This document shows, piece after piece, positions 1 to 64,000 of a stretch of DNA of 64,000 bases. The translations under genes and the position numbers were made by a program. The DNA is taken from assembly GCF_001485215.1 (NCBI RefSeq), contig NZ_BBWW01000001.1, forward strand, positions 248,001 to 312,000, read 5' to 3'. A model generated the notes under the pieces. The model searched no databases. It was not told the DNA's origin and was given only the letters and a program-made list of their open reading frames with translations. Source of the DNA: Leptolyngbya sp. NIES-2104. Its GTDB lineage: Bacteria; Cyanobacteriota; Cyanobacteriia; Leptolyngbyales; Leptolyngbyaceae. Positions within the stretch are counted from its first letter, which is position 1; the number at the start of each line of letters is the position of its first letter.

Positions 1-2
1 TT

Positions 3-485
3 CTCGAAAAGTGCGATCGCTTAATCGCGCAGAACATTCGATTTAGTGTAGGTGTTGTTGGATTTGCGAAGTTTAGAAATGCGATCGCAACTCTGCGCGA
101 GAAACTACCTCAAAGCGTTTATCTCTGGATCAATGCGGTGAAAGCTGAACTTCCGAATTTAGCAGAAGACGATCGCGCTTTCTTTCAGTCCATTGATCCG
201 CTCTATGAATTAAATACTAAGCATTATCCAAGCTTAGGAAAGCCTTGCAGCGCAGGACGATCGATGATTTCGGTCGATGGGAAAGGTACGATTCGTAGAT
301 GTCACTTTATTAAAGATGCGATCGGGAATATCTACGATCGGGACTTTGAAAAAGTTCTGTTTGAGCGGCTTTGCACAAATGAAACTTGTCACTGTCACAT
401 CGGCTATGTTCATCTAGACTATTTAGAGTTAGATAAAGTGTTTGGCTCAGGGATTCTAGAACGAATTCCTTCTCTTAAACTATGA
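3..485 (+). CDS. STM4011-family radical SAM protein, C-terminal part
   Basis: This is the 3' part of a gene that begins left of the window; the frame is open from base 3, and the GTG at 138 is internal. The C-terminal region carries a cysteine set in GKPC, RRCHF and CTNETCHC, which looks like a SPASM/twitch-type auxiliary iron-sulfur site. The text around YPSLGKPCSAGRSMISVDG matches my memory of the STM4011 family of radical SAM proteins, which in Salmonella sits in a cassette (STM4011-4015) of unknown function. The N-terminal CxxxCxxC cluster would lie outside the window. The stop overlaps the next gene's ATG (ATGA), so the two are translationally coupled. Family call is from recall, fairly confident; substrate unknown. 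Confidence 0.75.
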   Translation, partial: LEKCDRLIAQNIRFSVGVVGFAKFRNAIATLREKLPQSVYLWINAVKAELPNLAEDDRAFFQSIDPLYELNTKHYPSLGKPCSAGRSMISVDGKGTIRRCHFIKDAIGNIYDRDFEKVLFERLCTNETCHCHIGYVHLDYLELDKVFGSGILERIPSLKL

Positions 486-1372
486 CGCAACAGCCTGACA
501 ATACGGATGCTGTCTTAGGTGGACAGAGCTTACCAAACAGTTTGATACTGGGTGGAATTGAAGGATTGCGACAACGATTTAAGTTCGCATCTTCAAATCA
601 AAAGATGGCTCTATTAACCGATACGCTGAACTATGATGCAGCGGGAATTGATTTATTGATTGATTTGCTGAATGATGCTGAATTGGAGGTGAGAGTTACA
701 GCATATGAATTGCTAGCGCTGATTGACTCAGAAAAAGCAACAAATGCGATCGCACAAGGGATTCGATTAAATCCGGGCGATCATATCTATCACGTTTACG
801 AATCAGCGATCGAATATAATGATAACTGGCTTGAGTTGATTACTGAATTTGACTTTCGGGCGGAGTACAACCCACCGAAATGGCTCTCGTCTCATTTCGT
901 CAGAGATCAAGCAGAGGCAGAGGCATTAAAACATCATCAGAAACGGGCATATAGTTTAGACCTGAAAAGCTTTGGAGGACGACATACTTATCGGGAATTT
1001 GATCTTGAACAATGGGTGATTGATCATCTTGTATACGCTCGACAACCTCAAGAAACACCGTCAGATTTCTCAGAACGTCTCAGAATCATCTTTGAAGCAA
1101 CCGGGCAGACTGCGCTGTTAGAGCAACTTTGGCAAAATTTTCAGAGTGAAAATTTTGATATCGATCGATGGTTTGCATCTCTGTCATTTTCCGGGCGATT
1201 GCTTGACGAAACATACTGGGAGTTTGAAGCAAAAATCGTCAAAGGTCTCGAAGCACTTCAATCTGATGAACAGCTTGGAGAACTTTGGATAGAAGCTGCT
1301 GGTAGATTGGCTTTTGTGCAGGAAGAGACTGTGACAGAAGTTAGATATGTTGATGCTACAGAGTTTCTTTAA
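482..1372 (+). CDS. HEAT-repeat-like protein, first paralogue
   Basis: A 296-residue soluble protein without signal peptide or membrane segment. Residues about 8-32 contain a doubled glycine motif (DAVLGGQ, then LILGGIEGLRQRF), followed by a helical HEAT-like stretch (about 33-95) with the typical spacing seen in LIDLLNDAELEVRVTAYELL. The rest is acidic and poorly recognisable. It is clearly paralogous to the protein at 1973-2881 over the first 120 residues (shared LGG-EGLRQRF, ALNY/TLNY, and PGD--Y-VY-S). The ATG overlaps the stop of the radical SAM gene, so it is probably co-translated with it and may act as its partner or substrate carrier. The function is not known; HEAT assignment is moderate. 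Confidence 0.7.
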   Translation: MTQQPDNTDAVLGGQSLPNSLILGGIEGLRQRFKFASSNQKMALLTDTLNYDAAGIDLLIDLLNDAELEVRVTAYELLALIDSEKATNAIAQGIRLNPGDHIYHVYESAIEYNDNWLELITEFDFRAEYNPPKWLSSHFVRDQAEAEALKHHQKRAYSLDLKSFGGRHTYREFDLEQWVIDHLVYARQPQETPSDFSERLRIIFEATGQTALLEQLWQNFQSENFDIDRWFASLSFSGRLLDETYWEFEAKIVKGLEALQSDEQLGELWIEAAGRLAFVQEETVTEVRYVDATEFL

Positions 1373-1377
1373 TATTA

Positions 1378-1571
1378 GGGCGTGTTTTAGAGTCTTGTCA
1401 CTCCGTTGCTTACCCGCCCCGGAATAGAATTCGGGGCTAGTAGAACGAAGTCCACTGAAGGGAACTAAAAGCCAAATCAAGCATCTTTAGTCCTGAAAGG
1501 ACTTCGCACTGTTAGCCCCGAATTCTATTCCGGGGCGGGAGCGAACGAAGCGAGAAGCTTCAAAACGCAAC
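1378..1571. repeat. Palindromic repeat copy R1 (subfamily A)
   Basis: About 194 bp, six bases after the stop of the first HEAT-like gene. It has outer arms (GCGTGTTTT and CAAAACGC), then CCGCCCCGGAATAGAATTCG, then two small hairpins (AGTCCACTGAAGGGAACT and AGTCCTGAAAGGACT), then the mirrored AGCCCCGAATTCTATTCCGG and a GAACGAAGCGAG arm. The same layout is seen at 10602, 60769 and, in a second sequence version, at 31420 and 45351. Confidence 0.9.
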
Positions 1572-1654
1572 CTAGAACTGAGTATCATCGCGATCAGATC
1601 CGGCATATCAGTTGTTCATACGCTTGAAGCTATTGCAGTAGTGCTTTGAGCACA

Positions 1655-1879
1655 TCAGGCGTGATCGGAGTCATCACACAACCACTCAGCATTGGGGTCA
1701 TTCGTCCGAGGCAATCGATCAACCCAGGGAGCGTCAATTTCAACTCGCCACAATTCAGCGTGTAGTGTTTGATTCACCTGCTCTTGAGCCTCGTTTGGTG
1801 GAAGTTTGAGCAAGCGCTGTCGAGCCGCGATTTTTTCGGCTTCTAGAATATCGATCGACGATTGAGAAATATCGCTCAT
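1655..1879 (-). pseudogene. Short hypothetical ORF, possibly frameshifted
   Basis: A 74-codon frame starting with ATG (MSDISQSSIDILEAEKIAAR) and ending at a TGA. I do not recognise it. Its last codons run into a different frame that reads on as MTPITPDVLKALLQ and then stops, which looks more like a natural protein end; this hints at a frameshift near 1675. The upstream side is AT-rich with no clear ribosome binding site. It is on the opposite strand to the HEAT cassette and splits it. It could be a small real protein, an antitoxin remnant or chance coding. Confidence 0.35.
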
Positions 1880-1972
1880 GTAGTATAATTTTACTATTAT
1901 TTGTGAATAACACTATTTTATTCTAAACGGTTCGATTGGGCATTCTACACTCAGTTTCCACTTGAGGAATTT

Positions 1973-2881
1973 ATGTCAGAACAAGCAGATCCGAAAGCGA
2001 CTGATCTTGTAATGGGTGCAGCAATGCCTCCTCCAATTAATGCTGTGGCGTTGGGCGGAGTTGAGGGATTGCGGCAACGATTCGCGCTCGCATCTCTTGA
2101 TCAAAAGCGCGAACTCTTGCCTTTAGCTCTGAATTATCACGAAGTCGGAATTGATTTCTTGATCGACGCTGTAAGTGATGCTGAATTGATTGTGAGAGCA
2201 GAAGCGTGTGAGCTATTAGCGAAGGTAAACTCTGGGAAAGCGGAAAGCGCGATCGATAGAGGAATTCCGTTAGTGCCGGGTGATCGAGTATACGGCGTTT
2301 ATCAATCTTCAGTTTCTTATGGAGACGATTGGTACTATATCAATTGTTTGGTCGATGAAGAGGAAGAGGAAGAAGATTTATGGGATGATAAGCCCGATTT
2401 TTATCGTGTTGGTCAAACCAAGGAAGGAAAAGAGTTCGTCTATGTTTCTGATGTTCCACAATATGATCAATCAATGTCAGAATACGCTTACTATCATCCA
2501 AGTCTTATTCATTATTGTATTGAGCAAATCGCAGCAGAAGAAGCTGCACGAGCAGTCTATTGCAATCATTTCTCAAATCTTTACTGCGAGATTCATGAAA
2601 TTGGTGAGACTTGGGCTGCACCAGATATCAATTTAAGAACATGGGTGGAAACCAACAAAATCACAGTTGATGCTATCTTCTCCGAAGATCAAGGGGGTTG
2701 GGGCGATCACGAACGGCAATATCGCTGTAGTCTCCTGATGAGTTTACACAGGCAGAAACAATTTAATTTATTGCGGGAATTGTGGGATCAACTAGAGTAC
2801 AGTCCATTGGGATTTGTGCACGAATGTGTCATCGATCGACCTTGTTATCTTCGCCTTTCAAATCATCATGTTAGGACTTAG
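1973..2881 (+). CDS. HEAT-repeat-like protein, second paralogue
   Basis: A 302-residue soluble protein paralogous to the one at 482-1372 across its first 120 residues. The N-terminus again has a paired motif (TDLVMGAAMPPP then VALGGVEGLRQRF), followed by helical HEAT-like text (LIDAVSDAELIVRAEACELL). An acidic run of glutamates lies near residue 125 (DEEEEEED). The C-terminal half differs strongly from the first paralogue. Its last 14 bases overlap the ATG of the TIM-barrel gene, so the two are probably coupled. The function is unknown; a role as partner or scaffold of the neighbouring radical SAM enzyme is inference. Confidence 0.7.
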   Translation: MSEQADPKATDLVMGAAMPPPINAVALGGVEGLRQRFALASLDQKRELLPLALNYHEVGIDFLIDAVSDAELIVRAEACELLAKVNSGKAESAIDRGIPLVPGDRVYGVYQSSVSYGDDWYYINCLVDEEEEEEDLWDDKPDFYRVGQTKEGKEFVYVSDVPQYDQSMSEYAYYHPSLIHYCIEQIAAEEAARAVYCNHFSNLYCEIHEIGETWAAPDINLRTWVETNKITVDAIFSEDQGGWGDHERQYRCSLLMSLHRQKQFNLLRELWDQLEYSPLGFVHECVIDRPCYLRLSNHHVRT

Positions 2882-3560
2882 TATTACCGCGATCGGTCTT
2901 CGCCCTCTCCCCGATTGCCTCACCATTTTCGATCAACTTCGCCAACCGCTTCAGCTTGATTTTCTCGAATTAGCGATCGGTTCTCCTTGCGATACGGATG
3001 CACTCTATCCAGATGTGCCGCTAATTCTGCATGATTCCTGCCTGTATCGTGATAGCTTCCGCTGTCGTCTCGTGCTCACTCAGCCCCGAAGCTGGAAGCC
3101 TTACGCAGAGTTCGTCGAAACGCATTCTGTCGCAGCTCTATCGGTTCATGCACCGTTGCGGAAAGATATCGATCGATGTCAAATCGAAGATGCACTTGAA
3201 GCACTAGAACAAACGGTTCAAGTTCCTGTGTTTGTCGAAGTGATGCCTTCACCAGAGTATTGGTGTTCTAGTGTCGATACCTTAGTAAAGCATCCATTAT
3301 TGCTGGATGTATCTCATGTTCTGATTTGGCATCAGGGCGATCAGGTGGAAACGGAGCGAACTTGTTTAGAGATGATCGATCGAGTAAAAGCGATTCATCT
3401 TAGCCATAATAACGGTCGCGCCGATGCTCACGATCTGATTCCTTCAGAAATTTGGTTTGCGCCGTATCTGAGCGATTGGACGAAAAACTATTTTGTGACT
3501 TATGAGAGTTTGCCGGAAACACAGGCGGATTATGAACGGTTAGATAAAAGACGGCGTTAA
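2868..3560 (+). CDS. TIM-barrel protein with distant DUF692 / xylose-isomerase-like resemblance
   Basis: I place the start at the ATG at 2868 (MLGLSITAIGLRP), inside the end of the previous gene, giving 230 residues; an upstream in-frame start at 2814 adds residues that are only shadow of the HEAT gene. Visible landmarks are FLELAIGSP, ILHDSCL, LLLDVSHVLIW and IHLSHNNGRADAHDL, spaced like the strands of a TIM barrel with metal-binding His/Asp/Glu residues. The pattern recalls DUF692 enzymes (iron enzymes that modify peptides, as in MbnB) or sugar-phosphate isomerases, but the match is distant. It ends the radical SAM-HEAT cassette and is followed by a strong bidirectional terminator hairpin. 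Confidence 0.6.
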   Translation: MLGLSITAIGLRPLPDCLTIFDQLRQPLQLDFLELAIGSPCDTDALYPDVPLILHDSCLYRDSFRCRLVLTQPRSWKPYAEFVETHSVAALSVHAPLRKDIDRCQIEDALEALEQTVQVPVFVEVMPSPEYWCSSVDTLVKHPLLLDVSHVLIWHQGDQVETERTCLEMIDRVKAIHLSHNNGRADAHDLIPSEIWFAPYLSDWTKNYFVTYESLPETQADYERLDKRRR

Positions 3561-3594
3561 AAAGGTCGATCGAAGAAAACCTCGATCGACCTTT
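3561..3594. terminator. Bidirectional intrinsic terminator
   Basis: Perfect stem AAAGGTCGATCG / CGATCGACCTTT with a ten-base A-rich loop, directly after the TIM-barrel gene stop and before the end of gnd on the opposite strand. The A and T runs at the stem ends allow it to work in both directions. Confidence 0.75.
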
Positions 3595-3635
3595 GTTCAC
3601 AGACGTTCCCAAGCTAGTTGATTTAGTGTAACCGA

Positions 3636-5153
3636 CTATCGATTCGTCTGCACCTCTTTGATCTCAACATCGTCTGCACTCGGACGCGGTTGATCGGCGG
3701 TGAGCTTCTGTGGAGTCGAAAAACTCGATGAAGACTCTTGAGCCAAAGTCGTCCATTCCGTGTGGAATACGCCTTCTTTGTCAGTGCGGAGGTAGGTGTG
3801 TGCACCAAAATAATCGCGCTGCGCCTGTGTTAAGTTTTGTGGCAAACGCTCGCGGCGGTAGCTGTCGAAATAATCTAGCGACGCACTAAACGCAGGAACC
3901 GCGATCCCGTGACGAGCAGCCGCCATGATCACCTCACGCCATGCCGATTGTCGATCGAGAATCGATTGCTTGAATTCAGGAGCCAAGAGCAAGTTCGGCA
4001 GCGTCGGATTTTCGGTGAACGCATGTTGAATCTTGCCGAGGAAACCTGCACGAATAATACAGCCGCCTTTCCAAATTCGGGCACATTCTGCCAGATTCAG
4101 GTCGTATCCGTAGTTTTGCGATGCCACGTTCAGCAGTGCCATGCCTTGCGCGTACGAGCAGATTTTCGAGCAGTACAACGCATCGCGGACGGCATTGATA
4201 AACGTCTTTTTATCGCCGTCAAACGTCGGACTGGCATAGCTCAACTGTTGAGCAGCTTCAAGCCGCTCGGTCTTGTACGAGGACATAATGCGAGCGTTTA
4301 CCGCAGCAATAATCGTCGGAATTGCGACCCCTTGTTCGAGCGCATCAGTGACAGTCCAGCGTCCCGTTCCTTTCTGTCCAGCAGCATCGAGAATAAAATC
4401 AACCAGGGGCTGTTTCGTATCTGGATCGAAAACCTTGAAGATGTCTGCGGTAATTTCGATTAGATAAGAGTTCAGTTCGGGAGTCGTGTTCCATTCGGTG
4501 AACACTTCATAAAGTTCGTTGTCATCGAGTCCGCCCACGTTCTTCAGCAAATCATAGGCTTCTGCGATCAACTGCATATCGCCGTACTCGATGCCGTTGT
4601 GCACCATTTTGACGTAGTGACCTGCGCCACCCGGACCAATGTAGGTCACACAAGCGCCATCATCCACCTGAGCGGCAATCTTGGTCAAAATCGGCTCTAG
4701 ATATTCGTAAGCCGATTTCGTGCCTCCTGGCATCAAACTCGGTCCATTCAGCGCACCTTCTTCACCACCGCTCACACCCATTCCGATAAAGGTGAATTTT
4801 GCAGCTTCGAGATCACGCGCTCGACGGGCAGTATCGCTAAATAGAGAGTTACCGCCATCGATCAGGATGTCACCTTCATCGAGTAGCGGCTTTAGTTGCT
4901 CGATCATCGCGTCCACGGGTGCGCCCGCTTTCACCATAATCAAGATTTTCCGAGGGCGTTCGAGCGAAGCAACGAATTCTTCGATCGTATAGGTTGCCTT
5001 GACATTTTTGCCGCCAGCCCGATTTGCCATGAAGGTATCGGTCTTTTCGCGGCTTCGGTTAAAGACTGCGACGGGGAAGCCATTGCGCTCGACATTGAGC
5101 GCCAGGTTTTCACCCATCACAGCGAGACCAATTACACCAAAACTTTGTGCCAT
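3636..5153 (-). CDS. gnd: 6-phosphogluconate dehydrogenase, decarboxylating
   Basis: Cytosolic enzyme of the oxidative pentose phosphate pathway: it converts 6-phosphogluconate and NADP to ribulose 5-phosphate, CO2 and NADPH. The N-terminal Rossmann fold has [17 protein letters not shown], the substrate region has [12 protein letters not shown], and the signature [20 protein letters not shown] is intact. At 505 residues it is about 20-30 longer than usual because of a polar C-terminal tail after the conserved end ([11 protein letters not shown] to EVQTNR). It converges with the TIM-barrel gene and is followed upstream by recQ on the same strand, though 130 bases separate them. Confidence 0.96.
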
Positions 5154-5282
5154 AAAATTTCTCTGCTAACTCTGTAACGGCAAGGAAGCGATCGCTTCTT
5201 CAAGGTAGCTCGATCGCTTTAAGGTAGCGTGGAAGATTCCATTAAGACTCTGACTAGAGAGAGGGATTAAGCGTTTTGTATT

Positions 5283-6914
5283 TTACGCAACTTTTTGAAG
5301 CAATCCCCGTAACAATGCGGCTTCCAGGCTGATGGTCTTGTATCCAACTTCATCGAACAGAATGACGATTTTGTCGCCTTCATAACGCATTACAGTCCCT
5401 TCTCCCCAAGACTTGTGAGCGACACGGCTGTTGAGTTGATAGGGTTTTCGCCCGTCGTCTTGCTGGTTTGCAGTTCCGGAGTTGCAGTTGTCACAATATC
5501 CACACAATTCTTCACGGGGATCACCGAAATAGTTCAATAAGTATTTGCGGCGACAGTCGAGAACTTCAGCATAATTTCGCATCATCTCTAAGCGCGATCG
5601 CTCAACTTTAATTTTGCGCTCTTGTGCGTGTAGAACTTCTTCGGCAGCTTGTTCAATCTCAGGAGCGTCCGGTTTTGCGAATACTTCTCCAGTCGGCAAA
5701 GCTTCAACGACTCCTAGCAGTTCTAAGTGGCTTAATGTTGTTTTAATTTTTGTTCCAGATAAATCAGTCAGCGACTTTAAAGCTTTTGGGTGAATTGGTT
5801 CTGATTGTTGGCGAACCAGTTCAGCGAGTTCAATGACTTTTTCTTTCTCCAGTTTGCCGCTACCTGAGAAGAACTTGCGTAGGTTTAAATCATCCGGTGT
5901 GTAGAACAAAATGATGTTTGCAGGATCACCATCTCGCCCGGCTCGTCCGATTTCCTGGTAGTAACTATCGATCGAGTCACTAATGTTGTAGTGCACCACA
6001 AATCGAACATTCGACTTATCAACACCCATTCCAAACGCGGTCGTTGCTACAATCACTTCTGCTTCATCAGACATGAAAGCGTTTTGAGCTTGTTCGCGTT
6101 CTTTAGTTTTCAGTCCTGCATGATAAGCGATCGCATTAATTCCCGCTTCATTGAGTGCTTCAGCCAAAGATTCCGTTGCTTTGCGAGTGGCAACATACAC
6201 AATTCCTGGCTTAGTTAATTGCTGAATGCGTTTGATGAAAATCTCCCGCTTTTCCGCTTCATCATCGTAGTTCTCAACCGCGAGACGTAAGTTAGGACGA
6301 TCGAAGCCTCGAACAATGATTCGCGGGTTGTTCATTCCTAATCGCTGCATGATTTCTTCTCGCACAGGCGGCGATGCGGTTGCAGTCAGAGCTAGAGTTG
6401 TCGGATGTCCTAACGCTTCGATCACGGTTCCTAGTCGCAGATAGTCCGGGCGGAAACTATGACCCCATTCACTGATGCAATGTGCTTCGTCAATGACAAA
6501 CAGAGAAGGAGATGCAGCTTGTAAATGCTCGATCGTATCTGCATTGTTAAATTGTTCGGGTGCGAGGAAGAGGAATTCAATTTCACCATTACTCCAGCGA
6601 TCGAAAACCTCTGCACGATTAGAAGCAGAAATCGTTGAATTCACGACTGCCGCATGACCCACTTCGGCAACAATCGATTCTACTTGATCTTTTTGGAGTG
6701 CTAAAAGTGGAGAAACGACGATCGTTGATCCGGGAATTCTTGCGGCTGTCAGTTGATAGATTGCTGATTTGCCTGATCCGGTCGGCATCACGGCTAAAGT
6801 GTCGCGATGTTCTAGAACTGATGCGATCGCGGCTTCTTGTCCGGGCCGAAGATCATCGTAACCTAGATAATCTTGAGCAAGTTGCTGAATTGAAACTGGT
6901 TTCTTTCTTGGCAT
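5283..6914 (-). CDS. ATP-dependent DNA helicase, RecQ family
   Basis: A 3'-5' DNA helicase of 543 residues. The Walker A motif MPTGSGKSAIYQL lies at residues 43-55, the DEAH box in VIDEAHCISEWGHSFRPDYL, and motif VI in YYQEIGRAGRDGDP. The RecQ zinc region follows (CRRKYLLNYFGD to CGYCDNCNSG). Instead of the classical winged helix plus HRDC arrangement of long RecQ, it ends in a small beta-rich domain (VAHKSWGEGTVMRYEGDK to GYKTISL) similar to the C-terminal tail of some UvrD/PcrA and short RecQ proteins. This is the short type seen in many cyanobacteria. A terminator hairpin separates it from the SDR gene upstream. Confidence 0.93.
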   Translation of the reverse strand: MPRKKPVSIQQLAQDYLGYDDLRPGQEAAIASVLEHRDTLAVMPTGSGKSAIYQLTAARIPGSTIVVSPLLALQKDQVESIVAEVGHAAVVNSTISASNRAEVFDRWSNGEIEFLFLAPEQFNNADTIEHLQAASPSLFVIDEAHCISEWGHSFRPDYLRLGTVIEALGHPTTLALTATASPPVREEIMQRLGMNNPRIIVRGFDRPNLRLAVENYDDEAEKREIFIKRIQQLTKPGIVYVATRKATESLAEALNEAGINAIAYHAGLKTKEREQAQNAFMSDEAEVIVATTAFGMGVDKSNVRFVVHYNISDSIDSYYQEIGRAGRDGDPANIILFYTPDDLNLRKFFSGSGKLEKEKVIELAELVRQQSEPIHPKALKSLTDLSGTKIKTTLSHLELLGVVEALPTGEVFAKPDAPEIEQAAEEVLHAQERKIKVERSRLEMMRNYAEVLDCRRKYLLNYFGDPREELCGYCDNCNSGTANQQDDGRKPYQLNSRVAHKSWGEGTVMRYEGDKIVILFDEVGYKTISLEAALLRGLLQKVA

Positions 6915-6920
6915 ATTTTG

Positions 6921-6954
6921 AAAAAAATGCAGGGCAAGTTAGACTCGCCCTACA
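6921..6954 (-). terminator. Intrinsic terminator after the SDR gene
   Basis: On the minus strand, a stem of TGTAGGGCGAGT / ACTTGCCCTGCA with a short loop is followed directly by seven T residues. It lies between the SDR stop (6990) and the recQ start (6914), so it should end the SDR transcript. Confidence 0.75.
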
Positions 6955-6989
6955 TTAGAGAGGTTGAACAGCTTAGAAACTTTGAAAAC

Positions 6990-8006
6990 TTAACTACGAT
7001 CGCTAAATCCACCTAGCAACGCGAGTCCACCGAGAACCGCAGCCGCTAATACACCAAACGAGAAAGCAGGCGTTTTATCAATGTGATCGAGCAAGCTCGG
7101 AATTTCAAATTGTTTGTAATCGCCATCAATGCGATCATATCCTGGCTCTTGAATCGGCTCGAAGAGATTGTTCGGATCGTCTTCACCCTTTTCAACTTCA
7201 GTCCGCTGTAGAGGGAAAGCGACTGCTAATAACGCTGCATCGACTAATCCCGGTGAAATGCGCTGAATGACATCTAGGATCTTACCTGCATCACTCACAA
7301 CATAGTCACGTACTTCATGTTCAGCCGCGTACAGAATTGCATCTGTAACTAAGCTGGCATTGTAGAACGGAGGGGGAGCCATCGGTTTAACACCCAGCTT
7401 TGTTTTACCTTTGTTGTAAAACGGAGTGTTAATTACTCCCGGCATGATGTTCGCAACATTAATCGGATAGCCTTGATGCTTTAGTTCTAATCGCAGTGCA
7501 TCGATCATACCCATTGTTCCATGCTTCGAGGCGGAATAAGGGCTTTGATACGGCAGCGATCGACGTGCTTCCACCGAAGTGATACTGATGAACGAGCCGC
7601 GTCCTTCTTCTTTCAGCAACGGTAATGCAACCATCGCACCATAAACTTGACCCATCAAGTTCACATCAATCACGCGCTTGAACTCTTCGGGAGTAATGCG
7701 ATCGAAGGTCGCAAATATGGCAGTTGCAGCCGCGTGAACCCAAGTATCAAGTCTGCCAAATCGATCGACCGCTTTGTCTGCGATCGCTTTGACTTGCTCG
7801 TAATCTGCGACATCTGCCACAACCGCGATCGCTTCTCCGCCGCGTTGATAAATCTCTTCAACTAGAGAAGCTAACCCCGCCTGACTCCGCGCCGCAACGA
7901 CTACTTTTGCACCCCGCTCAGCGAACTTCAGAGCCGCATCGCGTCCAATTCCACTTGATGCGCCGACAATAGCGACGACTTGTTGGTTAATCGGTTTTAA
8001 ATCCAT
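6990..8006 (-). CDS. Short-chain dehydrogenase/reductase with C-terminal membrane tail
   Basis: NAD(P)-dependent oxidoreductase of unknown substrate, 338 residues. The nucleotide motif is VAIVGASSGIGRDAALKFAE near the N-terminus, with the catalytic Ser in SITSVEARRS and Tyr-Lys in YSASKHG. The family core ends near residue 235; about 100 further residues follow, ending in a hydrophobic segment (FGVLAAAVLGGLALLGG) that could anchor the enzyme to a membrane. SDRs of this long form commonly sit in cyanobacterial stress gene groups. Only 17 bases lie between it and the DUF6335 gene upstream, so the two form an operon. Confidence 0.9.
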   Translation of the reverse strand: MDLKPINQQVVAIVGASSGIGRDAALKFAERGAKVVVAARSQAGLASLVEEIYQRGGEAIAVVADVADYEQVKAIADKAVDRFGRLDTWVHAAATAIFATFDRITPEEFKRVIDVNLMGQVYGAMVALPLLKEEGRGSFISITSVEARRSLPYQSPYSASKHGTMGMIDALRLELKHQGYPINVANIMPGVINTPFYNKGKTKLGVKPMAPPPFYNASLVTDAILYAAEHEVRDYVVSDAGKILDVIQRISPGLVDAALLAVAFPLQRTEVEKGEDDPNNLFEPIQEPGYDRIDGDYKQFEIPSLLDHIDKTPAFSFGVLAAAVLGGLALLGGFSDRS

Positions 8007-8023
8007 TGTTTTATGTAGGGAAA

Positions 8024-8527
8024 TTAGTCTTCTTCGTTTCTACGGTCTTCGTAATCTTCAGAAGAGGAAGGCTCAAGCTCCCATCTGCGATCGTCACGTC
8101 CTTCTAGAATTTCATTGGTGTGCAGATAGTTGTGATCGCTCATTTCTAAGCCCACTGCACGCCCCAAATCATCCACAATATCCATATCTGGCGTTGATAC
8201 GGTGCCGCCAACCGATTCATCACCGACTGCGTTGGCTTGCTCATAGTTCGCATCGATATCGCCACCTGTCAACACGGCAGAAGCTTCATGAAGTTCACTG
8301 TCTCGATCGTGCATTGTTCGACCGCCGATCGCATATCCCGGCATTTCCACGACACCCGTGCCGTATGATTCGGTGTACTCCTGCGGAACATCGCCGTAGT
8401 CTTGCTCATCTTCGAGATCTTCGTTTTCAAAGTCATCTTCAACATCGCCGCCCAAATTATGCAACGATGCCTCTAGATCTGCTTCGTCAGAGATATCTTG
8501 GTATCCTGGATTTTTGCTGTAAGTCAT
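8024..8527 (-). CDS. DUF6335 family acidic protein
   Basis: Very acidic protein, about 167 residues, no membrane segment. I start it at the ATG at 8527 (MTYSKNPGYQD), which is preceded by a GGGAGA ribosome site; an upstream ATG at 8578 adds 17 poorly conserved residues. The C-terminal half has the family pattern VLTGGDIDANYEQANAVGDE, then GGTVSTPDMDIVDDLGRAVG and RRWELEP. DUF6335 is a cyanobacterial family of unknown function that I recall next to stress genes. It is transcribed with the SDR and divergently from the PfpI-ferritin fusion gene. Confidence 0.8.
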   Translation of the reverse strand: MTYSKNPGYQDISDEADLEASLHNLGGDVEDDFENEDLEDEQDYGDVPQEYTESYGTGVVEMPGYAIGGRTMHDRDSELHEASAVLTGGDIDANYEQANAVGDESVGGTVSTPDMDIVDDLGRAVGLEMSDHNYLHTNEILEGRDDRRWELEPSSSEDYEDRRNEED

Positions 8528-8733
8528 TGTGTTCTCCCGCTCTAAGGCATCGCACCTCTGTAAGTTAACGAATTGCAATCAAGCCAGTCTCTTCACATAG
8601 AAAGTTCCTTGATCCACCTAGAGAAAGAGATTTGCTTCTGTCATGCGAATGAGGAGAGATCGAGCTTTTCTTCTTACTGTGTAAAAAGCCTGTCAATCCG
8701 GATATCAAGTCTAGACACAAGGGAGACGCAGCA

Positions 8734-9831
8734 ATGGTGATGGACTCGCAGCCCAAAAAGGTTGCTATTTTAATCGAACAAGGGGTCGAAGATGCGGAAT
8801 TTCAGCTTCCCTACAATGCGCTGAAGAAAGCGGGAGCCGAAGTTATCGTACTTGGTTCGCGGGTGAATGAAGAATATAAAGGTAAGCAAGGCAAGCTCAA
8901 CATCAAAGCCGATGCGACGACAACGGAATCGATCGCAACTGATTTCGATGCCGTAATCATTCCAGGTGGTCATGCGCCCGATAAGATGCGGACGAATATG
9001 AAAACCGTTCAATTCGTAGAGGATGCTTTAGAAAATGGTGTTTTAGTTGCATCAGTTTGTCATGGTCCGCAAGTTCTGATCGAAGGCGATATGTTAGATG
9101 GCGTTCGGGCGACCGGATTCCGTGCCATTCGTAAGGATATGCAGAATGCTGGAGCCGAATTCGTCGATGAGCCTTTAGTAATCGACGATAATCTGATTAC
9201 CTCTCGTCGTCCAGGAGATTTGCCGATTTTTGTCACTGCGATTTTGCAACAGTTAAGTCTCAACATTCCAGATACAACTTTGCCGCCGATCAGTGATCTC
9301 GATGCAGGCTGGTGGAAGCTCGGTGAAGAATGGGGTGGCTCTAGCAAAAGCGAAATTGTGAATGCTTTGAACACTGCAATTCAAGGCGAGCGTTACAGCT
9401 TGGAAACCTTCCAGCATTACCATGACAATGCCACCGATGATGCAATGAAGGAACTATTCCAAGAAATTTTGCAGCATAAGAATCAGCATGTTCAACAGTT
9501 AGAGGCTCGCTTAGCAGTATTCAATGAGAAGCCTTCGCTGCCTGCTGCTGTTAGCAATCTTTATGCCAGTATCAAATCCTTCTTCCAAAACGATCAAACC
9601 GATGTCGAAATCTTACGACGTGCATTGGGCGATTTGCAAACAGGTGTAGTTGATACCTACAACCTGCGTAACATGCTGACCGATCCAGCAACCGTTGAGA
9701 TCTTGGATCAGATGGAAGTGACTTTGGCAAGAGACGAGCAGCGAATTGCAAATCTCTACAAAGATCGATTGGGCGATCGCGTTCCCCAATCTCCCAAGCC
9801 CTCTAGCCGTCCTGCGGTAACGGGTGCATAG
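8734..9831 (+). CDS. DJ-1/PfpI-type domain fused to a ferritin-like four-helix domain
   Basis: A two-domain protein of 365 residues. Residues 1-175 are a PfpI/YhbO-type DJ-1 domain: GVEDAEFQLPYNAL, VIIPGGHAPD and the nucleophile elbow VASVCHGPQ with its cysteine; members act as glutathione-independent glyoxalases or deglycases, or were called proteases. After a linker (PISDLDAGWW) residues about 200-350 are helical with Glu and His residues (IQGERYSLETF, EILQHKNQHVQQLEARL) resembling DUF2383/PA2169-type ferritin-like bundles. The ribosome site is AAGGGAGAC. Placement in a stress cassette fits repair or protection duties. The domain pair is well supported; the enzymatic role is inference. Confidence 0.85.
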   Translation: MVMDSQPKKVAILIEQGVEDAEFQLPYNALKKAGAEVIVLGSRVNEEYKGKQGKLNIKADATTTESIATDFDAVIIPGGHAPDKMRTNMKTVQFVEDALENGVLVASVCHGPQVLIEGDMLDGVRATGFRAIRKDMQNAGAEFVDEPLVIDDNLITSRRPGDLPIFVTAILQQLSLNIPDTTLPPISDLDAGWWKLGEEWGGSSKSEIVNALNTAIQGERYSLETFQHYHDNATDDAMKELFQEILQHKNQHVQQLEARLAVFNEKPSLPAAVSNLYASIKSFFQNDQTDVEILRRALGDLQTGVVDTYNLRNMLTDPATVEILDQMEVTLARDEQRIANLYKDRLGDRVPQSPKPSSRPAVTGA

Positions 9832-9837
9832 TTCTCT

Positions 9838-9873
9838 AGAAGTCGAAGGTTTCATCACTTTCGACTTCTCTGT
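9838..9873 (+). terminator. Intrinsic terminator
   Basis: Stem AGAAGTCGAA / TTCGACTTCT with a 12-base loop followed by CTGTTTCAATTT, seven bases after the stop of the PfpI-ferritin gene. Confidence 0.65.
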
Positions 9874-9894
9874 TTCAATTTACTGTGAGTCACT

Positions 9895-10602
9895 ATGGAA
9901 ACTGAATCGGACAAAACAATTAACTCTTCTGAACAGCCACCCGTCACCGATACCGAAAAATGGGCATCGATCGTCGGTGGTAGCGCAATGGTGCTATTCG
10001 GACTACAAAAACGATCGCTCAGAGGTATCCTAACCGCGATCGCAGGTGGCGGTCTTGCTTACCACGGTGCAACCGCTGATAAAAGCATCACTGATAAAGT
10101 GAGTGATGCAGTCGGACTGAACAAAGCGCTCAAAGTTGAAAAGACGGTCACGATCAATCGACCTGTAGAAGAACTCTATAACTACTGGCACGACTTCGAG
10201 AATTTACCCACTTTCATGAAGCACGTCAAATCAGTGACGGTCAGCGAAGGTGGAAAGCGATCGCATTGGGTGGCAAATGCGCCGCTCGGTCAAGAAGTCG
10301 AATGGGATGCGGAAGTGATCAAAGATGAGCCGAATCGATTGATTGCTTGGGCATCGCTCGAAGGTGCGGATGTGGATAATTCGGGATTTGTGCGATTTAC
10401 ACCAGCACCGGGCGATCGAGGAACTGAGGTGAAGGTGGTGATGGAGTACGAGATTGCAGGCGGCAGACTGACGGCAGCTTTAGCGAAATTGTTTGGGGAA
10501 GAGCCAGAACAGCAGGTGGGTGATGAACTGCGCCGATTCAAGCAATTGATGGAAGCGGGTGAGATTGCCACCACTGAAGGTCAACCTCGGTGTCACGGGT
10601 AG
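9895..10602 (+). CDS. SRPBCC family protein with N-terminal membrane region
   Basis: Residues 1-70 carry two short hydrophobic stretches (IVGGSAMVLFGLQKRS and GILTAIAGGGLAYHGATAD) like the DUF2892/YgaP membrane hairpin. Residues 75-225 are a START/SRPBCC (polyketide cyclase-like) ligand-binding domain with KTVTINRPVEELYNYWHDFE and the closing helix EEPEQQVGDELRRFKQLME. The 235-residue architecture recurs in cyanobacterial and Deinococcus stress gene groups; the ligand is unknown. The palindromic repeat R2 begins within its TAG stop codon. Confidence 0.88.
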   Translation: METESDKTINSSEQPPVTDTEKWASIVGGSAMVLFGLQKRSLRGILTAIAGGGLAYHGATADKSITDKVSDAVGLNKALKVEKTVTINRPVEELYNYWHDFENLPTFMKHVKSVTVSEGGKRSHWVANAPLGQEVEWDAEVIKDEPNRLIAWASLEGADVDNSGFVRFTPAPGDRGTEVKVVMEYEIAGGRLTAALAKLFGEEPEQQVGDELRRFKQLMEAGEIATTEGQPRCHG

Positions 10603-10799
10603 GGTGTGTTTAGGAATTTTTCGCTTCGATTCAGTCTCGCCCCGGAATGAAATTCGGAGCTAACAGAACGAAGTCCACTGAAGGGGACTAAGAACCCAAT
10701 TAATTGTCTTCAGTCCGTTAAAACGGACTTCGCACGATTAGCCCCGAATTCTATTCCGGGGCGGAAGCGAACGAAGCGACCGACTCTAAACCACGCTCC
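10602..10799. repeat. Palindromic repeat copy R2 (subfamily A)
   Basis: About 198 bp filling most of the gap between the SRPBCC and first alcohol dehydrogenase genes. It has outer arms GGGTGTGTTTA and TAAACCACGCTC, CTTCGATT / GAACGAAGCGA inner arms, the CGCCCCGGAATGAAATTCGG block and its mirror CCCCGAATTCTATTCCGGGG, plus the hairpins AGTCCACTGAAGGGGACT and AGTCCGTTAAAACGGACT. The second hairpin loop and stem differ from R1 but still pair. It starts at the last base of the upstream stop codon. Confidence 0.9.
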
Positions 10800-10873
10800 A
10801 GTTATTTCCAGAAAAAGAGACAGCAATTCGCTCTAATCTCTGTCCCTCTGTTCACTTATCCAACTAACTCACA

Positions 10874-12043
10874 ATGAAAGCTGTTTGCTGGCATGGCGCG
10901 AATGATGTCCGCGTCGATAATGTTCCTGATCCAACCATCCTCAATCCGAGAGATGCCATTCTCAAAGTCACCGCTACAACGATTTGCGGTTCTGACTTGC
11001 ACATCTACGATGGTTACATTCCCTCAATGCAGCCCGGAGACATTATCGGGCACGAATTCATGGGGGAAATCGTTGAAACTGGGCGCGAAGTTCGGAAATT
11101 GAAAAAGGGCGATCGCGTTGTCGTTTCCTCGATCATCGGCTGTGGTCAGTGTCACTATTGCGCTCACCAGCAGTGGTCACTTTGTGATAACTCTAATCCG
11201 GGTGGCGCGCTCCAAGAGCCGATATTCGGTTACAGCACAGGCGGAATTTTCGGCTACTCTCATCTATTCGGTGGGTATGCAGGCGCACAAGCGGAATATG
11301 TTCGCATTCCCTTCGCGGATCATGGCTGTGTGAAAATTCCTGACGGTATGACCGATGAGCAAGCATTACCGATTTCGGATGCGTTCCCGACGGGCTACAT
11401 GGGCGCGGATATGTGTGATATCAAGCCTGGAGATGTCGTTGCAGTCTGGGGATGTGGTCCGGTTGGATTGTTCGCGATTCGGAGTGCCTATCTATTAGGG
11501 GCAGAAAAAGTGATTGGGATCGATCGCTTTCCCGAACGGTTAGCAATGGCGAAAGTGCAATGTGGTGCTGAAGTCATTAACTACGAAGAAATCGATGCAG
11601 GGGAAGCCCTCAAAGAGATGACAGGTGGACGTGGACCCGATGCCTGTATCGATGCAGTCGGACTTGAAGCACATGGAACTGGGCTGATGGGACTGTATGA
11701 CGAAGTGAAACAAAGCGTTCGACTCGAAACCGATCGACCTCATATTCTGCGTCAAATGATCGTTGCTTGCCGCAAAGGTGGTGTGATTTCGGTGATGGGT
11801 GTGTACAGCGGCTTTATCGATAAGCTGCCGATGGGTGCTGCATTTAATAAAGGTCTCACGTTCAAAATGGGACAAATGCACGGACAGCGCTACATGCCGA
11901 AGCTGATCGATCACGTGCTCAAAGGTGACATTGATCCGGCGTTTGCGTTCTCACATCACATGCCGCTGACCGAAGCAAAGCAAGCTTACGAAATGTTCAA
12001 ACACAAAACCGATAAATGTATCAAAGTTCTACTGAGACCTTAA
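10874..12043 (+). CDS. Zinc-dependent alcohol dehydrogenase, copy 1
   Basis: Medium-chain dehydrogenase of 389 residues. The catalytic zinc site is built from [10 protein letters not shown] and GHEFMGEIVE, the structural zinc from [20 protein letters not shown], and the NAD site from WGCGPVGLFAIRSAYLLGAE. The CDNSNP element places it with glutathione-independent formaldehyde-dehydrogenase-like enzymes; the substrate is not certain. It is about 75% alike by eye to the copy at 12520. Its TAA overlaps the ATG of the small secreted protein (TAATG), so the three genes form a tight operon. Confidence 0.93.
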   Translation: MKAVCWHGANDVRVDNVPDPTILNPRDAILKVTATTICGSDLHIYDGYIPSMQPGDIIGHEFMGEIVETGREVRKLKKGDRVVVSSIIGCGQCHYCAHQQWSLCDNSNPGGALQEPIFGYSTGGIFGYSHLFGGYAGAQAEYVRIPFADHGCVKIPDGMTDEQALPISDAFPTGYMGADMCDIKPGDVVAVWGCGPVGLFAIRSAYLLGAEKVIGIDRFPERLAMAKVQCGAEVINYEEIDAGEALKEMTGGRGPDACIDAVGLEAHGTGLMGLYDEVKQSVRLETDRPHILRQMIVACRKGGVISVMGVYSGFIDKLPMGAAFNKGLTFKMGQMHGQRYMPKLIDHVLKGDIDPAFAFSHHMPLTEAKQAYEMFKHKTDKCIKVLLRP

Positions 12044-12519
12044 TGATGAAAGACCTACGTAAAATTTTCTCAACTCTAATCCTGAGCGTCGTTTTATTCC
12101 TGACACTATTGTTTACGTCTAGTGTTACGGCAAATGCTGCGATCGCACCCGATGAAGCTCAAAACATCATGCGAGATGCAAATAGCCTGCAAGAAGCTGG
12201 ACAAAAACTTAGAGAAGCTGATTCTTCGGAAAAGCTGCGGAAAAATGAAGCCCTGAATACTGCAAAAGAAGTCCGCAAAAATCGACCCGCGATCGATGCG
12301 AAAGGCAATACGATCGAAGAAGCCAAAAAAGACTTGAAAGGCATCGCCGAAAACGTTAAAGAGAAGCTGAATTTAGACGAACCTCTTGCACCTTCGACCA
12401 AAGAATTTCTCGGTACGCGCCAAGAAACCGTCGAACCGAATGGAAAAATCCTAGTCAAAGAAAAGCCAGGGTACTATCAGCGCGATCGTCAAACCAAAGT
12501 TTTTGAAGAGGAGAAGTAA
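12043..12519 (+). CDS. Small secreted helical protein between the two dehydrogenases
   Basis: I start at the ATG at 12043, which overlaps the previous stop; an earlier in-frame start at 12016 lies inside the dehydrogenase. The first 35 residues are a signal peptide or anchor (STLILSVVLFLTLLFTSSV, then ANAA). The mature part of about 120 residues is charged, rich in Lys, Glu and Ala and predicted helical, with heptad-like text such as LREADSSEKLRKNEALNTAK, ending in YYQRDRQTKVFEEEK. I do not recognise a family. It abuts the second dehydrogenase with no gap. The composition recalls small periplasmic stress or desiccation proteins, which is inference. Confidence 0.75.
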   Translation: MMKDLRKIFSTLILSVVLFLTLLFTSSVTANAAIAPDEAQNIMRDANSLQEAGQKLREADSSEKLRKNEALNTAKEVRKNRPAIDAKGNTIEEAKKDLKGIAENVKEKLNLDEPLAPSTKEFLGTRQETVEPNGKILVKEKPGYYQRDRQTKVFEEEK

Positions 12520-13689
12520 ATGAAAGCTTTGTGTTGGCATGGTGCGCTCGATGTTCGTGTCGATAATGTTCCTGATCCGAAGATTCTCAATCCGCGAGAT
12601 GCGATCGTCAAAATTACATCGACTGCGATCTGTGGCTCTGACCTGCATATCTATGATGGCTTCATTCCCACGATGCAATCTGGAGATATTCTCGGTCACG
12701 AGTTCATGGGCGAAGTCGTCGAAGTGGGTTCTGCGGTCAAGAATATCAACATTGGCGATCGCGTCGTCGTTCCTTTCACGATTTCTTGTGGTAACTGTTA
12801 CTTCTGCCAAAAAGACCTTTGGTCACTGTGCGATAACTCGAATCCGAATGCTTCGCTGATTGAACCTTTGTATGGTCATTCTCCAGCCGGATTGTTTGGC
12901 TATTCCCATTTCTTTGGTGGATATGCAGGCGGACAAGCTGAATATGCTCGTGTGCCGTTTGCGGACACAGGATTGTTCAAGATTCCACCTGAGTTGACGG
13001 ATGAACAAGTGCTATTCTTGACTGACATTTTCCCGACGGGATACATGGCAGCAGAACATTGTGATATCAAACCCGGTCATGTTGTTGCGGTTTGGGGTTG
13101 CGGTCCGGTGGGACAGTTCGCAATCAAGAGCGCGTTTATGCTGGGAGCTGATCGAGTCATTGCCATCGATCGAGTTCCCGAACGCTTGGAGATGGCGAAA
13201 ACTCAGTGCGGTGCAGAGGTTCTAAACTACGAAGAACTCGATGTCGGTGATGCCCTCAAAGAAATGACCGGCGGACGCGGACCTGATTCGGTGATTGATG
13301 CGGTCGGTTTAGAATCTCACGGAACGAGCATCGATTACTGGGTCGATAAAGCCAAGCAAGCGGTTCGACTCGAAACTGATCGACCAATTGCCTTAAGACA
13401 AGCGATCGTGGCTTGTAGTAAAGGTGGAACGGTTTCGGTTCCAGGGGTGTATGGTGGCTTTCTCGATAAAATCCCGATGGGAGCCGCGTTTAACAAGGGG
13501 CTAACCTTCAAGATGGGACAAACTCATGTGCATCGCTATCTCGATCGATTGATCGGACACATTCAGCGGGGCGACATTGATCCGTCATTTGTGGTGACTC
13601 ACACCATGCCATTAGAGCAAGCCCCTCAGGGATATGAGATCTTCAAACAGAAGAAAGATAACTGTATTAAGGTTGTGCTGAAGCCGTAG
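12520..13689 (+). CDS. Zinc-dependent alcohol dehydrogenase, copy 2
   Basis: Tandem paralogue of the gene at 10874, with the same length of 389 residues. Zinc sites are [22 protein letters not shown] and [20 protein letters not shown]; the NAD motif is [20 protein letters not shown]. Differences cluster in the substrate domain (for example [20 protein letters not shown] and the region after GLESHG). The start codon follows immediately after the previous stop, with a GAGGAGA ribosome site inside the preceding gene. A duplication with an inserted or captured small gene explains the layout. Confidence 0.93.
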
Positions 13690-13696
13690 ATAGTGG

Positions 13697-14077
13697 TTAG
13701 TTCAGGTTGCTTGAGCGCGATAACAAATACTGAATTGCGCTCAACATTTCTGACGGGGGGCAGGGCTTAGTCATATAAGCATCTGCCCCTTGTTTCATGC
13801 CCCAATAGCGATCGAAGTCTTCTCCTTTGATCGAACACATCATCACCGGAATATTTTGACTGCGCGGATCGCTTTTGATCCAGCGACAAAGTTCATACCC
13901 ATTCATTCGAGGCATGACCACATCGGTAATGACTAGATCGGGTGGATGTTTCTGAATCACAGAAATCGCGTCAACACCATCGTCAGCGACCGCAACATCA
14001 AAGCCGCGATGCCGTAATTCGGTTGAAATGAGTTCTCGGACAACTGCACTGTCATCGACGACTAACACCCAACTCAT
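13697..14077 (-). CDS. CheY-like response regulator (single receiver domain)
   Basis: 126 residues, only a receiver domain. The acidic pocket is D8-D9, the phospho-acceptor is D52 in LVITDVVMPRMNGYEL, and the conserved lysine is K104 in YMTKPCPP. PatA/PilH-type receivers look like this, and in cyanobacteria they signal to motility or chemosensory systems, but no such genes are nearby. It converges with the second dehydrogenase with a seven-base gap. Confidence 0.92.
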   Translation of the reverse strand: MSWVLVVDDSAVVRELISTELRHRGFDVAVADDGVDAISVIQKHPPDLVITDVVMPRMNGYELCRWIKSDPRSQNIPVMMCSIKGEDFDRYWGMKQGADAYMTKPCPPSEMLSAIQYLLSRSSNLN

Positions 14078-14277
14078 AGCGATTCCTACATTTGGTATTT
14101 ACCCTTACACTTTATTGATTCACCGATCGCAACAGCGTTTCAGAGAAAAATCTGTGAAGAAACAATGAATTTTAGTGCATGGCTAAAACCGGGTTGAATC
14201 GAGTTGCGATCGCCGTTCACTCGTTGGACACACTATGACTCGACGCAGTTCAGGTTTTGTTAAAATTCCAGACTGAA

Positions 14278-14622
14278 TTATTTCGATAACGTATCCAGTC
14301 GATCGCTGAGTCCTTGCAGTTCATCGTTCAAGGTTCTTTGCTGCTGAATGATTCGATCGAACTCGGATTTTGTAGTAAATTGTTCCCGGTTCAAGCGAAT
14401 CGATTGATCGACTTGCTCTAAGCAGGCGTTGAGTCCTGCGGCGAATTCGTAGCGCGTCATCGGTCGATCGCCGCGATAGGTGCCGTCTGGATAGCCAGAA
14501 AGACAGCCTAAAGGGGTGTTGGTCTGGGTTGGGCTTGCGGGGGATTGTGCTAGGGCTTTTGTGCCTGGAATGAGTAGGGTTGCAAGTAGGGAGGAGGTGA
14601 CGGTGAGCGATCGGAGTTTCAT
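14278..14622 (-). CDS. Small SLH-domain protein, like the N-terminus of a cyanobacterial porin
   Basis: 114 residues: a signal peptide (SLLATLLIPGTKALAQ), one S-layer homology motif (GYPDGTYRGDRPMTRYEFAA) and a short coiled coil (FDRIIQQQRTLNDELQGLSD). Iron-uptake-type porins of cyanobacteria begin in the same order and then continue into a beta-barrel of about 400 residues; here the frame stops right after the coiled coil. It may be an independent small envelope protein that binds peptidoglycan or pyruvylated glycan, or a truncated porin. No barrel-like coding is visible downstream. Confidence 0.7.
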   Translation of the reverse strand: MKLRSLTVTSSLLATLLIPGTKALAQSPASPTQTNTPLGCLSGYPDGTYRGDRPMTRYEFAAGLNACLEQVDQSIRLNREQFTTKSEFDRIIQQQRTLNDELQGLSDRLDTLSK

Positions 14623-14700
14623 AGTCTGGGTGGGTTGAGGGTTATGAGTGGATGCTTTTTTTATAGCGGTTTTTAGGTAAGTTCGCTATGCACGTGAATG

Positions 14701-14749
14701 GGGCGTGTTTCGATACTCTTCGCTTCGTTGCAGCCTCTAAAACACACCC
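14701..14749. repeat. Minimal derivative R7 of the palindromic repeat
   Basis: A 49 bp remnant with arms GGGCGTGTTT and AAACACACCC around CTTCGCTTCGTTGC. It consists of only the ends of the larger repeats. It overlaps the 3' end of the oligopeptidase gene and supplies its last residues and stop codon. Confidence 0.7.
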
Positions 14750-16821
14750 GATTCAACCTGCCACTGATCCAACAGAAAAGCATACTCAAACGCAATTTCC
14801 TTCAAGCGTTCATATCGCCCAGATGCGCCCCCATGTCCGGCTCCCATGTTCGTTTTTAATAGCAAAACATTAGAATCTGTTTTCAGTGCTCTTAGCTTTG
14901 CTGTCCATTTCGCAGGTTCCCAGTAAGACACACGCGGATCATTCAAGCCGGCGGTAATGAGCAAAGCTGGATAAGCCTTTTCTGCAACATTGTCATAGGG
15001 TGAATAGCTCTTCATGTAGAAGTAAAATTCTCGATCGCTAGGATTGCCCCATTCTTCCCATTCTGTCACCGTCAAAGGCAGCGAATCATCTAAAATTGTG
15101 GTCACCACATCGACAAACGGCACTTGTGCGATCGCGCTTTTGAACAACTCTGGTCGCTGATTGATCACCGCTCCAATTAACAATCCGCCTGCACTACCGC
15201 CCGAAATTGCTAAATGCTCTGAATCTGTCCAACCTTGTTGAATCAGCGTTTCTGCACAAGCAATAAAGTCACTGAATGTATTCTGCTTGTGCAGAAACTT
15301 ACCATCTTCGTACCATTTTCGCCCTAGTTCAGAGCCGCCTCGAATATGTGCGATCGCAAGAATGACTCCTCGATCGAGCAATGCTAACCGAGCCGAGCTA
15401 AATGAATCCGGATAGCTAAATCCATAAGATCCATATCCGGTCATAAGTAAGGGATTGCTCCCGCGATCGATGCCTGCTTTGTACACGATCGATAACGGAA
15501 TCTTTGCACCATCGGGAGCAATCGCTTCGAGTCGTTCGCTTTTGTAATTTGCGCGATCGTATCCACCTAAGACTGGAGTTTCCTTCTTCAGTTCACGAGT
15601 TTTAGCATCGAGATCGTAATCAAAAATTGAACCCGGAGTGACTAGCGAAGTGTAACCGAATCGTAGGGTTTTTGTGTTGAAATCGGGATTGGCGGATTCT
15701 GAGACTTCGTAAGTTGGCTCTGGGAAGGTAATCGTATGTTCTTCTTCAGTGGAGAGCTTGCGGACTCGAATATTGGGAACGCCGGATTCGCGATCGTAAA
15801 TAACTAAATGATCAGTAAACGCACTTACTCCCATCAAGAACACATCTTCACGGTGTTCAATCACTGTCTCCCACTGTTTAGGATCATTCACTGATGCTTT
15901 CATCAGTTTGAAGTTGAGCGCGTTTTCATTCGTGAGAATGTAGAACGTATCGGTGTGATGCTCGACTTCGTATTCAATGCCGACTTGACGCGGACGAATC
16001 ACACGGAAGTCTGCGGTCGGATTGTTCGCATCGAGATAATGTACTTCTGAGGTGATTTTGCTACCTAAACCAAGCAGTAGATAAGCTTCACTCCGAGTTT
16101 TATCAATGCCAAGAAAGTAAGCATCATCCGCTTCGTGAAACAACAATTCATCGGTGTTCGGATCACTGTCTAATTGATGGCGAAAGAGCTTATACGGGCG
16201 ATTTGCTGAATCGATTTGAGCATAAAACACGGTTTGATTATCATTGCCCCAAGCAAATGAAGCGGTATCAGGAATCGATTCGGAATAGAGTTTGCGAGTG
16301 GTTAAATCGAGAAAAAACAGCGTATAGCGTTCAGCTCCAGTCGTATCAGTTGAATACGCCAAGATCTGATGACTGGGACTGACTTCTAATACGCCTAAGC
16401 TGAAATATTCATTCCCTTGGGCTAATTCGTTTTGATCTAGTAAGACTTCTTCGGGTGCATCGAGCGATCGAGGTTTCCGACAATGAATCGGATAAGCTTT
16501 CCCAGATTCAGTGCGTGTGTAGTAGTAGAACTCTCCCCAGCGGTAGGGCACAGAGAGATCATCTTCCTGAATGCGAGATAGCATTTCTTCGTAAAGCTTT
16601 GTTTGCAGCGATTCAGTGTGCTGCATAATTGCTTCGGTATAAGCATTCTCCGCTTCTAGATAAGCGATGACTTCTGGATTGTCACGCTCACGCAGCCAAA
16701 AATAATCGTCGATGCGTTCATCGTCGTGGAGTTGATGAACATAGCGGTGTTGCGCTGCGATCGGGGGTGAAGCAGTTCCCCGATCGAGATTATCGTGTGA
16801 GTTAGCGGTGAGCGGTGACAT
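14737..16821 (-). CDS. Prolyl oligopeptidase family serine peptidase (oligopeptidase B-like)
   Basis: An S9-family peptidase that cleaves short peptides. An N-terminal seven-bladed propeller domain (begins RYVHQLHDDERIDDYFWLRE) is followed by an alpha/beta hydrolase domain with the catalytic Ser in ISGGSAGGLL, Asp in TAGLNDPRVSYWEP and His in GAGHGGASGRYE. I choose the ATG at 16821 (MSPLTANSHD); the upstream ATG at 16896 abuts the cupin stop codon and adds 25 residues that do not look like the family. The final residues SGVF and the stop come from repeat R7. Probably cytosolic, since no signal peptide is seen. Confidence 0.92.
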   Translation of the reverse strand: MSPLTANSHDNLDRGTASPPIAAQHRYVHQLHDDERIDDYFWLRERDNPEVIAYLEAENAYTEAIMQHTESLQTKLYEEMLSRIQEDDLSVPYRWGEFYYYTRTESGKAYPIHCRKPRSLDAPEEVLLDQNELAQGNEYFSLGVLEVSPSHQILAYSTDTTGAERYTLFFLDLTTRKLYSESIPDTASFAWGNDNQTVFYAQIDSANRPYKLFRHQLDSDPNTDELLFHEADDAYFLGIDKTRSEAYLLLGLGSKITSEVHYLDANNPTADFRVIRPRQVGIEYEVEHHTDTFYILTNENALNFKLMKASVNDPKQWETVIEHREDVFLMGVSAFTDHLVIYDRESGVPNIRVRKLSTEEEHTITFPEPTYEVSESANPDFNTKTLRFGYTSLVTPGSIFDYDLDAKTRELKKETPVLGGYDRANYKSERLEAIAPDGAKIPLSIVYKAGIDRGSNPLLMTGYGSYGFSYPDSFSSARLALLDRGVILAIAHIRGGSELGRKWYEDGKFLHKQNTFSDFIACAETLIQQGWTDSEHLAISGGSAGGLLIGAVINQRPELFKSAIAQVPFVDVVTTILDDSLPLTVTEWEEWGNPSDREFYFYMKSYSPYDNVAEKAYPALLITAGLNDPRVSYWEPAKWTAKLRALKTDSNVLLLKTNMGAGHGGASGRYERLKEIAFEYAFLLDQWQVESGVF

Positions 16822-16896
16822 GAAACGAGTAAAAAGACGACCACAATTAGTCAAGCATCTGAACCGAGTTTTGTCACTCTCCACTGAGGAGGGCAT

Positions 16897-17235
16897 TTAC
16901 TCATCGCGTCCGTGGACTTGAGCGGGTGGACTGGTTGCCTCGATCGCGCTAAATGACTCTAATATTTTGTAGCTGTGTGATGCGCCCTTGGGTACGACCC
17001 AAGAATCTCCTGGCTCTAGTAGCACCATTTGTCCTTCAAGATGTAATTCTGCTCGACCTTGAAGTACATAGCCGACCGTTTCATACTCTCGCTGTGTTGC
17101 AGGTTTGGCATCCGCAGGCTGTTCATTTTCCCAAAGCCGCATCGCGACGGTTTTACCTGAAGCTAAGTATTTTTGCCCCATTTCGCCTGTGGGTGAAAAC
17201 TGAGCATCGACTTTCTGAACGGTACTATCAGTCAT
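16897..17235 (-). CDS. Cupin domain protein
   Basis: A 112-residue single-domain cupin. The two cupin motifs are partly visible: YVLQGRAELHLEGQ with LEPGDSWVVPKGASHSY. Metal ligands are only partly conserved (His in SHSYK), so an enzymatic role is unclear; many such small cupins bind a small ligand. The next gene on this strand (oligopeptidase) follows without a gap, so they are probably co-transcribed. Confidence 0.85.
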   Translation of the reverse strand: MTDSTVQKVDAQFSPTGEMGQKYLASGKTVAMRLWENEQPADAKPATQREYETVGYVLQGRAELHLEGQMVLLEPGDSWVVPKGASHSYKILESFSAIEATSPPAQVHGRDE

Positions 17236-17555
17236 CGTGGATTCCTCATCAGTTGCAGTATTGCACTCAAAGTAATCCTCCTTAAGAAGAAGTACCTCTC
17301 ACTTCAGGTGGATCACCTTACAGTGCTATTTTTCCAAACTCTGATCCAGCACTGTCCTAAAGGTTCTGATATCTATAGGCAATTTAATTGCACCTCACTC
17401 CATATCCCCGTAAGAATACGAGTCTCGTCCTTAAAGATTGTAAGAAATTTACAGATAAACACGGAGTATACGTAAGTGGCACCCCGGTAAACTATCGGTG
17501 CAGTTAGCTTTGCTCAGATTTCAACCCCACGAACAGTTTTAAGCTGTGATCACAT
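17236..17555. other. Divergent intergenic region with a possible leader hairpin
   Basis: About 320 bases between the cupin gene (minus) and the secreted-protein gene (plus). It should hold two divergent promoters, but no clear -35/-10 pair stands out. The one structure I see is a stem GCACC (17479-17483) / GGTGC (17497-17501) with the loop CCGGTAAACTATC, followed by GTTAGCTTTGCTCAG, about 55 bases before the start at 17556. It does not match a riboswitch class I can name. Confidence 0.4.
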
Positions 17556-18734
17556 ATGAAGGACAGACTCTCAATCTACCGTTTTCGTACCTCAGCCTTC
17601 TGGATGCGTTGTTTCGCAGTTGTGCTTGTTCTGGGCGGATTCGGAGGCGTAAAATTAGCAAACGCGACAGATTCCAGCGACATCCAAATCGAAAAAGCAG
17701 CTTTTAATAAGACTACGATCGAGAAAACGGAACGCGATCGACGCACCGCATCTCCTAGTAAAATCACGACTGAAAAGACACCCGTAGATTTGACGATTCG
17801 CGATGCGGCATGGCTCAAACCCGCTTCAGAATCGCGCCGCCCTGCGAAGTCCTCGCTCGTTGCTTCACCGCGATCGAATGCGACTTCCAAAGCAGTCTTT
17901 CTCAGACAGCAGCCTCAAGGCAGCGCTCAACAACTTCTTGCAGAAGCGCCGATCGTGGAATCCTCGATCGCTCAAGCGACCAGCCCCCAAGATACTGATG
18001 CCTTACGTAGACAATTAGTAATTGATCCGCTCGTAGAACTGCGGATTCCAGCGTATTCTCCCGGTTCCTCGGTGGGGGTTCCGACCGCATTTGGCGCAAA
18101 TTTTGGAGATGCGTTTGTCGGACTCTCGTTCTCAAATCGGCGACCGAGAATCAATGAAGCTGATGGTGCGCTCAGTGTGGGATTTGGCTTAGGAGATTCC
18201 GAAACAGCACTAGGACTCGAAGTGAGTGCAAACATTGGCAGTTTGAGACGGTTTGGTCGCAACGGGGATATTGGATTTAAGCTGCATCGTAGCCTTCCTG
18301 GAAAAGCCGCGATCGCGCTGGGCTTTGATTCTGGCATCGTTTGGGGAGAAGAGAACGAAACCACGGTCTCGACTCTCTATGGTGCTGCTTCAAAAGTCTT
18401 CGATTTGCGTCCCGGTAATCTTGAAGATTCTCTACCGCTCACTTTAACTCTGGGAATCGGTGGCGGAAGATTTCGATCCTTTGAGAACATTCAGAATGGG
18501 CAGGGGGGTGTCGGTGTCTTCGCGAGTGCGGGTCTGCGCGTAGTTCCTCAAGCCTCAGTAATTGGAAGCTGGACTGGACAAGACTTAAATCTGGGTGTTT
18601 CTTACGTGCCGCTTAAGACTACGCCATTGTTTCTCACGTTCGTGGTGGGCAATGTTCTGAGCCGAAATGATAATGCAACGTTGTTTTCTTTCGGCATTGG
18701 CTATGGGTTCAACTACACCGGATATCAGTACTAA
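17556..18734 (+). CDS. Unknown secreted, possibly outer-membrane barrel protein
   Basis: 392 residues. An N-terminal signal region (MRCFAVVLVLGGFGGVKLANA) is followed by a basic, Thr/Lys-rich, probably disordered stretch to about residue 150, and then a glycine- and aromatic-rich half with alternating pattern (GLSFSNRRPRI, ALGFDSGIVWG, LGVSYVPLKTT) ending in FSFGIGYGFNYTGYQY. The terminal aromatic residue and alternating strands suggest an outer-membrane beta-barrel. I recognise no family. It is followed five bases later by another secreted protein gene and then the cyanoexosortase locus. Confidence 0.7.
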   Translation: MKDRLSIYRFRTSAFWMRCFAVVLVLGGFGGVKLANATDSSDIQIEKAAFNKTTIEKTERDRRTASPSKITTEKTPVDLTIRDAAWLKPASESRRPAKSSLVASPRSNATSKAVFLRQQPQGSAQQLLAEAPIVESSIAQATSPQDTDALRRQLVIDPLVELRIPAYSPGSSVGVPTAFGANFGDAFVGLSFSNRRPRINEADGALSVGFGLGDSETALGLEVSANIGSLRRFGRNGDIGFKLHRSLPGKAAIALGFDSGIVWGEENETTVSTLYGAASKVFDLRPGNLEDSLPLTLTLGIGGGRFRSFENIQNGQGGVGVFASAGLRVVPQASVIGSWTGQDLNLGVSYVPLKTTPLFLTFVVGNVLSRNDNATLFSFGIGYGFNYTGYQY

Positions 18735-18739
18735 GCATC

Positions 18740-19822
18740 ATGAATCGAATTACTGCTCTTTTTCATTCTGTGGCGGTCTTAGGAGCCGTATTCGCCTTTG
18801 CGACTCCGAGTGCGGCAAATACGCCTCGCGGAACTTCTGGAATCAATACAGGTTCTGAAGTTGCGCCCCCGACTCGTCCAATCGTGTTTCCGCGAGTGCC
18901 TGGTCTTCAAATCGATCGCGGTCGATTAATTGCACCTCCCCCAGTTCAACAGCGGTTCAATCAAAACTTGATTGCGTTAGTGCGTGATCTCAGAACTGGA
19001 GCATTGCAAATTCCGGGTGTGTCCTCAGTACTTCAAAGCTCGATCGCTGATGTGCTACAAACATCGCCAGGGATTTACCGCTACATGGAAGTTGTGGGTG
19101 AGCTAAGAACGATTATTTCTCAGCCTGCGGTACCACCAACTGAACCTGGAGTCGAAGTTGAGCGTCCAGGATTTGTCAGGCTTGACTTGAAGCGGCAAGG
19201 TAGTACCCCTGCGAATATTGCGGCTCGGTTCTCGCGCTACAGTGCAAATCTGGGAACCAGAGGCGGACAGTTTACGATTTTTGGCAACGATCGACAAGGC
19301 ATCACGCGCAACATTGAGGTTGTCCTGATTCCGAAGCTTGATCGTACAATGGAAGTCCGTTTTACCTCGAATTCGGCTGCTTTCAAGAGCGCTAACGGTC
19401 AGCTACTATCTTTCACGGCTCCGAATGCTCAAGTCGCTTCTATCTTAGCTGGCGTTTTACCTGCGTTAGATGCTGCAAATGCTTCTCTTCTCACCATGCA
19501 GACAGCCGCAAAGATTGTTCTTGCTCTCGGCAATGTGAACTTATCTACGCTTGAAATTCAGCAGTTAGCTCAAGGTGTTTCAGAAACATTGATCGCGAGT
19601 GAAGGATTGCTATCTGGATGCGGAAAAGATGCTGCCACTCTAACTTGTACAGATATCAGTGTGAATTCGCTTGCTGTTGCGATTCGTGCCTATAACGATT
19701 TGGTTCTTAGAACACAGGGATCTGCATTGACCGCATTGTCGAACAATCCAGAGTTTCAAACCTTAGGAGCCGCTTTACGTCGAGCGAGAACTGCGATCGC
19801 GCAAGAGTCAGCGACTCGATAA
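18740..19822 (+). CDS. Unknown secreted protein
   Basis: 360 residues with a signal peptide (SVAVLGAVFAFATPSAA). The mature part has a proline-rich linker (PPTRPIVFPRVPGL), then mixed alpha/beta text with a FVRLDLKRQGSTPANIAARF segment and an Ala-rich helical C-terminal half, plus two cysteines (SGCGKDAATLTC). No membrane anchor, LPXTG or PEP-CTERM-like tail is visible. I do not recognise the family. It starts five bases after the previous gene, so it is co-transcribed with it; cyanoexosortase A follows after an STRR hairpin. Confidence 0.7.
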   Translation: MNRITALFHSVAVLGAVFAFATPSAANTPRGTSGINTGSEVAPPTRPIVFPRVPGLQIDRGRLIAPPPVQQRFNQNLIALVRDLRTGALQIPGVSSVLQSSIADVLQTSPGIYRYMEVVGELRTIISQPAVPPTEPGVEVERPGFVRLDLKRQGSTPANIAARFSRYSANLGTRGGQFTIFGNDRQGITRNIEVVLIPKLDRTMEVRFTSNSAAFKSANGQLLSFTAPNAQVASILAGVLPALDAANASLLTMQTAAKIVLALGNVNLSTLEIQQLAQGVSETLIASEGLLSGCGKDAATLTCTDISVNSLAVAIRAYNDLVLRTQGSALTALSNNPEFQTLGAALRRARTAIAQESATR

Positions 19823-19843
19823 ATCTATATCAGTCCTAGATTA

Positions 19844-19902
19844 GTAGGGAGTGGGGAGTGGGGCGTTGTTCCCGTTTTAGCTCCCTACTCCCTACTCCCT
19901 AC
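19844..19902. repeat. STRR heptamer repeats forming a hairpin
   Basis: Left arm of tandem GGGAGTG/GGGAGTA units (GTAGGGAGTGGGGAGTGGGG) and right arm of CTCCCTACTCCCTACTCCC, with a short GTTCCCGTTTTAG loop. In RNA the mismatches are G-U wobbles, so the stem is nearly complete. Such short tandem repeats are common in filamentous cyanobacteria. It separates the secreted-protein pair from the exosortase gene and may act as a terminator or spacer. Confidence 0.75.
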
Positions 19903-19912
19903 CTCACAAGTT

Positions 19913-20815
19913 ATGCGTCTATCAGAGTTGCGATCGCGATTCATTCTGGCTGTCAATGATTCCAACTATTGGCTTTTCGGTGTTGCACTCAGTCTGATTG
20001 CGCTGCATCTTCAATTGTATTGGCGATTTACAGGTGATTTCAGTCATGTTTCGCTAGAACTAATTGGATGGTCAGCGATCGCTTACTCACTCTGGCAGCG
20101 ACGAGATCAATTAATGCTGCGACGAGAACCAGTCTCACAGTTTGTGGGCTGGTTCTTGATCGCAGTTCTGTTAGTCCGGAGTGTGAATCTTCGGGGTGGA
20201 CATAGTGTTGTTCTAAGCGTGACTCCTTTGTTGATTGCGACTGCGATCGCGCTTTTAGCAGTTGGATTTAAACAAATTCGTCACTATCGACGCGAACTAT
20301 TGCTTGTTTTTATCATGGCGATTCCGACGCAGATTTTAGTGTCAGAAGTTGATCGTTTTGTTCATTCAACTGTACTCACAGCCAAATATGCTCACGCTCT
20401 GATGTGGTATTTGGGATTCTTGGTTGAACGCAAGGGAACACAATTAGTTATGCCTTCGGGTGGTGTTGATATCTATCTCGGTTGTTCTGGGCTGGAAGCT
20501 GCAATTATTTCTATAAAAGTTGCTGTCTTCTTTCTGCTGGTTTTTCCGACGCGGTTAAGAGAGAAGTTTTTAGTGCCTACGATCGCGGTTCTTTCTGCAT
20601 TTATTATCAATGGCTTCCGAGTCGTGTTTCTCGCCTATTTAGTTTCAAAGCAAGATACCGCAGGATTTGAATATTGGCATGGAGATCAGGGAGCGCAAAT
20701 TTTTTCAATGATTTCGATGACGATTCTTAGTACGTATTGTCAAATTTTGATGGAACGTAGTAAGCCACTAACCTTAGAATCTGCTCCAGAAGAGTTAGAG
20801 CAATCTTCACGCTAG
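19913..20815 (+). CDS. crtA: Cyanoexosortase A
   Basis: Membrane-embedded sorting transpeptidase of 300 residues that is expected to cleave C-terminal sorting signals of exported proteins. There are about eight hydrophobic segments. The catalytic set is C191 in IYLGCSGLEAAI, R236 in INGFRVVFLAYL and H256 in YWHGDQG, all intact. The length and the following associated gene fit the cyanoexosortase A class rather than B or C. The next gene starts five bases after its stop. The symbol follows exosortase naming and should not be confused with the carotenoid gene of the same name. Confidence 0.9.
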   Translation: MRLSELRSRFILAVNDSNYWLFGVALSLIALHLQLYWRFTGDFSHVSLELIGWSAIAYSLWQRRDQLMLRREPVSQFVGWFLIAVLLVRSVNLRGGHSVVLSVTPLLIATAIALLAVGFKQIRHYRRELLLVFIMAIPTQILVSEVDRFVHSTVLTAKYAHALMWYLGFLVERKGTQLVMPSGGVDIYLGCSGLEAAIISIKVAVFFLLVFPTRLREKFLVPTIAVLSAFIINGFRVVFLAYLVSKQDTAGFEYWHGDQGAQIFSMISMTILSTYCQILMERSKPLTLESAPEELEQSSR

Positions 20816-20820
20816 AATTT

Positions 20821-21471
20821 ATGATTTCATCTAATTCATTGTATTTTCCACTTCTGAGACTGACATTTTTCTGTACGCTTTTGGTGTTAGGTCGGGCTAT
20901 TTTTTTTCCGAATCTGAATCAGTCCACATCTTTTACGTTTCCAGATCAAATGCCGTTAGAGCGATCGCGGTTTGTTGAAAGAAATGCGATCGTTTCAAAA
21001 AGCTTTCACCCTAAATCTTGGTCTGACCTCAACGGCTATCAGTATCAATATCAAGGATTTAATGTTCAGATTCACTACCTTCAAGCAACAGATGGTGATG
21101 TTTCTACCTACTTAAAAACATATCTTTTGAACGAGCAGAACATAGAAGCCATAGATAAACAAAGTTCAACAGGGTTTTATCGCTTGCTTGAGCGCGATCG
21201 CGTTGCTTATCTAAGTTCTTGTATCAATTCTCGTGGTTCTAGTACAATCAACCGAGAGCAGTTTTTTGCAAACCGAAATACTTACGACCTTCGCATCGAT
21301 CGACTGTTGCCGATTGTTCTCGGAATGGAAGATCCGAGAGATGCTCGGTGTCTATGGATCACTGTGTCAACACCGATCGAGAATCGATCGATCGAGGTCG
21401 TGCATCAACAGTTAGAAGCCGTTTGGCAAGATGTTTACGCTTGGTGGTTGCCAAGATTTCCAAAGCTTTAA
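20821..21471 (+). CDS. Cyanoexosortase A system-associated protein
   Basis: 216 residues: one N-terminal membrane segment (LLRLTFFCTLLVLGRAIFF) and a periplasmic domain. The domain resembles EpsI-type proteins that accompany exosortases; visible text includes YQYQGFNVQIHYLQATDG, SSCINSRGSS and the closing QLEAVWQDVYAWWLPRF. These proteins are always found next to the cyanoexosortase and probably act with it or with the glycan export step. It sits in an operon with the genes on both sides (gaps of 5 and 15 bases). Confidence 0.85.
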   Translation: MISSNSLYFPLLRLTFFCTLLVLGRAIFFPNLNQSTSFTFPDQMPLERSRFVERNAIVSKSFHPKSWSDLNGYQYQYQGFNVQIHYLQATDGDVSTYLKTYLLNEQNIEAIDKQSSTGFYRLLERDRVAYLSSCINSRGSSTINREQFFANRNTYDLRIDRLLPIVLGMEDPRDARCLWITVSTPIENRSIEVVHQQLEAVWQDVYAWWLPRFPKL

Positions 21472-21486
21472 TCGAGGAGAAATACA

Positions 21487-22191
21487 ATGCAGTTTGATTC
21501 AGCAGGAAAAGCAATCTCTGGATTGCGTGTGATTGGGTATGGCATTTTAGTGCTGTGCTTGATTGATTTAGTCGATATCTTGTATCCATTCCAAGCGTTC
21601 AACTCGGACTGGGAATTTAACACGGTTGGTAATCTAGTTGAGCGGGTTGGATTTCCTCTGGTTGGATTTGGTTTAATCTTTTTGGGTGAAGAGTCGAATA
21701 GATCGAAGATTGAACGATTTTTGTTAAAGCCTTTGTCGTGGGTGTTGATGGTGTATGCGATCGCGTATTGGGTGTTAGTTCCAATCGGAGTCAGTTCAGC
21801 TTGGCGCATCCATAATCAGAACAATGCTCAACTCGTTTCACAGTTGTCTCAACAACGTGAGCAAGTCAAAGCGGCACAAACTCAGATTCAGAAGCTGAGC
21901 GATGAGCAACTGAAAGCCTTGGTTCAGCGATCGACCGTTAGCGGATTGCAGAATTTTAATGCAGATGAATTTCGTAAGCGTCAGCTTGAGAACATTCAAA
22001 CCACCGCACAGCAGACTGAGACTCAAGCAAAAGTCGCATTAGAACAGCGATCGAAGAATTTGCTCAAGAAAGCGATCAAATGGACATTGGGTGGAGTGAT
22101 TGCGGGTGCTGTGTTTCTGTATCTGTGGTACTTATCCGGTTGGGCGCGGATGAAAAAGGTGCGGAGTCGTCCGTTGGCAATGACGCGGTGA
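21487..22191 (+). CDS. HpsJ-like protein, cyanoexosortase A-associated
   Basis: 234 residues: three N-terminal membrane segments (VIGYGILVLCLIDLVDILY, VGFPLVGFGLIFLG, LSWVLMVYAIAYWVLVPIG), then a coiled coil rich in Gln and Ala (SQLSQQREQVKAAQTQIQKL), then a final membrane segment (WTLGGVIAGAVFLYLWYLSG). This architecture matches HpsJ, a protein of hormogonium polysaccharide secretion, and HpsJ-like versions follow cyanoexosortase loci. The AGGAGA ribosome site is clear. It closes the exosortase operon; a hairpin follows its stop. Confidence 0.85.
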   Translation: MQFDSAGKAISGLRVIGYGILVLCLIDLVDILYPFQAFNSDWEFNTVGNLVERVGFPLVGFGLIFLGEESNRSKIERFLLKPLSWVLMVYAIAYWVLVPIGVSSAWRIHNQNNAQLVSQLSQQREQVKAAQTQIQKLSDEQLKALVQRSTVSGLQNFNADEFRKRQLENIQTTAQQTETQAKVALEQRSKNLLKKAIKWTLGGVIAGAVFLYLWYLSGWARMKKVRSRPLAMTR

Positions 22192-22215
22192 TGAATTGTT
22201 CAGACCGCAAAACCC

Positions 22216-22268
22216 CGTAGAGACGCGCACACCGAAGGTGCAGCGAAGCTCCTAATCGCGTCTCTACG
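22216..22268. repeat. Cyanobacterial 'GTAGAGACGCG' inverted repeat
   Basis: Arms CGTAGAGACGCG and CGCGTCTCTACG separated by 29 bases, between the convergent HpsJ-like and membrane-protein genes. This palindrome recurs in many filamentous cyanobacterial genomes, and here it could end transcripts from both sides. Confidence 0.75.
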
Positions 22269-22304
22269 TCGTCGGGTAAACGCACAATGTGTCGCATTGA
22301 TTTT

Positions 22305-22907
22305 TTAATTCTGGGTAGTCGTATCTAACGGAGGCACGATCGCATTCACGGGAATTCCAAACACCAACAATCGCTTGGAAATCTGAGCCACCTCGATCGG
22401 CGCAATCTGCATATATTCCGCATCACTCGACAACATCACCAAGCCGACACTCACAGGCACCTGTAAAAACAAATTGCCGCCAAAAAACGCGATCGCTGCC
22501 ACAATCAAGCCCAATCCATGTGACGGGATTGGGGTAATCCCTTCTGCAATCGGTGCGATCGCATAAATTTGTTTCAGCACTAAAAACAGCACAAACGCCG
22601 CAATCCCAGTCGCTACCGGATTCCGACGTGCTAAAAACAATCCTAAAATCTTTCTCTGCGCTTCTGTCAACTGCTCAGGACGTAGCGCCACCGCTAACAA
22701 ACTATAGATATAGAACGGTTTTTGAAGCTGCATCCAAGCGATCGGAGCAATTCCCGCAGCGCCAACGAATCCTAATTCCAACCAAGGTGGCAAAATCGGA
22801 TCGCCTGCTGCTAACCCTAATAAGCAGACCAGCAACGCCAGCGGAACCGCTGCAGCCCCAGCCAAATGAATCCACAAATACGGATCAGCCCAAAACGATC
22901 GCTGCAT
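22305..22907 (-). CDS. Low-complexity tail membrane protein (cyanobacterial conserved)
   Basis: I start at the ATG at 22907 (MQRSFWADPYLWIHLAGAAA), the conserved N-terminus of this cyanobacterial family; 28 further upstream codons are probably not translated. The 200-residue product has about five membrane segments (AVPLALLVCLLGLAAG, LGFVGAAGIAPIAWMQL, ATGIAAFVLFLVLKQIYAIA and others) and a conserved cytosolic stretch VALRPEQLTEAQRKILGLF. The family usually ends in a low-complexity tail, which is short here. The function is unknown. Confidence 0.85.
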   Translation of the reverse strand: MQRSFWADPYLWIHLAGAAAVPLALLVCLLGLAAGDPILPPWLELGFVGAAGIAPIAWMQLQKPFYIYSLLAVALRPEQLTEAQRKILGLFLARRNPVATGIAAFVLFLVLKQIYAIAPIAEGITPIPSHGLGLIVAAIAFFGGNLFLQVPVSVGLVMLSSDAEYMQIAPIEVAQISKRLLVFGIPVNAIVPPLDTTTQN

Positions 22908-22958
22908 ACCCCAACACTCGACGCGACAGACTGCCTCAGTATATCGCTCAAGATTGCC

Positions 22959-22995
22959 AAAAAATAAAGGATGAAGCGAAATCAACTTCATCCTT
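22959..22995 (-). terminator. Intrinsic terminator
   Basis: On the minus strand, stem AAGGATGAAG / CTTCATCCTT with a nine-base loop followed by TATTTTTT. It ends the small gene at 23006-23224 before the membrane protein gene. Confidence 0.75.
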
Positions 22996-23005
22996 CAGAG
23001 GGGAT

Positions 23006-23224
23006 CTATGAAACTGAACTGACCGTTTGCCCTGTCTTTTGCTGTTTGAGGGCTTGAAGCTGTTTGAGGAGCAGCTCCGCCTCGGCTTGCAAATCCAGAA
23101 GCTTGACTTGCTGATCGGCGCGGTAGAGAAGTTTCATTTTCTCTTGCGTCATCGCGGTCACGGATGCACCCGACTGAGAATCACATACCGCAGTATTACT
23201 AAGTTGGTCGTTTGAAGCGTTCAT
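23006..23224 (-). CDS. Small coiled-coil protein, hypothetical
   Basis: About 72 residues from the ATG at 23224 (MNASNDQLSNTAVCD). An earlier frame start at 23305 adds a stretch unlikely to be translated. The second half is a helical, leucine-rich segment (KLLDLQAEAELLLKQLQALK) that should form a coiled coil. I recall similar small cyanobacterial proteins but no function. It has its own terminator and is divergent from thrC. Confidence 0.6.
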   Translation of the reverse strand: MNASNDQLSNTAVCDSQSGASVTAMTQEKMKLLYRADQQVKLLDLQAEAELLLKQLQALKQQKTGQTVSSVS

Positions 23225-23460
23225 ATCGATTAGTAATTTGTACTTACTCACACCACCAAAACATCTTAACCTAAACTTTACATAAGTTTGTGTTCTGGCA
23301 TTCACTTTTAGACGATACCAGATCGACTCAGTTCCGGCAGAAATTGATAAATCACAAAATTCTATAGCCGATCATCGCAATTTGCATCAACCTGAGACAA
23401 CGAAACGCAGTACACTAGGATTTCACGACTATCTGTTCATTCTTTAACTGATTGACTCCT

Positions 23461-24573
23461 GTGACCTTACGCCTGTCTCTTGCAAACCCCTCTCCTTCTG
23501 AAGAACTGCCCAGAGTCCAAGCTTGGCGCGGTTTAATCCACGGCTATCGCCGCTATCTGCCCGTGACGGATCAGACCCCAGTGGTAACGCTGCACGAGGG
23601 CAATACGCCGCTGATTCCGGTGCCTGCGATCGCGCAACAGATCGGTCGTCAGGTGCAGGTGTATATCAAGTACGACGGACTAAATCCGACCGGAAGCTTC
23701 AAAGATCGCGGCATGACAATGGCGATCTCGAAGGCGAAAGAAGCAGGCGCGGAGGCGGTCATTTGTGCAAGTACCGGAAATACGTCAGCCGCCGCTGCTG
23801 CCTACGCTTGTCGGGGCGGAATGCGAGCGTTTGTTTTGATCCCCGATGGCTATGTGGCTTTGGGAAAATTAGCTCAAGCCTTGTTGTACGGTGCGGAAGT
23901 TTTATCGATTAAGGGGAACTTCGATCGTGCTTTGGAAATCGTGCGCGAAATGTCGCAAAACTACCCGGTCACGCTCGTAAATTCGGTGAATCCCTATCGC
24001 TTAGAAGGGCAAAAGACCGCAGCATTTGAAGTGGTCGATGTTCTAGGAGATGCCCCCGATTGGCTGTGTATTCCGGTTGGAAATGCCGGAAATATTAGCG
24101 CCTACTGGATGGGATTTACGCAGTATCACCAGGAAGGTCGATCGTCGAAATTGCCAAAAATGATGGGATTTCAGGCAGCAGGCGCGGCTCCCTTAGTGCA
24201 TGGCGAACCGTTTACGCATCCGGAGACGTTAGCAACAGCGATTCGGATTGGCAATCCGGCAAACTGGAATCGAGCGATCGCGGTTCGAGATGCAAGTCAG
24301 AGTAGCTTTAATGCGGTGACTGATGAAGAAATTCTCTCAGCCTATCGATTATTGGCGGCGAATGAAGGAATTTTCTGTGAGCCTGCGAGTGCTGCATCGG
24401 TTGCGGGCTTGTTGAAGGTCAAGGATCAAGTGCCCACTGGCGCGACCGTCGTTTGCGTGTTGACGGGAAATGGATTAAAAGATCCTGATTCAGCGATTAA
24501 GTTTAGCGAGAACAATTTCAAGCAGGGCATTGATCCAGAAACGCGATCGGTTGCGGATGCGATGGGATTTTGA
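23461..24573 (+). CDS. thrC: Threonine synthase
   Basis: PLP enzyme that converts O-phosphohomoserine to threonine and phosphate. The lysine that binds PLP is in [14 protein letters not shown], the phosphate-binding loop is [15 protein letters not shown], and the VPVGNAGNI-type glycine loop is present as [17 protein letters not shown] prefer the GTG at 23461 over a TTG three codons earlier, giving 370 residues, normal for the class II-like short form. It stands alone; repeat R3 follows 32 bases after the stop. Confidence 0.94.
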
Positions 24574-24605
24574 TCGATGAAATGCGGAAATGCCGACCTC
24601 TTTCT

Positions 24606-24706
24606 AACGCCAGTTCGATGAATTTCTTCGCTCCGTTGTTCACTCGCCCCGGAATGAAATTCGGGGCGAGACAGAATCGAAGCGGAAAGACTTGTCGAAC
24701 TGGCGT
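24606..24706. repeat. Shortened palindromic repeat R3
   Basis: A 101 bp version of the repeat family with perfect 12-base outer arms (ACGCCAGTTCGA / TCGAACTGGCGT), inner arms TTCTTCGCTCCG / CGAAGCGGAAAG and one central hairpin CGCCCCGGAAT-GAA-ATTCGGGGCG. The two small middle hairpins of the long copies are missing. Located downstream of thrC. Confidence 0.85.
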
Positions 24707-24738
24707 GGATTTAGGAGGCAGAAGCCCTGGATAGGAGA

Positions 24739-24763
24739 GGGGCAAGAGAAGATTCTTGTCCCC
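24739..24763. terminator. Possible hairpin terminator
   Basis: Stem GGGGCAAGA / TCTTGTCCCC with a six-base loop between thrC and the convergent RND permease gene. There is no long T run on either side, so it is only a possible terminator. Confidence 0.4.
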
Positions 24764-24786
24764 CTTCTTGATTCACTTCACAATCC

Positions 24787-27700
24787 TCAGTGTCCATCTC
24801 GATCCGATCGACTCATTGCCGTTTCGCGATCGCCCGAACTCGACCCATTCCCATCGACTAAAACAGGTTTTGCAGGTCGTCGAATCCGATCTTCGAGCGA
24901 TTTGATCATGATGTACAGCACCGGAACGATAAACAAACTGAGGAACGTTGCGACCGCCATCCCACCGACGATCGCAGTTCCTAAAGATTGACGGGCGGCG
25001 GCTCCGGGTCCGGTTGCAATCACCAGGGGTAACGCACCGATCGCCGTTGAAATTGCAGTCATGAGAATCGGTCTGAGTCGTTCTCGACCTGCGAAAACAA
25101 CTGCACTCGCGATTCCTTTTCCGCGCTCGCGCTCTTCATTCGCAAATTCCACAATCAGAATCGAGTTTTTACTTGCCATCCCGATCAGCATCACAAACCC
25201 GATTTGGGTATACACATCGTTCGCTGTTCCGCGCAGCAGTACGGCTAACAAGGCTCCTAAGATTGCCAGAGGAACCGTCAGCATAATGATGAACGGATCA
25301 ACGTAGTTTTCGTACTGTGCCGCGAGTGTGAGGAATACAAAGACGATCGCTAATCCAAAGATGAATACAGCCGCTCCACCGGATTCGATTTCTTCAAGCG
25401 ACAGTCCCGACCATTGAAATCCAAAACCTCTGGGCAATGTTTCGCGGGCAACGGTTTCCATTGCTTGAATCGCTTGTCCTGAACTCGTTCCAGGTGCAGC
25501 CGCACCGTTAATCTCAACGGAGCGGAATAGATTGTAGTGCGTAATGATCGAAGGTCCGTTTGTTTGAGACACGCGCACTAAGTTACCCAGCGGAATCATC
25601 CGGGGAGTTCCACCATTCGTAGGAGTACTGCGAACATACAATCGCTTGATGTCCTCAGGATTCGATCGAAACTGACTATCCGCCTGGATATAGACTCGAT
25701 ACGCTCGGTTGAATTGGTTGAAATCGTTGATATAAGCTGAGCCAAGGAAGATTTGCAGCGTGTTGAAAATGTCTTGAAGTGAAACTTCAAGTTGATTTGC
25801 GCGATCGCGATCGACTTCAATCGAAATCTGCGGCGTATTGCCGTTAAAGTTCGGGCGTAATCCTGCTAACTGCGGACTTTGAGCAGAAGGATAAGTCGAG
25901 GCGCGACCGAGGAACTTTCCTAATGTTTCACCCAAAGCAGGAAAGCCTAATCCGGTTCGGTCTTGCAGGTGAAATTCAAAGCCACCAAAGTTACCAATTC
26001 CGGGAACTGCAGGTAAGTTAAACGGCAACACGACTGCTTCTTGAATGGCTGCCATTTTCGGAAATAATCCCGTTGGGCTAGGGAAAAATCCACCAATGAT
26101 CGCTTGCAAAGATTGATTCGATCCAGTTCTTTCTTCCCAAGGCTTTAAAGTGGTGAAAATTAACCCATTGTTCGGGGTTGCTCCACTAAAGCTAAATCCA
26201 CCGACTGCAAAGATGTTTGATACTTCTGGTTGTGCTTTTAGAATCGCTTCTGCTTTCTCTAACACTTTCTCGGTGTAGTCGAGTGAAACACCTTCTGGAG
26301 CTTGCACAACGGTAATAAATACCCCTTGATCTTCATCGGGAATAAAGGCTTGTGGCACGAAGCCATACACGAAGTAAGTGAGGACTAATGCACCCGCAAA
26401 AAACGAGAGAATCAGGCTTTTACGGCGGACAACCCGATCGAGGTTTCGCGCATAGCTATCACGAGTTTTATCGATCGCCCAATTCACCCGCCGGAAAAAC
26501 CAATTGCTGTTCGTGTTTGGTTTGTATTTAAGCATTAATGCCGACAACATCGGGGTGAAAGTCAGCGCATTGAATGTAGAAACTAAAACTGAAAACGCGA
26601 TCGTTAACGCAAATTGTCGATACAACTGTCCGGTTGTTCCAGGAAAAAACGCAACAGGTACGAACACCGTAATTAATACCAGTGAAGTTGCAATAACAAC
26701 TCCAAATAGCACATTCATCGATTCGATCGCGGCTTCAAGCGGGCGCTTTCCTTCTTCTTGAATGCGTCGGGTGATGTCTTCGATAATCACGATCGCATCA
26801 TCCACAACCAACCCTGTTGCCAGCGTTAATCCAAATAGAGTCAGAGTGTTGATCGAAAATCCGAGCACTTTGACAAAAATGAACGTACCGAGAAATGCGA
26901 TCGGAATCACGATCGAGGTAATAAACGCCGCTCTCCAATCTTGCAAAAACAGAAACAGAATCAAGACCACTAAGACAACGGCTTGAATCAGTGATGAAAC
27001 AACTTCTTTCGCCCCTGCATCAATAAAAGTCGTCGTGTCGAACGCCACATCGTAACGTAATCCAGGTGGAAAGCTTGCAGACAATCGCTGAATCTCGTCT
27101 TTTACGGCTTGCGCAACATCGAGCGCATTACTGCCGAATAGTTGATTCACCCCTAATCCAATGCCTCGGTGAGTCACCCGATCTTTCGTTGTGAATCTCA
27201 ACAATGAACCATAGTTTTCGGCTCCGAGTTCTGCACGTCCGACATCCCGCAACCTGACTAGAGTTCCAGTTCCCGTCGATCGAATGACTAGATTATTGAA
27301 TTCCTCAACATCTTTGAGTCGTCCTTGTGCGGTTACGGAATACTGATACTGCTGTCCAGGAAGTGCGGGCGCTTGTCCAATCTGTCCGGCTCCCACCTGA
27401 ATGTTTTGCTGTTGCAGTGCGGCAACGACATCTTGAGGAGTCAAGGTGCGACTGGCAAGCCGTTCTGGATCAAGCCACAACCGCATCGCGTAAGTTCGTT
27501 CTCCAAAGATTTGAACTTCGCCGACTCCTTTGATTCGTCGAATCGCATCAGCGAGATAGAGATCTGCATAGTTGCTCAGGTACAGATCATCGTAAAGGTC
27601 TTGATTCTTTTTCTCATCGCGCTCGGAATAAAGCCCGATCGCTAAGAGAAAATTATTGTTCGTTTTGGCAACTTGAACTCCCGTCTGCGTTACCGGTCCC

Positions 27701-28068
27701 GGTAAGCGCGACTGCACTGTAGAGACTCGGTTCTGCACATCAACCGCCGCTAAATCTTGATTGATGCCCAGATCAAAGGTCAAATTAATCTGACTCACAC
27801 CATTGTTCGCGCTGGTGGACTTGATAAATTTCACACCATTGATGCCGTTGAGCTGTCGCTCTAGAATGTTCGTCACCGTCGATTCGACGACTTCAGCATT
27901 CGCGCCTACATAGTTAGAAGTCACACTCACTTGAGGCGGAGCAATCTCTGGATACTGCGCCACAGGCAAGGTCGGAATACAAGCAATCCCCAACAGCGTG
28001 ATCATGATCGAACACACTGTCGCAAACACAGGGCGCTTGATAAAAAAGGTAGAGATTGAAAAAATCAT
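24787..28068 (-). CDS. RND-type multidrug efflux transporter (AcrB/HAE1 family)
   Basis: Inner-membrane proton-driven exporter of 1093 residues, the normal size of the HAE1 class plus a hydrophilic tail of about 40. The N-terminus is typical (FFIKRPVFATVCSIMITLLG), the proton relay aspartates are in GLVVDDAIVIIEDITRR, and two large periplasmic domains follow TM1 and TM7. The C-terminal half ends in PVLYIMIKSLEDRIRR. It takes substrates from membrane or periplasm and works with the adaptor encoded four bases upstream and an outer-membrane TolC-type channel that is not in this window. Substrate unknown. Confidence 0.96.
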   Translation of the reverse strand: MIFSISTFFIKRPVFATVCSIMITLLGIACIPTLPVAQYPEIAPPQVSVTSNYVGANAEVVESTVTNILERQLNGINGVKFIKSTSANNGVSQINLTFDLGINQDLAAVDVQNRVSTVQSRLPGPVTQTGVQVAKTNNNFLLAIGLYSERDEKKNQDLYDDLYLSNYADLYLADAIRRIKGVGEVQIFGERTYAMRLWLDPERLASRTLTPQDVVAALQQQNIQVGAGQIGQAPALPGQQYQYSVTAQGRLKDVEEFNNLVIRSTGTGTLVRLRDVGRAELGAENYGSLLRFTTKDRVTHRGIGLGVNQLFGSNALDVAQAVKDEIQRLSASFPPGLRYDVAFDTTTFIDAGAKEVVSSLIQAVVLVVLILFLFLQDWRAAFITSIVIPIAFLGTFIFVKVLGFSINTLTLFGLTLATGLVVDDAIVIIEDITRRIQEEGKRPLEAAIESMNVLFGVVIATSLVLITVFVPVAFFPGTTGQLYRQFALTIAFSVLVSTFNALTFTPMLSALMLKYKPNTNSNWFFRRVNWAIDKTRDSYARNLDRVVRRKSLILSFFAGALVLTYFVYGFVPQAFIPDEDQGVFITVVQAPEGVSLDYTEKVLEKAEAILKAQPEVSNIFAVGGFSFSGATPNNGLIFTTLKPWEERTGSNQSLQAIIGGFFPSPTGLFPKMAAIQEAVVLPFNLPAVPGIGNFGGFEFHLQDRTGLGFPALGETLGKFLGRASTYPSAQSPQLAGLRPNFNGNTPQISIEVDRDRANQLEVSLQDIFNTLQIFLGSAYINDFNQFNRAYRVYIQADSQFRSNPEDIKRLYVRSTPTNGGTPRMIPLGNLVRVSQTNGPSIITHYNLFRSVEINGAAAPGTSSGQAIQAMETVARETLPRGFGFQWSGLSLEEIESGGAAVFIFGLAIVFVFLTLAAQYENYVDPFIIMLTVPLAILGALLAVLLRGTANDVYTQIGFVMLIGMASKNSILIVEFANEERERGKGIASAVVFAGRERLRPILMTAISTAIGALPLVIATGPGAAARQSLGTAIVGGMAVATFLSLFIVPVLYIMIKSLEDRIRRPAKPVLVDGNGSSSGDRETAMSRSDRDGH

Positions 28069-28072
28069 GGCG

Positions 28073-29509
28073 TTACGGTGAGGGCTTCATTTGTGCCGCA
28101 TCCGCGATCGGGGCACAGTTTTGCAGTTGGAGAATGCCGGAAGTCACAATGCGATCGCTGGCTGTGACTCCTTCTAAAATTTCTTGCTCGTTCCCGATAA
28201 TTTTGCCGAGTTGCACCGGTTTCTGAGCTGCAACTAACTGATCTGGAGTGACTTCGACGGGTCCGCCGCCGCCTTGAGGAGCCGCAGGAGCTTCACAGCC
28301 TGAAGCCTGAAAAGGGGTTGCGACGAAGAGAAAATCTCTGCCTCCCAAGCGCGAAATTGCGGTGGTCGGAACTAATACACCCGGACGATTTGCCCACACA
28401 ACTCTAGCCCGCACAAATTGCGAAGTCCTCAGTCCTCCTGCATTGGCAAATCGAGCTTTCACCTGAACGGATTGAGTCGCCGGATCAACATTCGGCGCGA
28501 TAAAGGAAATTTGCCCATTCTGCACCGGCTGATTTTGATCGTTTAATAATCTCACAGGGAGTCCGGTTCGCAGTGCAGAAGCGCGTTCTAACGGGATTTG
28601 AATCTGAATCTCTAGCTGATCATTTTGGGTCAGCGTTAAAAGATCCGTGGGATTCGCGTTACTAACGGTATCGCCCACTTTGACCGGAATATCGCCCACA
28701 ACGCCGGAAAATGGAGCCGTAATCGTGAAGTCATCGAGTTGAGCGACTCCTTCAGCCGTATTCGCTTGCGCCTGTTCTACCGCTCGTTGATTTCGGGTAA
28801 CCGTTGATTGGGTTCTTTGAATCGCGGCACGTTGGGCGGCAATATCGGCATCGGCTTGTCTAAGAGCCGCTTGAGCCGTTTGGAGTGCATTGAGTCGCTG
28901 ATCGACAATTTGCTGACTGGTTGCGCCTTCTTTTTGCAATCGAACAAAGCGATCGTATTCCTGCTGTGCTAGTCGGACGTTCGATTCTGCGGTGGCGCGT
29001 TGGGCTTGAAGCGATCGCAAGGCTTCATTCGCACTTCCCACATCTGCCCGCGCTGATTCGACTTCAGCTTGAGCCGTTTGGGTTGCCGATTGCCGACTGG
29101 CAACTTGGGCGCGTTGTTGAGCGGAATCGATCTGAATTAAGGGCTGACCAGCTTCGACTCGTTGCCCTGGTCGGACGAGAATCGAGGCAATTTGCCCGGA
29201 GACTTTCGGTTGGAGTGTCACCGACTGACGCGAATCGAGACTGGCGGCATAGTCGGAACTATCTTCGACGATCGAAGATTTCGGATTGGCAAGCGGAACT
29301 GGGGTCGCTTGTGGCTTCATTTGGCTGGCAATCATCAGCGGCAAAATCAGCCGATTGAAGAGAATCCAGCCGAGTCCACCCAGGACAGCAAGCCCGACCA
29401 AGCCAGGAACGAGAAATCGCTGCCAGCGAGGAGGGGGATTTTTTCGAGCGGGGGGGGTTTCGACTTCGGTAGAGGTCTGAAGGTTACGGTCAGTGTCTTC
29501 GCCGTTCAT
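28073..29509 (-). CDS. RND efflux periplasmic adaptor (membrane fusion protein)
   Basis: I take the ATG at 29509 (MNGEDTDRNLQTS); a TTG at 29545 would add 12 residues. A membrane anchor (FLVPGLVGLAVLGGLGWILF) follows a proline-rich cytosolic start. Then come a barrel-sandwich half (SRQSVTLQPKVSGQIASILV), a long alpha hairpin rich in Ala and Gln (residues about 125-270) and the beta-barrel part with ITAPFSGVVGDIPVKVGD. The stop lies four bases from the start of the permease, so they form an operon. Shorter alanine-rich repeats make the hairpin longer than the average adaptor. Confidence 0.94.
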   Translation of the reverse strand: MNGEDTDRNLQTSTEVETPPARKNPPPRWQRFLVPGLVGLAVLGGLGWILFNRLILPLMIASQMKPQATPVPLANPKSSIVEDSSDYAASLDSRQSVTLQPKVSGQIASILVRPGQRVEAGQPLIQIDSAQQRAQVASRQSATQTAQAEVESARADVGSANEALRSLQAQRATAESNVRLAQQEYDRFVRLQKEGATSQQIVDQRLNALQTAQAALRQADADIAAQRAAIQRTQSTVTRNQRAVEQAQANTAEGVAQLDDFTITAPFSGVVGDIPVKVGDTVSNANPTDLLTLTQNDQLEIQIQIPLERASALRTGLPVRLLNDQNQPVQNGQISFIAPNVDPATQSVQVKARFANAGGLRTSQFVRARVVWANRPGVLVPTTAISRLGGRDFLFVATPFQASGCEAPAAPQGGGGPVEVTPDQLVAAQKPVQLGKIIGNEQEILEGVTASDRIVTSGILQLQNCAPIADAAQMKPSP

Positions 29510-29729
29510 TGAGTTAGCCAGTAGAGTCGTGTAATCGAAGCGCAAAGGACGAACTGAAAGGGCAGACGAGTTTCCTATATTATGATGGGTGCGAACTATT
29601 CGAGCTCTGCCTTTCGGTAGACAAGTCTATCTGAGGATGGTTAGCAAAACGCTTGGAATCTTTCAAGCGTCAGATGTCCAAGCAGATAGAGTCGATCGAT
29701 ACTGCTTCATCTATACAGTTTTACCATTT

Positions 29730-31373
29730 ATGAGTAGCGCGATCGAGTTTAACGTTTTTGCCCCCCGAAACGAGGAAATTCATCTCATTCTAGATGGAAA
29801 AGAAACCCTAATGAAAAAGGGTGAAGATGGGTTCTTTCGGGTACAGATCGATTTAGAGGATGGACAATATCAATACAAGCTGCGCGTGAAATCGAACAGT
29901 CCAGCCTTAGAGAATCAATGGGTAGAAACGAACGATCCGTATATGACAGAAATGGATCGTAAAACGGAAAATGGAATCGTTCGGATCAAAGATGGAAAAC
30001 GCCTTTTAGATACTTATATTTGGAAACACGATGATCAACCGCTTCCCCAAAATCGCGATCTGATCCTTTACGAAATGCACATCGCTGATTTTTGCGGCAA
30101 AGGAACGGATATTTCTGATCCCACGAAGTTCAAGCAGGTTTTAAAAAAACTTGATTATTTAAGCGAACTAGGGATTAATGCGATCGCGCTAATGCCTGTA
30201 ACTGAATATGACGGTGACTATCGCTGGGGCTACATGCCGCTACATTTTTTTGCATTAGAAAGCAGCTACGGCAAGCCCGAAGATTTCAAACAGTTGATCG
30301 ATGAATGTCACGCCCGTGGAATTCGCGTCCTGCTCGATTGCATCTTTAATCACACGAACGAAGAAAGTCCGTTGTTAAAAATCGATCGAGATTACTGGTA
30401 CTACCACGATCGACATTACCCTGAAGATGACGCGAACTATTGGGGACCGGAACTGAGCTACGAAAATATTGATAGCGGTCTTAATATCCGCCCGACTTGG
30501 AACTTTGTGCGCGACGTGGTGCAATTCTGGATTCGCGAGTATCACATTGATGGAATTCGATATGATGCGGTGCGGCAGATTGCCAGCTATGAGTTTTTCG
30601 GCTGGCTATTCGATGAAATCAAAGTCGAAGGAAAGCCGTTCTATCAGATTGCCGAACATATTCCTGATACGAGCGAAGTTTGCAAACCTAAAGGTGTATT
30701 TGATGCTTGCTGGCATGAGAGTTTTCGATATTTTCTCAAAGACGCACTCACGGGCGAATCGTTAAATTTAGAGGAACTGAAAAAAGCGATCGATGCCCGA
30801 CAACAAGGCTACGCGCAATCGACCGCGACCATCAACTATCTAGCAACTCACGATCGTGAACATATGATCGTCGAATTAGGTGATGTGGGGATTTTTGATC
30901 AGCCTGCGTTCGATCGCGTTAAATTCGGCGCAATTCTGCAACTCACAGCCCCCGGTGTTCCGATGCTGTGGATGGGTGATGAATTTGGACAACCGACTCA
31001 TAAGACCAAAACAACGACTGAACCAAATCAGTTGGATTGGTCACTGTTGGATCAAAATCGTGATTTGTTTGAGTTTTATCAACGTGCGATCGCGCTGCGT
31101 CACGAAAAATCTTCACTCCGAACTGAGAATATCGAATTCTTTTTCGAGAATGCTGACGACAAGATTTTGGCTTATGTGCGATGGAACGACGAGGGTGCGA
31201 GAGTTGTAATCGTCGCGAATTTCTCGGAGCAGGATTATGAGGGATATGCGATCGAGAATTTTCCAAGTGAGGGAAATTGGAAAGATTGGAATTCTGGAAC
31301 TGCGATCGAGGTAAATGAGGGGAATTTATCGATCGACCTTCCGAAGTTTAGTGCCAGAGTTTTGTTGGGCTGA
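29730..31373 (+). CDS. GH13 alpha-amylase family enzyme (branching-enzyme or trehalohydrolase-like)
   Basis: I choose the ATG at 29730 (MSSAIEFNVFAP), since 47 upstream codons look untranslated. A short N-terminal beta domain (to about residue 70) resembles CBM48. The catalytic barrel begins RDLILYEMHIADF; the conserved regions are DCIFNHTNEE, GIRYDAVRQ (nucleophile Asp), the acid/base Glu in QIAEHIPD, and YLATHDREH (transition-state Asp). The C-terminal beta domain ends in LPKFSARVLLG. The 547-residue size and N-terminal domain fit glycogen-branching-like or malto-oligosyl-trehalose trehalohydrolase-like enzymes; which one is uncertain. Likely acts on alpha-glucan stores in the cytosol. Confidence 0.85.
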   Translation: MSSAIEFNVFAPRNEEIHLILDGKETLMKKGEDGFFRVQIDLEDGQYQYKLRVKSNSPALENQWVETNDPYMTEMDRKTENGIVRIKDGKRLLDTYIWKHDDQPLPQNRDLILYEMHIADFCGKGTDISDPTKFKQVLKKLDYLSELGINAIALMPVTEYDGDYRWGYMPLHFFALESSYGKPEDFKQLIDECHARGIRVLLDCIFNHTNEESPLLKIDRDYWYYHDRHYPEDDANYWGPELSYENIDSGLNIRPTWNFVRDVVQFWIREYHIDGIRYDAVRQIASYEFFGWLFDEIKVEGKPFYQIAEHIPDTSEVCKPKGVFDACWHESFRYFLKDALTGESLNLEELKKAIDARQQGYAQSTATINYLATHDREHMIVELGDVGIFDQPAFDRVKFGAILQLTAPGVPMLWMGDEFGQPTHKTKTTTEPNQLDWSLLDQNRDLFEFYQRAIALRHEKSSLRTENIEFFFENADDKILAYVRWNDEGARVVIVANFSEQDYEGYAIENFPSEGNWKDWNSGTAIEVNEGNLSIDLPKFSARVLLG

Positions 31374-31374
31374 A

Positions 31375-31400
31375 GAGGTGGGGAGTAGGGAGTGGGGAGA
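31375..31400. repeat. STRR heptamer repeat, left arm
   Basis: GGGAGTAGGGAGTGGGGAGA-type tandem heptamers just after the GH13 stop. It forms an inverted pair with the CCCCACTCCC run at 31657-31680, enclosing palindromic repeat R4. Confidence 0.7.
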
Positions 31401-31419
31401 GACGGCGAACTGAATTTTA

Positions 31420-31627
31420 GAGGGTGTTTGAAAAGTATAAAAAGTCTCTTCGCTTCGATTGCCTCCCGCCCTGAAATGAATTTCGGGCTAACCGTGGAAA
31501 GTCTACTTCAGTAGACTGGGAGCTAGGTTAAAGTTCTTAGTCCATTTCAATGGACTTGCGCCGATTAGCCCGAAATTCATTTCAGGGCGGAATGTAGCGA
31601 TGAACGAACGCTTTTCAAACACCCTCT
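31420..31627. repeat. Palindromic repeat copy R4 (subfamily B)
   Basis: A 208 bp element with perfect 16-base outer arms (GAGGGTGTTTGAAAAG / CTTTTCAAACACCCTC), inner TTCGCTTCGATTG, then CCCGCCCTGAAATGAATTTC with mirrored GAAATTCATTTCAGGGCGG, and two middle hairpins AGTCTACTTCAGTAGACT and AGTCCATTTCAATGGACT. Compared with subfamily A the block and hairpin sequences are different but base pairing is preserved. Confidence 0.92.
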
Positions 31628-31656
31628 TAATCAAACGCTGACCTAACTCCTCTGCA

Positions 31657-31680
31657 CCCCACTCCCTACCCCCCACTCCT
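31657..31680. repeat. STRR heptamer repeat, right arm
   Basis: Run of CCCCACTCCCTACCCCCCAC opposite in orientation to the STRR at 31375. The two flank R4, so the region could fold as a large nested hairpin upstream of rpsO. Confidence 0.7.
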
Positions 31681-31713
31681 AAATTCCCTCATCCCACCCC
31701 CGAATTGCTGTGA

Positions 31714-31719
31714 TAATAT
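31714..31719 (+). promoter_or_regulatory. Possible -10 element for rpsO
   Basis: TAATAT about 40 bases before the rpsO ATG, preceded by TTGCTGTGA. No good -35 box is visible, so this is only a candidate. Confidence 0.25.
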
Positions 31720-31759
31720 TAAAAACTGCCGTATTCATCGCAATTCAGGAAAATTCTCA

Positions 31760-32029
31760 ATGGCACTGGTACAAGAGCGCAAGCAAGAAATCATCGGTCA
31801 ATATCAAGTCCACGAAACCGACACCGGATCAGCCGATGTCCAAGTGGCAATCCTCACCGAGCGGATCAACAAACTCAGCCTCCACCTGAGATCCAACAAA
31901 AAAGACCACGCTTCCCGGACTGGACTACTCAAAATGATCGGTCAGCGCAAACGTCTTCTCGCCTACATCCAAAAAGGTGATGTCGATCGCTATCGTGCTC
32001 TGATTGGTCGTCTCGGTATCCGGGGTTAA
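31760..32029 (+). CDS. rpsO: 30S ribosomal protein S15
   Basis: 89 residues, the standard size. The signature LILTERI-type helix is present as [20 protein letters not shown] and the rRNA-binding [20 protein letters not shown] is intact. It binds the central domain of 16S rRNA early in 30S assembly. PAM68 starts only three bases after its stop, a pairing that is conserved in cyanobacteria. Confidence 0.98.
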
Positions 32030-32032
32030 ACC

Positions 32033-32566
32033 ATGTCTGACAACGCCCCTGATTCCAACTCAGAGCGGCTCCCATTCGAGCCAGGACGCAAAAAAGCGAA
32101 ATCCACTGCAAAACCCGCGCCCGAACCCGTCAAGACACCCGCAAAAGAAGCTAAACCCGCTTTCATCGAGAAGCGCCCCAAAACTTCCTCGAAAAAGCCC
32201 GTGGCACAAGAGCGATCACGTGAATCTCTTGCTGTTCCCGATGTGGTCAGTAAGCGGATGGCGCGGCGCATGGCTTTCTTTTGTGGTGTGCCGACGACCT
32301 TGGGCATCGCTACATTTGTGGTGAGCTATTTCATCGTAACTAAAGGCATTTACAAGTTGCCGAACGTGGCTGTAGTGCTCGTCAGTATGCTCTTTTTTGG
32401 ATTAGGGGTGGTTGGCTTGTCTTTCGGCTTGCTCTCGGCTTCTTGGGATGAAGATCGCGTCGGTGGATTGGTGGGAGTGAATGAATTCTCGACCAATCTT
32501 GGACGACTCGTTTCTGCCTGGAAAGGAGCGCGTCAGCAACAAAAGCAAGCGAAAGGCGAGAATTAA
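32033..32566 (+). CDS. PAM68 family photosystem II assembly protein
   Basis: 177 residues. A basic, proline- and lysine-rich soluble N-terminal half (residues 1-75) precedes two membrane segments (GVPTTLGIATFVVSYFIVTK and VVLVSMLFFGLGVVGLSFGL) and the conserved LLSASWDEDRVGGLVGVNEF. PAM68 is known to act in PSII assembly, helping chlorophyll insertion into CP47, and to be found with ribosomes, which suits its operon with rpsO. The C-terminal tail is Gln- and Lys-rich. Confidence 0.93.
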   Translation: MSDNAPDSNSERLPFEPGRKKAKSTAKPAPEPVKTPAKEAKPAFIEKRPKTSSKKPVAQERSRESLAVPDVVSKRMARRMAFFCGVPTTLGIATFVVSYFIVTKGIYKLPNVAVVLVSMLFFGLGVVGLSFGLLSASWDEDRVGGLVGVNEFSTNLGRLVSAWKGARQQQKQAKGEN

Positions 32567-32667
32567 GCAACGATCGAGTACGGTACGATTAACTCTAAAG
32601 ACTGATCCGGGCAGCAAAATGCTCGATCGGCAATCCAGATCAACACATTACGCCAGGGATTTTTAAC

Positions 32668-33729
32668 ATGATTGTGGTTATGAAAGTCGGCTCCCCGGAA
32701 GCCGAGATCGCCCGCCTCACTGAAGAATTCACGACTTGGGGTCTTAGCCCTGAAAAGATCGTCGGAAAGCACAAAGTTGTGATCGGTTTAGTGGGTGAAA
32801 CCGCTGCGATGGACCCGCTACAGATTCAAGAGTCCAGCAATTGGATTGAGCAAGTGTTGCGAGTAGAGCAACCCTTCAAACGTGCCAGCCGCGAGTATCG
32901 TCACGGGGAAGCGAGTGAAGTCCCGATCGCGACTCCAAACGGCATTGTTTACATCGGGGAACATCACCCGATCGTGACGGTAGCAGGTCCTTGCTCGGTC
33001 GAAAACGAAGAGATGATCATCGAAACGGCTCGTCGGGTGAAAGCGGCGGGAGCGCAATTCCTTAGAGGCGGCGCGTACAAGCCTCGGACTTCTCCCTACG
33101 CATTCCAAGGACACGGAGAAAGTGCCCTTGGTTTGTTAGCAGCGGCTCGTGAAGCAACTGGATTGGGGATTATTACCGAATTGATGGACGCGGCTGATTT
33201 GGAACCGTTGGCTGAAGTGGCTGACATGATTCAGATCGGAGCGCGGAACATGCAGAACTTCTCGCTGTTGAAGAAAGTCGGAGCGCAGGATAAACCGATT
33301 TTGCTCAAGCGCGGAATGGCAGCGACGATCGAAGATTGGCTCATGGCAGCGGAATATATTTTGGCAGCCGGAAACCCGAACGTGATTCTGTGTGAGCGTG
33401 GGATTCGGACATTCGATCGACAATATGCCCGAAATACGCTCGACCTTTCAGCGATCCCCGTTCTCAGAACCTTGACCCACTTGCCGATCATGATTGATCC
33501 AAGTCACGGAACTGGACGCGCTGAGTATGTTCCAGCGATGGCAATGGCTTCGGTCGCAGCGGGAACCGATTCGCTGATGATCGAAGTGCACCCGAATCCG
33601 AAGAAGGCACTTTCTGATGGACCGCAATCGTTGACACCAGATGCGTTCGATGAATTGATGCAGCAATTAGCGATCGTAGGTAAACCGCTCGGTCGTTGGA
33701 CGGAACAGCGTCAACCTGTGGGCGTTTAA
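32668..33729 (+). CDS. aroF: 3-deoxy-7-phosphoheptulonate synthase
   Basis: First enzyme of the shikimate pathway: condenses phosphoenolpyruvate with erythrose 4-phosphate. The 353-residue protein has an N-terminal ferredoxin-like regulatory domain (VVMKVGSPEAEIARLTEEF) fused to the catalytic barrel, the type I-beta layout. Landmarks are VAGPCSVENEEM, LRGGAYKPRTSPYAFQG, MLCERG-like ILCERGIRTFDRQYARNTLD and IDPSHGTGRAEYV. The N-terminal domain probably mediates feedback inhibition. It is followed by an intrinsic terminator. Confidence 0.95.
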   Translation: MIVVMKVGSPEAEIARLTEEFTTWGLSPEKIVGKHKVVIGLVGETAAMDPLQIQESSNWIEQVLRVEQPFKRASREYRHGEASEVPIATPNGIVYIGEHHPIVTVAGPCSVENEEMIIETARRVKAAGAQFLRGGAYKPRTSPYAFQGHGESALGLLAAAREATGLGIITELMDAADLEPLAEVADMIQIGARNMQNFSLLKKVGAQDKPILLKRGMAATIEDWLMAAEYILAAGNPNVILCERGIRTFDRQYARNTLDLSAIPVLRTLTHLPIMIDPSHGTGRAEYVPAMAMASVAAGTDSLMIEVHPNPKKALSDGPQSLTPDAFDELMQQLAIVGKPLGRWTEQRQPVGV

Positions 33730-33756
33730 AATTCGGATTGGCATTTTGTGAATCCA

Positions 33757-33810
33757 GGAATTTTCCGATTTCCGCATTCGGCGGTTCGGAGAATTCCTTG
33801 TTTTTTTTTT
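33757..33810 (+). terminator. Intrinsic terminator of aroF
   Basis: Stem GGAATTTTCCGA / TCGGAGAATTCC (complete with one G-U pair), followed by TTG and ten T residues. Confidence 0.75.
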
Positions 33811-33818
33811 GGATCTTT

Positions 33819-33871
33819 GTGGGGTGGGCATCTTGCCTGATTCCCGGTGGCAGGCATCTTGCCTGCCCCAC
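33819..33871. repeat. 'GGCATCTTGCCTG' palindrome, tandem pair
   Basis: Outer arms GTGGGG / CCCCAC enclose two copies of the palindrome GGCATCTTGCCTG; the second is the fuller GGCAGGCATCTTGCCTGCC. A further copy lies after psaL at 63775. This short repeat is frequent in cyanobacterial intergenic regions and could aid termination between aroF and the amidase gene. Confidence 0.7.
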
Positions 33872-33894
33872 ATTTATTTTCTGTTCTAGTTGAA

Positions 33895-35289
33895 TTACTC
33901 GATCAACGGTCGCCATCCCTTCCAAGGTTGCGCTTCTTCAATTTGTGCCGCCACCGCTAAAATCGTTTCCTCATCCGCAGGTTTTCCCACAATCTGAACT
34001 CCGATCGGTAAACCATTCAGATCAAATCCAGCCGGAATACTAATCGCAGGCTGTCCGGTCACATTGAACGCTGGACAGGGTGCAATCCATTGAATAATTT
34101 CTCCGATCGTTCTGACCGGACTTAGTTTCGCCCATTCCCCGATGCGAATCGTAGGATGCAAATAAGTCGGCGTTAACAGGACATCGAAGCGATCGAACAA
34201 TGCCACCACTTTCCGAGCAAACGTATGGAGTCGAACTTGCGCTTGGCGGTATCGAGAGGCTGAGGTAAATTTCGCTCGCCACCACAGCCAGCGATTCACT
34301 TTTTCTAATAAGAAAGGTGGAACTCCTACCTCTACCTGCGCTCTCCAAAGCATTGTAAATGGCTCCACCATCTCACCTAAATCTGGAGTCACAAGCTCGA
34401 TCGAGTGCCCCATCGATTCGAGTAAATGCGCGATTTTCTCGGTCGCTTCCGCGCAGATTGGATCAGCGCTTCCAATCGGATCGATCGCAGTCACTAACCC
34501 AATCCGTAACGGCTCTAATCTGCGCTTTGTCGCCTCTAGAAAAGAAGTTTCTGGATTCGGCAACCAATAGGGATCACCTGTCACATAGCCCGCTGTGACA
34601 TCCAAAAATGCCGCCGCATCCGCAACCGTTCTCGAAAGAGGACCCGTCACCGCAAATCCAGAAAAAGCTTCCCCCATCGGAGCCATCGAGATCCGACCGC
34701 GTGACGGTTTTAGCCCGATCAATCCACAACAAGCCGCCGGACCTCGAATCGATCCACCGCCATCACTGCCTTGCGCGATCGCACAAAGTCCCGCCGCCAC
34801 TGCCGCAGATGATCCCCCACTCGATCCACCCGGTGTATAGTCCAAATTCCAAGGATTTCGAGCGGGTGGAAATCCAGGCGGCTCTGTGTAAGGAAATGAA
34901 GCCAGTTGAGAAGTCGCCGTTTTGCCGAGAATAATAAATCCGGCTTCTTTGAGCTTCTTCACGACTAAATCATCTCGATCGGCGATTCGATTCCGCGCTA
35001 CTTTCAATCCATACGAACAGGCAACACCTTCGACGGGATTGAGATCTTTAATGGCGATCGGCACTCCGAAAAAGGGCGGTAACTCTGACTCTGAAAGGCG
35101 TTCTGTCTTTGAAATGGCATCTGCGATCGCTCGTTCTGCCATCACTGTGAAAAAACTGCCTAACTTCGGATTCAGTTGCTCGATGCGATCAAGGTAAAGC
35201 TGCGTCAGTTCGATTGGAGAGATTTCTTTATTCCGAATCAAACGAGCTTGATCGATCGCGGATGTAAAAGCTAATTCTACCGAATCCAT
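33895..35289 (-). CDS. Amidase (amidase signature family)
   Basis: Serine hydrolase acting on amide bonds, about 464 residues from the ATG at 35289 (MDSVELAFTSAIDQ). The Ser-cisSer-Lys triad is visible: Lys in PIAIKDLNPVEGV, cis-Ser in PGGSSGGSSAAVAAG and nucleophile Ser in GSDGGGSIRGPAACCG. The C-terminus has FNVTGQPAISIPAGF. It is not GatA, since cyanobacterial GatA has other landmarks and gatB/C are absent here; the substrate is unknown. A longer start at 35334 is possible. Confidence 0.9.
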   Translation of the reverse strand: MDSVELAFTSAIDQARLIRNKEISPIELTQLYLDRIEQLNPKLGSFFTVMAERAIADAISKTERLSESELPPFFGVPIAIKDLNPVEGVACSYGLKVARNRIADRDDLVVKKLKEAGFIILGKTATSQLASFPYTEPPGFPPARNPWNLDYTPGGSSGGSSAAVAAGLCAIAQGSDGGGSIRGPAACCGLIGLKPSRGRISMAPMGEAFSGFAVTGPLSRTVADAAAFLDVTAGYVTGDPYWLPNPETSFLEATKRRLEPLRIGLVTAIDPIGSADPICAEATEKIAHLLESMGHSIELVTPDLGEMVEPFTMLWRAQVEVGVPPFLLEKVNRWLWWRAKFTSASRYRQAQVRLHTFARKVVALFDRFDVLLTPTYLHPTIRIGEWAKLSPVRTIGEIIQWIAPCPAFNVTGQPAISIPAGFDLNGLPIGVQIVGKPADEETILAVAAQIEEAQPWKGWRPLIE

Positions 35290-35451
35290 AAAAGTGACCC
35301 CAGAGACAGAGTATTTTTCACGGCGATGTACCAAATACTATACAGAAGTAAATTTAATGTCGTCGATTGCTGTCCGATTATTGTGTCGCGATCAATGAGA
35401 CATTAGGTGCCATGATAGTCGAGATAGACTTTCGTGATACCCAACGTAGGT

Positions 35452-36891
35452 ATGGATCGAACGAGGTTAGCAGTGGATTTAGCACCGATTACACCTTCAC
35501 AAATTATTGAGTCTCCAGAGCCAATTACCGGAAGCGAACCTGTATTTTCGCTCTCCACGCCACCGGAATCGAGATTTTCTAAGGCTGAGATTCGATCGAG
35601 TCTCCGCGCTTCGACCTTAGACGGAATTTTCGCCACCGTATTCTCAAATATCGCGGGCGGCGTTCTATTGAGCAATTTTTTGGTTGAACTCGGTGCAACT
35701 CCGGTGGAAATTGGCTTATCGGCATCGATTCCGATGATGGCAAATTTGCTGCAACCGTTAGGGGCAATTGTTGGCGATCGCACTTCGAGCCGTCACAATT
35801 ACTGTTTGGCAATCTATACCCCGTCGCGCCTCATTTGGTTGTTTCTGCTCATTGGGCTAGCTGGCTATCGCTGGGGAAATATTACAAATCATGCAATGGT
35901 GGTTTGGACTTTAGCGATCGTTTGTGTGACTCATTTTCTCGGAGCGCTTGGCAGTGCATCCTGGTTGTCTTGGCTGGCGGCATTAGTGCCAAAGCGCTTA
36001 CGAGGTAGATACTTCAGCATTCGGAACAGTGCAGCGAATCTAACCTGTTTGATCTGTGTGCCGTTAGCAGGATTTGCGGTGTCGCGGTATGACGGAGGCT
36101 CGATCGAAGGTTACGGACTGGTTTTATTGTTCGGTATTGTAATGGGATTGCTCAGTCTCGGATTTCAGTGGTTTATGGCTGATGTGAATCCCCAAGAACA
36201 GCAGCAAGCTTTACCGCCCACTGAGACCGTTCCGCTAGTTGAGGTTCTAAAGGATGCAAATTTTGTCCGATTTCTGATTTATTTCAGTATCTGGATGTTT
36301 GCGGTGAATCTAAGTGCTCCGTTTTTTAACCTTTATCTGCTTGATAACTTAGGATTAGACGTAAGTTGGGTGACGATTTATAGCAGTCTCACTTCAGCGG
36401 CAAACTTACTGATGCTGATTGTCTGGGGCAAACTTGCCGATCGAGTAGGCAATCGATTTTTGCTTCTCACAGTTGGCGCTTTAGTTGCAATTACTCCGAT
36501 TCTCTGGCTTGGAACCGGAACAGATACCTTATCGATTTGGCTATGGTTGCCGTTGCTGCACATGTTAGCGGGTGGAACTTGGGCAGCGATCGATCTTTGC
36601 AACAACAATATCCAGCTTGGAATTGCTCCGATGCGAAATCAATCGACCTATTTCGCGATCGCGGCTGCGGTTGCTGGTGTGAGCGGTGCATTAGGAACAA
36701 CCGCAGGCGGATTTCTCGCGCAGTTAGTTCAATATGGCGGATTGCCTGGACTATTCGCGCTGTCTACGGTGGTGCGGTTTGTGGCACTCATTCCGCTGAT
36801 TTGGGTGCACGAAGAAGGAGGTCGATCGGTTAGAAAAATTTTCTCATCATTCTTTGGTTCAAAAACAGATTTGCAACTGTCTAATGATTAG
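35452..36891 (+). CDS. MFS transporter
   Basis: Major facilitator superfamily membrane carrier of about 479 residues. I start at the ATG at 35452 (MDRTRLAVDLAP). There is a hydrophilic N-terminal region of about 45 residues, then twelve membrane segments split into two halves by a loop with QEQQQALPPTETVP. The loop-2 motif is changed to LVPKRLRGRYFSIRNSAANL, as in a cyanobacterial/actinobacterial MFS subgroup. The substrate is unknown. Its stop overlaps the thiL stop on the other strand by 11 bases. Confidence 0.9.
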   Translation: MDRTRLAVDLAPITPSQIIESPEPITGSEPVFSLSTPPESRFSKAEIRSSLRASTLDGIFATVFSNIAGGVLLSNFLVELGATPVEIGLSASIPMMANLLQPLGAIVGDRTSSRHNYCLAIYTPSRLIWLFLLIGLAGYRWGNITNHAMVVWTLAIVCVTHFLGALGSASWLSWLAALVPKRLRGRYFSIRNSAANLTCLICVPLAGFAVSRYDGGSIEGYGLVLLFGIVMGLLSLGFQWFMADVNPQEQQQALPPTETVPLVEVLKDANFVRFLIYFSIWMFAVNLSAPFFNLYLLDNLGLDVSWVTIYSSLTSAANLLMLIVWGKLADRVGNRFLLLTVGALVAITPILWLGTGTDTLSIWLWLPLLHMLAGGTWAAIDLCNNNIQLGIAPMRNQSTYFAIAAAVAGVSGALGTTAGGFLAQLVQYGGLPGLFALSTVVRFVALIPLIWVHEEGGRSVRKIFSSFFGSKTDLQLSND

Positions 36892-37846
36892 AGAAGTGTT
36901 GAAAGCCTCGATCGAGGCTTAACGGGCGAGATTCAAATTCGCCTGAAGAATCAATCAACTGCACCATTGGATCAGCAGTAATTTTTCCGACGATCGCTGC
37001 TCCTTTCACCTGTTTAATCCAGTGTTGCGCTTGTTCAAACGGTAAACATAAAACCAGTTCTAAATCTTCGCCGCCGTAAAGTGCCCATTCCATTACTTGC
37101 TCTGTCGAAACCCACTGTTTTAGTGCTGGATCGATCGGAATTAATGCTCGATCAAGCTTCGCCCCGACTCCACTCATTCGGCAAATTTGCAAGACTGCAT
37201 CTGCTAGTCCATCACTGCTATCCATTCCAGAAACACGAGTCGAAATCTCAGGTAGATCAAATCGTGGAATCGGATACTGATGAGCACGAATCAAAGACGC
37301 TCTTTCCAGTGCAGTGTCATTGTTCAAAAGCATTTCTAACCCTGCACGAGATGAGCCATGATATCCAGTGACGAAAATTGCATCACCGGGTTGAGCCGTC
37401 GATCGCTTAATGACTCGCTGTGGATCAACTTGACCCAATGCCGTAATTGCTAACGTCATCACAGGCGATCGACAAATATCACCACCCACGATCGCACCCC
37501 CATATTGAGCTAAACAATCAGACATTCCCTGATAAAGTCGCTCGACCCATTCGACAGGCGTTGTTTTCGGTAAGCCTAATCCAACAGTAATTCCAAGCGG
37601 TGAGGCTCCCATTGCTGCGAGATCAGAGAGATTTGCAGCGATCGCTCTCCAGCCTGCGGATTCTGGGGGAGTCGTACGATCGCTAAAATGCACTCCATCG
37701 ATTAGGACATCTGAAGTAATGACGATCGATTTTCCGGGTTCGGTCGGTAAAACGGCGGCATCATCTCCCACAATTGTGCTAGGACAAAATGCTTGAACTC
37801 GCTTTAGTAAGCCTTGTTCGCCAATATCTTGAACAGTAAGAGACAT
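36881..37846 (-). CDS. thiL: Thiamine-monophosphate kinase
   Basis: Makes the active cofactor thiamine diphosphate from thiamine phosphate and ATP. The protein starts at MSLTVQDIGEQGLL (three residues upstream are unlikely), about 321 residues. ThiL landmarks are GDDAAVLPTEPGKSIVITSD, HFSDRTTPPESAGWRAIAAN and SGMDSSDGLADAVLQICRM. No other thi genes are nearby. It overlaps the end of the MFS gene, so the two transcripts interfere unless termination is tight. Confidence 0.94.
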   Translation of the reverse strand: MSLTVQDIGEQGLLKRVQAFCPSTIVGDDAAVLPTEPGKSIVITSDVLIDGVHFSDRTTPPESAGWRAIAANLSDLAAMGASPLGITVGLGLPKTTPVEWVERLYQGMSDCLAQYGGAIVGGDICRSPVMTLAITALGQVDPQRVIKRSTAQPGDAIFVTGYHGSSRAGLEMLLNNDTALERASLIRAHQYPIPRFDLPEISTRVSGMDSSDGLADAVLQICRMSGVGAKLDRALIPIDPALKQWVSTEQVMEWALYGGEDLELVLCLPFEQAQHWIKQVKGAAIVGKITADPMVQLIDSSGEFESRPLSLDRGFQHFSNH

Positions 37847-37945
37847 AAATACCAACTGATTCTGTCGGTTTGATTACTTTAGCAATAGATTTTGTTTTCT
37901 AAATCCTCAGCTTTATAATGCAAGAGAATTTGCTTATTTTTACAG

Positions 37946-38317
37946 ATGCACGTTATTGATTACAATCAGCCTAAATTAATTAAAACCGAAGAAGCAAATG
38001 AGCAAGCATTAGCGATCGTAGAAGACTTGATGCACCGCCCTAATCGCACCTCTGAAGAAGGCGAGTTGCTGGAACTCTGAGTTGCTCTGGTTGAAAAGTT
38101 TGAACAAGAGCATTATTCACCAGGAACTACTTCAACACCTCAGTCGATGCTACTTTTCTTGATGGAACAACAAGACATCACGGAATCTGATCTAATCGAA
38201 ATTTTTGGATCTGAAAAAGTTGTCACTGATGTACTGAACGATCGCTGTGAAACCAACCGAACTCAAATGAAAGCACTGGGTCAGTTTTTTAATGTTGATC
38301 CGAGCGTATTTCTTTAA
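37946..38317 (+). pseudogene. HigA-type antitoxin gene with in-frame stop
   Basis: A frame of 124 codons (MHVIDYNQPKLIKTEEANEQ) is interrupted by an in-frame TGA at 38078-38080 and then continues as VALVEKFEQEHYSPGTTSTP, reaching a natural stop at 38317. The second half carries the HTH-like text of HigA antitoxins (SMLLFLMEQQDITESDLIEI and QMKALGQFFNVDPSVFL). No HigB-type toxin partner is seen on either side. The first stop comes at codon 45, before the DNA-binding part, so the product should be lost unless re-initiation occurs. A solitary antitoxin that decayed is the simplest reading. Confidence 0.8.
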
Positions 38318-38325
38318 GGATTAAA

Positions 38326-38397
38326 TGGATGACCTGGGACTCGAACCCAGAACCAGCGGATTAAGAGTCCGATGCTCTACCATTGAGCTAGTCATCC
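38326..38397 (-). tRNA. tRNA-Lys (anticodon CTT)
   Basis: 72 bases on the minus strand with acceptor stem GGATGAC / GTCATCC, D arm GCTC-AATGGTA-GAGC, anticodon loop CTCTTAA (anticodon CTT), and T arm CTGGG-TTCGAGT-CCCAG. The discriminator is A and the CCA end is not encoded. The first anticodon-stem pair is a mismatch (T-C), otherwise the cloverleaf is complete. It reads lysine AAG codons. Confidence 0.93.
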
Positions 38398-38427
38398 GAA
38401 ATTCTTTTTACATCATATCAGGATTGC

Positions 38428-39630
38428 ATGGACAAGTGGTTATCGATCGTTGGAATTGGCGAAGATCGGCTCGAAGGGGTTGCGCCGATTGGTCGATCGC
38501 TGATTAATCAGGCTGAAGTTCTGGTGGGTGGCGATCGGCATTTGGCGATGGTGCCGAACGATTCGCGCCCTAGAATTCGCTGGAGTTCGCCGATCGACGA
38601 CTCTATTCAAAAGCTGCTTACCTATCGGGGACAAGCCGTATGTGTGTTAGCCAGCGGCGATCCAATGTGTTACGGAATTGGAGTCACGTTGAGCCGTCGG
38701 ATCGCGATCGATGAAATGACGATTATTCCTGCGCTTTCTGCGTTTAGTCTCGCTTGTTCTCGTTTAGGCTGGTCGATGTCGGAAGTAGAAACGCTCAGTC
38801 TGTGTGGACGTGATCCAGCTTTGCTGAATGCTGTTCTATATCCGAATGCAAAAATTTTAGTGCTGAGTGCCGATCGACAAACGCCTGCAAAGGTCGCTCA
38901 GATGTTATGCAATCGCGGTTTAGCGAATAGTTCAATCCTTGTCTTAGAGCATTTAGGCGGAACAAAAGAACGCATTCTGTCAGGAACAGCAGGCGATTGG
39001 AATCATACAAATATTGCAGATTTGAATACGATCGCGATTATTTGCTCTTCTGCATTGCTCCCTTCTCGTAGTCCCGGCATTCCCGATTTTATCTATCAGC
39101 ATGACGGACAGTTAACTAAGCGAGAAGTTCGAGCCGTTACGCTTTCTACACTTGCTCCACAGCCGGGACAATTACTTTGGGATGTTGGGGCGGGATGTGG
39201 ATCAATTGCGATCGAATGGATGCGATCGGATCGAAGATGTCATGCGGTCGCGATCGAATCGAATGTCGATCGACTGAAATTAATCGCTCAGAATGCAAAC
39301 ATGTTAGGGGTTCCGAATCTTAGGATTGTGGCTGGAAAAGCACCGATCGCGCTTCAAGATTTGCCTCAGCCCGATACGATCTTTATTGGCGGTGGGTTGA
39401 CGGTGCCGGATGTGGTTGACACCTGTTGGCGATCGCTCTGTGCTGGAGGTCGATTAGTCGCAAATGCAGTTACAGTCGAAACTGAAGCGCAATTGTTTCA
39501 TTGGCACAGTCAATTAGGTGGAGAACTGACGAGAATTGCAGTTCAAAGAGCGGAACCTGTTGGAAAATTCTTAGGTTGGAAAGCAATGGCACCGATTACT
39601 CAATGGTGCGTGATTAAAGATGTTGATTAA
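38428..39630 (+). CDS. cobL: Precorrin-6Y C5,15-methyltransferase (decarboxylating), CbiE-CbiT fusion
   Basis: Cobalamin (B12) corrin-ring enzyme, 400 residues with two fused methyltransferase domains. The N-terminal CbiE part has WLSIVGIGEDRLEGVAP and VCVLASGDPMCYGIG; the C-terminal CbiT part has the SAM motif LLWDVGAGCGSIAIEWMRSD and TIFIGGGLTVPDVV. The two domains methylate C5 and C15 and remove the C12 acetate carboxyl. It overlaps cobK tail to tail by 17 bases; both act in the same part of the pathway. Confidence 0.94.
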   Translation: MDKWLSIVGIGEDRLEGVAPIGRSLINQAEVLVGGDRHLAMVPNDSRPRIRWSSPIDDSIQKLLTYRGQAVCVLASGDPMCYGIGVTLSRRIAIDEMTIIPALSAFSLACSRLGWSMSEVETLSLCGRDPALLNAVLYPNAKILVLSADRQTPAKVAQMLCNRGLANSSILVLEHLGGTKERILSGTAGDWNHTNIADLNTIAIICSSALLPSRSPGIPDFIYQHDGQLTKREVRAVTLSTLAPQPGQLLWDVGAGCGSIAIEWMRSDRRCHAVAIESNVDRLKLIAQNANMLGVPNLRIVAGKAPIALQDLPQPDTIFIGGGLTVPDVVDTCWRSLCAGGRLVANAVTVETEAQLFHWHSQLGGELTRIAVQRAEPVGKFLGWKAMAPITQWCVIKDVD

Positions 39631-40354
39631 TCCATAGCAACGCTAATTCAACATCAGAAACAGTTTTTCCATCAGGCATTGGTGGACGTTGTACCATGAC
39701 GACAGGTAAATTTAATTCTCGTGCTGCAATTAACTTAGAAACAGTTGCATCGCCGCCGCTGTTTTTACTGACGATCGCTTGAATCTGATAGTGCTGCATC
39801 CAAGCGCGTTCTTGCTCAACCGAAAATGGGGCACGCGCTAACAAAACTTCTCCAGGTGGAATCACGGTTTTAGGCGGATCAATCATTCGCATCAAAAACC
39901 ATAAATCTGTAAGATGCGCGAATGTCGAAAGCTCTTGTCGTCCGATCGTTAAAAAAATTCGCTGTGCTAAATTTGGTAAAATTGCTGCTGCTGCTTCGTT
40001 ACTTTCAACTTCGATCCAGTGCGGTTCTGATTCCCAAGCAGGACGCACGATCGACAATCGCGGAATCGAAACGCGATCGACTGCCGTTGCTGCATTCCAC
40101 GAAATTTGAGCCGCAAACGGATGAGTCGCATCAATCAATAAATCAATCTGCTGGTCTTGAAGATAGTGCACTAATCCTTCTACGCCACCAAACCCACCAC
40201 TCCGAACTGTTCCAGTGGGATTAATTGGCTGTTGAGTACGACCCGCTAACGAAGAAATCACTTCTAAGCTTGGAATCTTTGCGGCTTGTGTCGCTAACTG
40301 GGTTGCTTCGGTTGTACCCCCTAGAATCAGCAAACGTTTTTTCACGATCAACAA
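39614..40354 (-). CDS. cobK: Precorrin-6A reductase
   Basis: NADPH-dependent reductase that makes precorrin-6B (or cobalt-precorrin-6B), the step just before the CbiE-CbiT enzyme. 246 residues with LLILGGTTEATQLATQ at the N-terminus, the family motif LIDATHPFAAQISWNA and SKNSGGDATVSKLIAARELN. It is encoded opposite to the CbiE-CbiT gene, and the two stops overlap by 17 bases. It is divergent from bioA. Confidence 0.93.
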   Translation of the reverse strand: MLIVKKRLLILGGTTEATQLATQAAKIPSLEVISSLAGRTQQPINPTGTVRSGGFGGVEGLVHYLQDQQIDLLIDATHPFAAQISWNAATAVDRVSIPRLSIVRPAWESEPHWIEVESNEAAAAILPNLAQRIFLTIGRQELSTFAHLTDLWFLMRMIDPPKTVIPPGEVLLARAPFSVEQERAWMQHYQIQAIVSKNSGGDATVSKLIAARELNLPVVMVQRPPMPDGKTVSDVELALLWINQHL

Positions 40355-40413
40355 TCCAAACTACCATCGATACTATATGAGACAATAGACAACGCTGCAA
40401 TCTCGATCGAACC

Positions 40414-41688
40414 ATGAACTCTCCAATCTGGCGACCTTTTACACAGATGAAAACGACACCAGAGCCGCTAAAAGTGAAGCGCGGTGAAGGAGTTTGGCTA
40501 GAACTCGAAGACGATCGACGAATTCTGGATTGTATTTCAAGCTGGTGGGTCACGATTCACGGTCATGCACATCCCGCACTTGCAGAAGCACTGTATCAAC
40601 AAGCACTACAATTAGAGCATGTCATCTTTGCTGGATTTACACATGATCCGGCTGAACAATTAGCACAGAAGTTACTCGCTCAATTGCCATCTGAACTAAC
40701 AAAAGTGTTCTTCTCTGACAATGGTTCGACAGCGATCGAAGTCGCACTAAAAATGGCATATCAATACTGGCGCAACCTCGGAGAAGATCGCACTCGATTT
40801 ATTACCTTTGAAGGTGGATATCATGGCGATACGATCGGTGCAATGTCGATCGGTGCGGGTTCTACATGGTGGCAAAAATTCCGCGATTTAATGTTTGAGA
40901 CCGCGTTAGTTCCCTTTCCTGAAACTTATGAGGGAGATGCAGACATCGATCGTAAAGAAAGCGAAGTGTTAGACGCGATCGCACAATTACTTCAACAGCA
41001 AAACATCATTGGGATCTTCATCGAACCTTTGATTCAAGGTGCAGGCGGAATGCGAATGTGCCGCCCTCAATTCTTGCAAAACCTTAGAACATTAGCGGAT
41101 CAATTCAATGTTTTACTGATTTACGATGAAGTAATGACCGGATTTGGACGAACTGGAGAATTGTTTGCTTGTCTGAAATCGGCTGCAACTCCAGACATTA
41201 TCTGCTTATCCAAAGGGCTATCTGGTGGATGTCTACCGCTGTCTGTGACGATCGCAACCGAAGCAATCTATCAAGCCTTTTATCAAGACGATCCAACGCA
41301 AGCGTTTTATCATGGACATTCCTATACCGGAAACCCATTAGCTTGTGCGACCGGAGTGGTTTCGCTCGATTTACTCACAGAAAATCCTCAAGCCTATCAG
41401 CGATTAGAAGCCTTGCACTGGAAATTTCTCGATCGCTATCTCTTAGATCATTCCCGCCTCAAACACTTCCGAGTTTGCGGCACGATCGCAGCAATGGAAG
41501 TGAGAACCGATGAAGAATCCGGTTACTTTAACGCGATTTCCCCACGCTTACGATCGCAGTTTCTTGAGGCTGGATTTCTCTTGCGTCCGCTCGGAGATAC
41601 GCTCTACATTATGCCGCCTTACTGCATTACAGAAGCAGAATTAGAGTCAATTTATGCGGTCATCGATCGCACTTTAAACTCGCTCTAA
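40414..41688 (+). CDS. bioA: Adenosylmethionine-8-amino-7-oxononanoate aminotransferase
   Basis: Biotin pathway PLP enzyme that makes 7,8-diaminopelargonate using S-adenosylmethionine as amino donor. Landmarks in 424 residues: IWRPFTQMKTTPEPLKV, SSWWVTIHGHAHP, FSDNGSTAIEVALKMAYQYW, YDEVMTGFGRTGELFA and the PLP lysine in CLSKGLSGGCLPLSV. No other bio genes are in the window. The start follows a 59-base gap from the divergent cobK. Confidence 0.95.
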   Translation: MNSPIWRPFTQMKTTPEPLKVKRGEGVWLELEDDRRILDCISSWWVTIHGHAHPALAEALYQQALQLEHVIFAGFTHDPAEQLAQKLLAQLPSELTKVFFSDNGSTAIEVALKMAYQYWRNLGEDRTRFITFEGGYHGDTIGAMSIGAGSTWWQKFRDLMFETALVPFPETYEGDADIDRKESEVLDAIAQLLQQQNIIGIFIEPLIQGAGGMRMCRPQFLQNLRTLADQFNVLLIYDEVMTGFGRTGELFACLKSAATPDIICLSKGLSGGCLPLSVTIATEAIYQAFYQDDPTQAFYHGHSYTGNPLACATGVVSLDLLTENPQAYQRLEALHWKFLDRYLLDHSRLKHFRVCGTIAAMEVRTDEESGYFNAISPRLRSQFLEAGFLLRPLGDTLYIMPPYCITEAELESIYAVIDRTLNSL

Positions 41689-41809
41689 AATTCACAGTTC
41701 CTTTATCAAACTCCTCCGGAGGAATAAAAGCGCTACTGAATATTAATGTATCAAATATAGCAAGGTAGCTGATACAAACTACTGAGCAGTCTACCAATAG
41801 AAACCTCCG

Positions 41810-42355
41810 ATGAACAAGCTCGATGATGTTGCGTTGATTCAAAAATTTGTTGAAGGCGAACTTTCGTTTTTAGCAAATCAGAACCTCCGGATTGAACCTG
41901 CATTCAACACAGCCCAACTTTTAGCCAAAAAGGGTGAACTGGTTGCGACTGCCAAACTGGTTGGGCGAATTCGAGCCGTCTTAGTTCGGCAATCTTCGAC
42001 TTATCAAGAGCTTGTCAATCGCGTGCTCGTCTCACAGCAGTATATGCCGACGGGAATCAGCGATCGTGGTTTAGTCCAATACGAACACTGTCCGATTCCT
42101 TCAGGCTACGAAGCCAACTACACCGAAGTTCGACAACTCTGGAAATCTTGGCGCAGTCACTACAGCCGTCATGCGAACGCACCTTTATTGATTCGCTCTG
42201 GTGAGACTTGGATACCCGTTCGGAAAATTGAATTCGGACAAGACAGTAACTTTTTTATCCAGGTGCCCGGAGATGAAAGAATGCTGTGTGCGACTGATCG
42301 GATCATCTGGCTCAGTCCCGCAGAATCAAACATTCCTACAGTTCCTCTGGGTTGA
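41810..42355 (+). CDS. Hypothetical protein
   Basis: 181 residues, no signal peptide or membrane segment. It begins MNKLDDVALIQKFVEGELSF with a helical N-terminal half and a beta-rich C-terminal half (LLIRSGETWIPVRKIEF to ERMLCATDRIIWLS). I do not recognise a named family. It converges with the Uma2 gene, and the two coding ends overlap by 20 bases. Confidence 0.65.
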   Translation: MNKLDDVALIQKFVEGELSFLANQNLRIEPAFNTAQLLAKKGELVATAKLVGRIRAVLVRQSSTYQELVNRVLVSQQYMPTGISDRGLVQYEHCPIPSGYEANYTEVRQLWKSWRSHYSRHANAPLLIRSGETWIPVRKIEFGQDSNFFIQVPGDERMLCATDRIIWLSPAESNIPTVPLG

Positions 42356-43193
42356 TGCCCAGCGATCGTAATCGTTCCGCCAACTGTTGTGCTCTCATGC
42401 GCTCTTGCTCTAATTCTCGTTCCGCCTGTTCGGCTCGTTCCCGCTCTTGTTCGGCTCGTTCTCGTTCTAATCTTGCCTGATGACGTTCTCGCTCTGCCCG
42501 TTCTCGTTCCCGTTCTGCCCGTTCTCGCTCTAGTTCGGCACGTTCTTGAGCGGTCGGAAACCAGTTTTGGTCTGAATCATACCAGCGTAACCATTGACCC
42601 TCCGCAAGTTCATACCGCCCCTGCCAAAGCCCCAAACCGACTTGAATTTCCTCAAGCCAAAGTTTTGAATCCGGTAAAGATAGCGCTTGATACCGCATTC
42701 CTACAAGTTTGAACGCCCGAAAATTGTGGGTATAGCGATCGAATACCACGTAGTACGGAACACGCAAAATTTGTTCGTACACTTCCCATTTTGTGGGCGG
42801 CTGATTGACATCGCGTAAGGTCTGTCCTAAATCCTCCGCTTCTGTGCCTGGAGAAAGCAATTCGATCACCAAAAACGGCGAGACGCTCTCTTGCCAAATG
42901 ACATAGCTCAACCGCAGATCTTCTTGAGCGCTCGATCGCTCTACTCCCAGGACAACGAACCAATCCGGGCGCTTATACCACAACGGGCAACGCGACTCAT
43001 AGTAGAGATTGATGTCAGTCCCGATAAAAAAATCATCGGTTGGGTAAACAGGTGAACGAAAAGTTTCTCGTAATAGTTGGGGCTGGAATTCATGAAACTC
43101 GTCGGGCAAACCAGACTCCTGTGGATCTTCGCTAGGAAGATCATACATGGTGGGGAGCGGTTCTCGTGCAGGTTTGAGCGGTCTCCAGTACAT
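42336..43193 (-). CDS. Uma2 (DUF820) family protein with C-terminal coiled coil
   Basis: Residues 1-190 form a Uma2-type PD-(D/E)xK nuclease-like domain, a family that is very numerous in cyanobacteria (PDWFVVLGVERSSAQEDLR, LVIELLSPGTEAEDLG, YEQILRVPYYVVFDRY). The visible Asp, Glu and absence of Lys need checking. From about 215 the protein is a highly charged coiled coil made of ERERAER-type repeats, ending LAERLRSLGINPEEL. The repeats make low-complexity DNA at 42380-42545. The biological role of Uma2 proteins is not settled. Confidence 0.85.
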   Translation of the reverse strand: MYWRPLKPAREPLPTMYDLPSEDPQESGLPDEFHEFQPQLLRETFRSPVYPTDDFFIGTDINLYYESRCPLWYKRPDWFVVLGVERSSAQEDLRLSYVIWQESVSPFLVIELLSPGTEAEDLGQTLRDVNQPPTKWEVYEQILRVPYYVVFDRYTHNFRAFKLVGMRYQALSLPDSKLWLEEIQVGLGLWQGRYELAEGQWLRWYDSDQNWFPTAQERAELERERAERERERAERERHQARLERERAEQERERAEQAERELEQERMRAQQLAERLRSLGINPEEL

Positions 43194-43240
43194 AAAAGTG
43201 TGCTTTGATTCAGCGATGCTCTTATTGTATGAGGATTAAC

Positions 43241-44347
43241 TCAATAATAGTAATCTGCAATTTTTTCAGCCAGATCCGCCCATTGCTGATCACCCGTGAC
43301 CGATGCCCAATAAGCAAATCCTCGAATCACAGAGCGGTGCGACACTTCTTTCACAGCACCTACTCTAGTACGTTCTTGTCCAGCGGTGCGCTGATTGCCA
43401 TCACTGCTAATTTCACCAGTGGGCAAAATTCGCGATCGCTCCCAGGCTAATCCGCGATTGATCATCGCAGCCACTCGCCAAGACAAGGGATCGTTCGGAA
43501 AGTAGACTAACCAGTGCTGAGCATAAACGAGTCCAACCATCTGATAACTGCTGTCATAGCCACCTTTTTCGGGATTGACACCATCCGAACGCTGTAAGTT
43601 CAATCCTTCCCAAATTGCAACACGAGAAAAATCAATGAGGTTCCGATCTCCAGTCAGTCTCCCCGTTAATCCGAGTGCAGCTCCTACTAAATATCGTCGG
43701 TGCGTGTAAGGTTGATTTTTCGCCATACCGGTGCGCCAAATCTCAGGGCGAATCATCCAACGGGCTGCACGATGCACAAGCGGCGTATACGTTGCAATCT
43801 GATCTGCGTATTGGGCTGCTTGAGGAGATTGTTTGAGCACTAAAAGCGATCGAGCAACGGCTTGCACAAAAAATGATGCACTATGAAACCCATCTGAAGT
43901 ATCCCCAAAGCTACCATCGCTTAATTGATGATCAAAGCCCCATTGCATCATTTTAAAACCGCGATCGATTGCCGCTGGATCATTGCGAATCAAGCCACCG
44001 ACAATTAAATCTTCACAATTGCGCTGGTCTTCGATGTACCATTTTTGTGAAAGTCCTTGTTCCCAGCGAACATTTGCGCTACTTGCTCCAGTCGGTGAAC
44101 TGGGTTGAAACAGCTTCGAGGGATTGGGATAAAGATATTTTGGAATCAAGCTCTTGGATTCAAACCCTAGATCAGAGCCATTAGAGACTCGAACTAAGGC
44201 TTGATTCACGGCTTTGGTATTGTTAAAAATACGATCGAGAAATCGATTCAAAGACTGTCCCGCCACGCTGTGCTGGGTTCCGGTTAGCATGACGAGTAAT
44301 AGCATTGCTCCAGCGATCCACCCAGTTTTCGATTTGACGAATGACAT
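43241..44347 (-). CDS. Secreted alpha/alpha-toroid (six-hairpin-like) protein
   Basis: 368 residues. A signal peptide (GWIAGAMLLLVMLTGTQHSVAG) is followed by paired helices typical of alpha/alpha-toroid glycosidases and polysaccharide lyases: MQWGFDHQLSDGSFGDTSDG, VHRAARWMIRPEIW, VNPEKGGYDSSYQMVGLVYA. No family-specific catalytic pair can be assigned with certainty. It is the last gene of the minus-strand glycan cluster, 22 bases after the YbhN-type gene, so it may trim or process the exported polysaccharide. Function is inference. Confidence 0.7.
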   Translation of the reverse strand: MSFVKSKTGWIAGAMLLLVMLTGTQHSVAGQSLNRFLDRIFNNTKAVNQALVRVSNGSDLGFESKSLIPKYLYPNPSKLFQPSSPTGASSANVRWEQGLSQKWYIEDQRNCEDLIVGGLIRNDPAAIDRGFKMMQWGFDHQLSDGSFGDTSDGFHSASFFVQAVARSLLVLKQSPQAAQYADQIATYTPLVHRAARWMIRPEIWRTGMAKNQPYTHRRYLVGAALGLTGRLTGDRNLIDFSRVAIWEGLNLQRSDGVNPEKGGYDSSYQMVGLVYAQHWLVYFPNDPLSWRVAAMINRGLAWERSRILPTGEISSDGNQRTAGQERTRVGAVKEVSHRSVIRGFAYWASVTGDQQWADLAEKIADYYY

Positions 44348-44369
44348 GCTACAGATTCCCCTTTGCAGC

Positions 44370-45332
44370 CTAGTTTTTCTTGCTCATTTGCTGTAGTCCA
44401 GTTGAGTCGAGCAACAATACGATCGCGCCTGGTAAGCTAAGCAACCAACTGAGCGCCGTAATCGTGACGGAAAGCAGAAACGCTTGTTCCGCTGTTAATT
44501 CTACTCGACCGAATAGATAAATCCACAGTCCTTCTTTTAAGCCGAGTCCGCCAAACGAAATCGGAAGTAACGTAATCACAACAATGATCGGGATAAACAC
44601 TAACAATTGAAGATACGAAACCGGGATGGCTAATTGCTGTGCAATCATATAGTGATAATAAACGATCGCTAACTGTAACAGCAGAGAAAGCGCCAGCGAA
44701 GCCGCTAAGATTTGTCGATATTGCACAAAATCTTGTAACAGTAATTGTATTTTCGCCATTCGCGCCGTTAATCTTGCCAGCCGATACTTTGCAAACCAAG
44801 GCTCTACCCAGCGCAGTAGTTTTGGACTTGTGATGAGTACGACTCCACCCACGAGCGCAGCAACACAGCCGAGAAACAGAAAGATAATGTCCCACCGTCC
44901 GATCAACCGAAACGCGGGCACTAATCCGAGCACTCCAAGGGCGGACAATGCAACCAGTCCAGTAAATCGCTCTAAAAACACAGAGACTAAAGCAATCTCT
45001 GGATCTTTAGTCGTTTGAGCCAGCTTGTAAACGCGGTACACATCTCCACTCGTTGCACCTGGAAGAAAAATGTTGAGAAACATGCCAGCAAAGTAACTCT
45101 TCATCAATTCAGCGATCGGAACGGTGTGATGAGTCGTTCGTAAGATTAAGCTCCAGCGAATACAACTCATCCACTGGCAGACGGTGTAGTACAGCAATGC
45201 AAACAAGACAAACGACCAAGATAGATGCTGTAGCTGCGTCCAGGTTTGCTGAAGATTCACTTGAGTGAGTAGAAAAGCCAGCAATCCGATGCTAATCGCT
45301 CCTTTGAGAATGACGGTCACTTTTGATTTCAT
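44370..45332 (-). CDS. YbhN/UPF0104 membrane protein (LPG synthase transmembrane domain)
   Basis: 320 residues with about eight membrane segments: VILKGAISIGLLAFLLTQV, ALLYYTVCQWMSCIRW, FLNIFLPGATSGDVYRVYKL and IVVITLLPISFGGLGLKEGL. The GATSGDVYR and GGLGLKEG motifs are the family signature. Members are often next to GT2/GT39 genes and are suspected to move or hold lipid-linked sugars. Here it follows GT39 after repeat R5 and precedes the secreted toroid protein. Confidence 0.9.
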   Translation of the reverse strand: MKSKVTVILKGAISIGLLAFLLTQVNLQQTWTQLQHLSWSFVLFALLYYTVCQWMSCIRWSLILRTTHHTVPIAELMKSYFAGMFLNIFLPGATSGDVYRVYKLAQTTKDPEIALVSVFLERFTGLVALSALGVLGLVPAFRLIGRWDIIFLFLGCVAALVGGVVLITSPKLLRWVEPWFAKYRLARLTARMAKIQLLLQDFVQYRQILAASLALSLLLQLAIVYYHYMIAQQLAIPVSYLQLLVFIPIIVVITLLPISFGGLGLKEGLWIYLFGRVELTAEQAFLLSVTITALSWLLSLPGAIVLLLDSTGLQQMSKKN

Positions 45333-45350
45333 AGATCTTGCTCCGAACTA

Positions 45351-45557
45351 AGAAGATGTTTGAGAAGTGTTCGTTCATTGCTACAGCCCGCTCTGAAATG
45401 AATTTCGGGCTAATCGACGAAAGTCCATTGAAATGGACTAAGAACTTCAAACTGGCTCTGAGTCTACTTCAGTAGACTTTCCACGGTTAGCCCGAAATTC
45501 ATTTCAGGGCGAGAGACAATCGAAGCGAAGAGACTGTTTATGCTTTTCAAACACTCT
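45351..45557. repeat. Palindromic repeat copy R5 (subfamily B, inverted)
   Basis: About 207 bp with arms GATGTTTGAGAAG / CTTTTCAAACACTCTC, the AGCCCGCTCTGAAATGAA block with its mirror TTCATTTCAGGGCGAG, and hairpins AGTCCATTGAAATGGACT and AGTCTACTTCAGTAGACT. Relative to R4 the hairpin order is reversed, so R5 is inserted in the opposite orientation. It abuts the stop codon of the GT39 gene. Confidence 0.9.
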
Positions 45558-48500
45558 CTAAGGAACACCCAAATCTCGACCTTGATTTGGCACTCTGGGT
45601 AGAACACCCTCTTTGCGCTCCCATAGTCTTAACCGAGAGCCAAAAGTTTCTAGAACAGGTTCACCCAACGTCTGGAAAAACTGAATAAAGTTCGGGTCGT
45701 TGCGAAGTTCGCGTTCTTCATCAAGTTGAATCCAAATCCGATTCGTGCCTTCGAGAATGTGGCTCATTTGGTCTAAATTGCTTAATAGCTGTCCACCCCC
45801 CGCACGATCGACAACTTGACCTTCGCGCAGATACACGCTGTCAAACGGAATTGCCCAGTTTGACGGCAGCACATAATCGACCGCTCCACTAATTCCCGTT
45901 GCGACTGAAGGCGTATGAGCAATGATTAAATCTCCAGGCTGTCGGTGATCACGAATATATTCAAACGCATCGGTACTGCGTCGTGTCACCATGTCTTGAT
46001 AGCCCGCAAACACTCGATCGACTTCTAAGTTTAGAAACAACAATAAAACCACGAACCCTGTTGCGAGTTTTCTCAGCGGTAATTGTCCTCCTAACACTCG
46101 CTCATAATGCGATCCCAAGGCTTGCATTACTACGATCGCGCTATAGACCGCCAAGATGATGAAGATCGGGTAGAACGTATACACATACCGAATTGCAACC
46201 TGATAGAGCAAAAGCGTCAAGAACAATACGCTAAGAAGGACATTGCTGAACAGAAAAAACAGTTTTCCATCTCGTCGCCAGATCGTATAAACAAAGCCCA
46301 ACAAGAAAAAGAAACCATACAAGGTATACATTCGAGTCGGACCGACAAACAAACAATTCACAAATGCGGTCACTTGCCACAAATGCGGCTTGAGATAGGA
46401 ATCAGTCGTAGAAGCAAGCACCACCCAAGGAGTCAAACATTTGATAATGAAAAAGATGCCATTAAACACATAGATCCCCATCGCCATCACACTCCCGACC
46501 ACAATCCGCCAATCTTCGGATAATCGAAACGGACGGTAAAAGTACCAGAATCCCAAAAAGAAACAAGGCAGCAAAACGACCGTGACTTCTTGGCTAATCA
46601 GCATCAAGGTCAGGGCAACAAAGAAAAGATACTGATACCATCGACCCGATCGATCGATAAATCCTTTGATAAACGCTCCAAACACAATTACATCGAGTAG
46701 CTGAGTCAGTTGATAAAACCGAATGTTTCTGGAGTACCAAATTTCCATCGGATCAACTGCCAAAATCGCCACGACCACCAGCGCAATCCAAACCTTACCG
46801 GTCACTTTCCGGGCAAGTAGAAACACTGCAATCAACGTCGCTTGCCCCAAAAATACCGAGAGCAATCGAGCATTTGTTGCAGAATCCCCGAAGAGGCTCA
46901 ACCACAGCGCAACCGCGTAGTGATAGAACGGTCCTCGGCTGTACCAAATTCCAGAAGTCGCGATCGGAACACCCGTCCGCAAAATTCCCCGAATGGCATC
47001 GAGCGAAACGCCTTCATCGGTATCTAGCGCTTGAAAGTCTAGATCGTACAGTCGAAGCACAAACGCAAACCCGAAGATGAGGATAAACAAAACACTCTGC
47101 CAGACGGTAGAGCTTGCAAATTTTAGTTTGGGTCTAGACTCCCAACGCGGCAGAGTTTCAAGATTAAACCCGCCAAAATGACTGCCATACACAATCGATC
47201 GAGGTTCTTCTGGGCGACTGTTCGATCGACGATTCCAAACGAAAGTCAGCCCTACAATCCCCACAAAGCCCAGCAGAGTTAAAGGAAGGCTTTGCGGCTG
47301 AATAAAGAATAATCCCCGCTCCACTTCTGTAAACCGATGTTTGAGCAATCCAACCGTTGCTAAAAACACGGTTCCGGGTAGCAACAATCCTGCTCCCACA
47401 ATCAAATAATCCCAGTTCGATTGTTTCTGTTTCAGCCGAAATCGTCCCAGCATCCAAGCCCAGAACAGCGCAAATCCCACGCCAGCCGCCTGCAATAGAC
47501 TACGGTAGCCAAGGTAACGGGGGTAATCATATAAATCTGCATTGCCTTCATATCGTCGCTGCACTCTCGACGGATTCGGCAGTCCCACGACTCTTGCTGT
47601 GTTTCCTGCTCCTGCACCTTCAAACCAGCCTGGAATTGCTCGATCGCTCACTTGCCAATTTTCATCAGTTACGATCGGACTGACAATTCTCGGATCACGA
47701 TCTGGAGTTGGGGGGGACGCAGCCGATCGCAGCGCGAGATCCGTCCGCTGCTCATCATTTTCCGCATCTGCATCATCAGGAGTTGTCTCGATCGGGGACT
47801 CTTCTAGCTCTGTCTCCTCGTTTAAGGGCTGTGTTTCGTCTTGATCTAAAGATTGTGGAGAGTCTACTTCGAGTTCATTTTCTCCAGGGGCGGCTGTATC
47901 ACTTGCAAATGCTTCTGAAGACGATCGCAGTGGGTTCGCTTGAGACAGCGACAATCCATGAGCTTTCTCCACCCATCCATCTAGAAAAAAGCTGAGTGGA
48001 CTGGGATCAGTCGAAATCGCTTCTTGCGCGATCGGGCGCGAAGCTCGGACAGCAACAATATTTCTGCCTGGTTTGAGAAACTCAGTCACTTCATGAATGC
48101 GGACTTGATGGCTATTGACCACCCCCACCCGTCTCACCATTCGATGATTGATCATCAAACTATATCGACCATTCGCAGCAAATCGCACAAATGCCCGATG
48201 GGGCTGCTCAGAAATGTTCCATTCTCGTCTGAGCCAGAGTTCCCCGTTTTGGCTTTCTTGTCCTGTGATCCAAGCTCCACTAAGAAGGCGATCGAAGATG
48301 GTATCGGTTAATCGGCTGTAGGTTTTTTCTTGAACGGTTCCGAGAGCTTTCGCTGTTTCCCAATCCTCGTCGGGAAGTTCGGAATCATACCAAAAAATTC
48401 CCTGACGATTCTTCGGCAAAGTAGACACTAACCAAGGTGTTTCACCCGTTGTTAAATGAATTGCCGAAGAGAGCTTTCGCGAAGGATAGATGACTCCCTC

Positions 48501-49034
48501 GATCACAACACGCGGCGATCGACGAGGATTTTCAACCACGATCGCAATCACATTTTTTCCGGCTCTGAGATAGCGAGTGAGTTCTAAGTAAGCGGTTAGC
48601 TTCCAATCTGGACTCCCACCGTACCAGTAAGCAGGTCGATGGCGAAAATCATAAGAGCGACTATCACTTAAGCGCTGAAAGCGATCGCTAAGCTGTAATC
48701 CTAATCCGCGTGACTGATTCAATAAATTTGTTTCTCTTAAAACAGCTTGACCATTCACATACACAATAAAATCGCTATCCGCACTGATTTTTAACCAGGC
48801 AGCTTCTGGAGCATAGTTCAGTTTTTCAGTGCGTCGCAGATAGATTTTATAACTCGGCTGGCTGGCTGACACCCATTGTGCTTCGGGCGACCATTGGACA
48901 GATTCCAAATGCACAGGCGTATAAATGAGAGCAAAAATCGAGAGTCCCAATAACACGCCCAACGTGCTGATGATGCCGATCGATAGCCATCGGCTTAACG
49001 GCGTATTGCGCCAACTTGCTACTACTCTTTCCAT
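45558..49034 (-). CDS. Glycosyltransferase family 39-like membrane protein with jelly-roll exodomain
   Basis: A large 1158-residue protein. After one membrane segment (GIISTLGVLLGLSIFALIY) come two periplasmic beta-sandwich stretches resembling galactose-binding or rhamnosidase jelly rolls (ISADSDFIVYVNGQAV with YLRAGKNVIAIVVEN; RFAANGRYSLMINHRMV with FLKPGRNIVAVRASRP), an acidic linker (EENELEVD, DADAENDEQ), then about twelve membrane segments with the GT39/PMT acidic motif LDTDEGVSLDAIRGIL and YSRGPFYHYAVALW. GT39 enzymes transfer sugars from polyprenyl phosphate carriers. The exodomain fusion is unusual. It overlaps the TPR gene upstream by 13 bases. Confidence 0.87.
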   Translation of the reverse strand: MERVVASWRNTPLSRWLSIGIISTLGVLLGLSIFALIYTPVHLESVQWSPEAQWVSASQPSYKIYLRRTEKLNYAPEAAWLKISADSDFIVYVNGQAVLRETNLLNQSRGLGLQLSDRFQRLSDSRSYDFRHRPAYWYGGSPDWKLTAYLELTRYLRAGKNVIAIVVENPRRSPRVVIEGVIYPSRKLSSAIHLTTGETPWLVSTLPKNRQGIFWYDSELPDEDWETAKALGTVQEKTYSRLTDTIFDRLLSGAWITGQESQNGELWLRREWNISEQPHRAFVRFAANGRYSLMINHRMVRRVGVVNSHQVRIHEVTEFLKPGRNIVAVRASRPIAQEAISTDPSPLSFFLDGWVEKAHGLSLSQANPLRSSSEAFASDTAAPGENELEVDSPQSLDQDETQPLNEETELEESPIETTPDDADAENDEQRTDLALRSAASPPTPDRDPRIVSPIVTDENWQVSDRAIPGWFEGAGAGNTARVVGLPNPSRVQRRYEGNADLYDYPRYLGYRSLLQAAGVGFALFWAWMLGRFRLKQKQSNWDYLIVGAGLLLPGTVFLATVGLLKHRFTEVERGLFFIQPQSLPLTLLGFVGIVGLTFVWNRRSNSRPEEPRSIVYGSHFGGFNLETLPRWESRPKLKFASSTVWQSVLFILIFGFAFVLRLYDLDFQALDTDEGVSLDAIRGILRTGVPIATSGIWYSRGPFYHYAVALWLSLFGDSATNARLLSVFLGQATLIAVFLLARKVTGKVWIALVVVAILAVDPMEIWYSRNIRFYQLTQLLDVIVFGAFIKGFIDRSGRWYQYLFFVALTLMLISQEVTVVLLPCFFLGFWYFYRPFRLSEDWRIVVGSVMAMGIYVFNGIFFIIKCLTPWVVLASTTDSYLKPHLWQVTAFVNCLFVGPTRMYTLYGFFFLLGFVYTIWRRDGKLFFLFSNVLLSVLFLTLLLYQVAIRYVYTFYPIFIILAVYSAIVVMQALGSHYERVLGGQLPLRKLATGFVVLLLFLNLEVDRVFAGYQDMVTRRSTDAFEYIRDHRQPGDLIIAHTPSVATGISGAVDYVLPSNWAIPFDSVYLREGQVVDRAGGGQLLSNLDQMSHILEGTNRIWIQLDEERELRNDPNFIQFFQTLGEPVLETFGSRLRLWERKEGVLPRVPNQGRDLGVP

Positions 49035-50422
49035 GCTCTTTTATCAACAGATTTTTGATAGTCTTTCCAGGTCTGGTTGAGGTCGCCTTGACGATAGGCG
49101 TTCCAGGCTGAATGTAAATAAGCTTGTGCAACAAAAGCAATACTCGGCTGTTGTACATATCTTTGTGATTCCACAATGCGATCGACGACTGCGGGCAACG
49201 CCTCAAATTCGCCTGCAACGGTTCTCGCCAGTAGAAGACCATACAACGCTTCTAAATGTCCTGGAAACACCTGAAGGGCTGCTTCAAAATACTTGGCTGA
49301 TCCCCCAGGCAACCGACCGTCTCCGGGTCTACGATTCGTCAGACGCTCGAACTTATCAGGATCATTAAAGTAATCAATGCCTTGATTTAACAAGGTTGCT
49401 GCTAAATAACCGCGTACTAGAAATTGATTCGGTTCTGCTTCTAGCGATCGACGAAAAAAAGGTTCAGCTTTCTCAAAGTCGCCCATGCGATAGTTCTCTA
49501 GACCCTTGGCATAATCTAACAGCGCGGGATCAGGCGTTCCTGCGTAATAGCTTGCTTCTGCCATTCGCCGCAAAAAGTTACGATCGCCCTGTAAAGGAGG
49601 ATACCAAGCTGTGATCGTGCGACTTCCCGTCAAGACTTCTGAATACAGCCCTTGTGCAAATGCAGTTTCAAGCTGATAGTTCAAAAGATTCGGTAACAGC
49701 AGCGAAGTCACTAATAAAATGAGCACAATCGCAAAACCAGGAAGCAACCGCAGCAGATCTTTAGAAAATGCCTGAAAGCGCCGCTCTTCTAATCCTAGGT
49801 ACAATCCCATCAGTGCTAAGACTAGCCCAATGACAGCAAAGCTCCAACCCCGACCAACGTAGCCGAAGAAATTATCGCTGTAGCCTAGTGCTCTGGTGAG
49901 AAAGCCATCCCAGGACGAAAGTTGAAACAACCGATAATCGCGAATAATCAAGTAAGGCGGAACTCGAATAAATCCATTACGATCGCTTGATCGCGGTAAT
50001 GCAATGTTCTGTTTCCACATCGATTGAACTTCAGAAAAGTTCCGCTCGATGTGACGAGTGACCTGCAAATCCTGGCTGTAATAAGCCGCACCTAGAAACC
50101 CTAACGTTGGCGACCAAGTGACGACAAAGTAAGGAAATAACAATGCCGCAATCAATCCAATCCAAAGCGGTGTTCGAGCCAGTCGTTTCAAATTTTTCCA
50201 AAACGCAAACATCAGCACTAAAAATGCAAATGCGATCGCACCAAGTCTTCCAAAATGCGACGGGAGCAAGTTCGCCCCAAACGCTGTCACTGCTTCTGGT
50301 GGCAAAGAATACCAGGGCTGTAGTCCGCCAAAACCGAGTATCAGACCCGCTCCCAAAAGAAAGAATCTCTCACTTTTGAACCGACCTAATCTGCTGCCGA
50401 TGGAATCAAACACTTCGCGCAT
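49022..50422 (-). CDS. Membrane protein with TPR repeats
   Basis: 466 residues: several N-terminal membrane segments (FFLLGAGLILGFGGLQPWYS, LGAIAFAFLVLMFAFW, WIGLIAALLFPYFVVTW, FGYVGRGWSFAVIGLVLALM and one near residue 235), then a C-terminal helical TPR-like solenoid (YRMGDFEKAEPFFRRSLEAE and AYRQGDLNQTWKDYQKSV). It is part of the glycan cluster, overlapping the GT39 start by 13 bases. I do not recognise a named family; the layout suggests a scaffold or polymerase-like partner in polysaccharide assembly. Confidence 0.75.
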   Translation of the reverse strand: MREVFDSIGSRLGRFKSERFFLLGAGLILGFGGLQPWYSLPPEAVTAFGANLLPSHFGRLGAIAFAFLVLMFAFWKNLKRLARTPLWIGLIAALLFPYFVVTWSPTLGFLGAAYYSQDLQVTRHIERNFSEVQSMWKQNIALPRSSDRNGFIRVPPYLIIRDYRLFQLSSWDGFLTRALGYSDNFFGYVGRGWSFAVIGLVLALMGLYLGLEERRFQAFSKDLLRLLPGFAIVLILLVTSLLLPNLLNYQLETAFAQGLYSEVLTGSRTITAWYPPLQGDRNFLRRMAEASYYAGTPDPALLDYAKGLENYRMGDFEKAEPFFRRSLEAEPNQFLVRGYLAATLLNQGIDYFNDPDKFERLTNRRPGDGRLPGGSAKYFEAALQVFPGHLEALYGLLLARTVAGEFEALPAVVDRIVESQRYVQQPSIAFVAQAYLHSAWNAYRQGDLNQTWKDYQKSVDKRAWKE

Positions 50423-50469
50423 GGAGCTATCTCAGAATGTTGGTAAATACTGATTGATGAAATCAAACG

Positions 50470-51813
50470 CTAACTATTTGCCGGATTCATCTGCACTCGA
50501 TCGCCTGGATTTAGCCCTCTCGGAGTCAAGATCACCCGATCTTGAGGACTCAACCCAGATAACACTTGCCGCCGATTTTCAAAGGTTCGACCCACCTTAA
50601 TTTTTCTCACCACCGCTTGGTCATTTTCGACCACCATCACCATCGCTTCACCCGCAGATAAATGCGTAATCGCAGATTCAGGAAGGCTTGCCATCGATTT
50701 TTCTGGCACAAATTGAGCATAGCCCTGTAATCCAGGCGGCATCTGCAATTCATCAACCTGAATCCAAACGGAATAGGTATAACGGCGATCGATGCCCACT
50801 CTAGCTCTGCCCGATCGCGCTGCATTTGTCGTTACGGTCGGATTTACCTGTGTCACTTTTCCTTGAAAGACGCGCCCTGGATAAGCCACTAGTCGCACCT
50901 CAGCCACATCACCGACTTTAACGGTGTTCAATCGAGCTTGATCGACAAAGGCTTGAAACACAATGTTTTCAGTCAATGTAACCAGCGGTAACGGATTCCC
51001 CTGTGCGACTTCTCCACTATCGATGTTCAGTTGGCTAACGAGTCCATCTGTCGTGGCATAGAGCGTTGTGTTATTGAGATCCCGCAGTGCGTTTTGAAGC
51101 GCGATTTTGGCATTTTCCAGCGTTAATCGCGCATCATCGACTTCAGCACTCAAACTGTTCTGAGTTACTGCTAATAGCTTTTGAGCCTCGATGAGTTCTT
51201 TTTGCCGACTCGCATAGATGTCTTCACTGTTAAAGCGATCGAACTCGCTGACTGCACCTTGTCGCGCCAGTCGGTTAATCTGATCTAACTTCGATTGTGC
51301 AATCCGCGATCGAGCGTTGGCATTCTCGACACTGGCAGATAATCCTCCAACTTGAGTCGGAAGCTCTTTTTGCAGCGCGATCAATTTCGATTCTGCGATC
51401 GCAATTTGATTTCGAGCGGCACTTACCGCATTTTCGTAAGGTGCTTTTTGCAGTTGAATCAGCGGCTGACCTTTACGAACTCGCTGTCCCTCTTTCACAT
51501 AGACTTGCTCGATCTGAATCGGACCCGTCAGCACCGGACGCACCTGAATTTCATCGAGTGGCACCGATTCACCCGCCGCAGCAATTCCATCTTGTCGCTG
51601 CTCTTGTGCGATCGAAACAGTCTCAACACCGATAGAATTTCCCAAGAGTCGCTGTACGGAAGGATAGCCAATTTTCGATGAGAACATCGAAGAACTCGGA
51701 TTTTTCAGAGTGGGTAATAGCACCGATAACGCCAGCCAACCCATCACCCCTAGCGGAGCAATCAGCAACATCGACAGAACAAATCGACTGGCAGTAGGAT
51801 GAAGTTTGATCAT
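50470..51813 (-). CDS. HlyD-type secretion or efflux adaptor
   Basis: 447 residues with one N-terminal anchor (FVLSMLLIAPLGVMGWLALS). The order is classic: biotinyl-lipoyl-like strand (VRPVLTGPIQIEQVYVKEGQ), a coiled-coil hairpin (about residues 115-235), the second half lipoyl and the barrel end with LPESAITHLSAG and VILTPRGLNPGD. No ABC or RND transporter gene accompanies it; it lies inside the glycan cluster between the GT4 and TPR genes, so it may guide polysaccharide through the periplasm. Start at ATG 51813. Confidence 0.9.
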   Translation of the reverse strand: MIKLHPTASRFVLSMLLIAPLGVMGWLALSVLLPTLKNPSSSMFSSKIGYPSVQRLLGNSIGVETVSIAQEQRQDGIAAAGESVPLDEIQVRPVLTGPIQIEQVYVKEGQRVRKGQPLIQLQKAPYENAVSAARNQIAIAESKLIALQKELPTQVGGLSASVENANARSRIAQSKLDQINRLARQGAVSEFDRFNSEDIYASRQKELIEAQKLLAVTQNSLSAEVDDARLTLENAKIALQNALRDLNNTTLYATTDGLVSQLNIDSGEVAQGNPLPLVTLTENIVFQAFVDQARLNTVKVGDVAEVRLVAYPGRVFQGKVTQVNPTVTTNAARSGRARVGIDRRYTYSVWIQVDELQMPPGLQGYAQFVPEKSMASLPESAITHLSAGEAMVMVVENDQAVVRKIKVGRTFENRRQVLSGLSPQDRVILTPRGLNPGDRVQMNPANS

Positions 51814-51843
51814 GGTTTTAGCGTGAAAAGGACTGAGAACGAA

Positions 51844-53043
51844 CTACCGCATCAAGGCGTTTTCAAACACCTGTTGCCAGAGTGGAACAATGCGTGACCA
51901 GCTAAAGCGGTACTGCACATCTTGTTGACCTTGCGATCCGAGCGTTGCAGCGAGTTCAGGATCAGCCAGCAGTTTTAGAATGACTTCTGCTAATGCCATC
52001 GCGTTGCGCTCTGGAACTAAGAAGCCATTTCTGCCCGAAGTAACAATGTCGGTGATCCCGCCTACTGGTGTCGCAACGACAGGTTTTGCATGAGCTAACG
52101 CTTCGATCATCACAATTCCCAAGCCTTCAGTTTCACCTTTGTCATCGACGATCGCAGGTAAAACAAAAACGCTGCACGTTGCATACTCTTCGGCTAAAGC
52201 TTCCCGTCCGAGCAACCCTAGAAAATCAACCGCGTGATCAATCTCTAGCTCTCGTGCCAGCGTTTGAAACAGTTCTCGACAGTCTCCATCACCTGCTACT
52301 CTCAATCGAACTGCTCGTTCGCGCAAAATCAGCGGCAATGCTCTCAAGAGATACTGCAATCCCTTACGCTCTAACAATCGTCCTGCAAACAGAATTCTAG
52401 GAATCTCACAGGTTTGGGAAGGTTTTGCTTCAACCGTGAGACCGTAAGGAATAATGTCGATCGTGCGACCGAACAGTTCTGGAGAGAGCTTTTGAATCAA
52501 TGCTGCGGTAAATCCAGAGTTTGCTGTCACACCAGAGGTATAAGGCAGTAACCAGCGCAGCACTGTAGAAACAAACTTAAATTTACGACTCAGCAACAGT
52601 TCTGTACCGTGAAAAGTAAACACCATCGGAATGTTTAGCAGTCGATTGACCGGAAACGCCATCAATCCATGCGGAAAGGGCCAATGAACTTGCAGCAAAT
52701 CTGGTTTCTCGCGCCAACACACCCAAAACAGTTGCAAAGCACCTAAAACAATATACAGTGCAGCAACAATCAAATAAAACGGATTTTTGTTGATCTTATG
52801 GGGAGCGCCATCACGGGCTAGATTCTCAAATCGTTTTGGACAATAGCGAAATCGATGCACTCGAATTCCATCTAAAACATGGCTCTGGCTCCCTTCAAAT
52901 GCCGGAGCAAATACCGTAAACCGCACACCCAGAGGCAGTAAACGCAGATTTGCTTCTCGAACAAAAGAGCCATGGCGTGCCGTTTCCGTTTGCGGATAGA
53001 CCGATGTAACGACTAAGATTCGTTTTCCTTGCAGATTGGTCAT
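51844..53043 (-). CDS. Glycosyltransferase family 4 protein
   Basis: GT-B fold retaining transferase of about 399 residues from the ATG at 53043 (MTNLQGKRILVVTSVYPQTE). Landmarks: FTFHGTELLLSRKF, the nucleotide-sugar half with RILFAGRLLERKGLQYLLRA, and the EX7E-type motif GETEGLGIVMIEALAHAKPV. It probably adds a sugar to the growing lipid-linked glycan in the cytosol. An in-frame upstream ATG at 53073 adds 10 residues. It sits in the operon 66 bases downstream of the GT2 gene. Confidence 0.92.
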   Translation of the reverse strand: MTNLQGKRILVVTSVYPQTETARHGSFVREANLRLLPLGVRFTVFAPAFEGSQSHVLDGIRVHRFRYCPKRFENLARDGAPHKINKNPFYLIVAALYIVLGALQLFWVCWREKPDLLQVHWPFPHGLMAFPVNRLLNIPMVFTFHGTELLLSRKFKFVSTVLRWLLPYTSGVTANSGFTAALIQKLSPELFGRTIDIIPYGLTVEAKPSQTCEIPRILFAGRLLERKGLQYLLRALPLILRERAVRLRVAGDGDCRELFQTLARELEIDHAVDFLGLLGREALAEEYATCSVFVLPAIVDDKGETEGLGIVMIEALAHAKPVVATPVGGITDIVTSGRNGFLVPERNAMALAEVILKLLADPELAATLGSQGQQDVQYRFSWSRIVPLWQQVFENALMR

Positions 53044-53109
53044 AGCTTGAAGCACAAAGGATAGATTAGTCACCGCTAATCGGTGACTAAGAAATAGAGC
53101 AAGCGATCG

Positions 53110-53961
53110 CTACGGCTCACGAACAATTTCGCGATCGAGATGTAGATAAAATGTCTTTTTCCCGGCTTGGAACCCGACCTTGATCCCTTGAGCGATCGCG
53201 TGTCCATATCGTTCGATTTCTTGAATCCGTCTTTGCACAAAGAACCACCAGCACACTCTTGAAAAGTCGATCGCAGAAGTTGCAAGTCTACGCTTACCAA
53301 ACTTACTGTCTCCCGTGTAGCGGGGATACCAAGGTGTCGGTGTCTCTGTAATGGAATGTCCTTTTGCTGCTAACACAGCAAGTAGATAGCGATGCGTTAC
53401 AGTTTGAATCGGCAGATTGATCAGAATGTCTCGGCGAACGAGCTTGATCCAGTTCATATCATGAATGTTTAGACCAAACACAAGCCGACAGGCAGTATTG
53501 GCGAATGTTGATGCGAATACTTTTCCGTCTCCTCGACCTTGCCGCCAACCTGCAACACCATCAATTCCTGGTTCGCAAGCTTCAAGCAGTAGGGGTAAAT
53601 CAACCTTTGGATCAGATTCTAAATCTGCTTGTCCCCAAAAGATCCAGTCTGTTTCGACGTGAGATAGAGCAGTTCTCCACACCTCTGTCACACCACGGCG
53701 ACGAGGATGATGCACAACCTTCAAGAAGGAGTAAGATTGTGCTAACTGGGCAAGAATTTTAGCACTGTTGTCTGTGCTTCCATCGTTCACTAAAAGAACA
53801 GGTAGCGTAAATCCGAGCTTTTCAAAGGCTTGGTTGATTGAAGAGAACAATAATTCTAAATTACCTTCTTCGTTGAGGCAAGGGATTACAACAGTAACTG
53901 AACGGCTGTCAGCAGGCGGCAAGATGCCAGAGTGCTGAGGGGCTTTGGTGAATGAAGACAT
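53110..53961 (-). CDS. Glycosyltransferase family 2 protein (dolichol-phosphate mannose synthase-like)
   Basis: 283 residues without membrane segments. GT-A motifs: VVIPCLNEEGNLELLFSSIN, LLVNDGSTDNSA and the acceptor DXD-like WGQADLESDPKVDLP, with the GWRQGRGDG segment. It resembles the enzymes that charge polyprenyl phosphate with a sugar, the donor used by GT39 enzymes, which fits the GT39 gene downstream. It is the first gene of the minus-strand glycan cluster, and 1.2 kb of apparently gene-free DNA lies in front of it. Confidence 0.92.
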   Translation of the reverse strand: MSSFTKAPQHSGILPPADSRSVTVVIPCLNEEGNLELLFSSINQAFEKLGFTLPVLLVNDGSTDNSAKILAQLAQSYSFLKVVHHPRRRGVTEVWRTALSHVETDWIFWGQADLESDPKVDLPLLLEACEPGIDGVAGWRQGRGDGKVFASTFANTACRLVFGLNIHDMNWIKLVRRDILINLPIQTVTHRYLLAVLAAKGHSITETPTPWYPRYTGDSKFGKRRLATSAIDFSRVCWWFFVQRRIQEIERYGHAIAQGIKVGFQAGKKTFYLHLDREIVREP

Positions 53962-55200
53962 GTGAAACTCCTGATGATCTTTTGAGCGAAGTCACGCCTG
54001 CCGGATGATGGAGTCAAAATCCGCAGCGCGAGCTAGATGATTATTTCCAGGAACAGCAAATTTAGCGGTTCATTGAACAGCTCTTCGTCGCGAACAATGC
54101 TCTAAGCTTTTATCAAGCACTTCTGACTGTTATCTAACAGTTCCAAGACCGATTAGCCTTTCTTACTAAGCTATTATTTGAACTGCCTCTAAGCAACCAT
54201 GACTCATGGCTTTTAAGCTTAGCGATAGAATCAGTGTTGAGTGCAAATGCGATTACTTGCTGTGTTAGAGAACACAAAACGGATGATTCAATAATCCTGA
54301 GCGAGAAGCGATATCTCTATCAATGCAATGAGTTCCTTGCTGGGATCAAGCAGTTCCTTAGCTTTTGATGGTCTAACCGCAAGGCTGCTAAGGGCTGAAA
54401 CTGTTCTCGATCGCGCAAATCTAAAGGATAAGAACTCAGACAACTTGAGTAAAGTAACAAGTCACGCATCGGTGAATTAGCTCCGTAAGTGTGGGGCAAC
54501 ACAGGAAGAGCACTGTAAAATCGCTTTCCTAACAAGGAAGAACAATGTTCTAAAAAAGAAAGTTTGCACTCTTAGAAAAGCAATGCCTTGAGAAACAAGG
54601 CGCGGTAGATTCTTCCTGATCAACTTGGATAAAAGTGAGAACCTCAAGTGAAGTGCAATGTTACACTCCTTGACAAATGCAGCATTTAACTTGCTTAGAC
54701 TTACTTCAAATCCACTGCAACTTGCATTGAATGAGGTAATACACTCCAGCTAGACTGTAATGACAAACATTCTACTTTGCAATCTGGAACACATAGCTTC
54801 ACAGAAACTTTAAATTTATACAACGCTTACGGAAAGTGATTTCTGTATTCTTAACCCGTTCATCCTATAGGGAAGAGCTACTTTACGCCCTGTCTATTCT
54901 CAATGATGTATACCTATCGGCGGAGTTACAGATTGAATCATGACGATTTGCATATGTCTGTTTGCTTCGTTGCTACAAAGCCTAGAACTAGCTAAGAGGC
55001 AAATAGTATCACTAAATCGTTGAATAGTATCATTGAGATCATTTGAAAATCAAGCGTACCGCTTAACAGATCGTAACGGGAGCGGTGAACGGATTGGTCG
55101 ATCGTACTGTCTAACACACCAGGGATTCAATACACTAAGGGACGAGCTAGTCCAGTGTGACCATTGTGGCTTCGATCTAAAAATAAGGGGGACAGCATCC
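53962..55200. other. Long region without a convincing gene
   Basis: About 1.24 kb between the divergent GT2 and MacA-like genes. It is AT-richer than the neighbours. The only open frame, 71 codons at 54320-54535 on the minus strand, has no support. I see a small hairpin ACTGTT-ATCT-AACAGT near 54129, and a direct repeat AATAGTATCA at 55002 and 55023. Promoters for both flanking operons should lie here. Confidence 0.5.
55002..55032. promoter_or_regulatory. Direct repeat, candidate operator
   Basis: AATAGTATCA occurs at 55002-55011 and 55023-55032. The 21-base period is two helical turns, so a dimeric regulator could bind both on one face. It lies 170 bases before the MacA-like start. No regulator gene is adjacent. 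Confidence 0.3.
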
Positions 55201-56715
55201 GTGAAACAAGGGGCGATCGTGAAACCGAAGATACCGACAAAGCTACCGAAGTGGGCAGTCTGGCTGATTGGACTCAGCATTCTATTCGGGGGCGGATATT
55301 TCGCATACAATCAATACACATCTGCTCAAAGGCAAGATGTCCGACGACGAGTGCAAACTGTGACTGCGGAGCGCGTCGATGCTCCAATTACAATTTCTGC
55401 GAATGGAACGATTCAGCCTGCCCAATCGGTGAATGTGAGTCCTAAAAATTCTGGTGTGCTAAAGCAACTATTGGTGAAAGAAGGCGATCGAGTGACAGCA
55501 GGTCAAATTCTGGCTTACATGGATGATTCCAATTTTCAAGGACAATTGATTCAGGCACAAGCACAGGTCGCGAATGCTGAAGCAAATCTGAAGAAACTAG
55601 AATCCGGTAATCGCCCTCAAGAAATTGCTCAAGTTCAGGCACAGCTTGCAGCGTCTCAGGCGAACTTAGATAAGTTAGTCGCGGGCAATCGTCCTCAAGA
55701 AATTGCTCAAGCGCGATCGCAGTTAGCCGCAGCGGAAGCAAACTTACAACAAGCCGAATTAACCTATAACCAAAATCAAAGGTTATTTAGTTCAGGAGCA
55801 TTATCACAGCGCGAATTTGATACTTCCCGAACGACATTAGCAACCGCTCGTGCTCAAGTGGAACAAGCAAAACAGGCGACGAATCTTCAGCAATCTGGAA
55901 CTCGTCCAGAAGAGATAGCAGCGGCTCGTGCTCAGGTGGAGCAATTAAAACAATCTCTAAGTTTGCAGCAGGAAGGGAATCGCTCAGAGGACATCGAAGC
56001 GGCTCGTGCTCAAGTCATGAACGCTCAAGGACAATTAAAAACGGTTCAAACTCAGATTAATGACACGATTATTCGCGCTCCATTTGCGGGAGTGATTACG
56101 CGGAAATTTGCTGATCCAGGATCATTCGTGACCCCGACCACATCGAGTAGTGCTGTCTCTTCTGCGACTTCTTCTTCGATTTTGGCGTTAGCTTCGATCA
56201 ATCAGGTTGTCGCAAAAGTGCCAGAAACGAGTATTTCGCGGGTGAAGATCGGGCAGCGAGTGACGATCGAAGCTGATGCGTTTCCGGGTAAATCTTTTAC
56301 GGGAACCGTCGTACAAGTTGCGAAACAATCGACGGTGGATCAAAATGTCACCAATTTTGAAGTCAAAGCTTCGATCGATGATCCGCAGAACAATCTGCAA
56401 GCGGGGATGAATGCGAATGTGAAGTTCAATGTCGGTAAGCTTGATAATGCTTTGGTGATTCCAACCGTTGCGATCGTGCGTCAAGCAGAAGGCACCGGAG
56501 TATTGCTTGCAGGTGAAGGTAGACCGAGATTTCAGAAGATTACAACCGGAGCCAGCGTGGATGACAAAACAGTGATTGAGTCGGGACTAAAAGAAGGCGA
56601 TCGAGTGCTGATTAGTTTCCCGCAAGGAGAGCGACCACAATCGAGAACTCCTTCTGTGTTTCCGGGTGCGCCTGGAGGCGGATCTTCTGGCGGTAATAGA
56701 CGGGGAGGAGGTTAG
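55201..56715 (+). CDS. MacA-like efflux adaptor
   Basis: I choose the GTG at 55201, preceded by AAGGGGGAC, giving 504 residues; the longer open frame from a TTG at 55033 contains a cysteine-rich stretch. A membrane anchor (WAVWLIGLSILFGGGYFAYN) is followed by the lipoyl half, a long coiled-coil hairpin with four GNRPQEIAQ-type repeats, then ITRKFADPGSFVTPT, and a beta-barrel ending in VLISFPQGERP and a Gly-rich tail. The following permease and ATPase genes complete a MacAB-type exporter. Its stop is four bases before the permease ATG. Confidence 0.9.
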   Translation: MKQGAIVKPKIPTKLPKWAVWLIGLSILFGGGYFAYNQYTSAQRQDVRRRVQTVTAERVDAPITISANGTIQPAQSVNVSPKNSGVLKQLLVKEGDRVTAGQILAYMDDSNFQGQLIQAQAQVANAEANLKKLESGNRPQEIAQVQAQLAASQANLDKLVAGNRPQEIAQARSQLAAAEANLQQAELTYNQNQRLFSSGALSQREFDTSRTTLATARAQVEQAKQATNLQQSGTRPEEIAAARAQVEQLKQSLSLQQEGNRSEDIEAARAQVMNAQGQLKTVQTQINDTIIRAPFAGVITRKFADPGSFVTPTTSSSAVSSATSSSILALASINQVVAKVPETSISRVKIGQRVTIEADAFPGKSFTGTVVQVAKQSTVDQNVTNFEVKASIDDPQNNLQAGMNANVKFNVGKLDNALVIPTVAIVRQAEGTGVLLAGEGRPRFQKITTGASVDDKTVIESGLKEGDRVLISFPQGERPQSRTPSVFPGAPGGGSSGGNRRGGG

Positions 56716-56719
56716 GTGT

Positions 56720-57973
56720 ATGGGAAAGCGATCGCATCCGATTTCACTGCTGGAAATTTTTACAATGGCAGTGGAAGCACTCTGGAGTAATCGACTCCGC
56801 ACGAGTTTAACCATGTTAGGAGTCATCATTGGGATTGCTTCGGTGATTACAGTAACTTCAGTAGGGCAAGGAGTACAAAAAGCAACTGAACAACAGATTC
56901 AAGCATTAGGCACGAATGTCATGTTGGTGCTGTCGGGTGTTGCTCGATCGGGTGGCATTAGTCAAGGATCAGGATCAGCGAGTACGCTCACGCTCGAAGA
57001 TGCTCAAGCGGTAGGGCGACAGGTTCCGGCGGCTGAGGGAGTAACCGCATTTTTACAACGAGGTGGGCAAGTTGTTTATAACGATCAGAACACGTCTACT
57101 TCGATTTTAGGCATTGATTTGAACTATTCGGATGTGAAAGAAATCAAACCGCAAGAAGGGCGATTTTTTACTCAAGAAGAGATGCGGAATGCAGATTCGA
57201 TCGTGGTGCTGGGAAGTGCAGTACGGGATAATTTATTTTCGTCTGGAGAACCTGCGATCGGGGCAAATATTCGGATTCAAAACAATCGATATCGGGTAAC
57301 TGGAGTTGCAGAACCGAAAGGCTCAGTCGGTGGACAAGATCAAGACGATCGCGTTTACATTCCTTTGACAAATATGTCTTCGCGCATTGTGGGAAATAAT
57401 TCGCTCAATGGTCGGGCAATTAGTGGATTTTGGGTGAAAGCAAAAGATCAAATTCAGCTTGAAGCGGCACAGTTTCAAGTGACGAATCTTCTGAGAATTC
57501 GACATAACATTTATCCACCGAAGCCTGATGATTTTCGCATCAGCAATCAGGTTGATATTATCAATACCTTTAGTAGCGTGGTGGGATTGTTCACAATTCT
57601 AGTCAGCGCGATCGCTGGAATTTCTCTAATCGTAGGCGGAATTGGGATCGCAAACATTATGCTCGTTTCGGTGGTTGAACGAACTCGCGAAATCGGGATT
57701 AGAAAAGCGATCGGGGCAACTAACAGCGCGGTTCTTAGTCAATTTCTCACTGAAGCAATTCTCGTTTCGATGTTAGGAGGTGCGATCGGGGTTGCAGTTG
57801 GATTAGGGCTTGCGTTTGCTGCTTCTAGTGTTTTTAGCTTTCCGTTTATTGTTTCAGGATTTGCGATCGCATCAGGACTAACACTCGCTCTAGTGGTTGG
57901 CTTGATTGCGGGTGTAATTCCGGCTCGAAATGCCGCCCGACTTGATCCGATTGCAGCACTCCGGAGCGATTGA
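56720..57973 (+). CDS. MacB/FtsX-type ABC transporter permease
   Basis: 417 residues from the ATG at 56720 (MGKRSHPISLLEIFTMAVEA), with a GGAGGAGG ribosome site inside the previous gene's end. The MacB layout is visible: N-terminal membrane segment with TSLTMLGVIIGIASVITVTS, a large periplasmic domain (about residues 50-270), and three C-terminal segments with SLIVGGIGIANIMLVSVVER, TREIGIRKAIGA and RLDPIAALRSD. In this type of exporter, the ATPase works by long-range motion rather than moving cargo through the membrane. The ATPase starts four bases later. Confidence 0.93.
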   Translation: MGKRSHPISLLEIFTMAVEALWSNRLRTSLTMLGVIIGIASVITVTSVGQGVQKATEQQIQALGTNVMLVLSGVARSGGISQGSGSASTLTLEDAQAVGRQVPAAEGVTAFLQRGGQVVYNDQNTSTSILGIDLNYSDVKEIKPQEGRFFTQEEMRNADSIVVLGSAVRDNLFSSGEPAIGANIRIQNNRYRVTGVAEPKGSVGGQDQDDRVYIPLTNMSSRIVGNNSLNGRAISGFWVKAKDQIQLEAAQFQVTNLLRIRHNIYPPKPDDFRISNQVDIINTFSSVVGLFTILVSAIAGISLIVGGIGIANIMLVSVVERTREIGIRKAIGATNSAVLSQFLTEAILVSMLGGAIGVAVGLGLAFAASSVFSFPFIVSGFAIASGLTLALVVGLIAGVIPARNAARLDPIAALRSD

Positions 57974-57976
57974 ACA

Positions 57977-58651
57977 ATGGCAACCATGATTTGGATGGAA
58001 AATGTTATCAAGACCTATCGATTAGGTGACATTGATGTTCCAGTACTCAAAGGCATTGATCTGACGATCGAGGAAGGTGAATATGTGGCGATTATGGGTA
58101 TGTCTGGGTCAGGTAAATCAACTTTGATGAACATTATCGGTTGCCTCGATCGACCTTCTGACGGTCACTATGTTTTAGAAGGTCAAAATCTAACAACCTT
58201 AAATGATGATGAACTTGCTTTTATTCGCAATCAGCGAATTGGCTTTGTGTTTCAGCAGTTTAATTTACTCAATCGATCGACTGCACTTGAAAATGTAATG
58301 TTGCCGATGGTGTATGCCGGAATTCCGCGATCGCAAAGACAACATCGAGCCGCAGAAGCTCTGACTCGTGTGGGACTTGCAGAACGGTTATCAAATCGCC
58401 CGAATCAGCTCTCAGGAGGACAACAGCAGCGAGTCGCGATCGCTCGTGCATTAGTGAATCGTCCGGCACTCGTTCTAGCCGATGAACCAACCGGAGCATT
58501 GGATACTCAGACTTCACTAGAAGTGATGAGTTTGTTAACCGAGTTGAATCAGCAGGGAATTACGATCGTGATTGTGACACACGAACCGGATGTCGCGGCT
58601 CAGACTCAGCGGGTGATTCATGTCAAAGATGGGTTAGTGGTCGATCGTTAA
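57977..58651 (+). CDS. ABC transporter ATP-binding protein (MacB-type ATPase)
   Basis: 224 residues. Walker A is [20 protein letters not shown], the signature is [20 protein letters not shown], and Walker B is [20 protein letters not shown]. It powers the permease encoded just upstream, giving an adaptor-permease-ATPase order like macA-macB split or devBCA. The MacB-type permease makes a MacAB/LolCDE-like role more likely than DevBCA glycolipid export, but the substrate is unknown. Confidence 0.94.
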
Positions 58652-58699
58652 GCGATCGGTTGTTGCTCAGCTAAAATACAGGTAATGGAGGGAAAAGTG

Positions 58700-58933
58700 A
58701 TGATTTCAACCGAATTGATTCTAGAAGAATCGCAGCTTGAGTTTCTGAACCAGTTTCAGCAATACGGCTTCAAAGACCAACATGAGGTTGTTCGGACTGC
58801 ACTGGCTCGACTGAAACAAGCATTGCAGCAAGAACGATTAATCGAGTCTGCACATTTGTATGCTGAGCTTTACGAGGAAGATTTGGAGGTGCAAGCGTTG
58901 ACGGAGGCGGCATTGTCGGACTGGACAGAATGA
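58700..58933 (+). CDS. Ribbon-helix-helix-type antitoxin
   Basis: 77 residues from the ATG at 58700, which has the GGAGGG ribosome site at an eight-base distance; an in-frame ATG at 58685 is too close to it. The text ISTELILEESQLEFLNQFQQ with GFKDQHEVVRTALARLKQ fits the RHH/ParD-like DNA-binding fold, and the acidic C-terminal part should wrap the toxin. It overlaps the toxin start (ATGA), the usual antitoxin-first arrangement. Confidence 0.8.
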   Translation: MISTELILEESQLEFLNQFQQYGFKDQHEVVRTALARLKQALQQERLIESAHLYAELYEEDLEVQALTEAALSDWTE

Positions 58934-59283
58934 CAGTATTGCAACGCGGCATGATTGTGAATGTCAATCTAAATCCTACTAAGGGTTCTGAGACGGGGAA
59001 AACTCGCCCTTGTATTGTTGTGACGAATAACATCTATAACGCTAGAGTTCCAGTGATTCAAGTTGTTCCGATTACAGAATGGAGCGAGAAAAAAGCAAGA
59101 ATTGCAACGAACGTCGAAATCGAGCCTTCAGACACAAATGGATTATCGAAAAAATCGATCGCAGATTGTTTGCAGACTCGACCGATTGATCATCGCTTCA
59201 GATTAATCAATGTTCGGGGCAATTTGGAGCCAAAACTTTTAAGTGCGATCGACGACGCTTTGAGAACGGTTTTTGCGCTGTAA
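58930..59283 (+). CDS. MazF/PemK-type toxin (mRNA interferase)
   Basis: 117 residues with the family start RGMIVNVNLNPTKGSETGKT, then RPCIVVTNNIYN, VIQVVPITEW and SIADCLQTRPID. These sequence-specific ribonucleases are held inactive by the antitoxin encoded with them. Here the partner at 58700 looks like an RHH protein, not the AbrB-fold MazE, which is a known mix-and-match arrangement. Conserved Arg and Thr residues are present, so the toxin is probably intact. Confidence 0.88.
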   Translation: MTVLQRGMIVNVNLNPTKGSETGKTRPCIVVTNNIYNARVPVIQVVPITEWSEKKARIATNVEIEPSDTNGLSKKSIADCLQTRPIDHRFRLINVRGNLEPKLLSAIDDALRTVFAL

Positions 59284-59336
59284 TGTGCGAAATCCCGTAG
59301 TCTAGAAATTGCTCGATCGCACAAGGAATTTTTCAA

Positions 59337-60725
59337 ATGACAACGAGAACTGAAACCGATAGCATGGGCGCGATCGCGGTGGAGAGCGATCGATATTGGG
59401 GCGCTCAAACCCAGCGGTCTTTGATGTATTTCGCGATCGGACAAGATCAGATGCCGACCGAGTTGATTCGAGCCTTTGGCATTTTGAAAAAAGCAGCCGC
59501 GATCGTCAATCAACAGTTAGGAAAGTTACCACCTGAGAAAGCCACTTTGATTATTCAAGCCGCAGATGAGGTGATCGAAGGCAAGCTCAATGATCATTTT
59601 CCATTGTCTGTCTGGCAGACTGGTAGCGGCACACAGACGAATATGAATGCAAATGAAGTGATCTCAAATCGTGCGATCGAGATTGCAGGTGGCGTTTTAG
59701 GCAGCAAAGAGCCGATTCATCCGAATGATCATGTTAATCTGTCGCAGTCCTCGAATGATACTTTTCCGACTGCGATGCACATTGCAGCAGCAGAATCAAT
59801 TCATCAGCGATTGTTACCGATGGTGAGAAAGCTTCGGAATGCGTTGCAGGAGAAGTCGAACGAGTTTGAAGCAATCATCAAAATCGGGCGAACTCATTTG
59901 ATGGATGCTGTGCCGTTAACATTAGGGCAGGAATTTTCGGGCTATGTTGCACAGTTAGATCAAGCAATTGTTCGCATCGAAGCCACGTTACCCGGATTGT
60001 ATGAGTTAGCGATCGGAGGAACGGCGGTTGGAACTGGAATTAACACACATCCAGAGTTTGCAGAGCGATCGGCAACTGAGATTTCTAGGCTCACTGAGTT
60101 GCCGTTTGTGAGTGCGCCAAATAAGTTTGCAGCACTAGCCGCGCATGATGCGATCGTGTTTACCAGTGGAGCGATTAAAACGCTGGCTTGTGCATTGATG
60201 AAGATTGCGAATGACTTACGTTGGATGGGGTCAGGACCGCGCTGTGGATTAGGTGAGTTAGTGTTACCTGCAAACGAACCTGGATCATCCATCATGCCGG
60301 GAAAAGTCAATCCAACACAGTGTGAAGCGATGACAATGGTGTGTGTGCAAGTGATGGGAAATGATAGCGCGATCGCAATTGCTGCAAGTCAGGGGAACTT
60401 TGAACTGAATGTGTTTAAGCCTGTGTTAATTCACAATTTGATTCATTCGATTCGTATTCTTTCCGATGCCTGCTCTTCGTTTACTGATCACATGGTGGTG
60501 GGCATTGCGCCGAATCGCGATCGTATCAATCAGTTTCTCGAAAATTCGTTGATGCTAGTAACAGCGCTGAATCCAAAGATTGGATACGATCGAGCTGCAA
60601 AAGTTGCTTACAAGGCGTATCAGGAGAATTCAACATTGCGACAGGCTTGTATTGAAATGGGATTTTTAACAGGTGAAGAATTCGATCAAATCGTGCGACC
60701 GGAACAGATGATTTATCCAACGTGA
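59337..60725 (+). CDS. fumC: Fumarate hydratase class II
   Basis: Reversibly hydrates fumarate to malate; an oxygen-stable, iron-free enzyme of 462 residues. Landmarks are [57 protein letters not shown] and the signature [19 protein letters not shown]. The start is the ATG at 59337, 53 bases after the toxin stop. Repeat R6 lies between its end and the end of the DUF790 gene. Confidence 0.96.
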
Positions 60726-60768
60726 GATTTAATCGATCGTCGATCGTTCTAGAAATGAGGGGTTTGCA

Positions 60769-60969
60769 CTAGGACGCGCTTTAAAGCCTTTTCTCTGCGT
60801 TGTTCACCCGCCCCGAATTCCATTTCGGGGCTAGTTGAACGAAGTCCACTGAAGGGGACTAAAAGCCAAATTCAGCATCTTCAGTCCTGAAAGGACTTCG
60901 CACTGTTAGCCCCGAATTCTATTCCGGGGCGGGCGCGAACGAAGCGAGAAGTTTTAAAGCACGCACTAG
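60769..60969. repeat. Palindromic repeat copy R6 (subfamily A)
   Basis: About 201 bp between the convergent fumC and DUF790 ends. Outer arms CTAGGACGCGCTTTAAAG and TTTAAAGCACGCACTAG, blocks CGCCCCGAATTCCATTTCGG and CCCCGAATTCTATTCCGGGG, hairpins AGTCCACTGAAGGGGACT and AGTCCTGAAAGGACT, inner arm GAACGAAGCGAGAAG. The middle is nearly identical to R1. Confidence 0.92.
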
Positions 60970-60991
60970 ATCTGCTTTAAGACGCATCTTA

Positions 60992-62209
60992 TCACCGCTC
61001 CAACACTTCTAAAACCGCTTTCGGTAGCAACTGATCCTTAAACCAAACAATTCGCGCTGGAGTATCTGCAATCCTGACTCCAGCTTTTTCTAAATTCAAT
61101 CGCTCTGACACCGCCAGAATCAGATCATCTCTCCCCGATTGACGAACCTGAGAAAATTTCTTCCGCAAATACTCCGGTCGCCAATACCCGACAATCTCAA
61201 CTAAGAAGGTTCTACCATCAGGATGAACAATCCGAAAATCTGGAATCATGACACTGCCTGGAATTGGAATTAAATCGACTTCGCGTTCTAATCGCCATTC
61301 GGTTTTTGCTTTGTTCCATCGATCGACAAATCCTTCTTCTAACAAACTATCGTAAGTCTTTCCGGGTGGATAATGGCTGATCAATCCACAATCTGAATCG
61401 ATCGCAAATCTCCCCTGTCTCGTCTTGCCAGAATAGCTATCGTTAATCTGCAATTCTGCGGCTAAACTCCATCGGGTGACATGCAGCAAAGCAGGAAGTA
61501 ATTTCGCGATCGCGAGTCCATAGCGCGTCGAAGGCTTAAACAAACTCGTGGGACCATCGATCGTTAAAGTAAATCCATGATCTGCATCTCCTTCGATGTA
61601 AGTCATCAACTGAAACAGTTTCATATACCGGAACAATAATTTATACTGTCCTGGATCATTACGGTGAGCATTAATCACCATGTGACTAGCACGATAAAAC
61701 ACCCCTTGAACTTGCGATAGATTGTAGCGATGAACCAATGCTTCAGGAGTGGGCGCTTCAAATTCAATTAGAATCTGATTCTCTGGTAAATCGGCATACA
61801 AGCCAGTTTTGACTTGTTCTGGAAACACTTCAGAATTTAATTCTTGGCTTAATTGCTCTGCAACTTGATCGATCGTATTTTGCGTTTCGATCGCACTCGG
61901 AATTTTCTGTGCAGATAGCGCAAATACTCGCTCTCTTAACATCGTTGGATCAAGCGGACTCACTGTTTCAAACGTACTAAAGGCACCGTTTAGTAAATGC
62001 GCTAAACCCCGTTTAAGTCGATAGTCTGTTTCTTCACCTTCAAGCGCTTGCAGTTGTCGATTGAGTTCGCCTTTCGTGCCATGTCTTGCTTCTTGAAATA
62101 GCGTGATTAGTTCTTCTGCGATCGCTAATATTTTCTCATCAAGCGGCAATCGTTTCGGAACAATCTCTTCCCCGTTCAAGCGATGAATGAGTAAATCAGT
62201 CGGTAACAT
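60992..62209 (-). CDS. DUF790 family protein (Bax1-like nuclease)
   Basis: 405 residues, soluble. Starts MLPTDLLIHRLNGEEIVPKR, has the helical region YNLSQVQGVFYRASHMV and ends with a nuclease-like core (VMIPDFRIVHPDGRTFLVEI, where the Asp, the EI pair and the Lys in RKKFSQVR are likely catalytic). In archaea DUF790 (Bax1) is the nuclease partner of the XPB helicase; no XPB-type helicase is in this window. It is divergent from the nucA-type nuclease gene. Confidence 0.88.
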   Translation of the reverse strand: MLPTDLLIHRLNGEEIVPKRLPLDEKILAIAEELITLFQEARHGTKGELNRQLQALEGEETDYRLKRGLAHLLNGAFSTFETVSPLDPTMLRERVFALSAQKIPSAIETQNTIDQVAEQLSQELNSEVFPEQVKTGLYADLPENQILIEFEAPTPEALVHRYNLSQVQGVFYRASHMVINAHRNDPGQYKLLFRYMKLFQLMTYIEGDADHGFTLTIDGPTSLFKPSTRYGLAIAKLLPALLHVTRWSLAAELQINDSYSGKTRQGRFAIDSDCGLISHYPPGKTYDSLLEEGFVDRWNKAKTEWRLEREVDLIPIPGSVMIPDFRIVHPDGRTFLVEIVGYWRPEYLRKKFSQVRQSGRDDLILAVSERLNLEKAGVRIADTPARIVWFKDQLLPKAVLEVLER

Positions 62210-62296
62210 AGATTCGCCATCCGATTAAGAATCTATCTTAACGCGACGAAACCCCAAATCCGCTGCATAATAAGCTCAAAAAGATAAATAGACGAT

Positions 62297-63151
62297 ATGC
62301 TCAAACCCCGTTGGCAACTATTTGCGATCGCAACTCTCATCACTGCTGCGATCGTTGGCTTAATTCTCTTCCTGAATCGACCACAAACTCCGATCGGCAC
62401 TCAACCCCTGCTGCCTCCTAAAAATGTTCACCTCACGATGGGCATTCCCAGCGAAGCCACCTCGAATATTACCAATGCAGATGACTATCTGATTGCAGAT
62501 AATGCCCGTCCTTATGTCATTTCATACAACAACAGCAAACACATCCCGAACTGGTCAAGCTGGCAACTCAACAAAAGCTGGCTTGGAACCGTTCCCCGCT
62601 CTAACGATTTTCGCCCTGACACAACTTTGCCGAAAGGCTGGTATCAAGTCAAATCGAGCGACTACAACGGCAGTGGATACGATCGCGGTCATTTAACCCC
62701 TTCTGCCGATCGCACCAAAGATGCTCAAACGAATTCTTCAACCTTTTTGATGACTAATATCGTGCCGCAGACCGCCGATAACAATCGCGACGTGTGGGAA
62801 GGTCTAGAAAGCGAATCACGCCGATTAGTCAACGCTGGAAAAGAACTCTACATCGTGGCAGGCGGATCAGGCGAAAAAGGCACGATCGGTGCTCAAAAAA
62901 TCTCGATTCCTGCTTCGACCTGGAAAGTAATCGTTGTAATGGACAAGCCAAATTCAACGGCTTCAGATGTCACCGGAAAAACGCGGGTGATTGCGATCGA
63001 TGTTCCGAATATCAATGGCATCAAAGACAAAACTTGGCGAGACTATCGAATCAGTGTAGATGCGTTAGAGCAAAAAACTGGCTACGACTTTCTCAGCAAT
63101 GTTTCAGAGGCGATCCAACAAGCGATCGAAAGTAAAGTCGATCAAGGCTAA
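62297..63151 (+). CDS. DNA/RNA non-specific endonuclease (NucA type)
   Basis: 284 residues with a signal peptide or anchor (LFAIATLITAAIVGLILFLN). The beta-beta-alpha-metal active site is YDRGHLTPSADRT (catalytic His) with the metal-binding Asn in DNNRDVWEGLESESRRLV. Such enzymes degrade DNA and RNA outside the cytosol, for nutrient recovery or defence against DNA. The preserved core suggests activity. It is followed by a poly-A stretch. Confidence 0.94.
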   Translation: MLKPRWQLFAIATLITAAIVGLILFLNRPQTPIGTQPLLPPKNVHLTMGIPSEATSNITNADDYLIADNARPYVISYNNSKHIPNWSSWQLNKSWLGTVPRSNDFRPDTTLPKGWYQVKSSDYNGSGYDRGHLTPSADRTKDAQTNSSTFLMTNIVPQTADNNRDVWEGLESESRRLVNAGKELYIVAGGSGEKGTIGAQKISIPASTWKVIVVMDKPNSTASDVTGKTRVIAIDVPNINGIKDKTWRDYRISVDALEQKTGYDFLSNVSEAIQQAIESKVDQG

Positions 63152-63239
63152 AAAAAAAGTTGTGTCTTCAGAGTGATGAAGCGTGAAAACGCACCCTCGT
63201 AAAATCTCCCCATACTTTGCGAAAAGGACAATCTAATCT

Positions 63240-63764
63240 ATGCAAATTCTTAGACATCCTGAAGCGACCGATCGCTCTGATGATCCGCGCAATAAAGAGG
63301 TAATTTTCCCCGCTTACGATATTCAAAATGGCAACCTTGCAACGCCGATTAATGCGTCTCCGCTGGTGCGTTCTTATATCAATGCACTTCCAGCGTACCG
63401 GGAAGGTCTTTCCCCGTTGCGGCGTGGTCTAGAAGTTGGCTTAGCTCACGGCTACTGGATTATCGGACCGTTTGCGAAACTGGGTCCATTACGCGATACA
63501 GACTTGGCAAACTTGGCAGGATTGCTCTCTACGATCGGGCTAATCATCATCTCGACGCTTTCAATCTCGCTCTACGGCGCAAGTAATCCTCCGGCTCCGA
63601 TGACCACGATTACGACTCCGAATCCGCCCGCAGAACTCAAAACCGGACATGGTTGGAATGAGTACGCGGCTGGCTTTTTGGTGGGTGGCATTGGTGGTGC
63701 AGCATTAGCTTACTTCTTGCTAACAAACCTTGCATTGTTCAAGAACTTTGCAAGTGGCTTGTAA
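63240..63764 (+). CDS. psaL: Photosystem I reaction center subunit XI
   Basis: 174-residue thylakoid membrane protein that forms the centre of PSI trimers. Recognisable text: NGNLATPINASPLVRSYINA, GLEVGLAHGYWIIGPFAKLG, LSTIGLIIISTLSISLYG and the closing AAGFLVGGIGGAALAYFLL. The usual neighbour psaI is not seen in the window. Ribosome site AAAAGGAC is eight to ten bases before the ATG. A hairpin terminates it. Confidence 0.96.
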   Translation: MQILRHPEATDRSDDPRNKEVIFPAYDIQNGNLATPINASPLVRSYINALPAYREGLSPLRRGLEVGLAHGYWIIGPFAKLGPLRDTDLANLAGLLSTIGLIIISTLSISLYGASNPPAPMTTITTPNPPAELKTGHGWNEYAAGFLVGGIGGAALAYFLLTNLALFKNFASGL

Positions 63765-63774
63765 TTGATTCAGT

Positions 63775-63797
63775 GGAGCGGGCATCTTGCCTGCTCC
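63775..63797. terminator. Hairpin after psaL, 'GGCATCTTGCCTG' repeat
   Basis: Stem GGAGCGGGCA / TGCCTGCTCC with a TCT loop, eleven bases after the psaL stop. Same short palindrome as at 33819-33871. No long T run, so a mixed repeat/terminator role. Confidence 0.55.
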
Positions 63798-63803
63798 CTA
63801 AAG

Positions 63804-64000
63804 TCATTGCAACTGGAATTGATGCAATTTATTCTGTGCTAACACCAAATACCGCTGAGTCATATCGGAAAAGACCGCTTCAGAAAGTTGAGTGTCATCA
63901 AGTCTGGCACCCAGAACGCGGACATTGCTGAGATTCGATCGCGTTAAATTTGCCCGACTCAGATTTGTCGATTGCAGATTCGCACTGTGCAAAAAAGCCG
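63804..64000 (-). CDS. Pentapeptide repeat protein, C-terminal end
   Basis: Only the last 65 codons are in the window; the frame is open to the window edge, so the gene begins to the right. The repeats are visible with the central Leu or Phe every five residues (ANLQS, TNLSR, ANLTR, SNLSN, ARLDD), as in the right-handed quadrilateral helix of this family. The last 20 residues (RYLVLAQNKLHQFQLQ) are outside the repeats. These proteins are abundant in cyanobacteria; no function is assigned. Confidence 0.85.
   Translation of the reverse strand, partial: AFLHSANLQSTNLSRANLTRSNLSNVRVLGARLDDTQLSEAVFSDMTQRYLVLAQNKLHQFQLQ

What the first reader, a model, noticed from the sequence alone, without database searches (positions are those of the whole stretch)
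1378..60969. A family of ~200 bp nested palindromic repeats with two internal hairpins
R1 (1378-1571), R2 (10602-10799), R4 (31420-31627), R5 (45351-45557) and R6 (60769-60969) share one plan: outer terminal arms, a CTTCG/CGAAG arm, a 15-20 bp inverted block, and two small hairpins in the middle, around an asymmetric linker that gives the element direction. No ORF is inside, so they are non-coding. They could be foldback MITEs, a REP-like family mobilised in trans, or a repeated structured RNA. I know no named family with this layout.
Basis: seen in the sequence. Interest (0 to 1): 0.72.

Follow-up and report, generated by a model that had tools for sequence, protein, structure and literature searches.

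The report
Palindromic mobile elements with switched drivers
The repeats are small, gene-less DNA elements that appear to jump: their outer ends look like those of one class of cut-and-paste mobile DNA, while their hairpin core matches the flanks of a different, single-strand type of mobile gene that was described as lacking such partner sequences.

Summary
R1, R2, R4, R5 and R6 belong to a dispersed family in a Leptolyngbya-like cyanobacterium: 63 loci, fragments included, in the 1.24 Mb read, and 213 core-type hairpins genome-wide against 0 for the reversed pattern.

Copies have two layers. The outer layer is a MITE. R4 carries exactly, and R5 with 1 and 3 mismatches, the 16-bp end of a 915-bp IS5-family insertion sequence present in 7 identical copies in this genome; both make 3-bp TNA duplications. 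R1/R2/R6 carry a related end beside TA. R2 and R6 are absent from the same loci in relative G004.

The core (block, hairpin, linker, hairpin, block) matches the flanks of a Y1/HUH transposase gene of TnpA "subclass 1.2". The host keeps one broken copy; two relatives keep intact ones inside the core. Of 30 such genes fetched from the class, 20 have long flanking inverted repeats, against 0 of 28 other Y1 genes. Quentin et al. 2018 list no REPs for this subclass.

Of 39 copies with resolved ends, 16 sit on a stop codon. Transposition by either enzyme is inferred, not shown.

The parts
1378..1572 (+). R1, type A two-layer element (TA flanks at 1376-1377 and 1573-1574)
1449..1466 (+). R1 hairpin 1 (AGTCC...)
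   Evidence: consensus fold
1489..1503 (+). R1 hairpin 2 (AGTCCTGAAAGGACT)
   Evidence: consensus fold
10602..10798 (+). R2, type A; inserted in the TA of the TAG stop codon of ORF 9895-10602; flanks TA (left) and CA (right)
   Evidence: a relative (L207) has the same stop codon and no element
24607..24706 (.). R3, type C ends, single-block (core-less) relative
31420..31626 (-). R4, type B; TTA duplications at 31417-31419 and 31627-31629
   Evidence: both ends identical over 16 bp to the right end of the resident IS5-family IS
45352..45558 (+). R5, type B (ends with 3 and 1 mismatches); TAA duplications at 45349-45351 and 45559-45561; the stop codon of the minus-strand ORF 45558-49034 lies on the right junction
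60772..60966 (+). R6, type A; TA flanks at 60770-60771 and 60967-60968; absent between the same two converging genes in relative G004

Best explanation
These are two-layer non-autonomous elements. Shown: (i) an outer pair of inverted ends with short target duplications, type B ends being those of a resident IS5-family (IS5_3) insertion sequence; (ii) a core (palindromic block, CTAAYAG, hairpin 1, about 22-nt linker, hairpin 2, CTRTTAG, block') that is the same unit as the flanks of TnpA subclass 1.2 genes, with tnpA sitting where the linker is. Inferred: the core descends from a Y1/HUH element that lost its gene and at first relied on TnpA 1.2 in trans. It then became enclosed by DDE-type ends and is now copied by IS5-family transposase acting on those ends, while the TnpA lineage decays (one broken copy is left in this genome). 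Copies survive best at native stop codons, because the TA/TNA duplication, with or without the first G of the end, re-creates the stop and the gene product is unchanged.
For: Outer layer: 27 of 43 copies of 160 bp or more have the same end type on both sides (15 B/B, 10 A/A, 2 C/C), against 60 of 2000 random 55-bp windows matching any type. B flanks are identical 3-mers in 12 of 22, shuffle mean 5.7, P 3.5e-4. The seven IS copies are one 915-bp sequence with identical TNA duplications in 7 of 7; the transposase scores 209.7 bits on NF033580, cut-off 110. Loci without the element. Core: own tnpA relic followed directly by hairpin 2 and block'; intact tnpA between the two halves in G002 and G011, the tnpA stop TAG being the first bases of the hairpin in those two and in the own relic. 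Long inverted repeats (score 15 or more) flank 20 of 30 subclass-1.2-like genes, from 11 family codes, against 0 of 28 others, P 1.8e-8; AGTC..GACT hairpins lie near 20 of 31 against 2 of 43. The 27 unbroken ones form one clade, support 1.0, against 9 others. Hairpin type follows the host: the GG type occurs 3 to 81 times in 7 of 20 genomes searched, in 5 of which the fetched tnpA locus itself carries it and in 2 (G150, G287) an imperfect form, and 0 times in the other 13, own genus included. Wrapping recurs in G287, a distant family: 10 of 12 fetched copies are 165 bp with other DDE-like ends (GACYTCTTGCAAAA) and TA on both sides in 9 of those 10. Stop codons: 16 of 39 (5 of 17 A, 11 of 22 B) against 7.8% of non-coding TA sites, P 1.2e-8.
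Against: No transposition was observed. No autonomous IS with type A ends was found: 30 matches to the end with up to 1 mismatch, and no transposase recognised by eye between ends in the 9 own-genome regions read for this; L118 shares only TAGGGCGT. 10 of 22 B copies and 8 of 17 A copies lack identical flanks, so many are old or the junction is misread. The pattern that placed the junctions contains TA or TNA itself, so the TA beside type A ends is not independent evidence, and one of its 9 identical pairs is CA/CA. None of the four tnpA loci of this lineage shows A, B or C ends outside the halves (read by eye), so capture by DDE ends is inferred from its products. 10 of 30 subclass-1.2-like loci score under 15; that threshold was set after seeing both groups (control maximum 13.5), and the control genes come from another sample of genomes. 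Of 26 gene ends running into a copy, 6 become longer in the joined empty site. Type C has no known helper and its duplication was not worked out.
Confidence: 0.72

Rival explanations
1. Ordinary IS5-type MITE: the inside is just foldback sequence, and the likeness to TnpA flanks arises because tnpA genes inserted into such palindromes.
For: Ends, duplications and loci lacking the element are all as in a DDE MITE. MITEs often carry internal palindromes (recalled).
Against: tnpA lies between the two hairpins in G002 and G011 and beside one in G004 and the own relic, with its stop codon fused to the hairpin in three of four. The association is seen in 11 cyanobacterial family codes and not for the other Y1 genes scored. 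Hairpin type is specific to the host.
Confidence: 0.15
2. Still-active HUH satellite (REPIN/PATE-like): TnpA 1.2 moves the core today and the outer ends are a relic of one old insertion.
For: The block-hairpin pair resembles REP doublets, and in G282 complete two-hairpin elements flank tnpA on both sides (L226).
Against: The only Y1 gene found in this genome is broken. 40 of 43 long copies carry at least one outer end, and flanks are duplicated in 12 of 22 B copies, which single-strand HUH transposition does not do (stated for IS605-type elements and PATEs in PMC3119063, passages read).
Confidence: 0.08
3. Structured non-coding RNA or 3'-UTR regulator (terminator or stabiliser) spread by selection; mobility is secondary.
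For: Strong folds with two-sided changes. Copies favour gene 3' ends: nearest gene end is a 3' end for 52 of 63; convergent gaps 23 against 10.9 expected, divergent 4 against 19.6.
Against: R2 and R6 are missing at the same locus in related species; no Rfam match; palindrome maintenance in DNA gives the same pair changes; loss of harmful insertions alone can explain the 3' bias.
Confidence: 0.05

Closest known systems
IS5-family MITEs; Nezha as the named cyanobacterial MITE (named in passages seen of PMC10969869 and PMC3733652; its own paper not seen)
   Same: Short, no gene, ends shared with a resident IS, TNA duplication, intergenic.
   Different: The core is not IS5-derived but matches the flanks of a HUH transposase.
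REPINs/RAYTs and TIRtrons/TIRYTs (PMC3733652: passages and section 16 read; PMC3116915: listing and start of abstract only)
   Same: Inverted palindromic units, single or paired, dispersed in many copies, and flanking a Y1 transposase gene.
   Different: The gene is IS200-like subclass 1.2 (Y---Q--HH), not TnpA-REP; units are two-hairpin and about 150 bp; no GTAG/CGTC tag was established; copies here carry DDE ends and target duplications.
TnpA subclass 1.2 (Quentin et al. 2018, PMC6006769: sections 17 and 18 and passages read)
   Same: DH[IVL]H, WQ, Y---Q--HH, about 140 aa, Cyanobacteria, few copies per genome.
   Different: They list no REPs and generally no typical terminal IS200 structures; here 20 of 30 such loci have long flanking inverted repeats.
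PATEs of Haloquadratum (PMC3119063, passages read)
   Same: Transposase-free palindromic elements whose palindromes match those of IS605-type elements; core-deleted short forms occur.
   Different: PATEs have no terminal inverted repeats and no target duplications; these have both.

Membership tests
MITE of an IS5-family IS (type B: R4, R5) | Terminal inverted repeats shared with an autonomous IS in the genome | tested here: met
   16 of 16 bp with the right end of L111-L117 at both ends of R4; 13 and 15 of 16 for R5
MITE of an IS5-family IS (type B: R4, R5) | Same target duplication as the IS (TNA) | tested here: met
   12 of 22 copies identical, R4 and R5 among them; IS 7 of 7
MITE of an IS5-family IS (type B: R4, R5) | Mobilised by that transposase | not testable with these tools
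   needs a transposition assay
MITE with type A ends (R1, R2, R6) | Autonomous IS with the same ends in the genome | tested here: not met
   not found with up to 1 mismatch and nine regions read; L118 shares only TAGGGCGT
MITE with type A ends (R1, R2, R6) | Target duplication | tested here: inconclusive
   TA/TA in 8 of 17, but the search pattern contains TA
MITE with type A ends (R1, R2, R6) | Site without the element in a relative | tested here: met
   R2 site in L207 has the same stop codon and no element; R6 absent between the same genes in L199
REPIN/RAYT | Partner gene is a TnpA-REP (RAYT) transposase | tested here: not met
   NF047646 28.0 and 22.3 bits, cut-off 80; NF033573 (IS200/IS605) 71.8 and 74.2, cut-off 55
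REPIN/RAYT | GTAG or CGTC tag next to the palindrome | tested here: inconclusive
   mostly TTAG stands beside the block; cleavage site unknown
IS200/IS605 element ends | Small hairpins flank tnpA | tested here: met
   both sides in G002 and G011; 20 of 31 loci have at least one AGTC..GACT hairpin
IS200/IS605 element ends | No inverted repeats and no target duplication | tested here: not met
   inverted repeats around tnpA in 20 of 30 loci; duplications around non-autonomous copies
Known Rfam RNA | Match at the gathering score | tested here: not met
   only a tRNA in the window

The most novel reading that the evidence does not exclude
TnpA subclass 1.2, described as lacking IS properties, is the founder of a satellite system found in many cyanobacterial families. 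Its two-hairpin satellites have repeatedly changed driver, escaping a dying single-strand (HUH) transposase by acquiring ends recognised by unrelated DDE transposases (IS5-type TNA ends here, TA-flanked ends in a distant family), and they use stop codons as harmless landing sites.
Probability: 0.45. Interest if true: 0.8.

Novelty: new variant of a known kind. Interest (0 to 1): 0.62.

Why it matters
It gives TnpA subclass 1.2 a candidate DNA substrate, which makes its function directly testable. It suggests that non-autonomous elements can pass between mechanistically unrelated transposases (HUH and DDE), a route of survival that joins two fields, MITEs and REPINs. It also offers an origin for a class of intergenic palindromes in cyanobacteria and a simple reason why they sit at gene ends.

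Tried and rejected
Rfam at gathering scores: no family. One exact 26-base pattern in viral contigs: no match; R6 and one G287 copy in plasmid records: no match. Helper IS for type A: pattern search and nine own-genome regions read: none found. DNA search for the ORF beside R5 in seven relatives gave nothing and is uninformative. The YTAR calculation is unusable, because the mask excludes the base before the stop codon; the all-TA figure (7.8%) is used for type A instead. One search used stop-codon counts of 6 and 12 read by eye; a scripted recount that admits only TAA/TAG stops gave 5 and 11, which the report uses. Literature: ten searches. None of the listings or passages seen described these repeats or repeats of subclass 1.2, but the library lacks most subscription papers, and the paper on very small mobile repeats of cyanobacteria cited in PMC3733652 was not held. 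Structured RNA as the main explanation was set aside: no support beyond folding.

Rows dropped or uninformative: 7 of 49 loci were left out beforehand and 14 of the other 42 gave no usable ORF (28 scored). One search also scored L166, L167 and L189 (14, 7 and 7), which are not in the 30. In one search the control window was 1,040 bp around the gene, larger than the 600 bp of flanks tested. In one search three broken genes (L217, L225, L227) were left out, and only 9 other Y1 proteins passed the filter. In one search, 24 of 63 loci had no resolvable pair of ends. At the R2 locus, of 8 relatives 4 lack any element, 3 hold a different one and 1 (L208) is cut off by the contig end; at the R6 locus only 1 of 8 (G004) keeps both neighbours.
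Full report
WHAT WAS CHECKED. R1 and R5 fold with z-scores of -10.0 and -8.4 as single-stranded DNA, 0 of 200 shuffles doing as well. The window is part of a 5.7-Mb contig of a 6.39-Mb genome. The 15 public stretches that hold an exact 26-base piece of the core come from Phormidium tanganyikae FI6-MK23, Pseudanabaenaceae cyanobacterium LEGE 13415 and Cyanobacteria bacterium FACHB-63, so the host is a Leptolyngbya-like cyanobacterium (inference). The genome holds 213 hairpins of the type AGTCCNNTNNANNGGACT against 0 for the reversed control; not all belong to full copies. A profile found 63 loci, fragments included, in the 1.24 Mb read. R6 has matches at E <= 1e-5 in 12 of 39 genomes searched: own, the seven others of the genus, and four further members of the family, some of them with one weak match only.

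TWO LAYERS. Copies fall into end types. Type B (R4, R5) starts GAGGGTGTTTGAAAAG, exactly so at both ends of R4 and with 3 and 1 mismatches in R5. Type A (R1, R2, R6) starts GGGCGTGTTTTAAA after TA. A rarer type C starts near CAGTTCGATGAATTC (R3, which lacks the two-hairpin core). Of 43 copies of 160 bp or more, 27 have the same type on both sides, 1 is mixed, 12 are recognised on one side and 3 on neither; any of the three types turns up in 60 of 2000 random windows. Short forms exist: a 100-bp type A copy with one block (L248) and a 55-bp type B copy with no core.

THE OUTER LAYER IS A MITE. A search for the DDE_Tnp_1_2 family gave 14 places in the genome. Seven are one identical 915-bp IS whose right end is GAGGGTGTTTGAAAAG and whose left end differs at one base; all seven have TTA, TAA or TCA repeated on both sides. 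Its transposase is IS5 family, NF033580, 209.7 bits against a cut-off of 110. Type B copies show identical 3-mers in 12 of 22 cases, mostly TAA or TTA; shuffling the right-hand 3-mers gives 5.7 on average, P 3.5e-4. Type A copies show TA on both sides in 8 of 17, but the pattern that placed the junctions contains the TA, so this is weak. At the R2 locus relative G004 (L207) has the same coding end and stop codon and goes straight to the next gene; L212, L213 and L214 also lack the element, three relatives hold a different one, and L208 is cut off. At the R6 locus G004 (L199) has the same two converging coding ends without the element; the other seven relatives do not keep both neighbours in the stretch read. 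No autonomous IS with type A ends was found.

THE CORE BELONGS TO ANOTHER KIND OF ELEMENT. In G011 a copy carries a 142-aa gene between hairpin 1 and hairpin 2. It matches Y1_Tnp (81 bits) and the IS200/IS605 model (71.8 bits, cut-off 55), not the REP-associated one (28 bits, cut-off 80), and solved transposases, among them ISHp608's, at E = 3e-9 or weaker. In G002 an intact gene is flanked by a 29-bp perfect inverted repeat that includes the hairpins. G004 and the own genome keep broken genes with one half still attached; the own copy is the only Y1 gene found there. The proteins show DH[IVL]H, WQ and Y---Q--HH, the signature of TnpA subclass 1.2 in Quentin et al. 2018 (PMC6006769, sections 17-18), which that paper calls generally without typical terminal IS200 structures and lists with no REP.

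GENERALITY. The G002 protein has matches at E <= 1e-12 in 41 of 291 genomes of the class. Of the 30 loci fetched, the best matches, 29 carry Y---Q--HH and 20 have a flanking inverted repeat scoring 15 or more, in 11 family codes. Of 28 other Y1 genes scored with the same function none does, the maximum being 13.5 (Fisher P 1.8e-8). The threshold was set after seeing both groups, and the controls come from other genomes. Hairpins AGTC..GACT lie within 300 bp of 20 of 31 such genes, against 2 of 43 other Y1 loci in a larger window. The flanks often share block, CTAATAG, AAGTC hairpin even where stem letters differ. A tree of 27 unbroken subclass-1.2 proteins and 9 others separates them with support 1.0. 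A hairpin type seen beside tnpA in distant hosts (AGTCGGYTNNARCCGACT) occurs 3 to 81 times in 7 of 20 genomes searched and 0 times in 13, including own, G002, G004, G011 and six family members without a match to the gene. In 5 of the 7 the fetched tnpA locus carries it; in G150 and G287 an imperfect form. In G072 all three lie within 4 kb of the gene. In G287, a distant family, the two-hairpin element is again enclosed, by ends GACYTCTTGCAAAA: 10 of 12 fetched copies are 165 bp, mean identity of the 12 is 97% (lowest 83%), and TA stands on both sides in 9 of those 10. The six G282 copies fetched show no such ends by eye. Wrapping by DDE-like ends has therefore probably happened more than once but not everywhere (inference; the G287 transposase was not sought, and the TA there could belong to the repeat).

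WHERE COPIES SIT. With crude gene models (998 ORFs), the nearest gene end is a 3' end for 52 of 63 loci; convergent gaps hold 23 against 10.9 expected by length, divergent gaps 4 against 19.6 (chi-square P 8e-6). Of 39 copies with resolved ends, 16 (5 of 17 A, 11 of 22 B) lie on a TAA or TAG stop codon that is also the stop in the joined empty site, against 7.8% of non-coding TA sites (P 1.2e-8). Of 26 gene ends running into a copy, 20 keep their length in the joined site and 6 become longer, so some insertions did cut an ORF or were misread. For R2 the native stop is confirmed in a relative. Where the stop codon is the duplication itself, the joined site keeps it by construction, so those cases rest on the enrichment alone.

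MECHANISM. Most likely, a HUH element with block-hairpin ends lost its gene, the satellite became enclosed by DDE ends, and IS5-family transposase now moves it; insertion into a stop codon is tolerated because the duplication, with or without the first G of the end, rebuilds it. Shown: layers, duplications of type B, loci lacking the element in a relative, association with tnpA. Inferred: order of events, present driver, reason for the stop-codon bias. Not shown: transposition, cleavage, transcription. Two-sided pair changes (11 of 34 pairs) do not separate RNA function from DNA palindromes.

NOVELTY. Each layer alone is of a known kind (IS5 MITE; Y1-associated palindromes such as REPINs, TIRtrons and PATEs). 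New, as far as the ten searches made here can tell, are a repeat family for TnpA subclass 1.2 and its enclosure by DDE ends. The library lacks most subscription papers, so this is a limited claim.

Noticed in passing
L209, L210, L211 (orthologous place of R2 in G001, G006, G007): The same intergenic spot holds other palindromic elements there; L209 and L210 have the block-hairpin-linker-hairpin-block plan with quite different stems (GCCCCCTAAATCCCCC type). Either a hot spot or old elements whose stems were rewritten. None of the three genomes had a TnpA 1.2 match.
   Followed up: partly
window 31378-31397 and 31657-31676; also 19844-19902: R4 is bracketed by inverted runs of GGGAGTGGGGAGT-like heptamer repeats, which also form a hairpin at 19844-19902.
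   Followed up: no
G000:C1:497804-498046: A core copy whose two hairpins have different but self-complementary letters (AGTCCGCGAAGGCGGACT and AGTGTGCGAAGGCACACT).
   Followed up: no
L226 (G282) and its neighbourhood, G282:C1:6214714-6216111: Complete two-hairpin elements on both sides of a subclass 1.2 gene, and three hairpins 107 bp apart further out on its upstream side, like a REPtron.
   Followed up: no
L149 (own genome, C1 about 1,776,000): The own tnpA relic directly follows a gene that looks like a PIN-domain nuclease, and small toxin-antitoxin-like genes with repeated segments lie around it (function by eye).
   Followed up: no
L111 and L113: Two of the seven identical IS5-family copies also have a neighbouring open frame ending exactly at the insertion junction.
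   Followed up: partly
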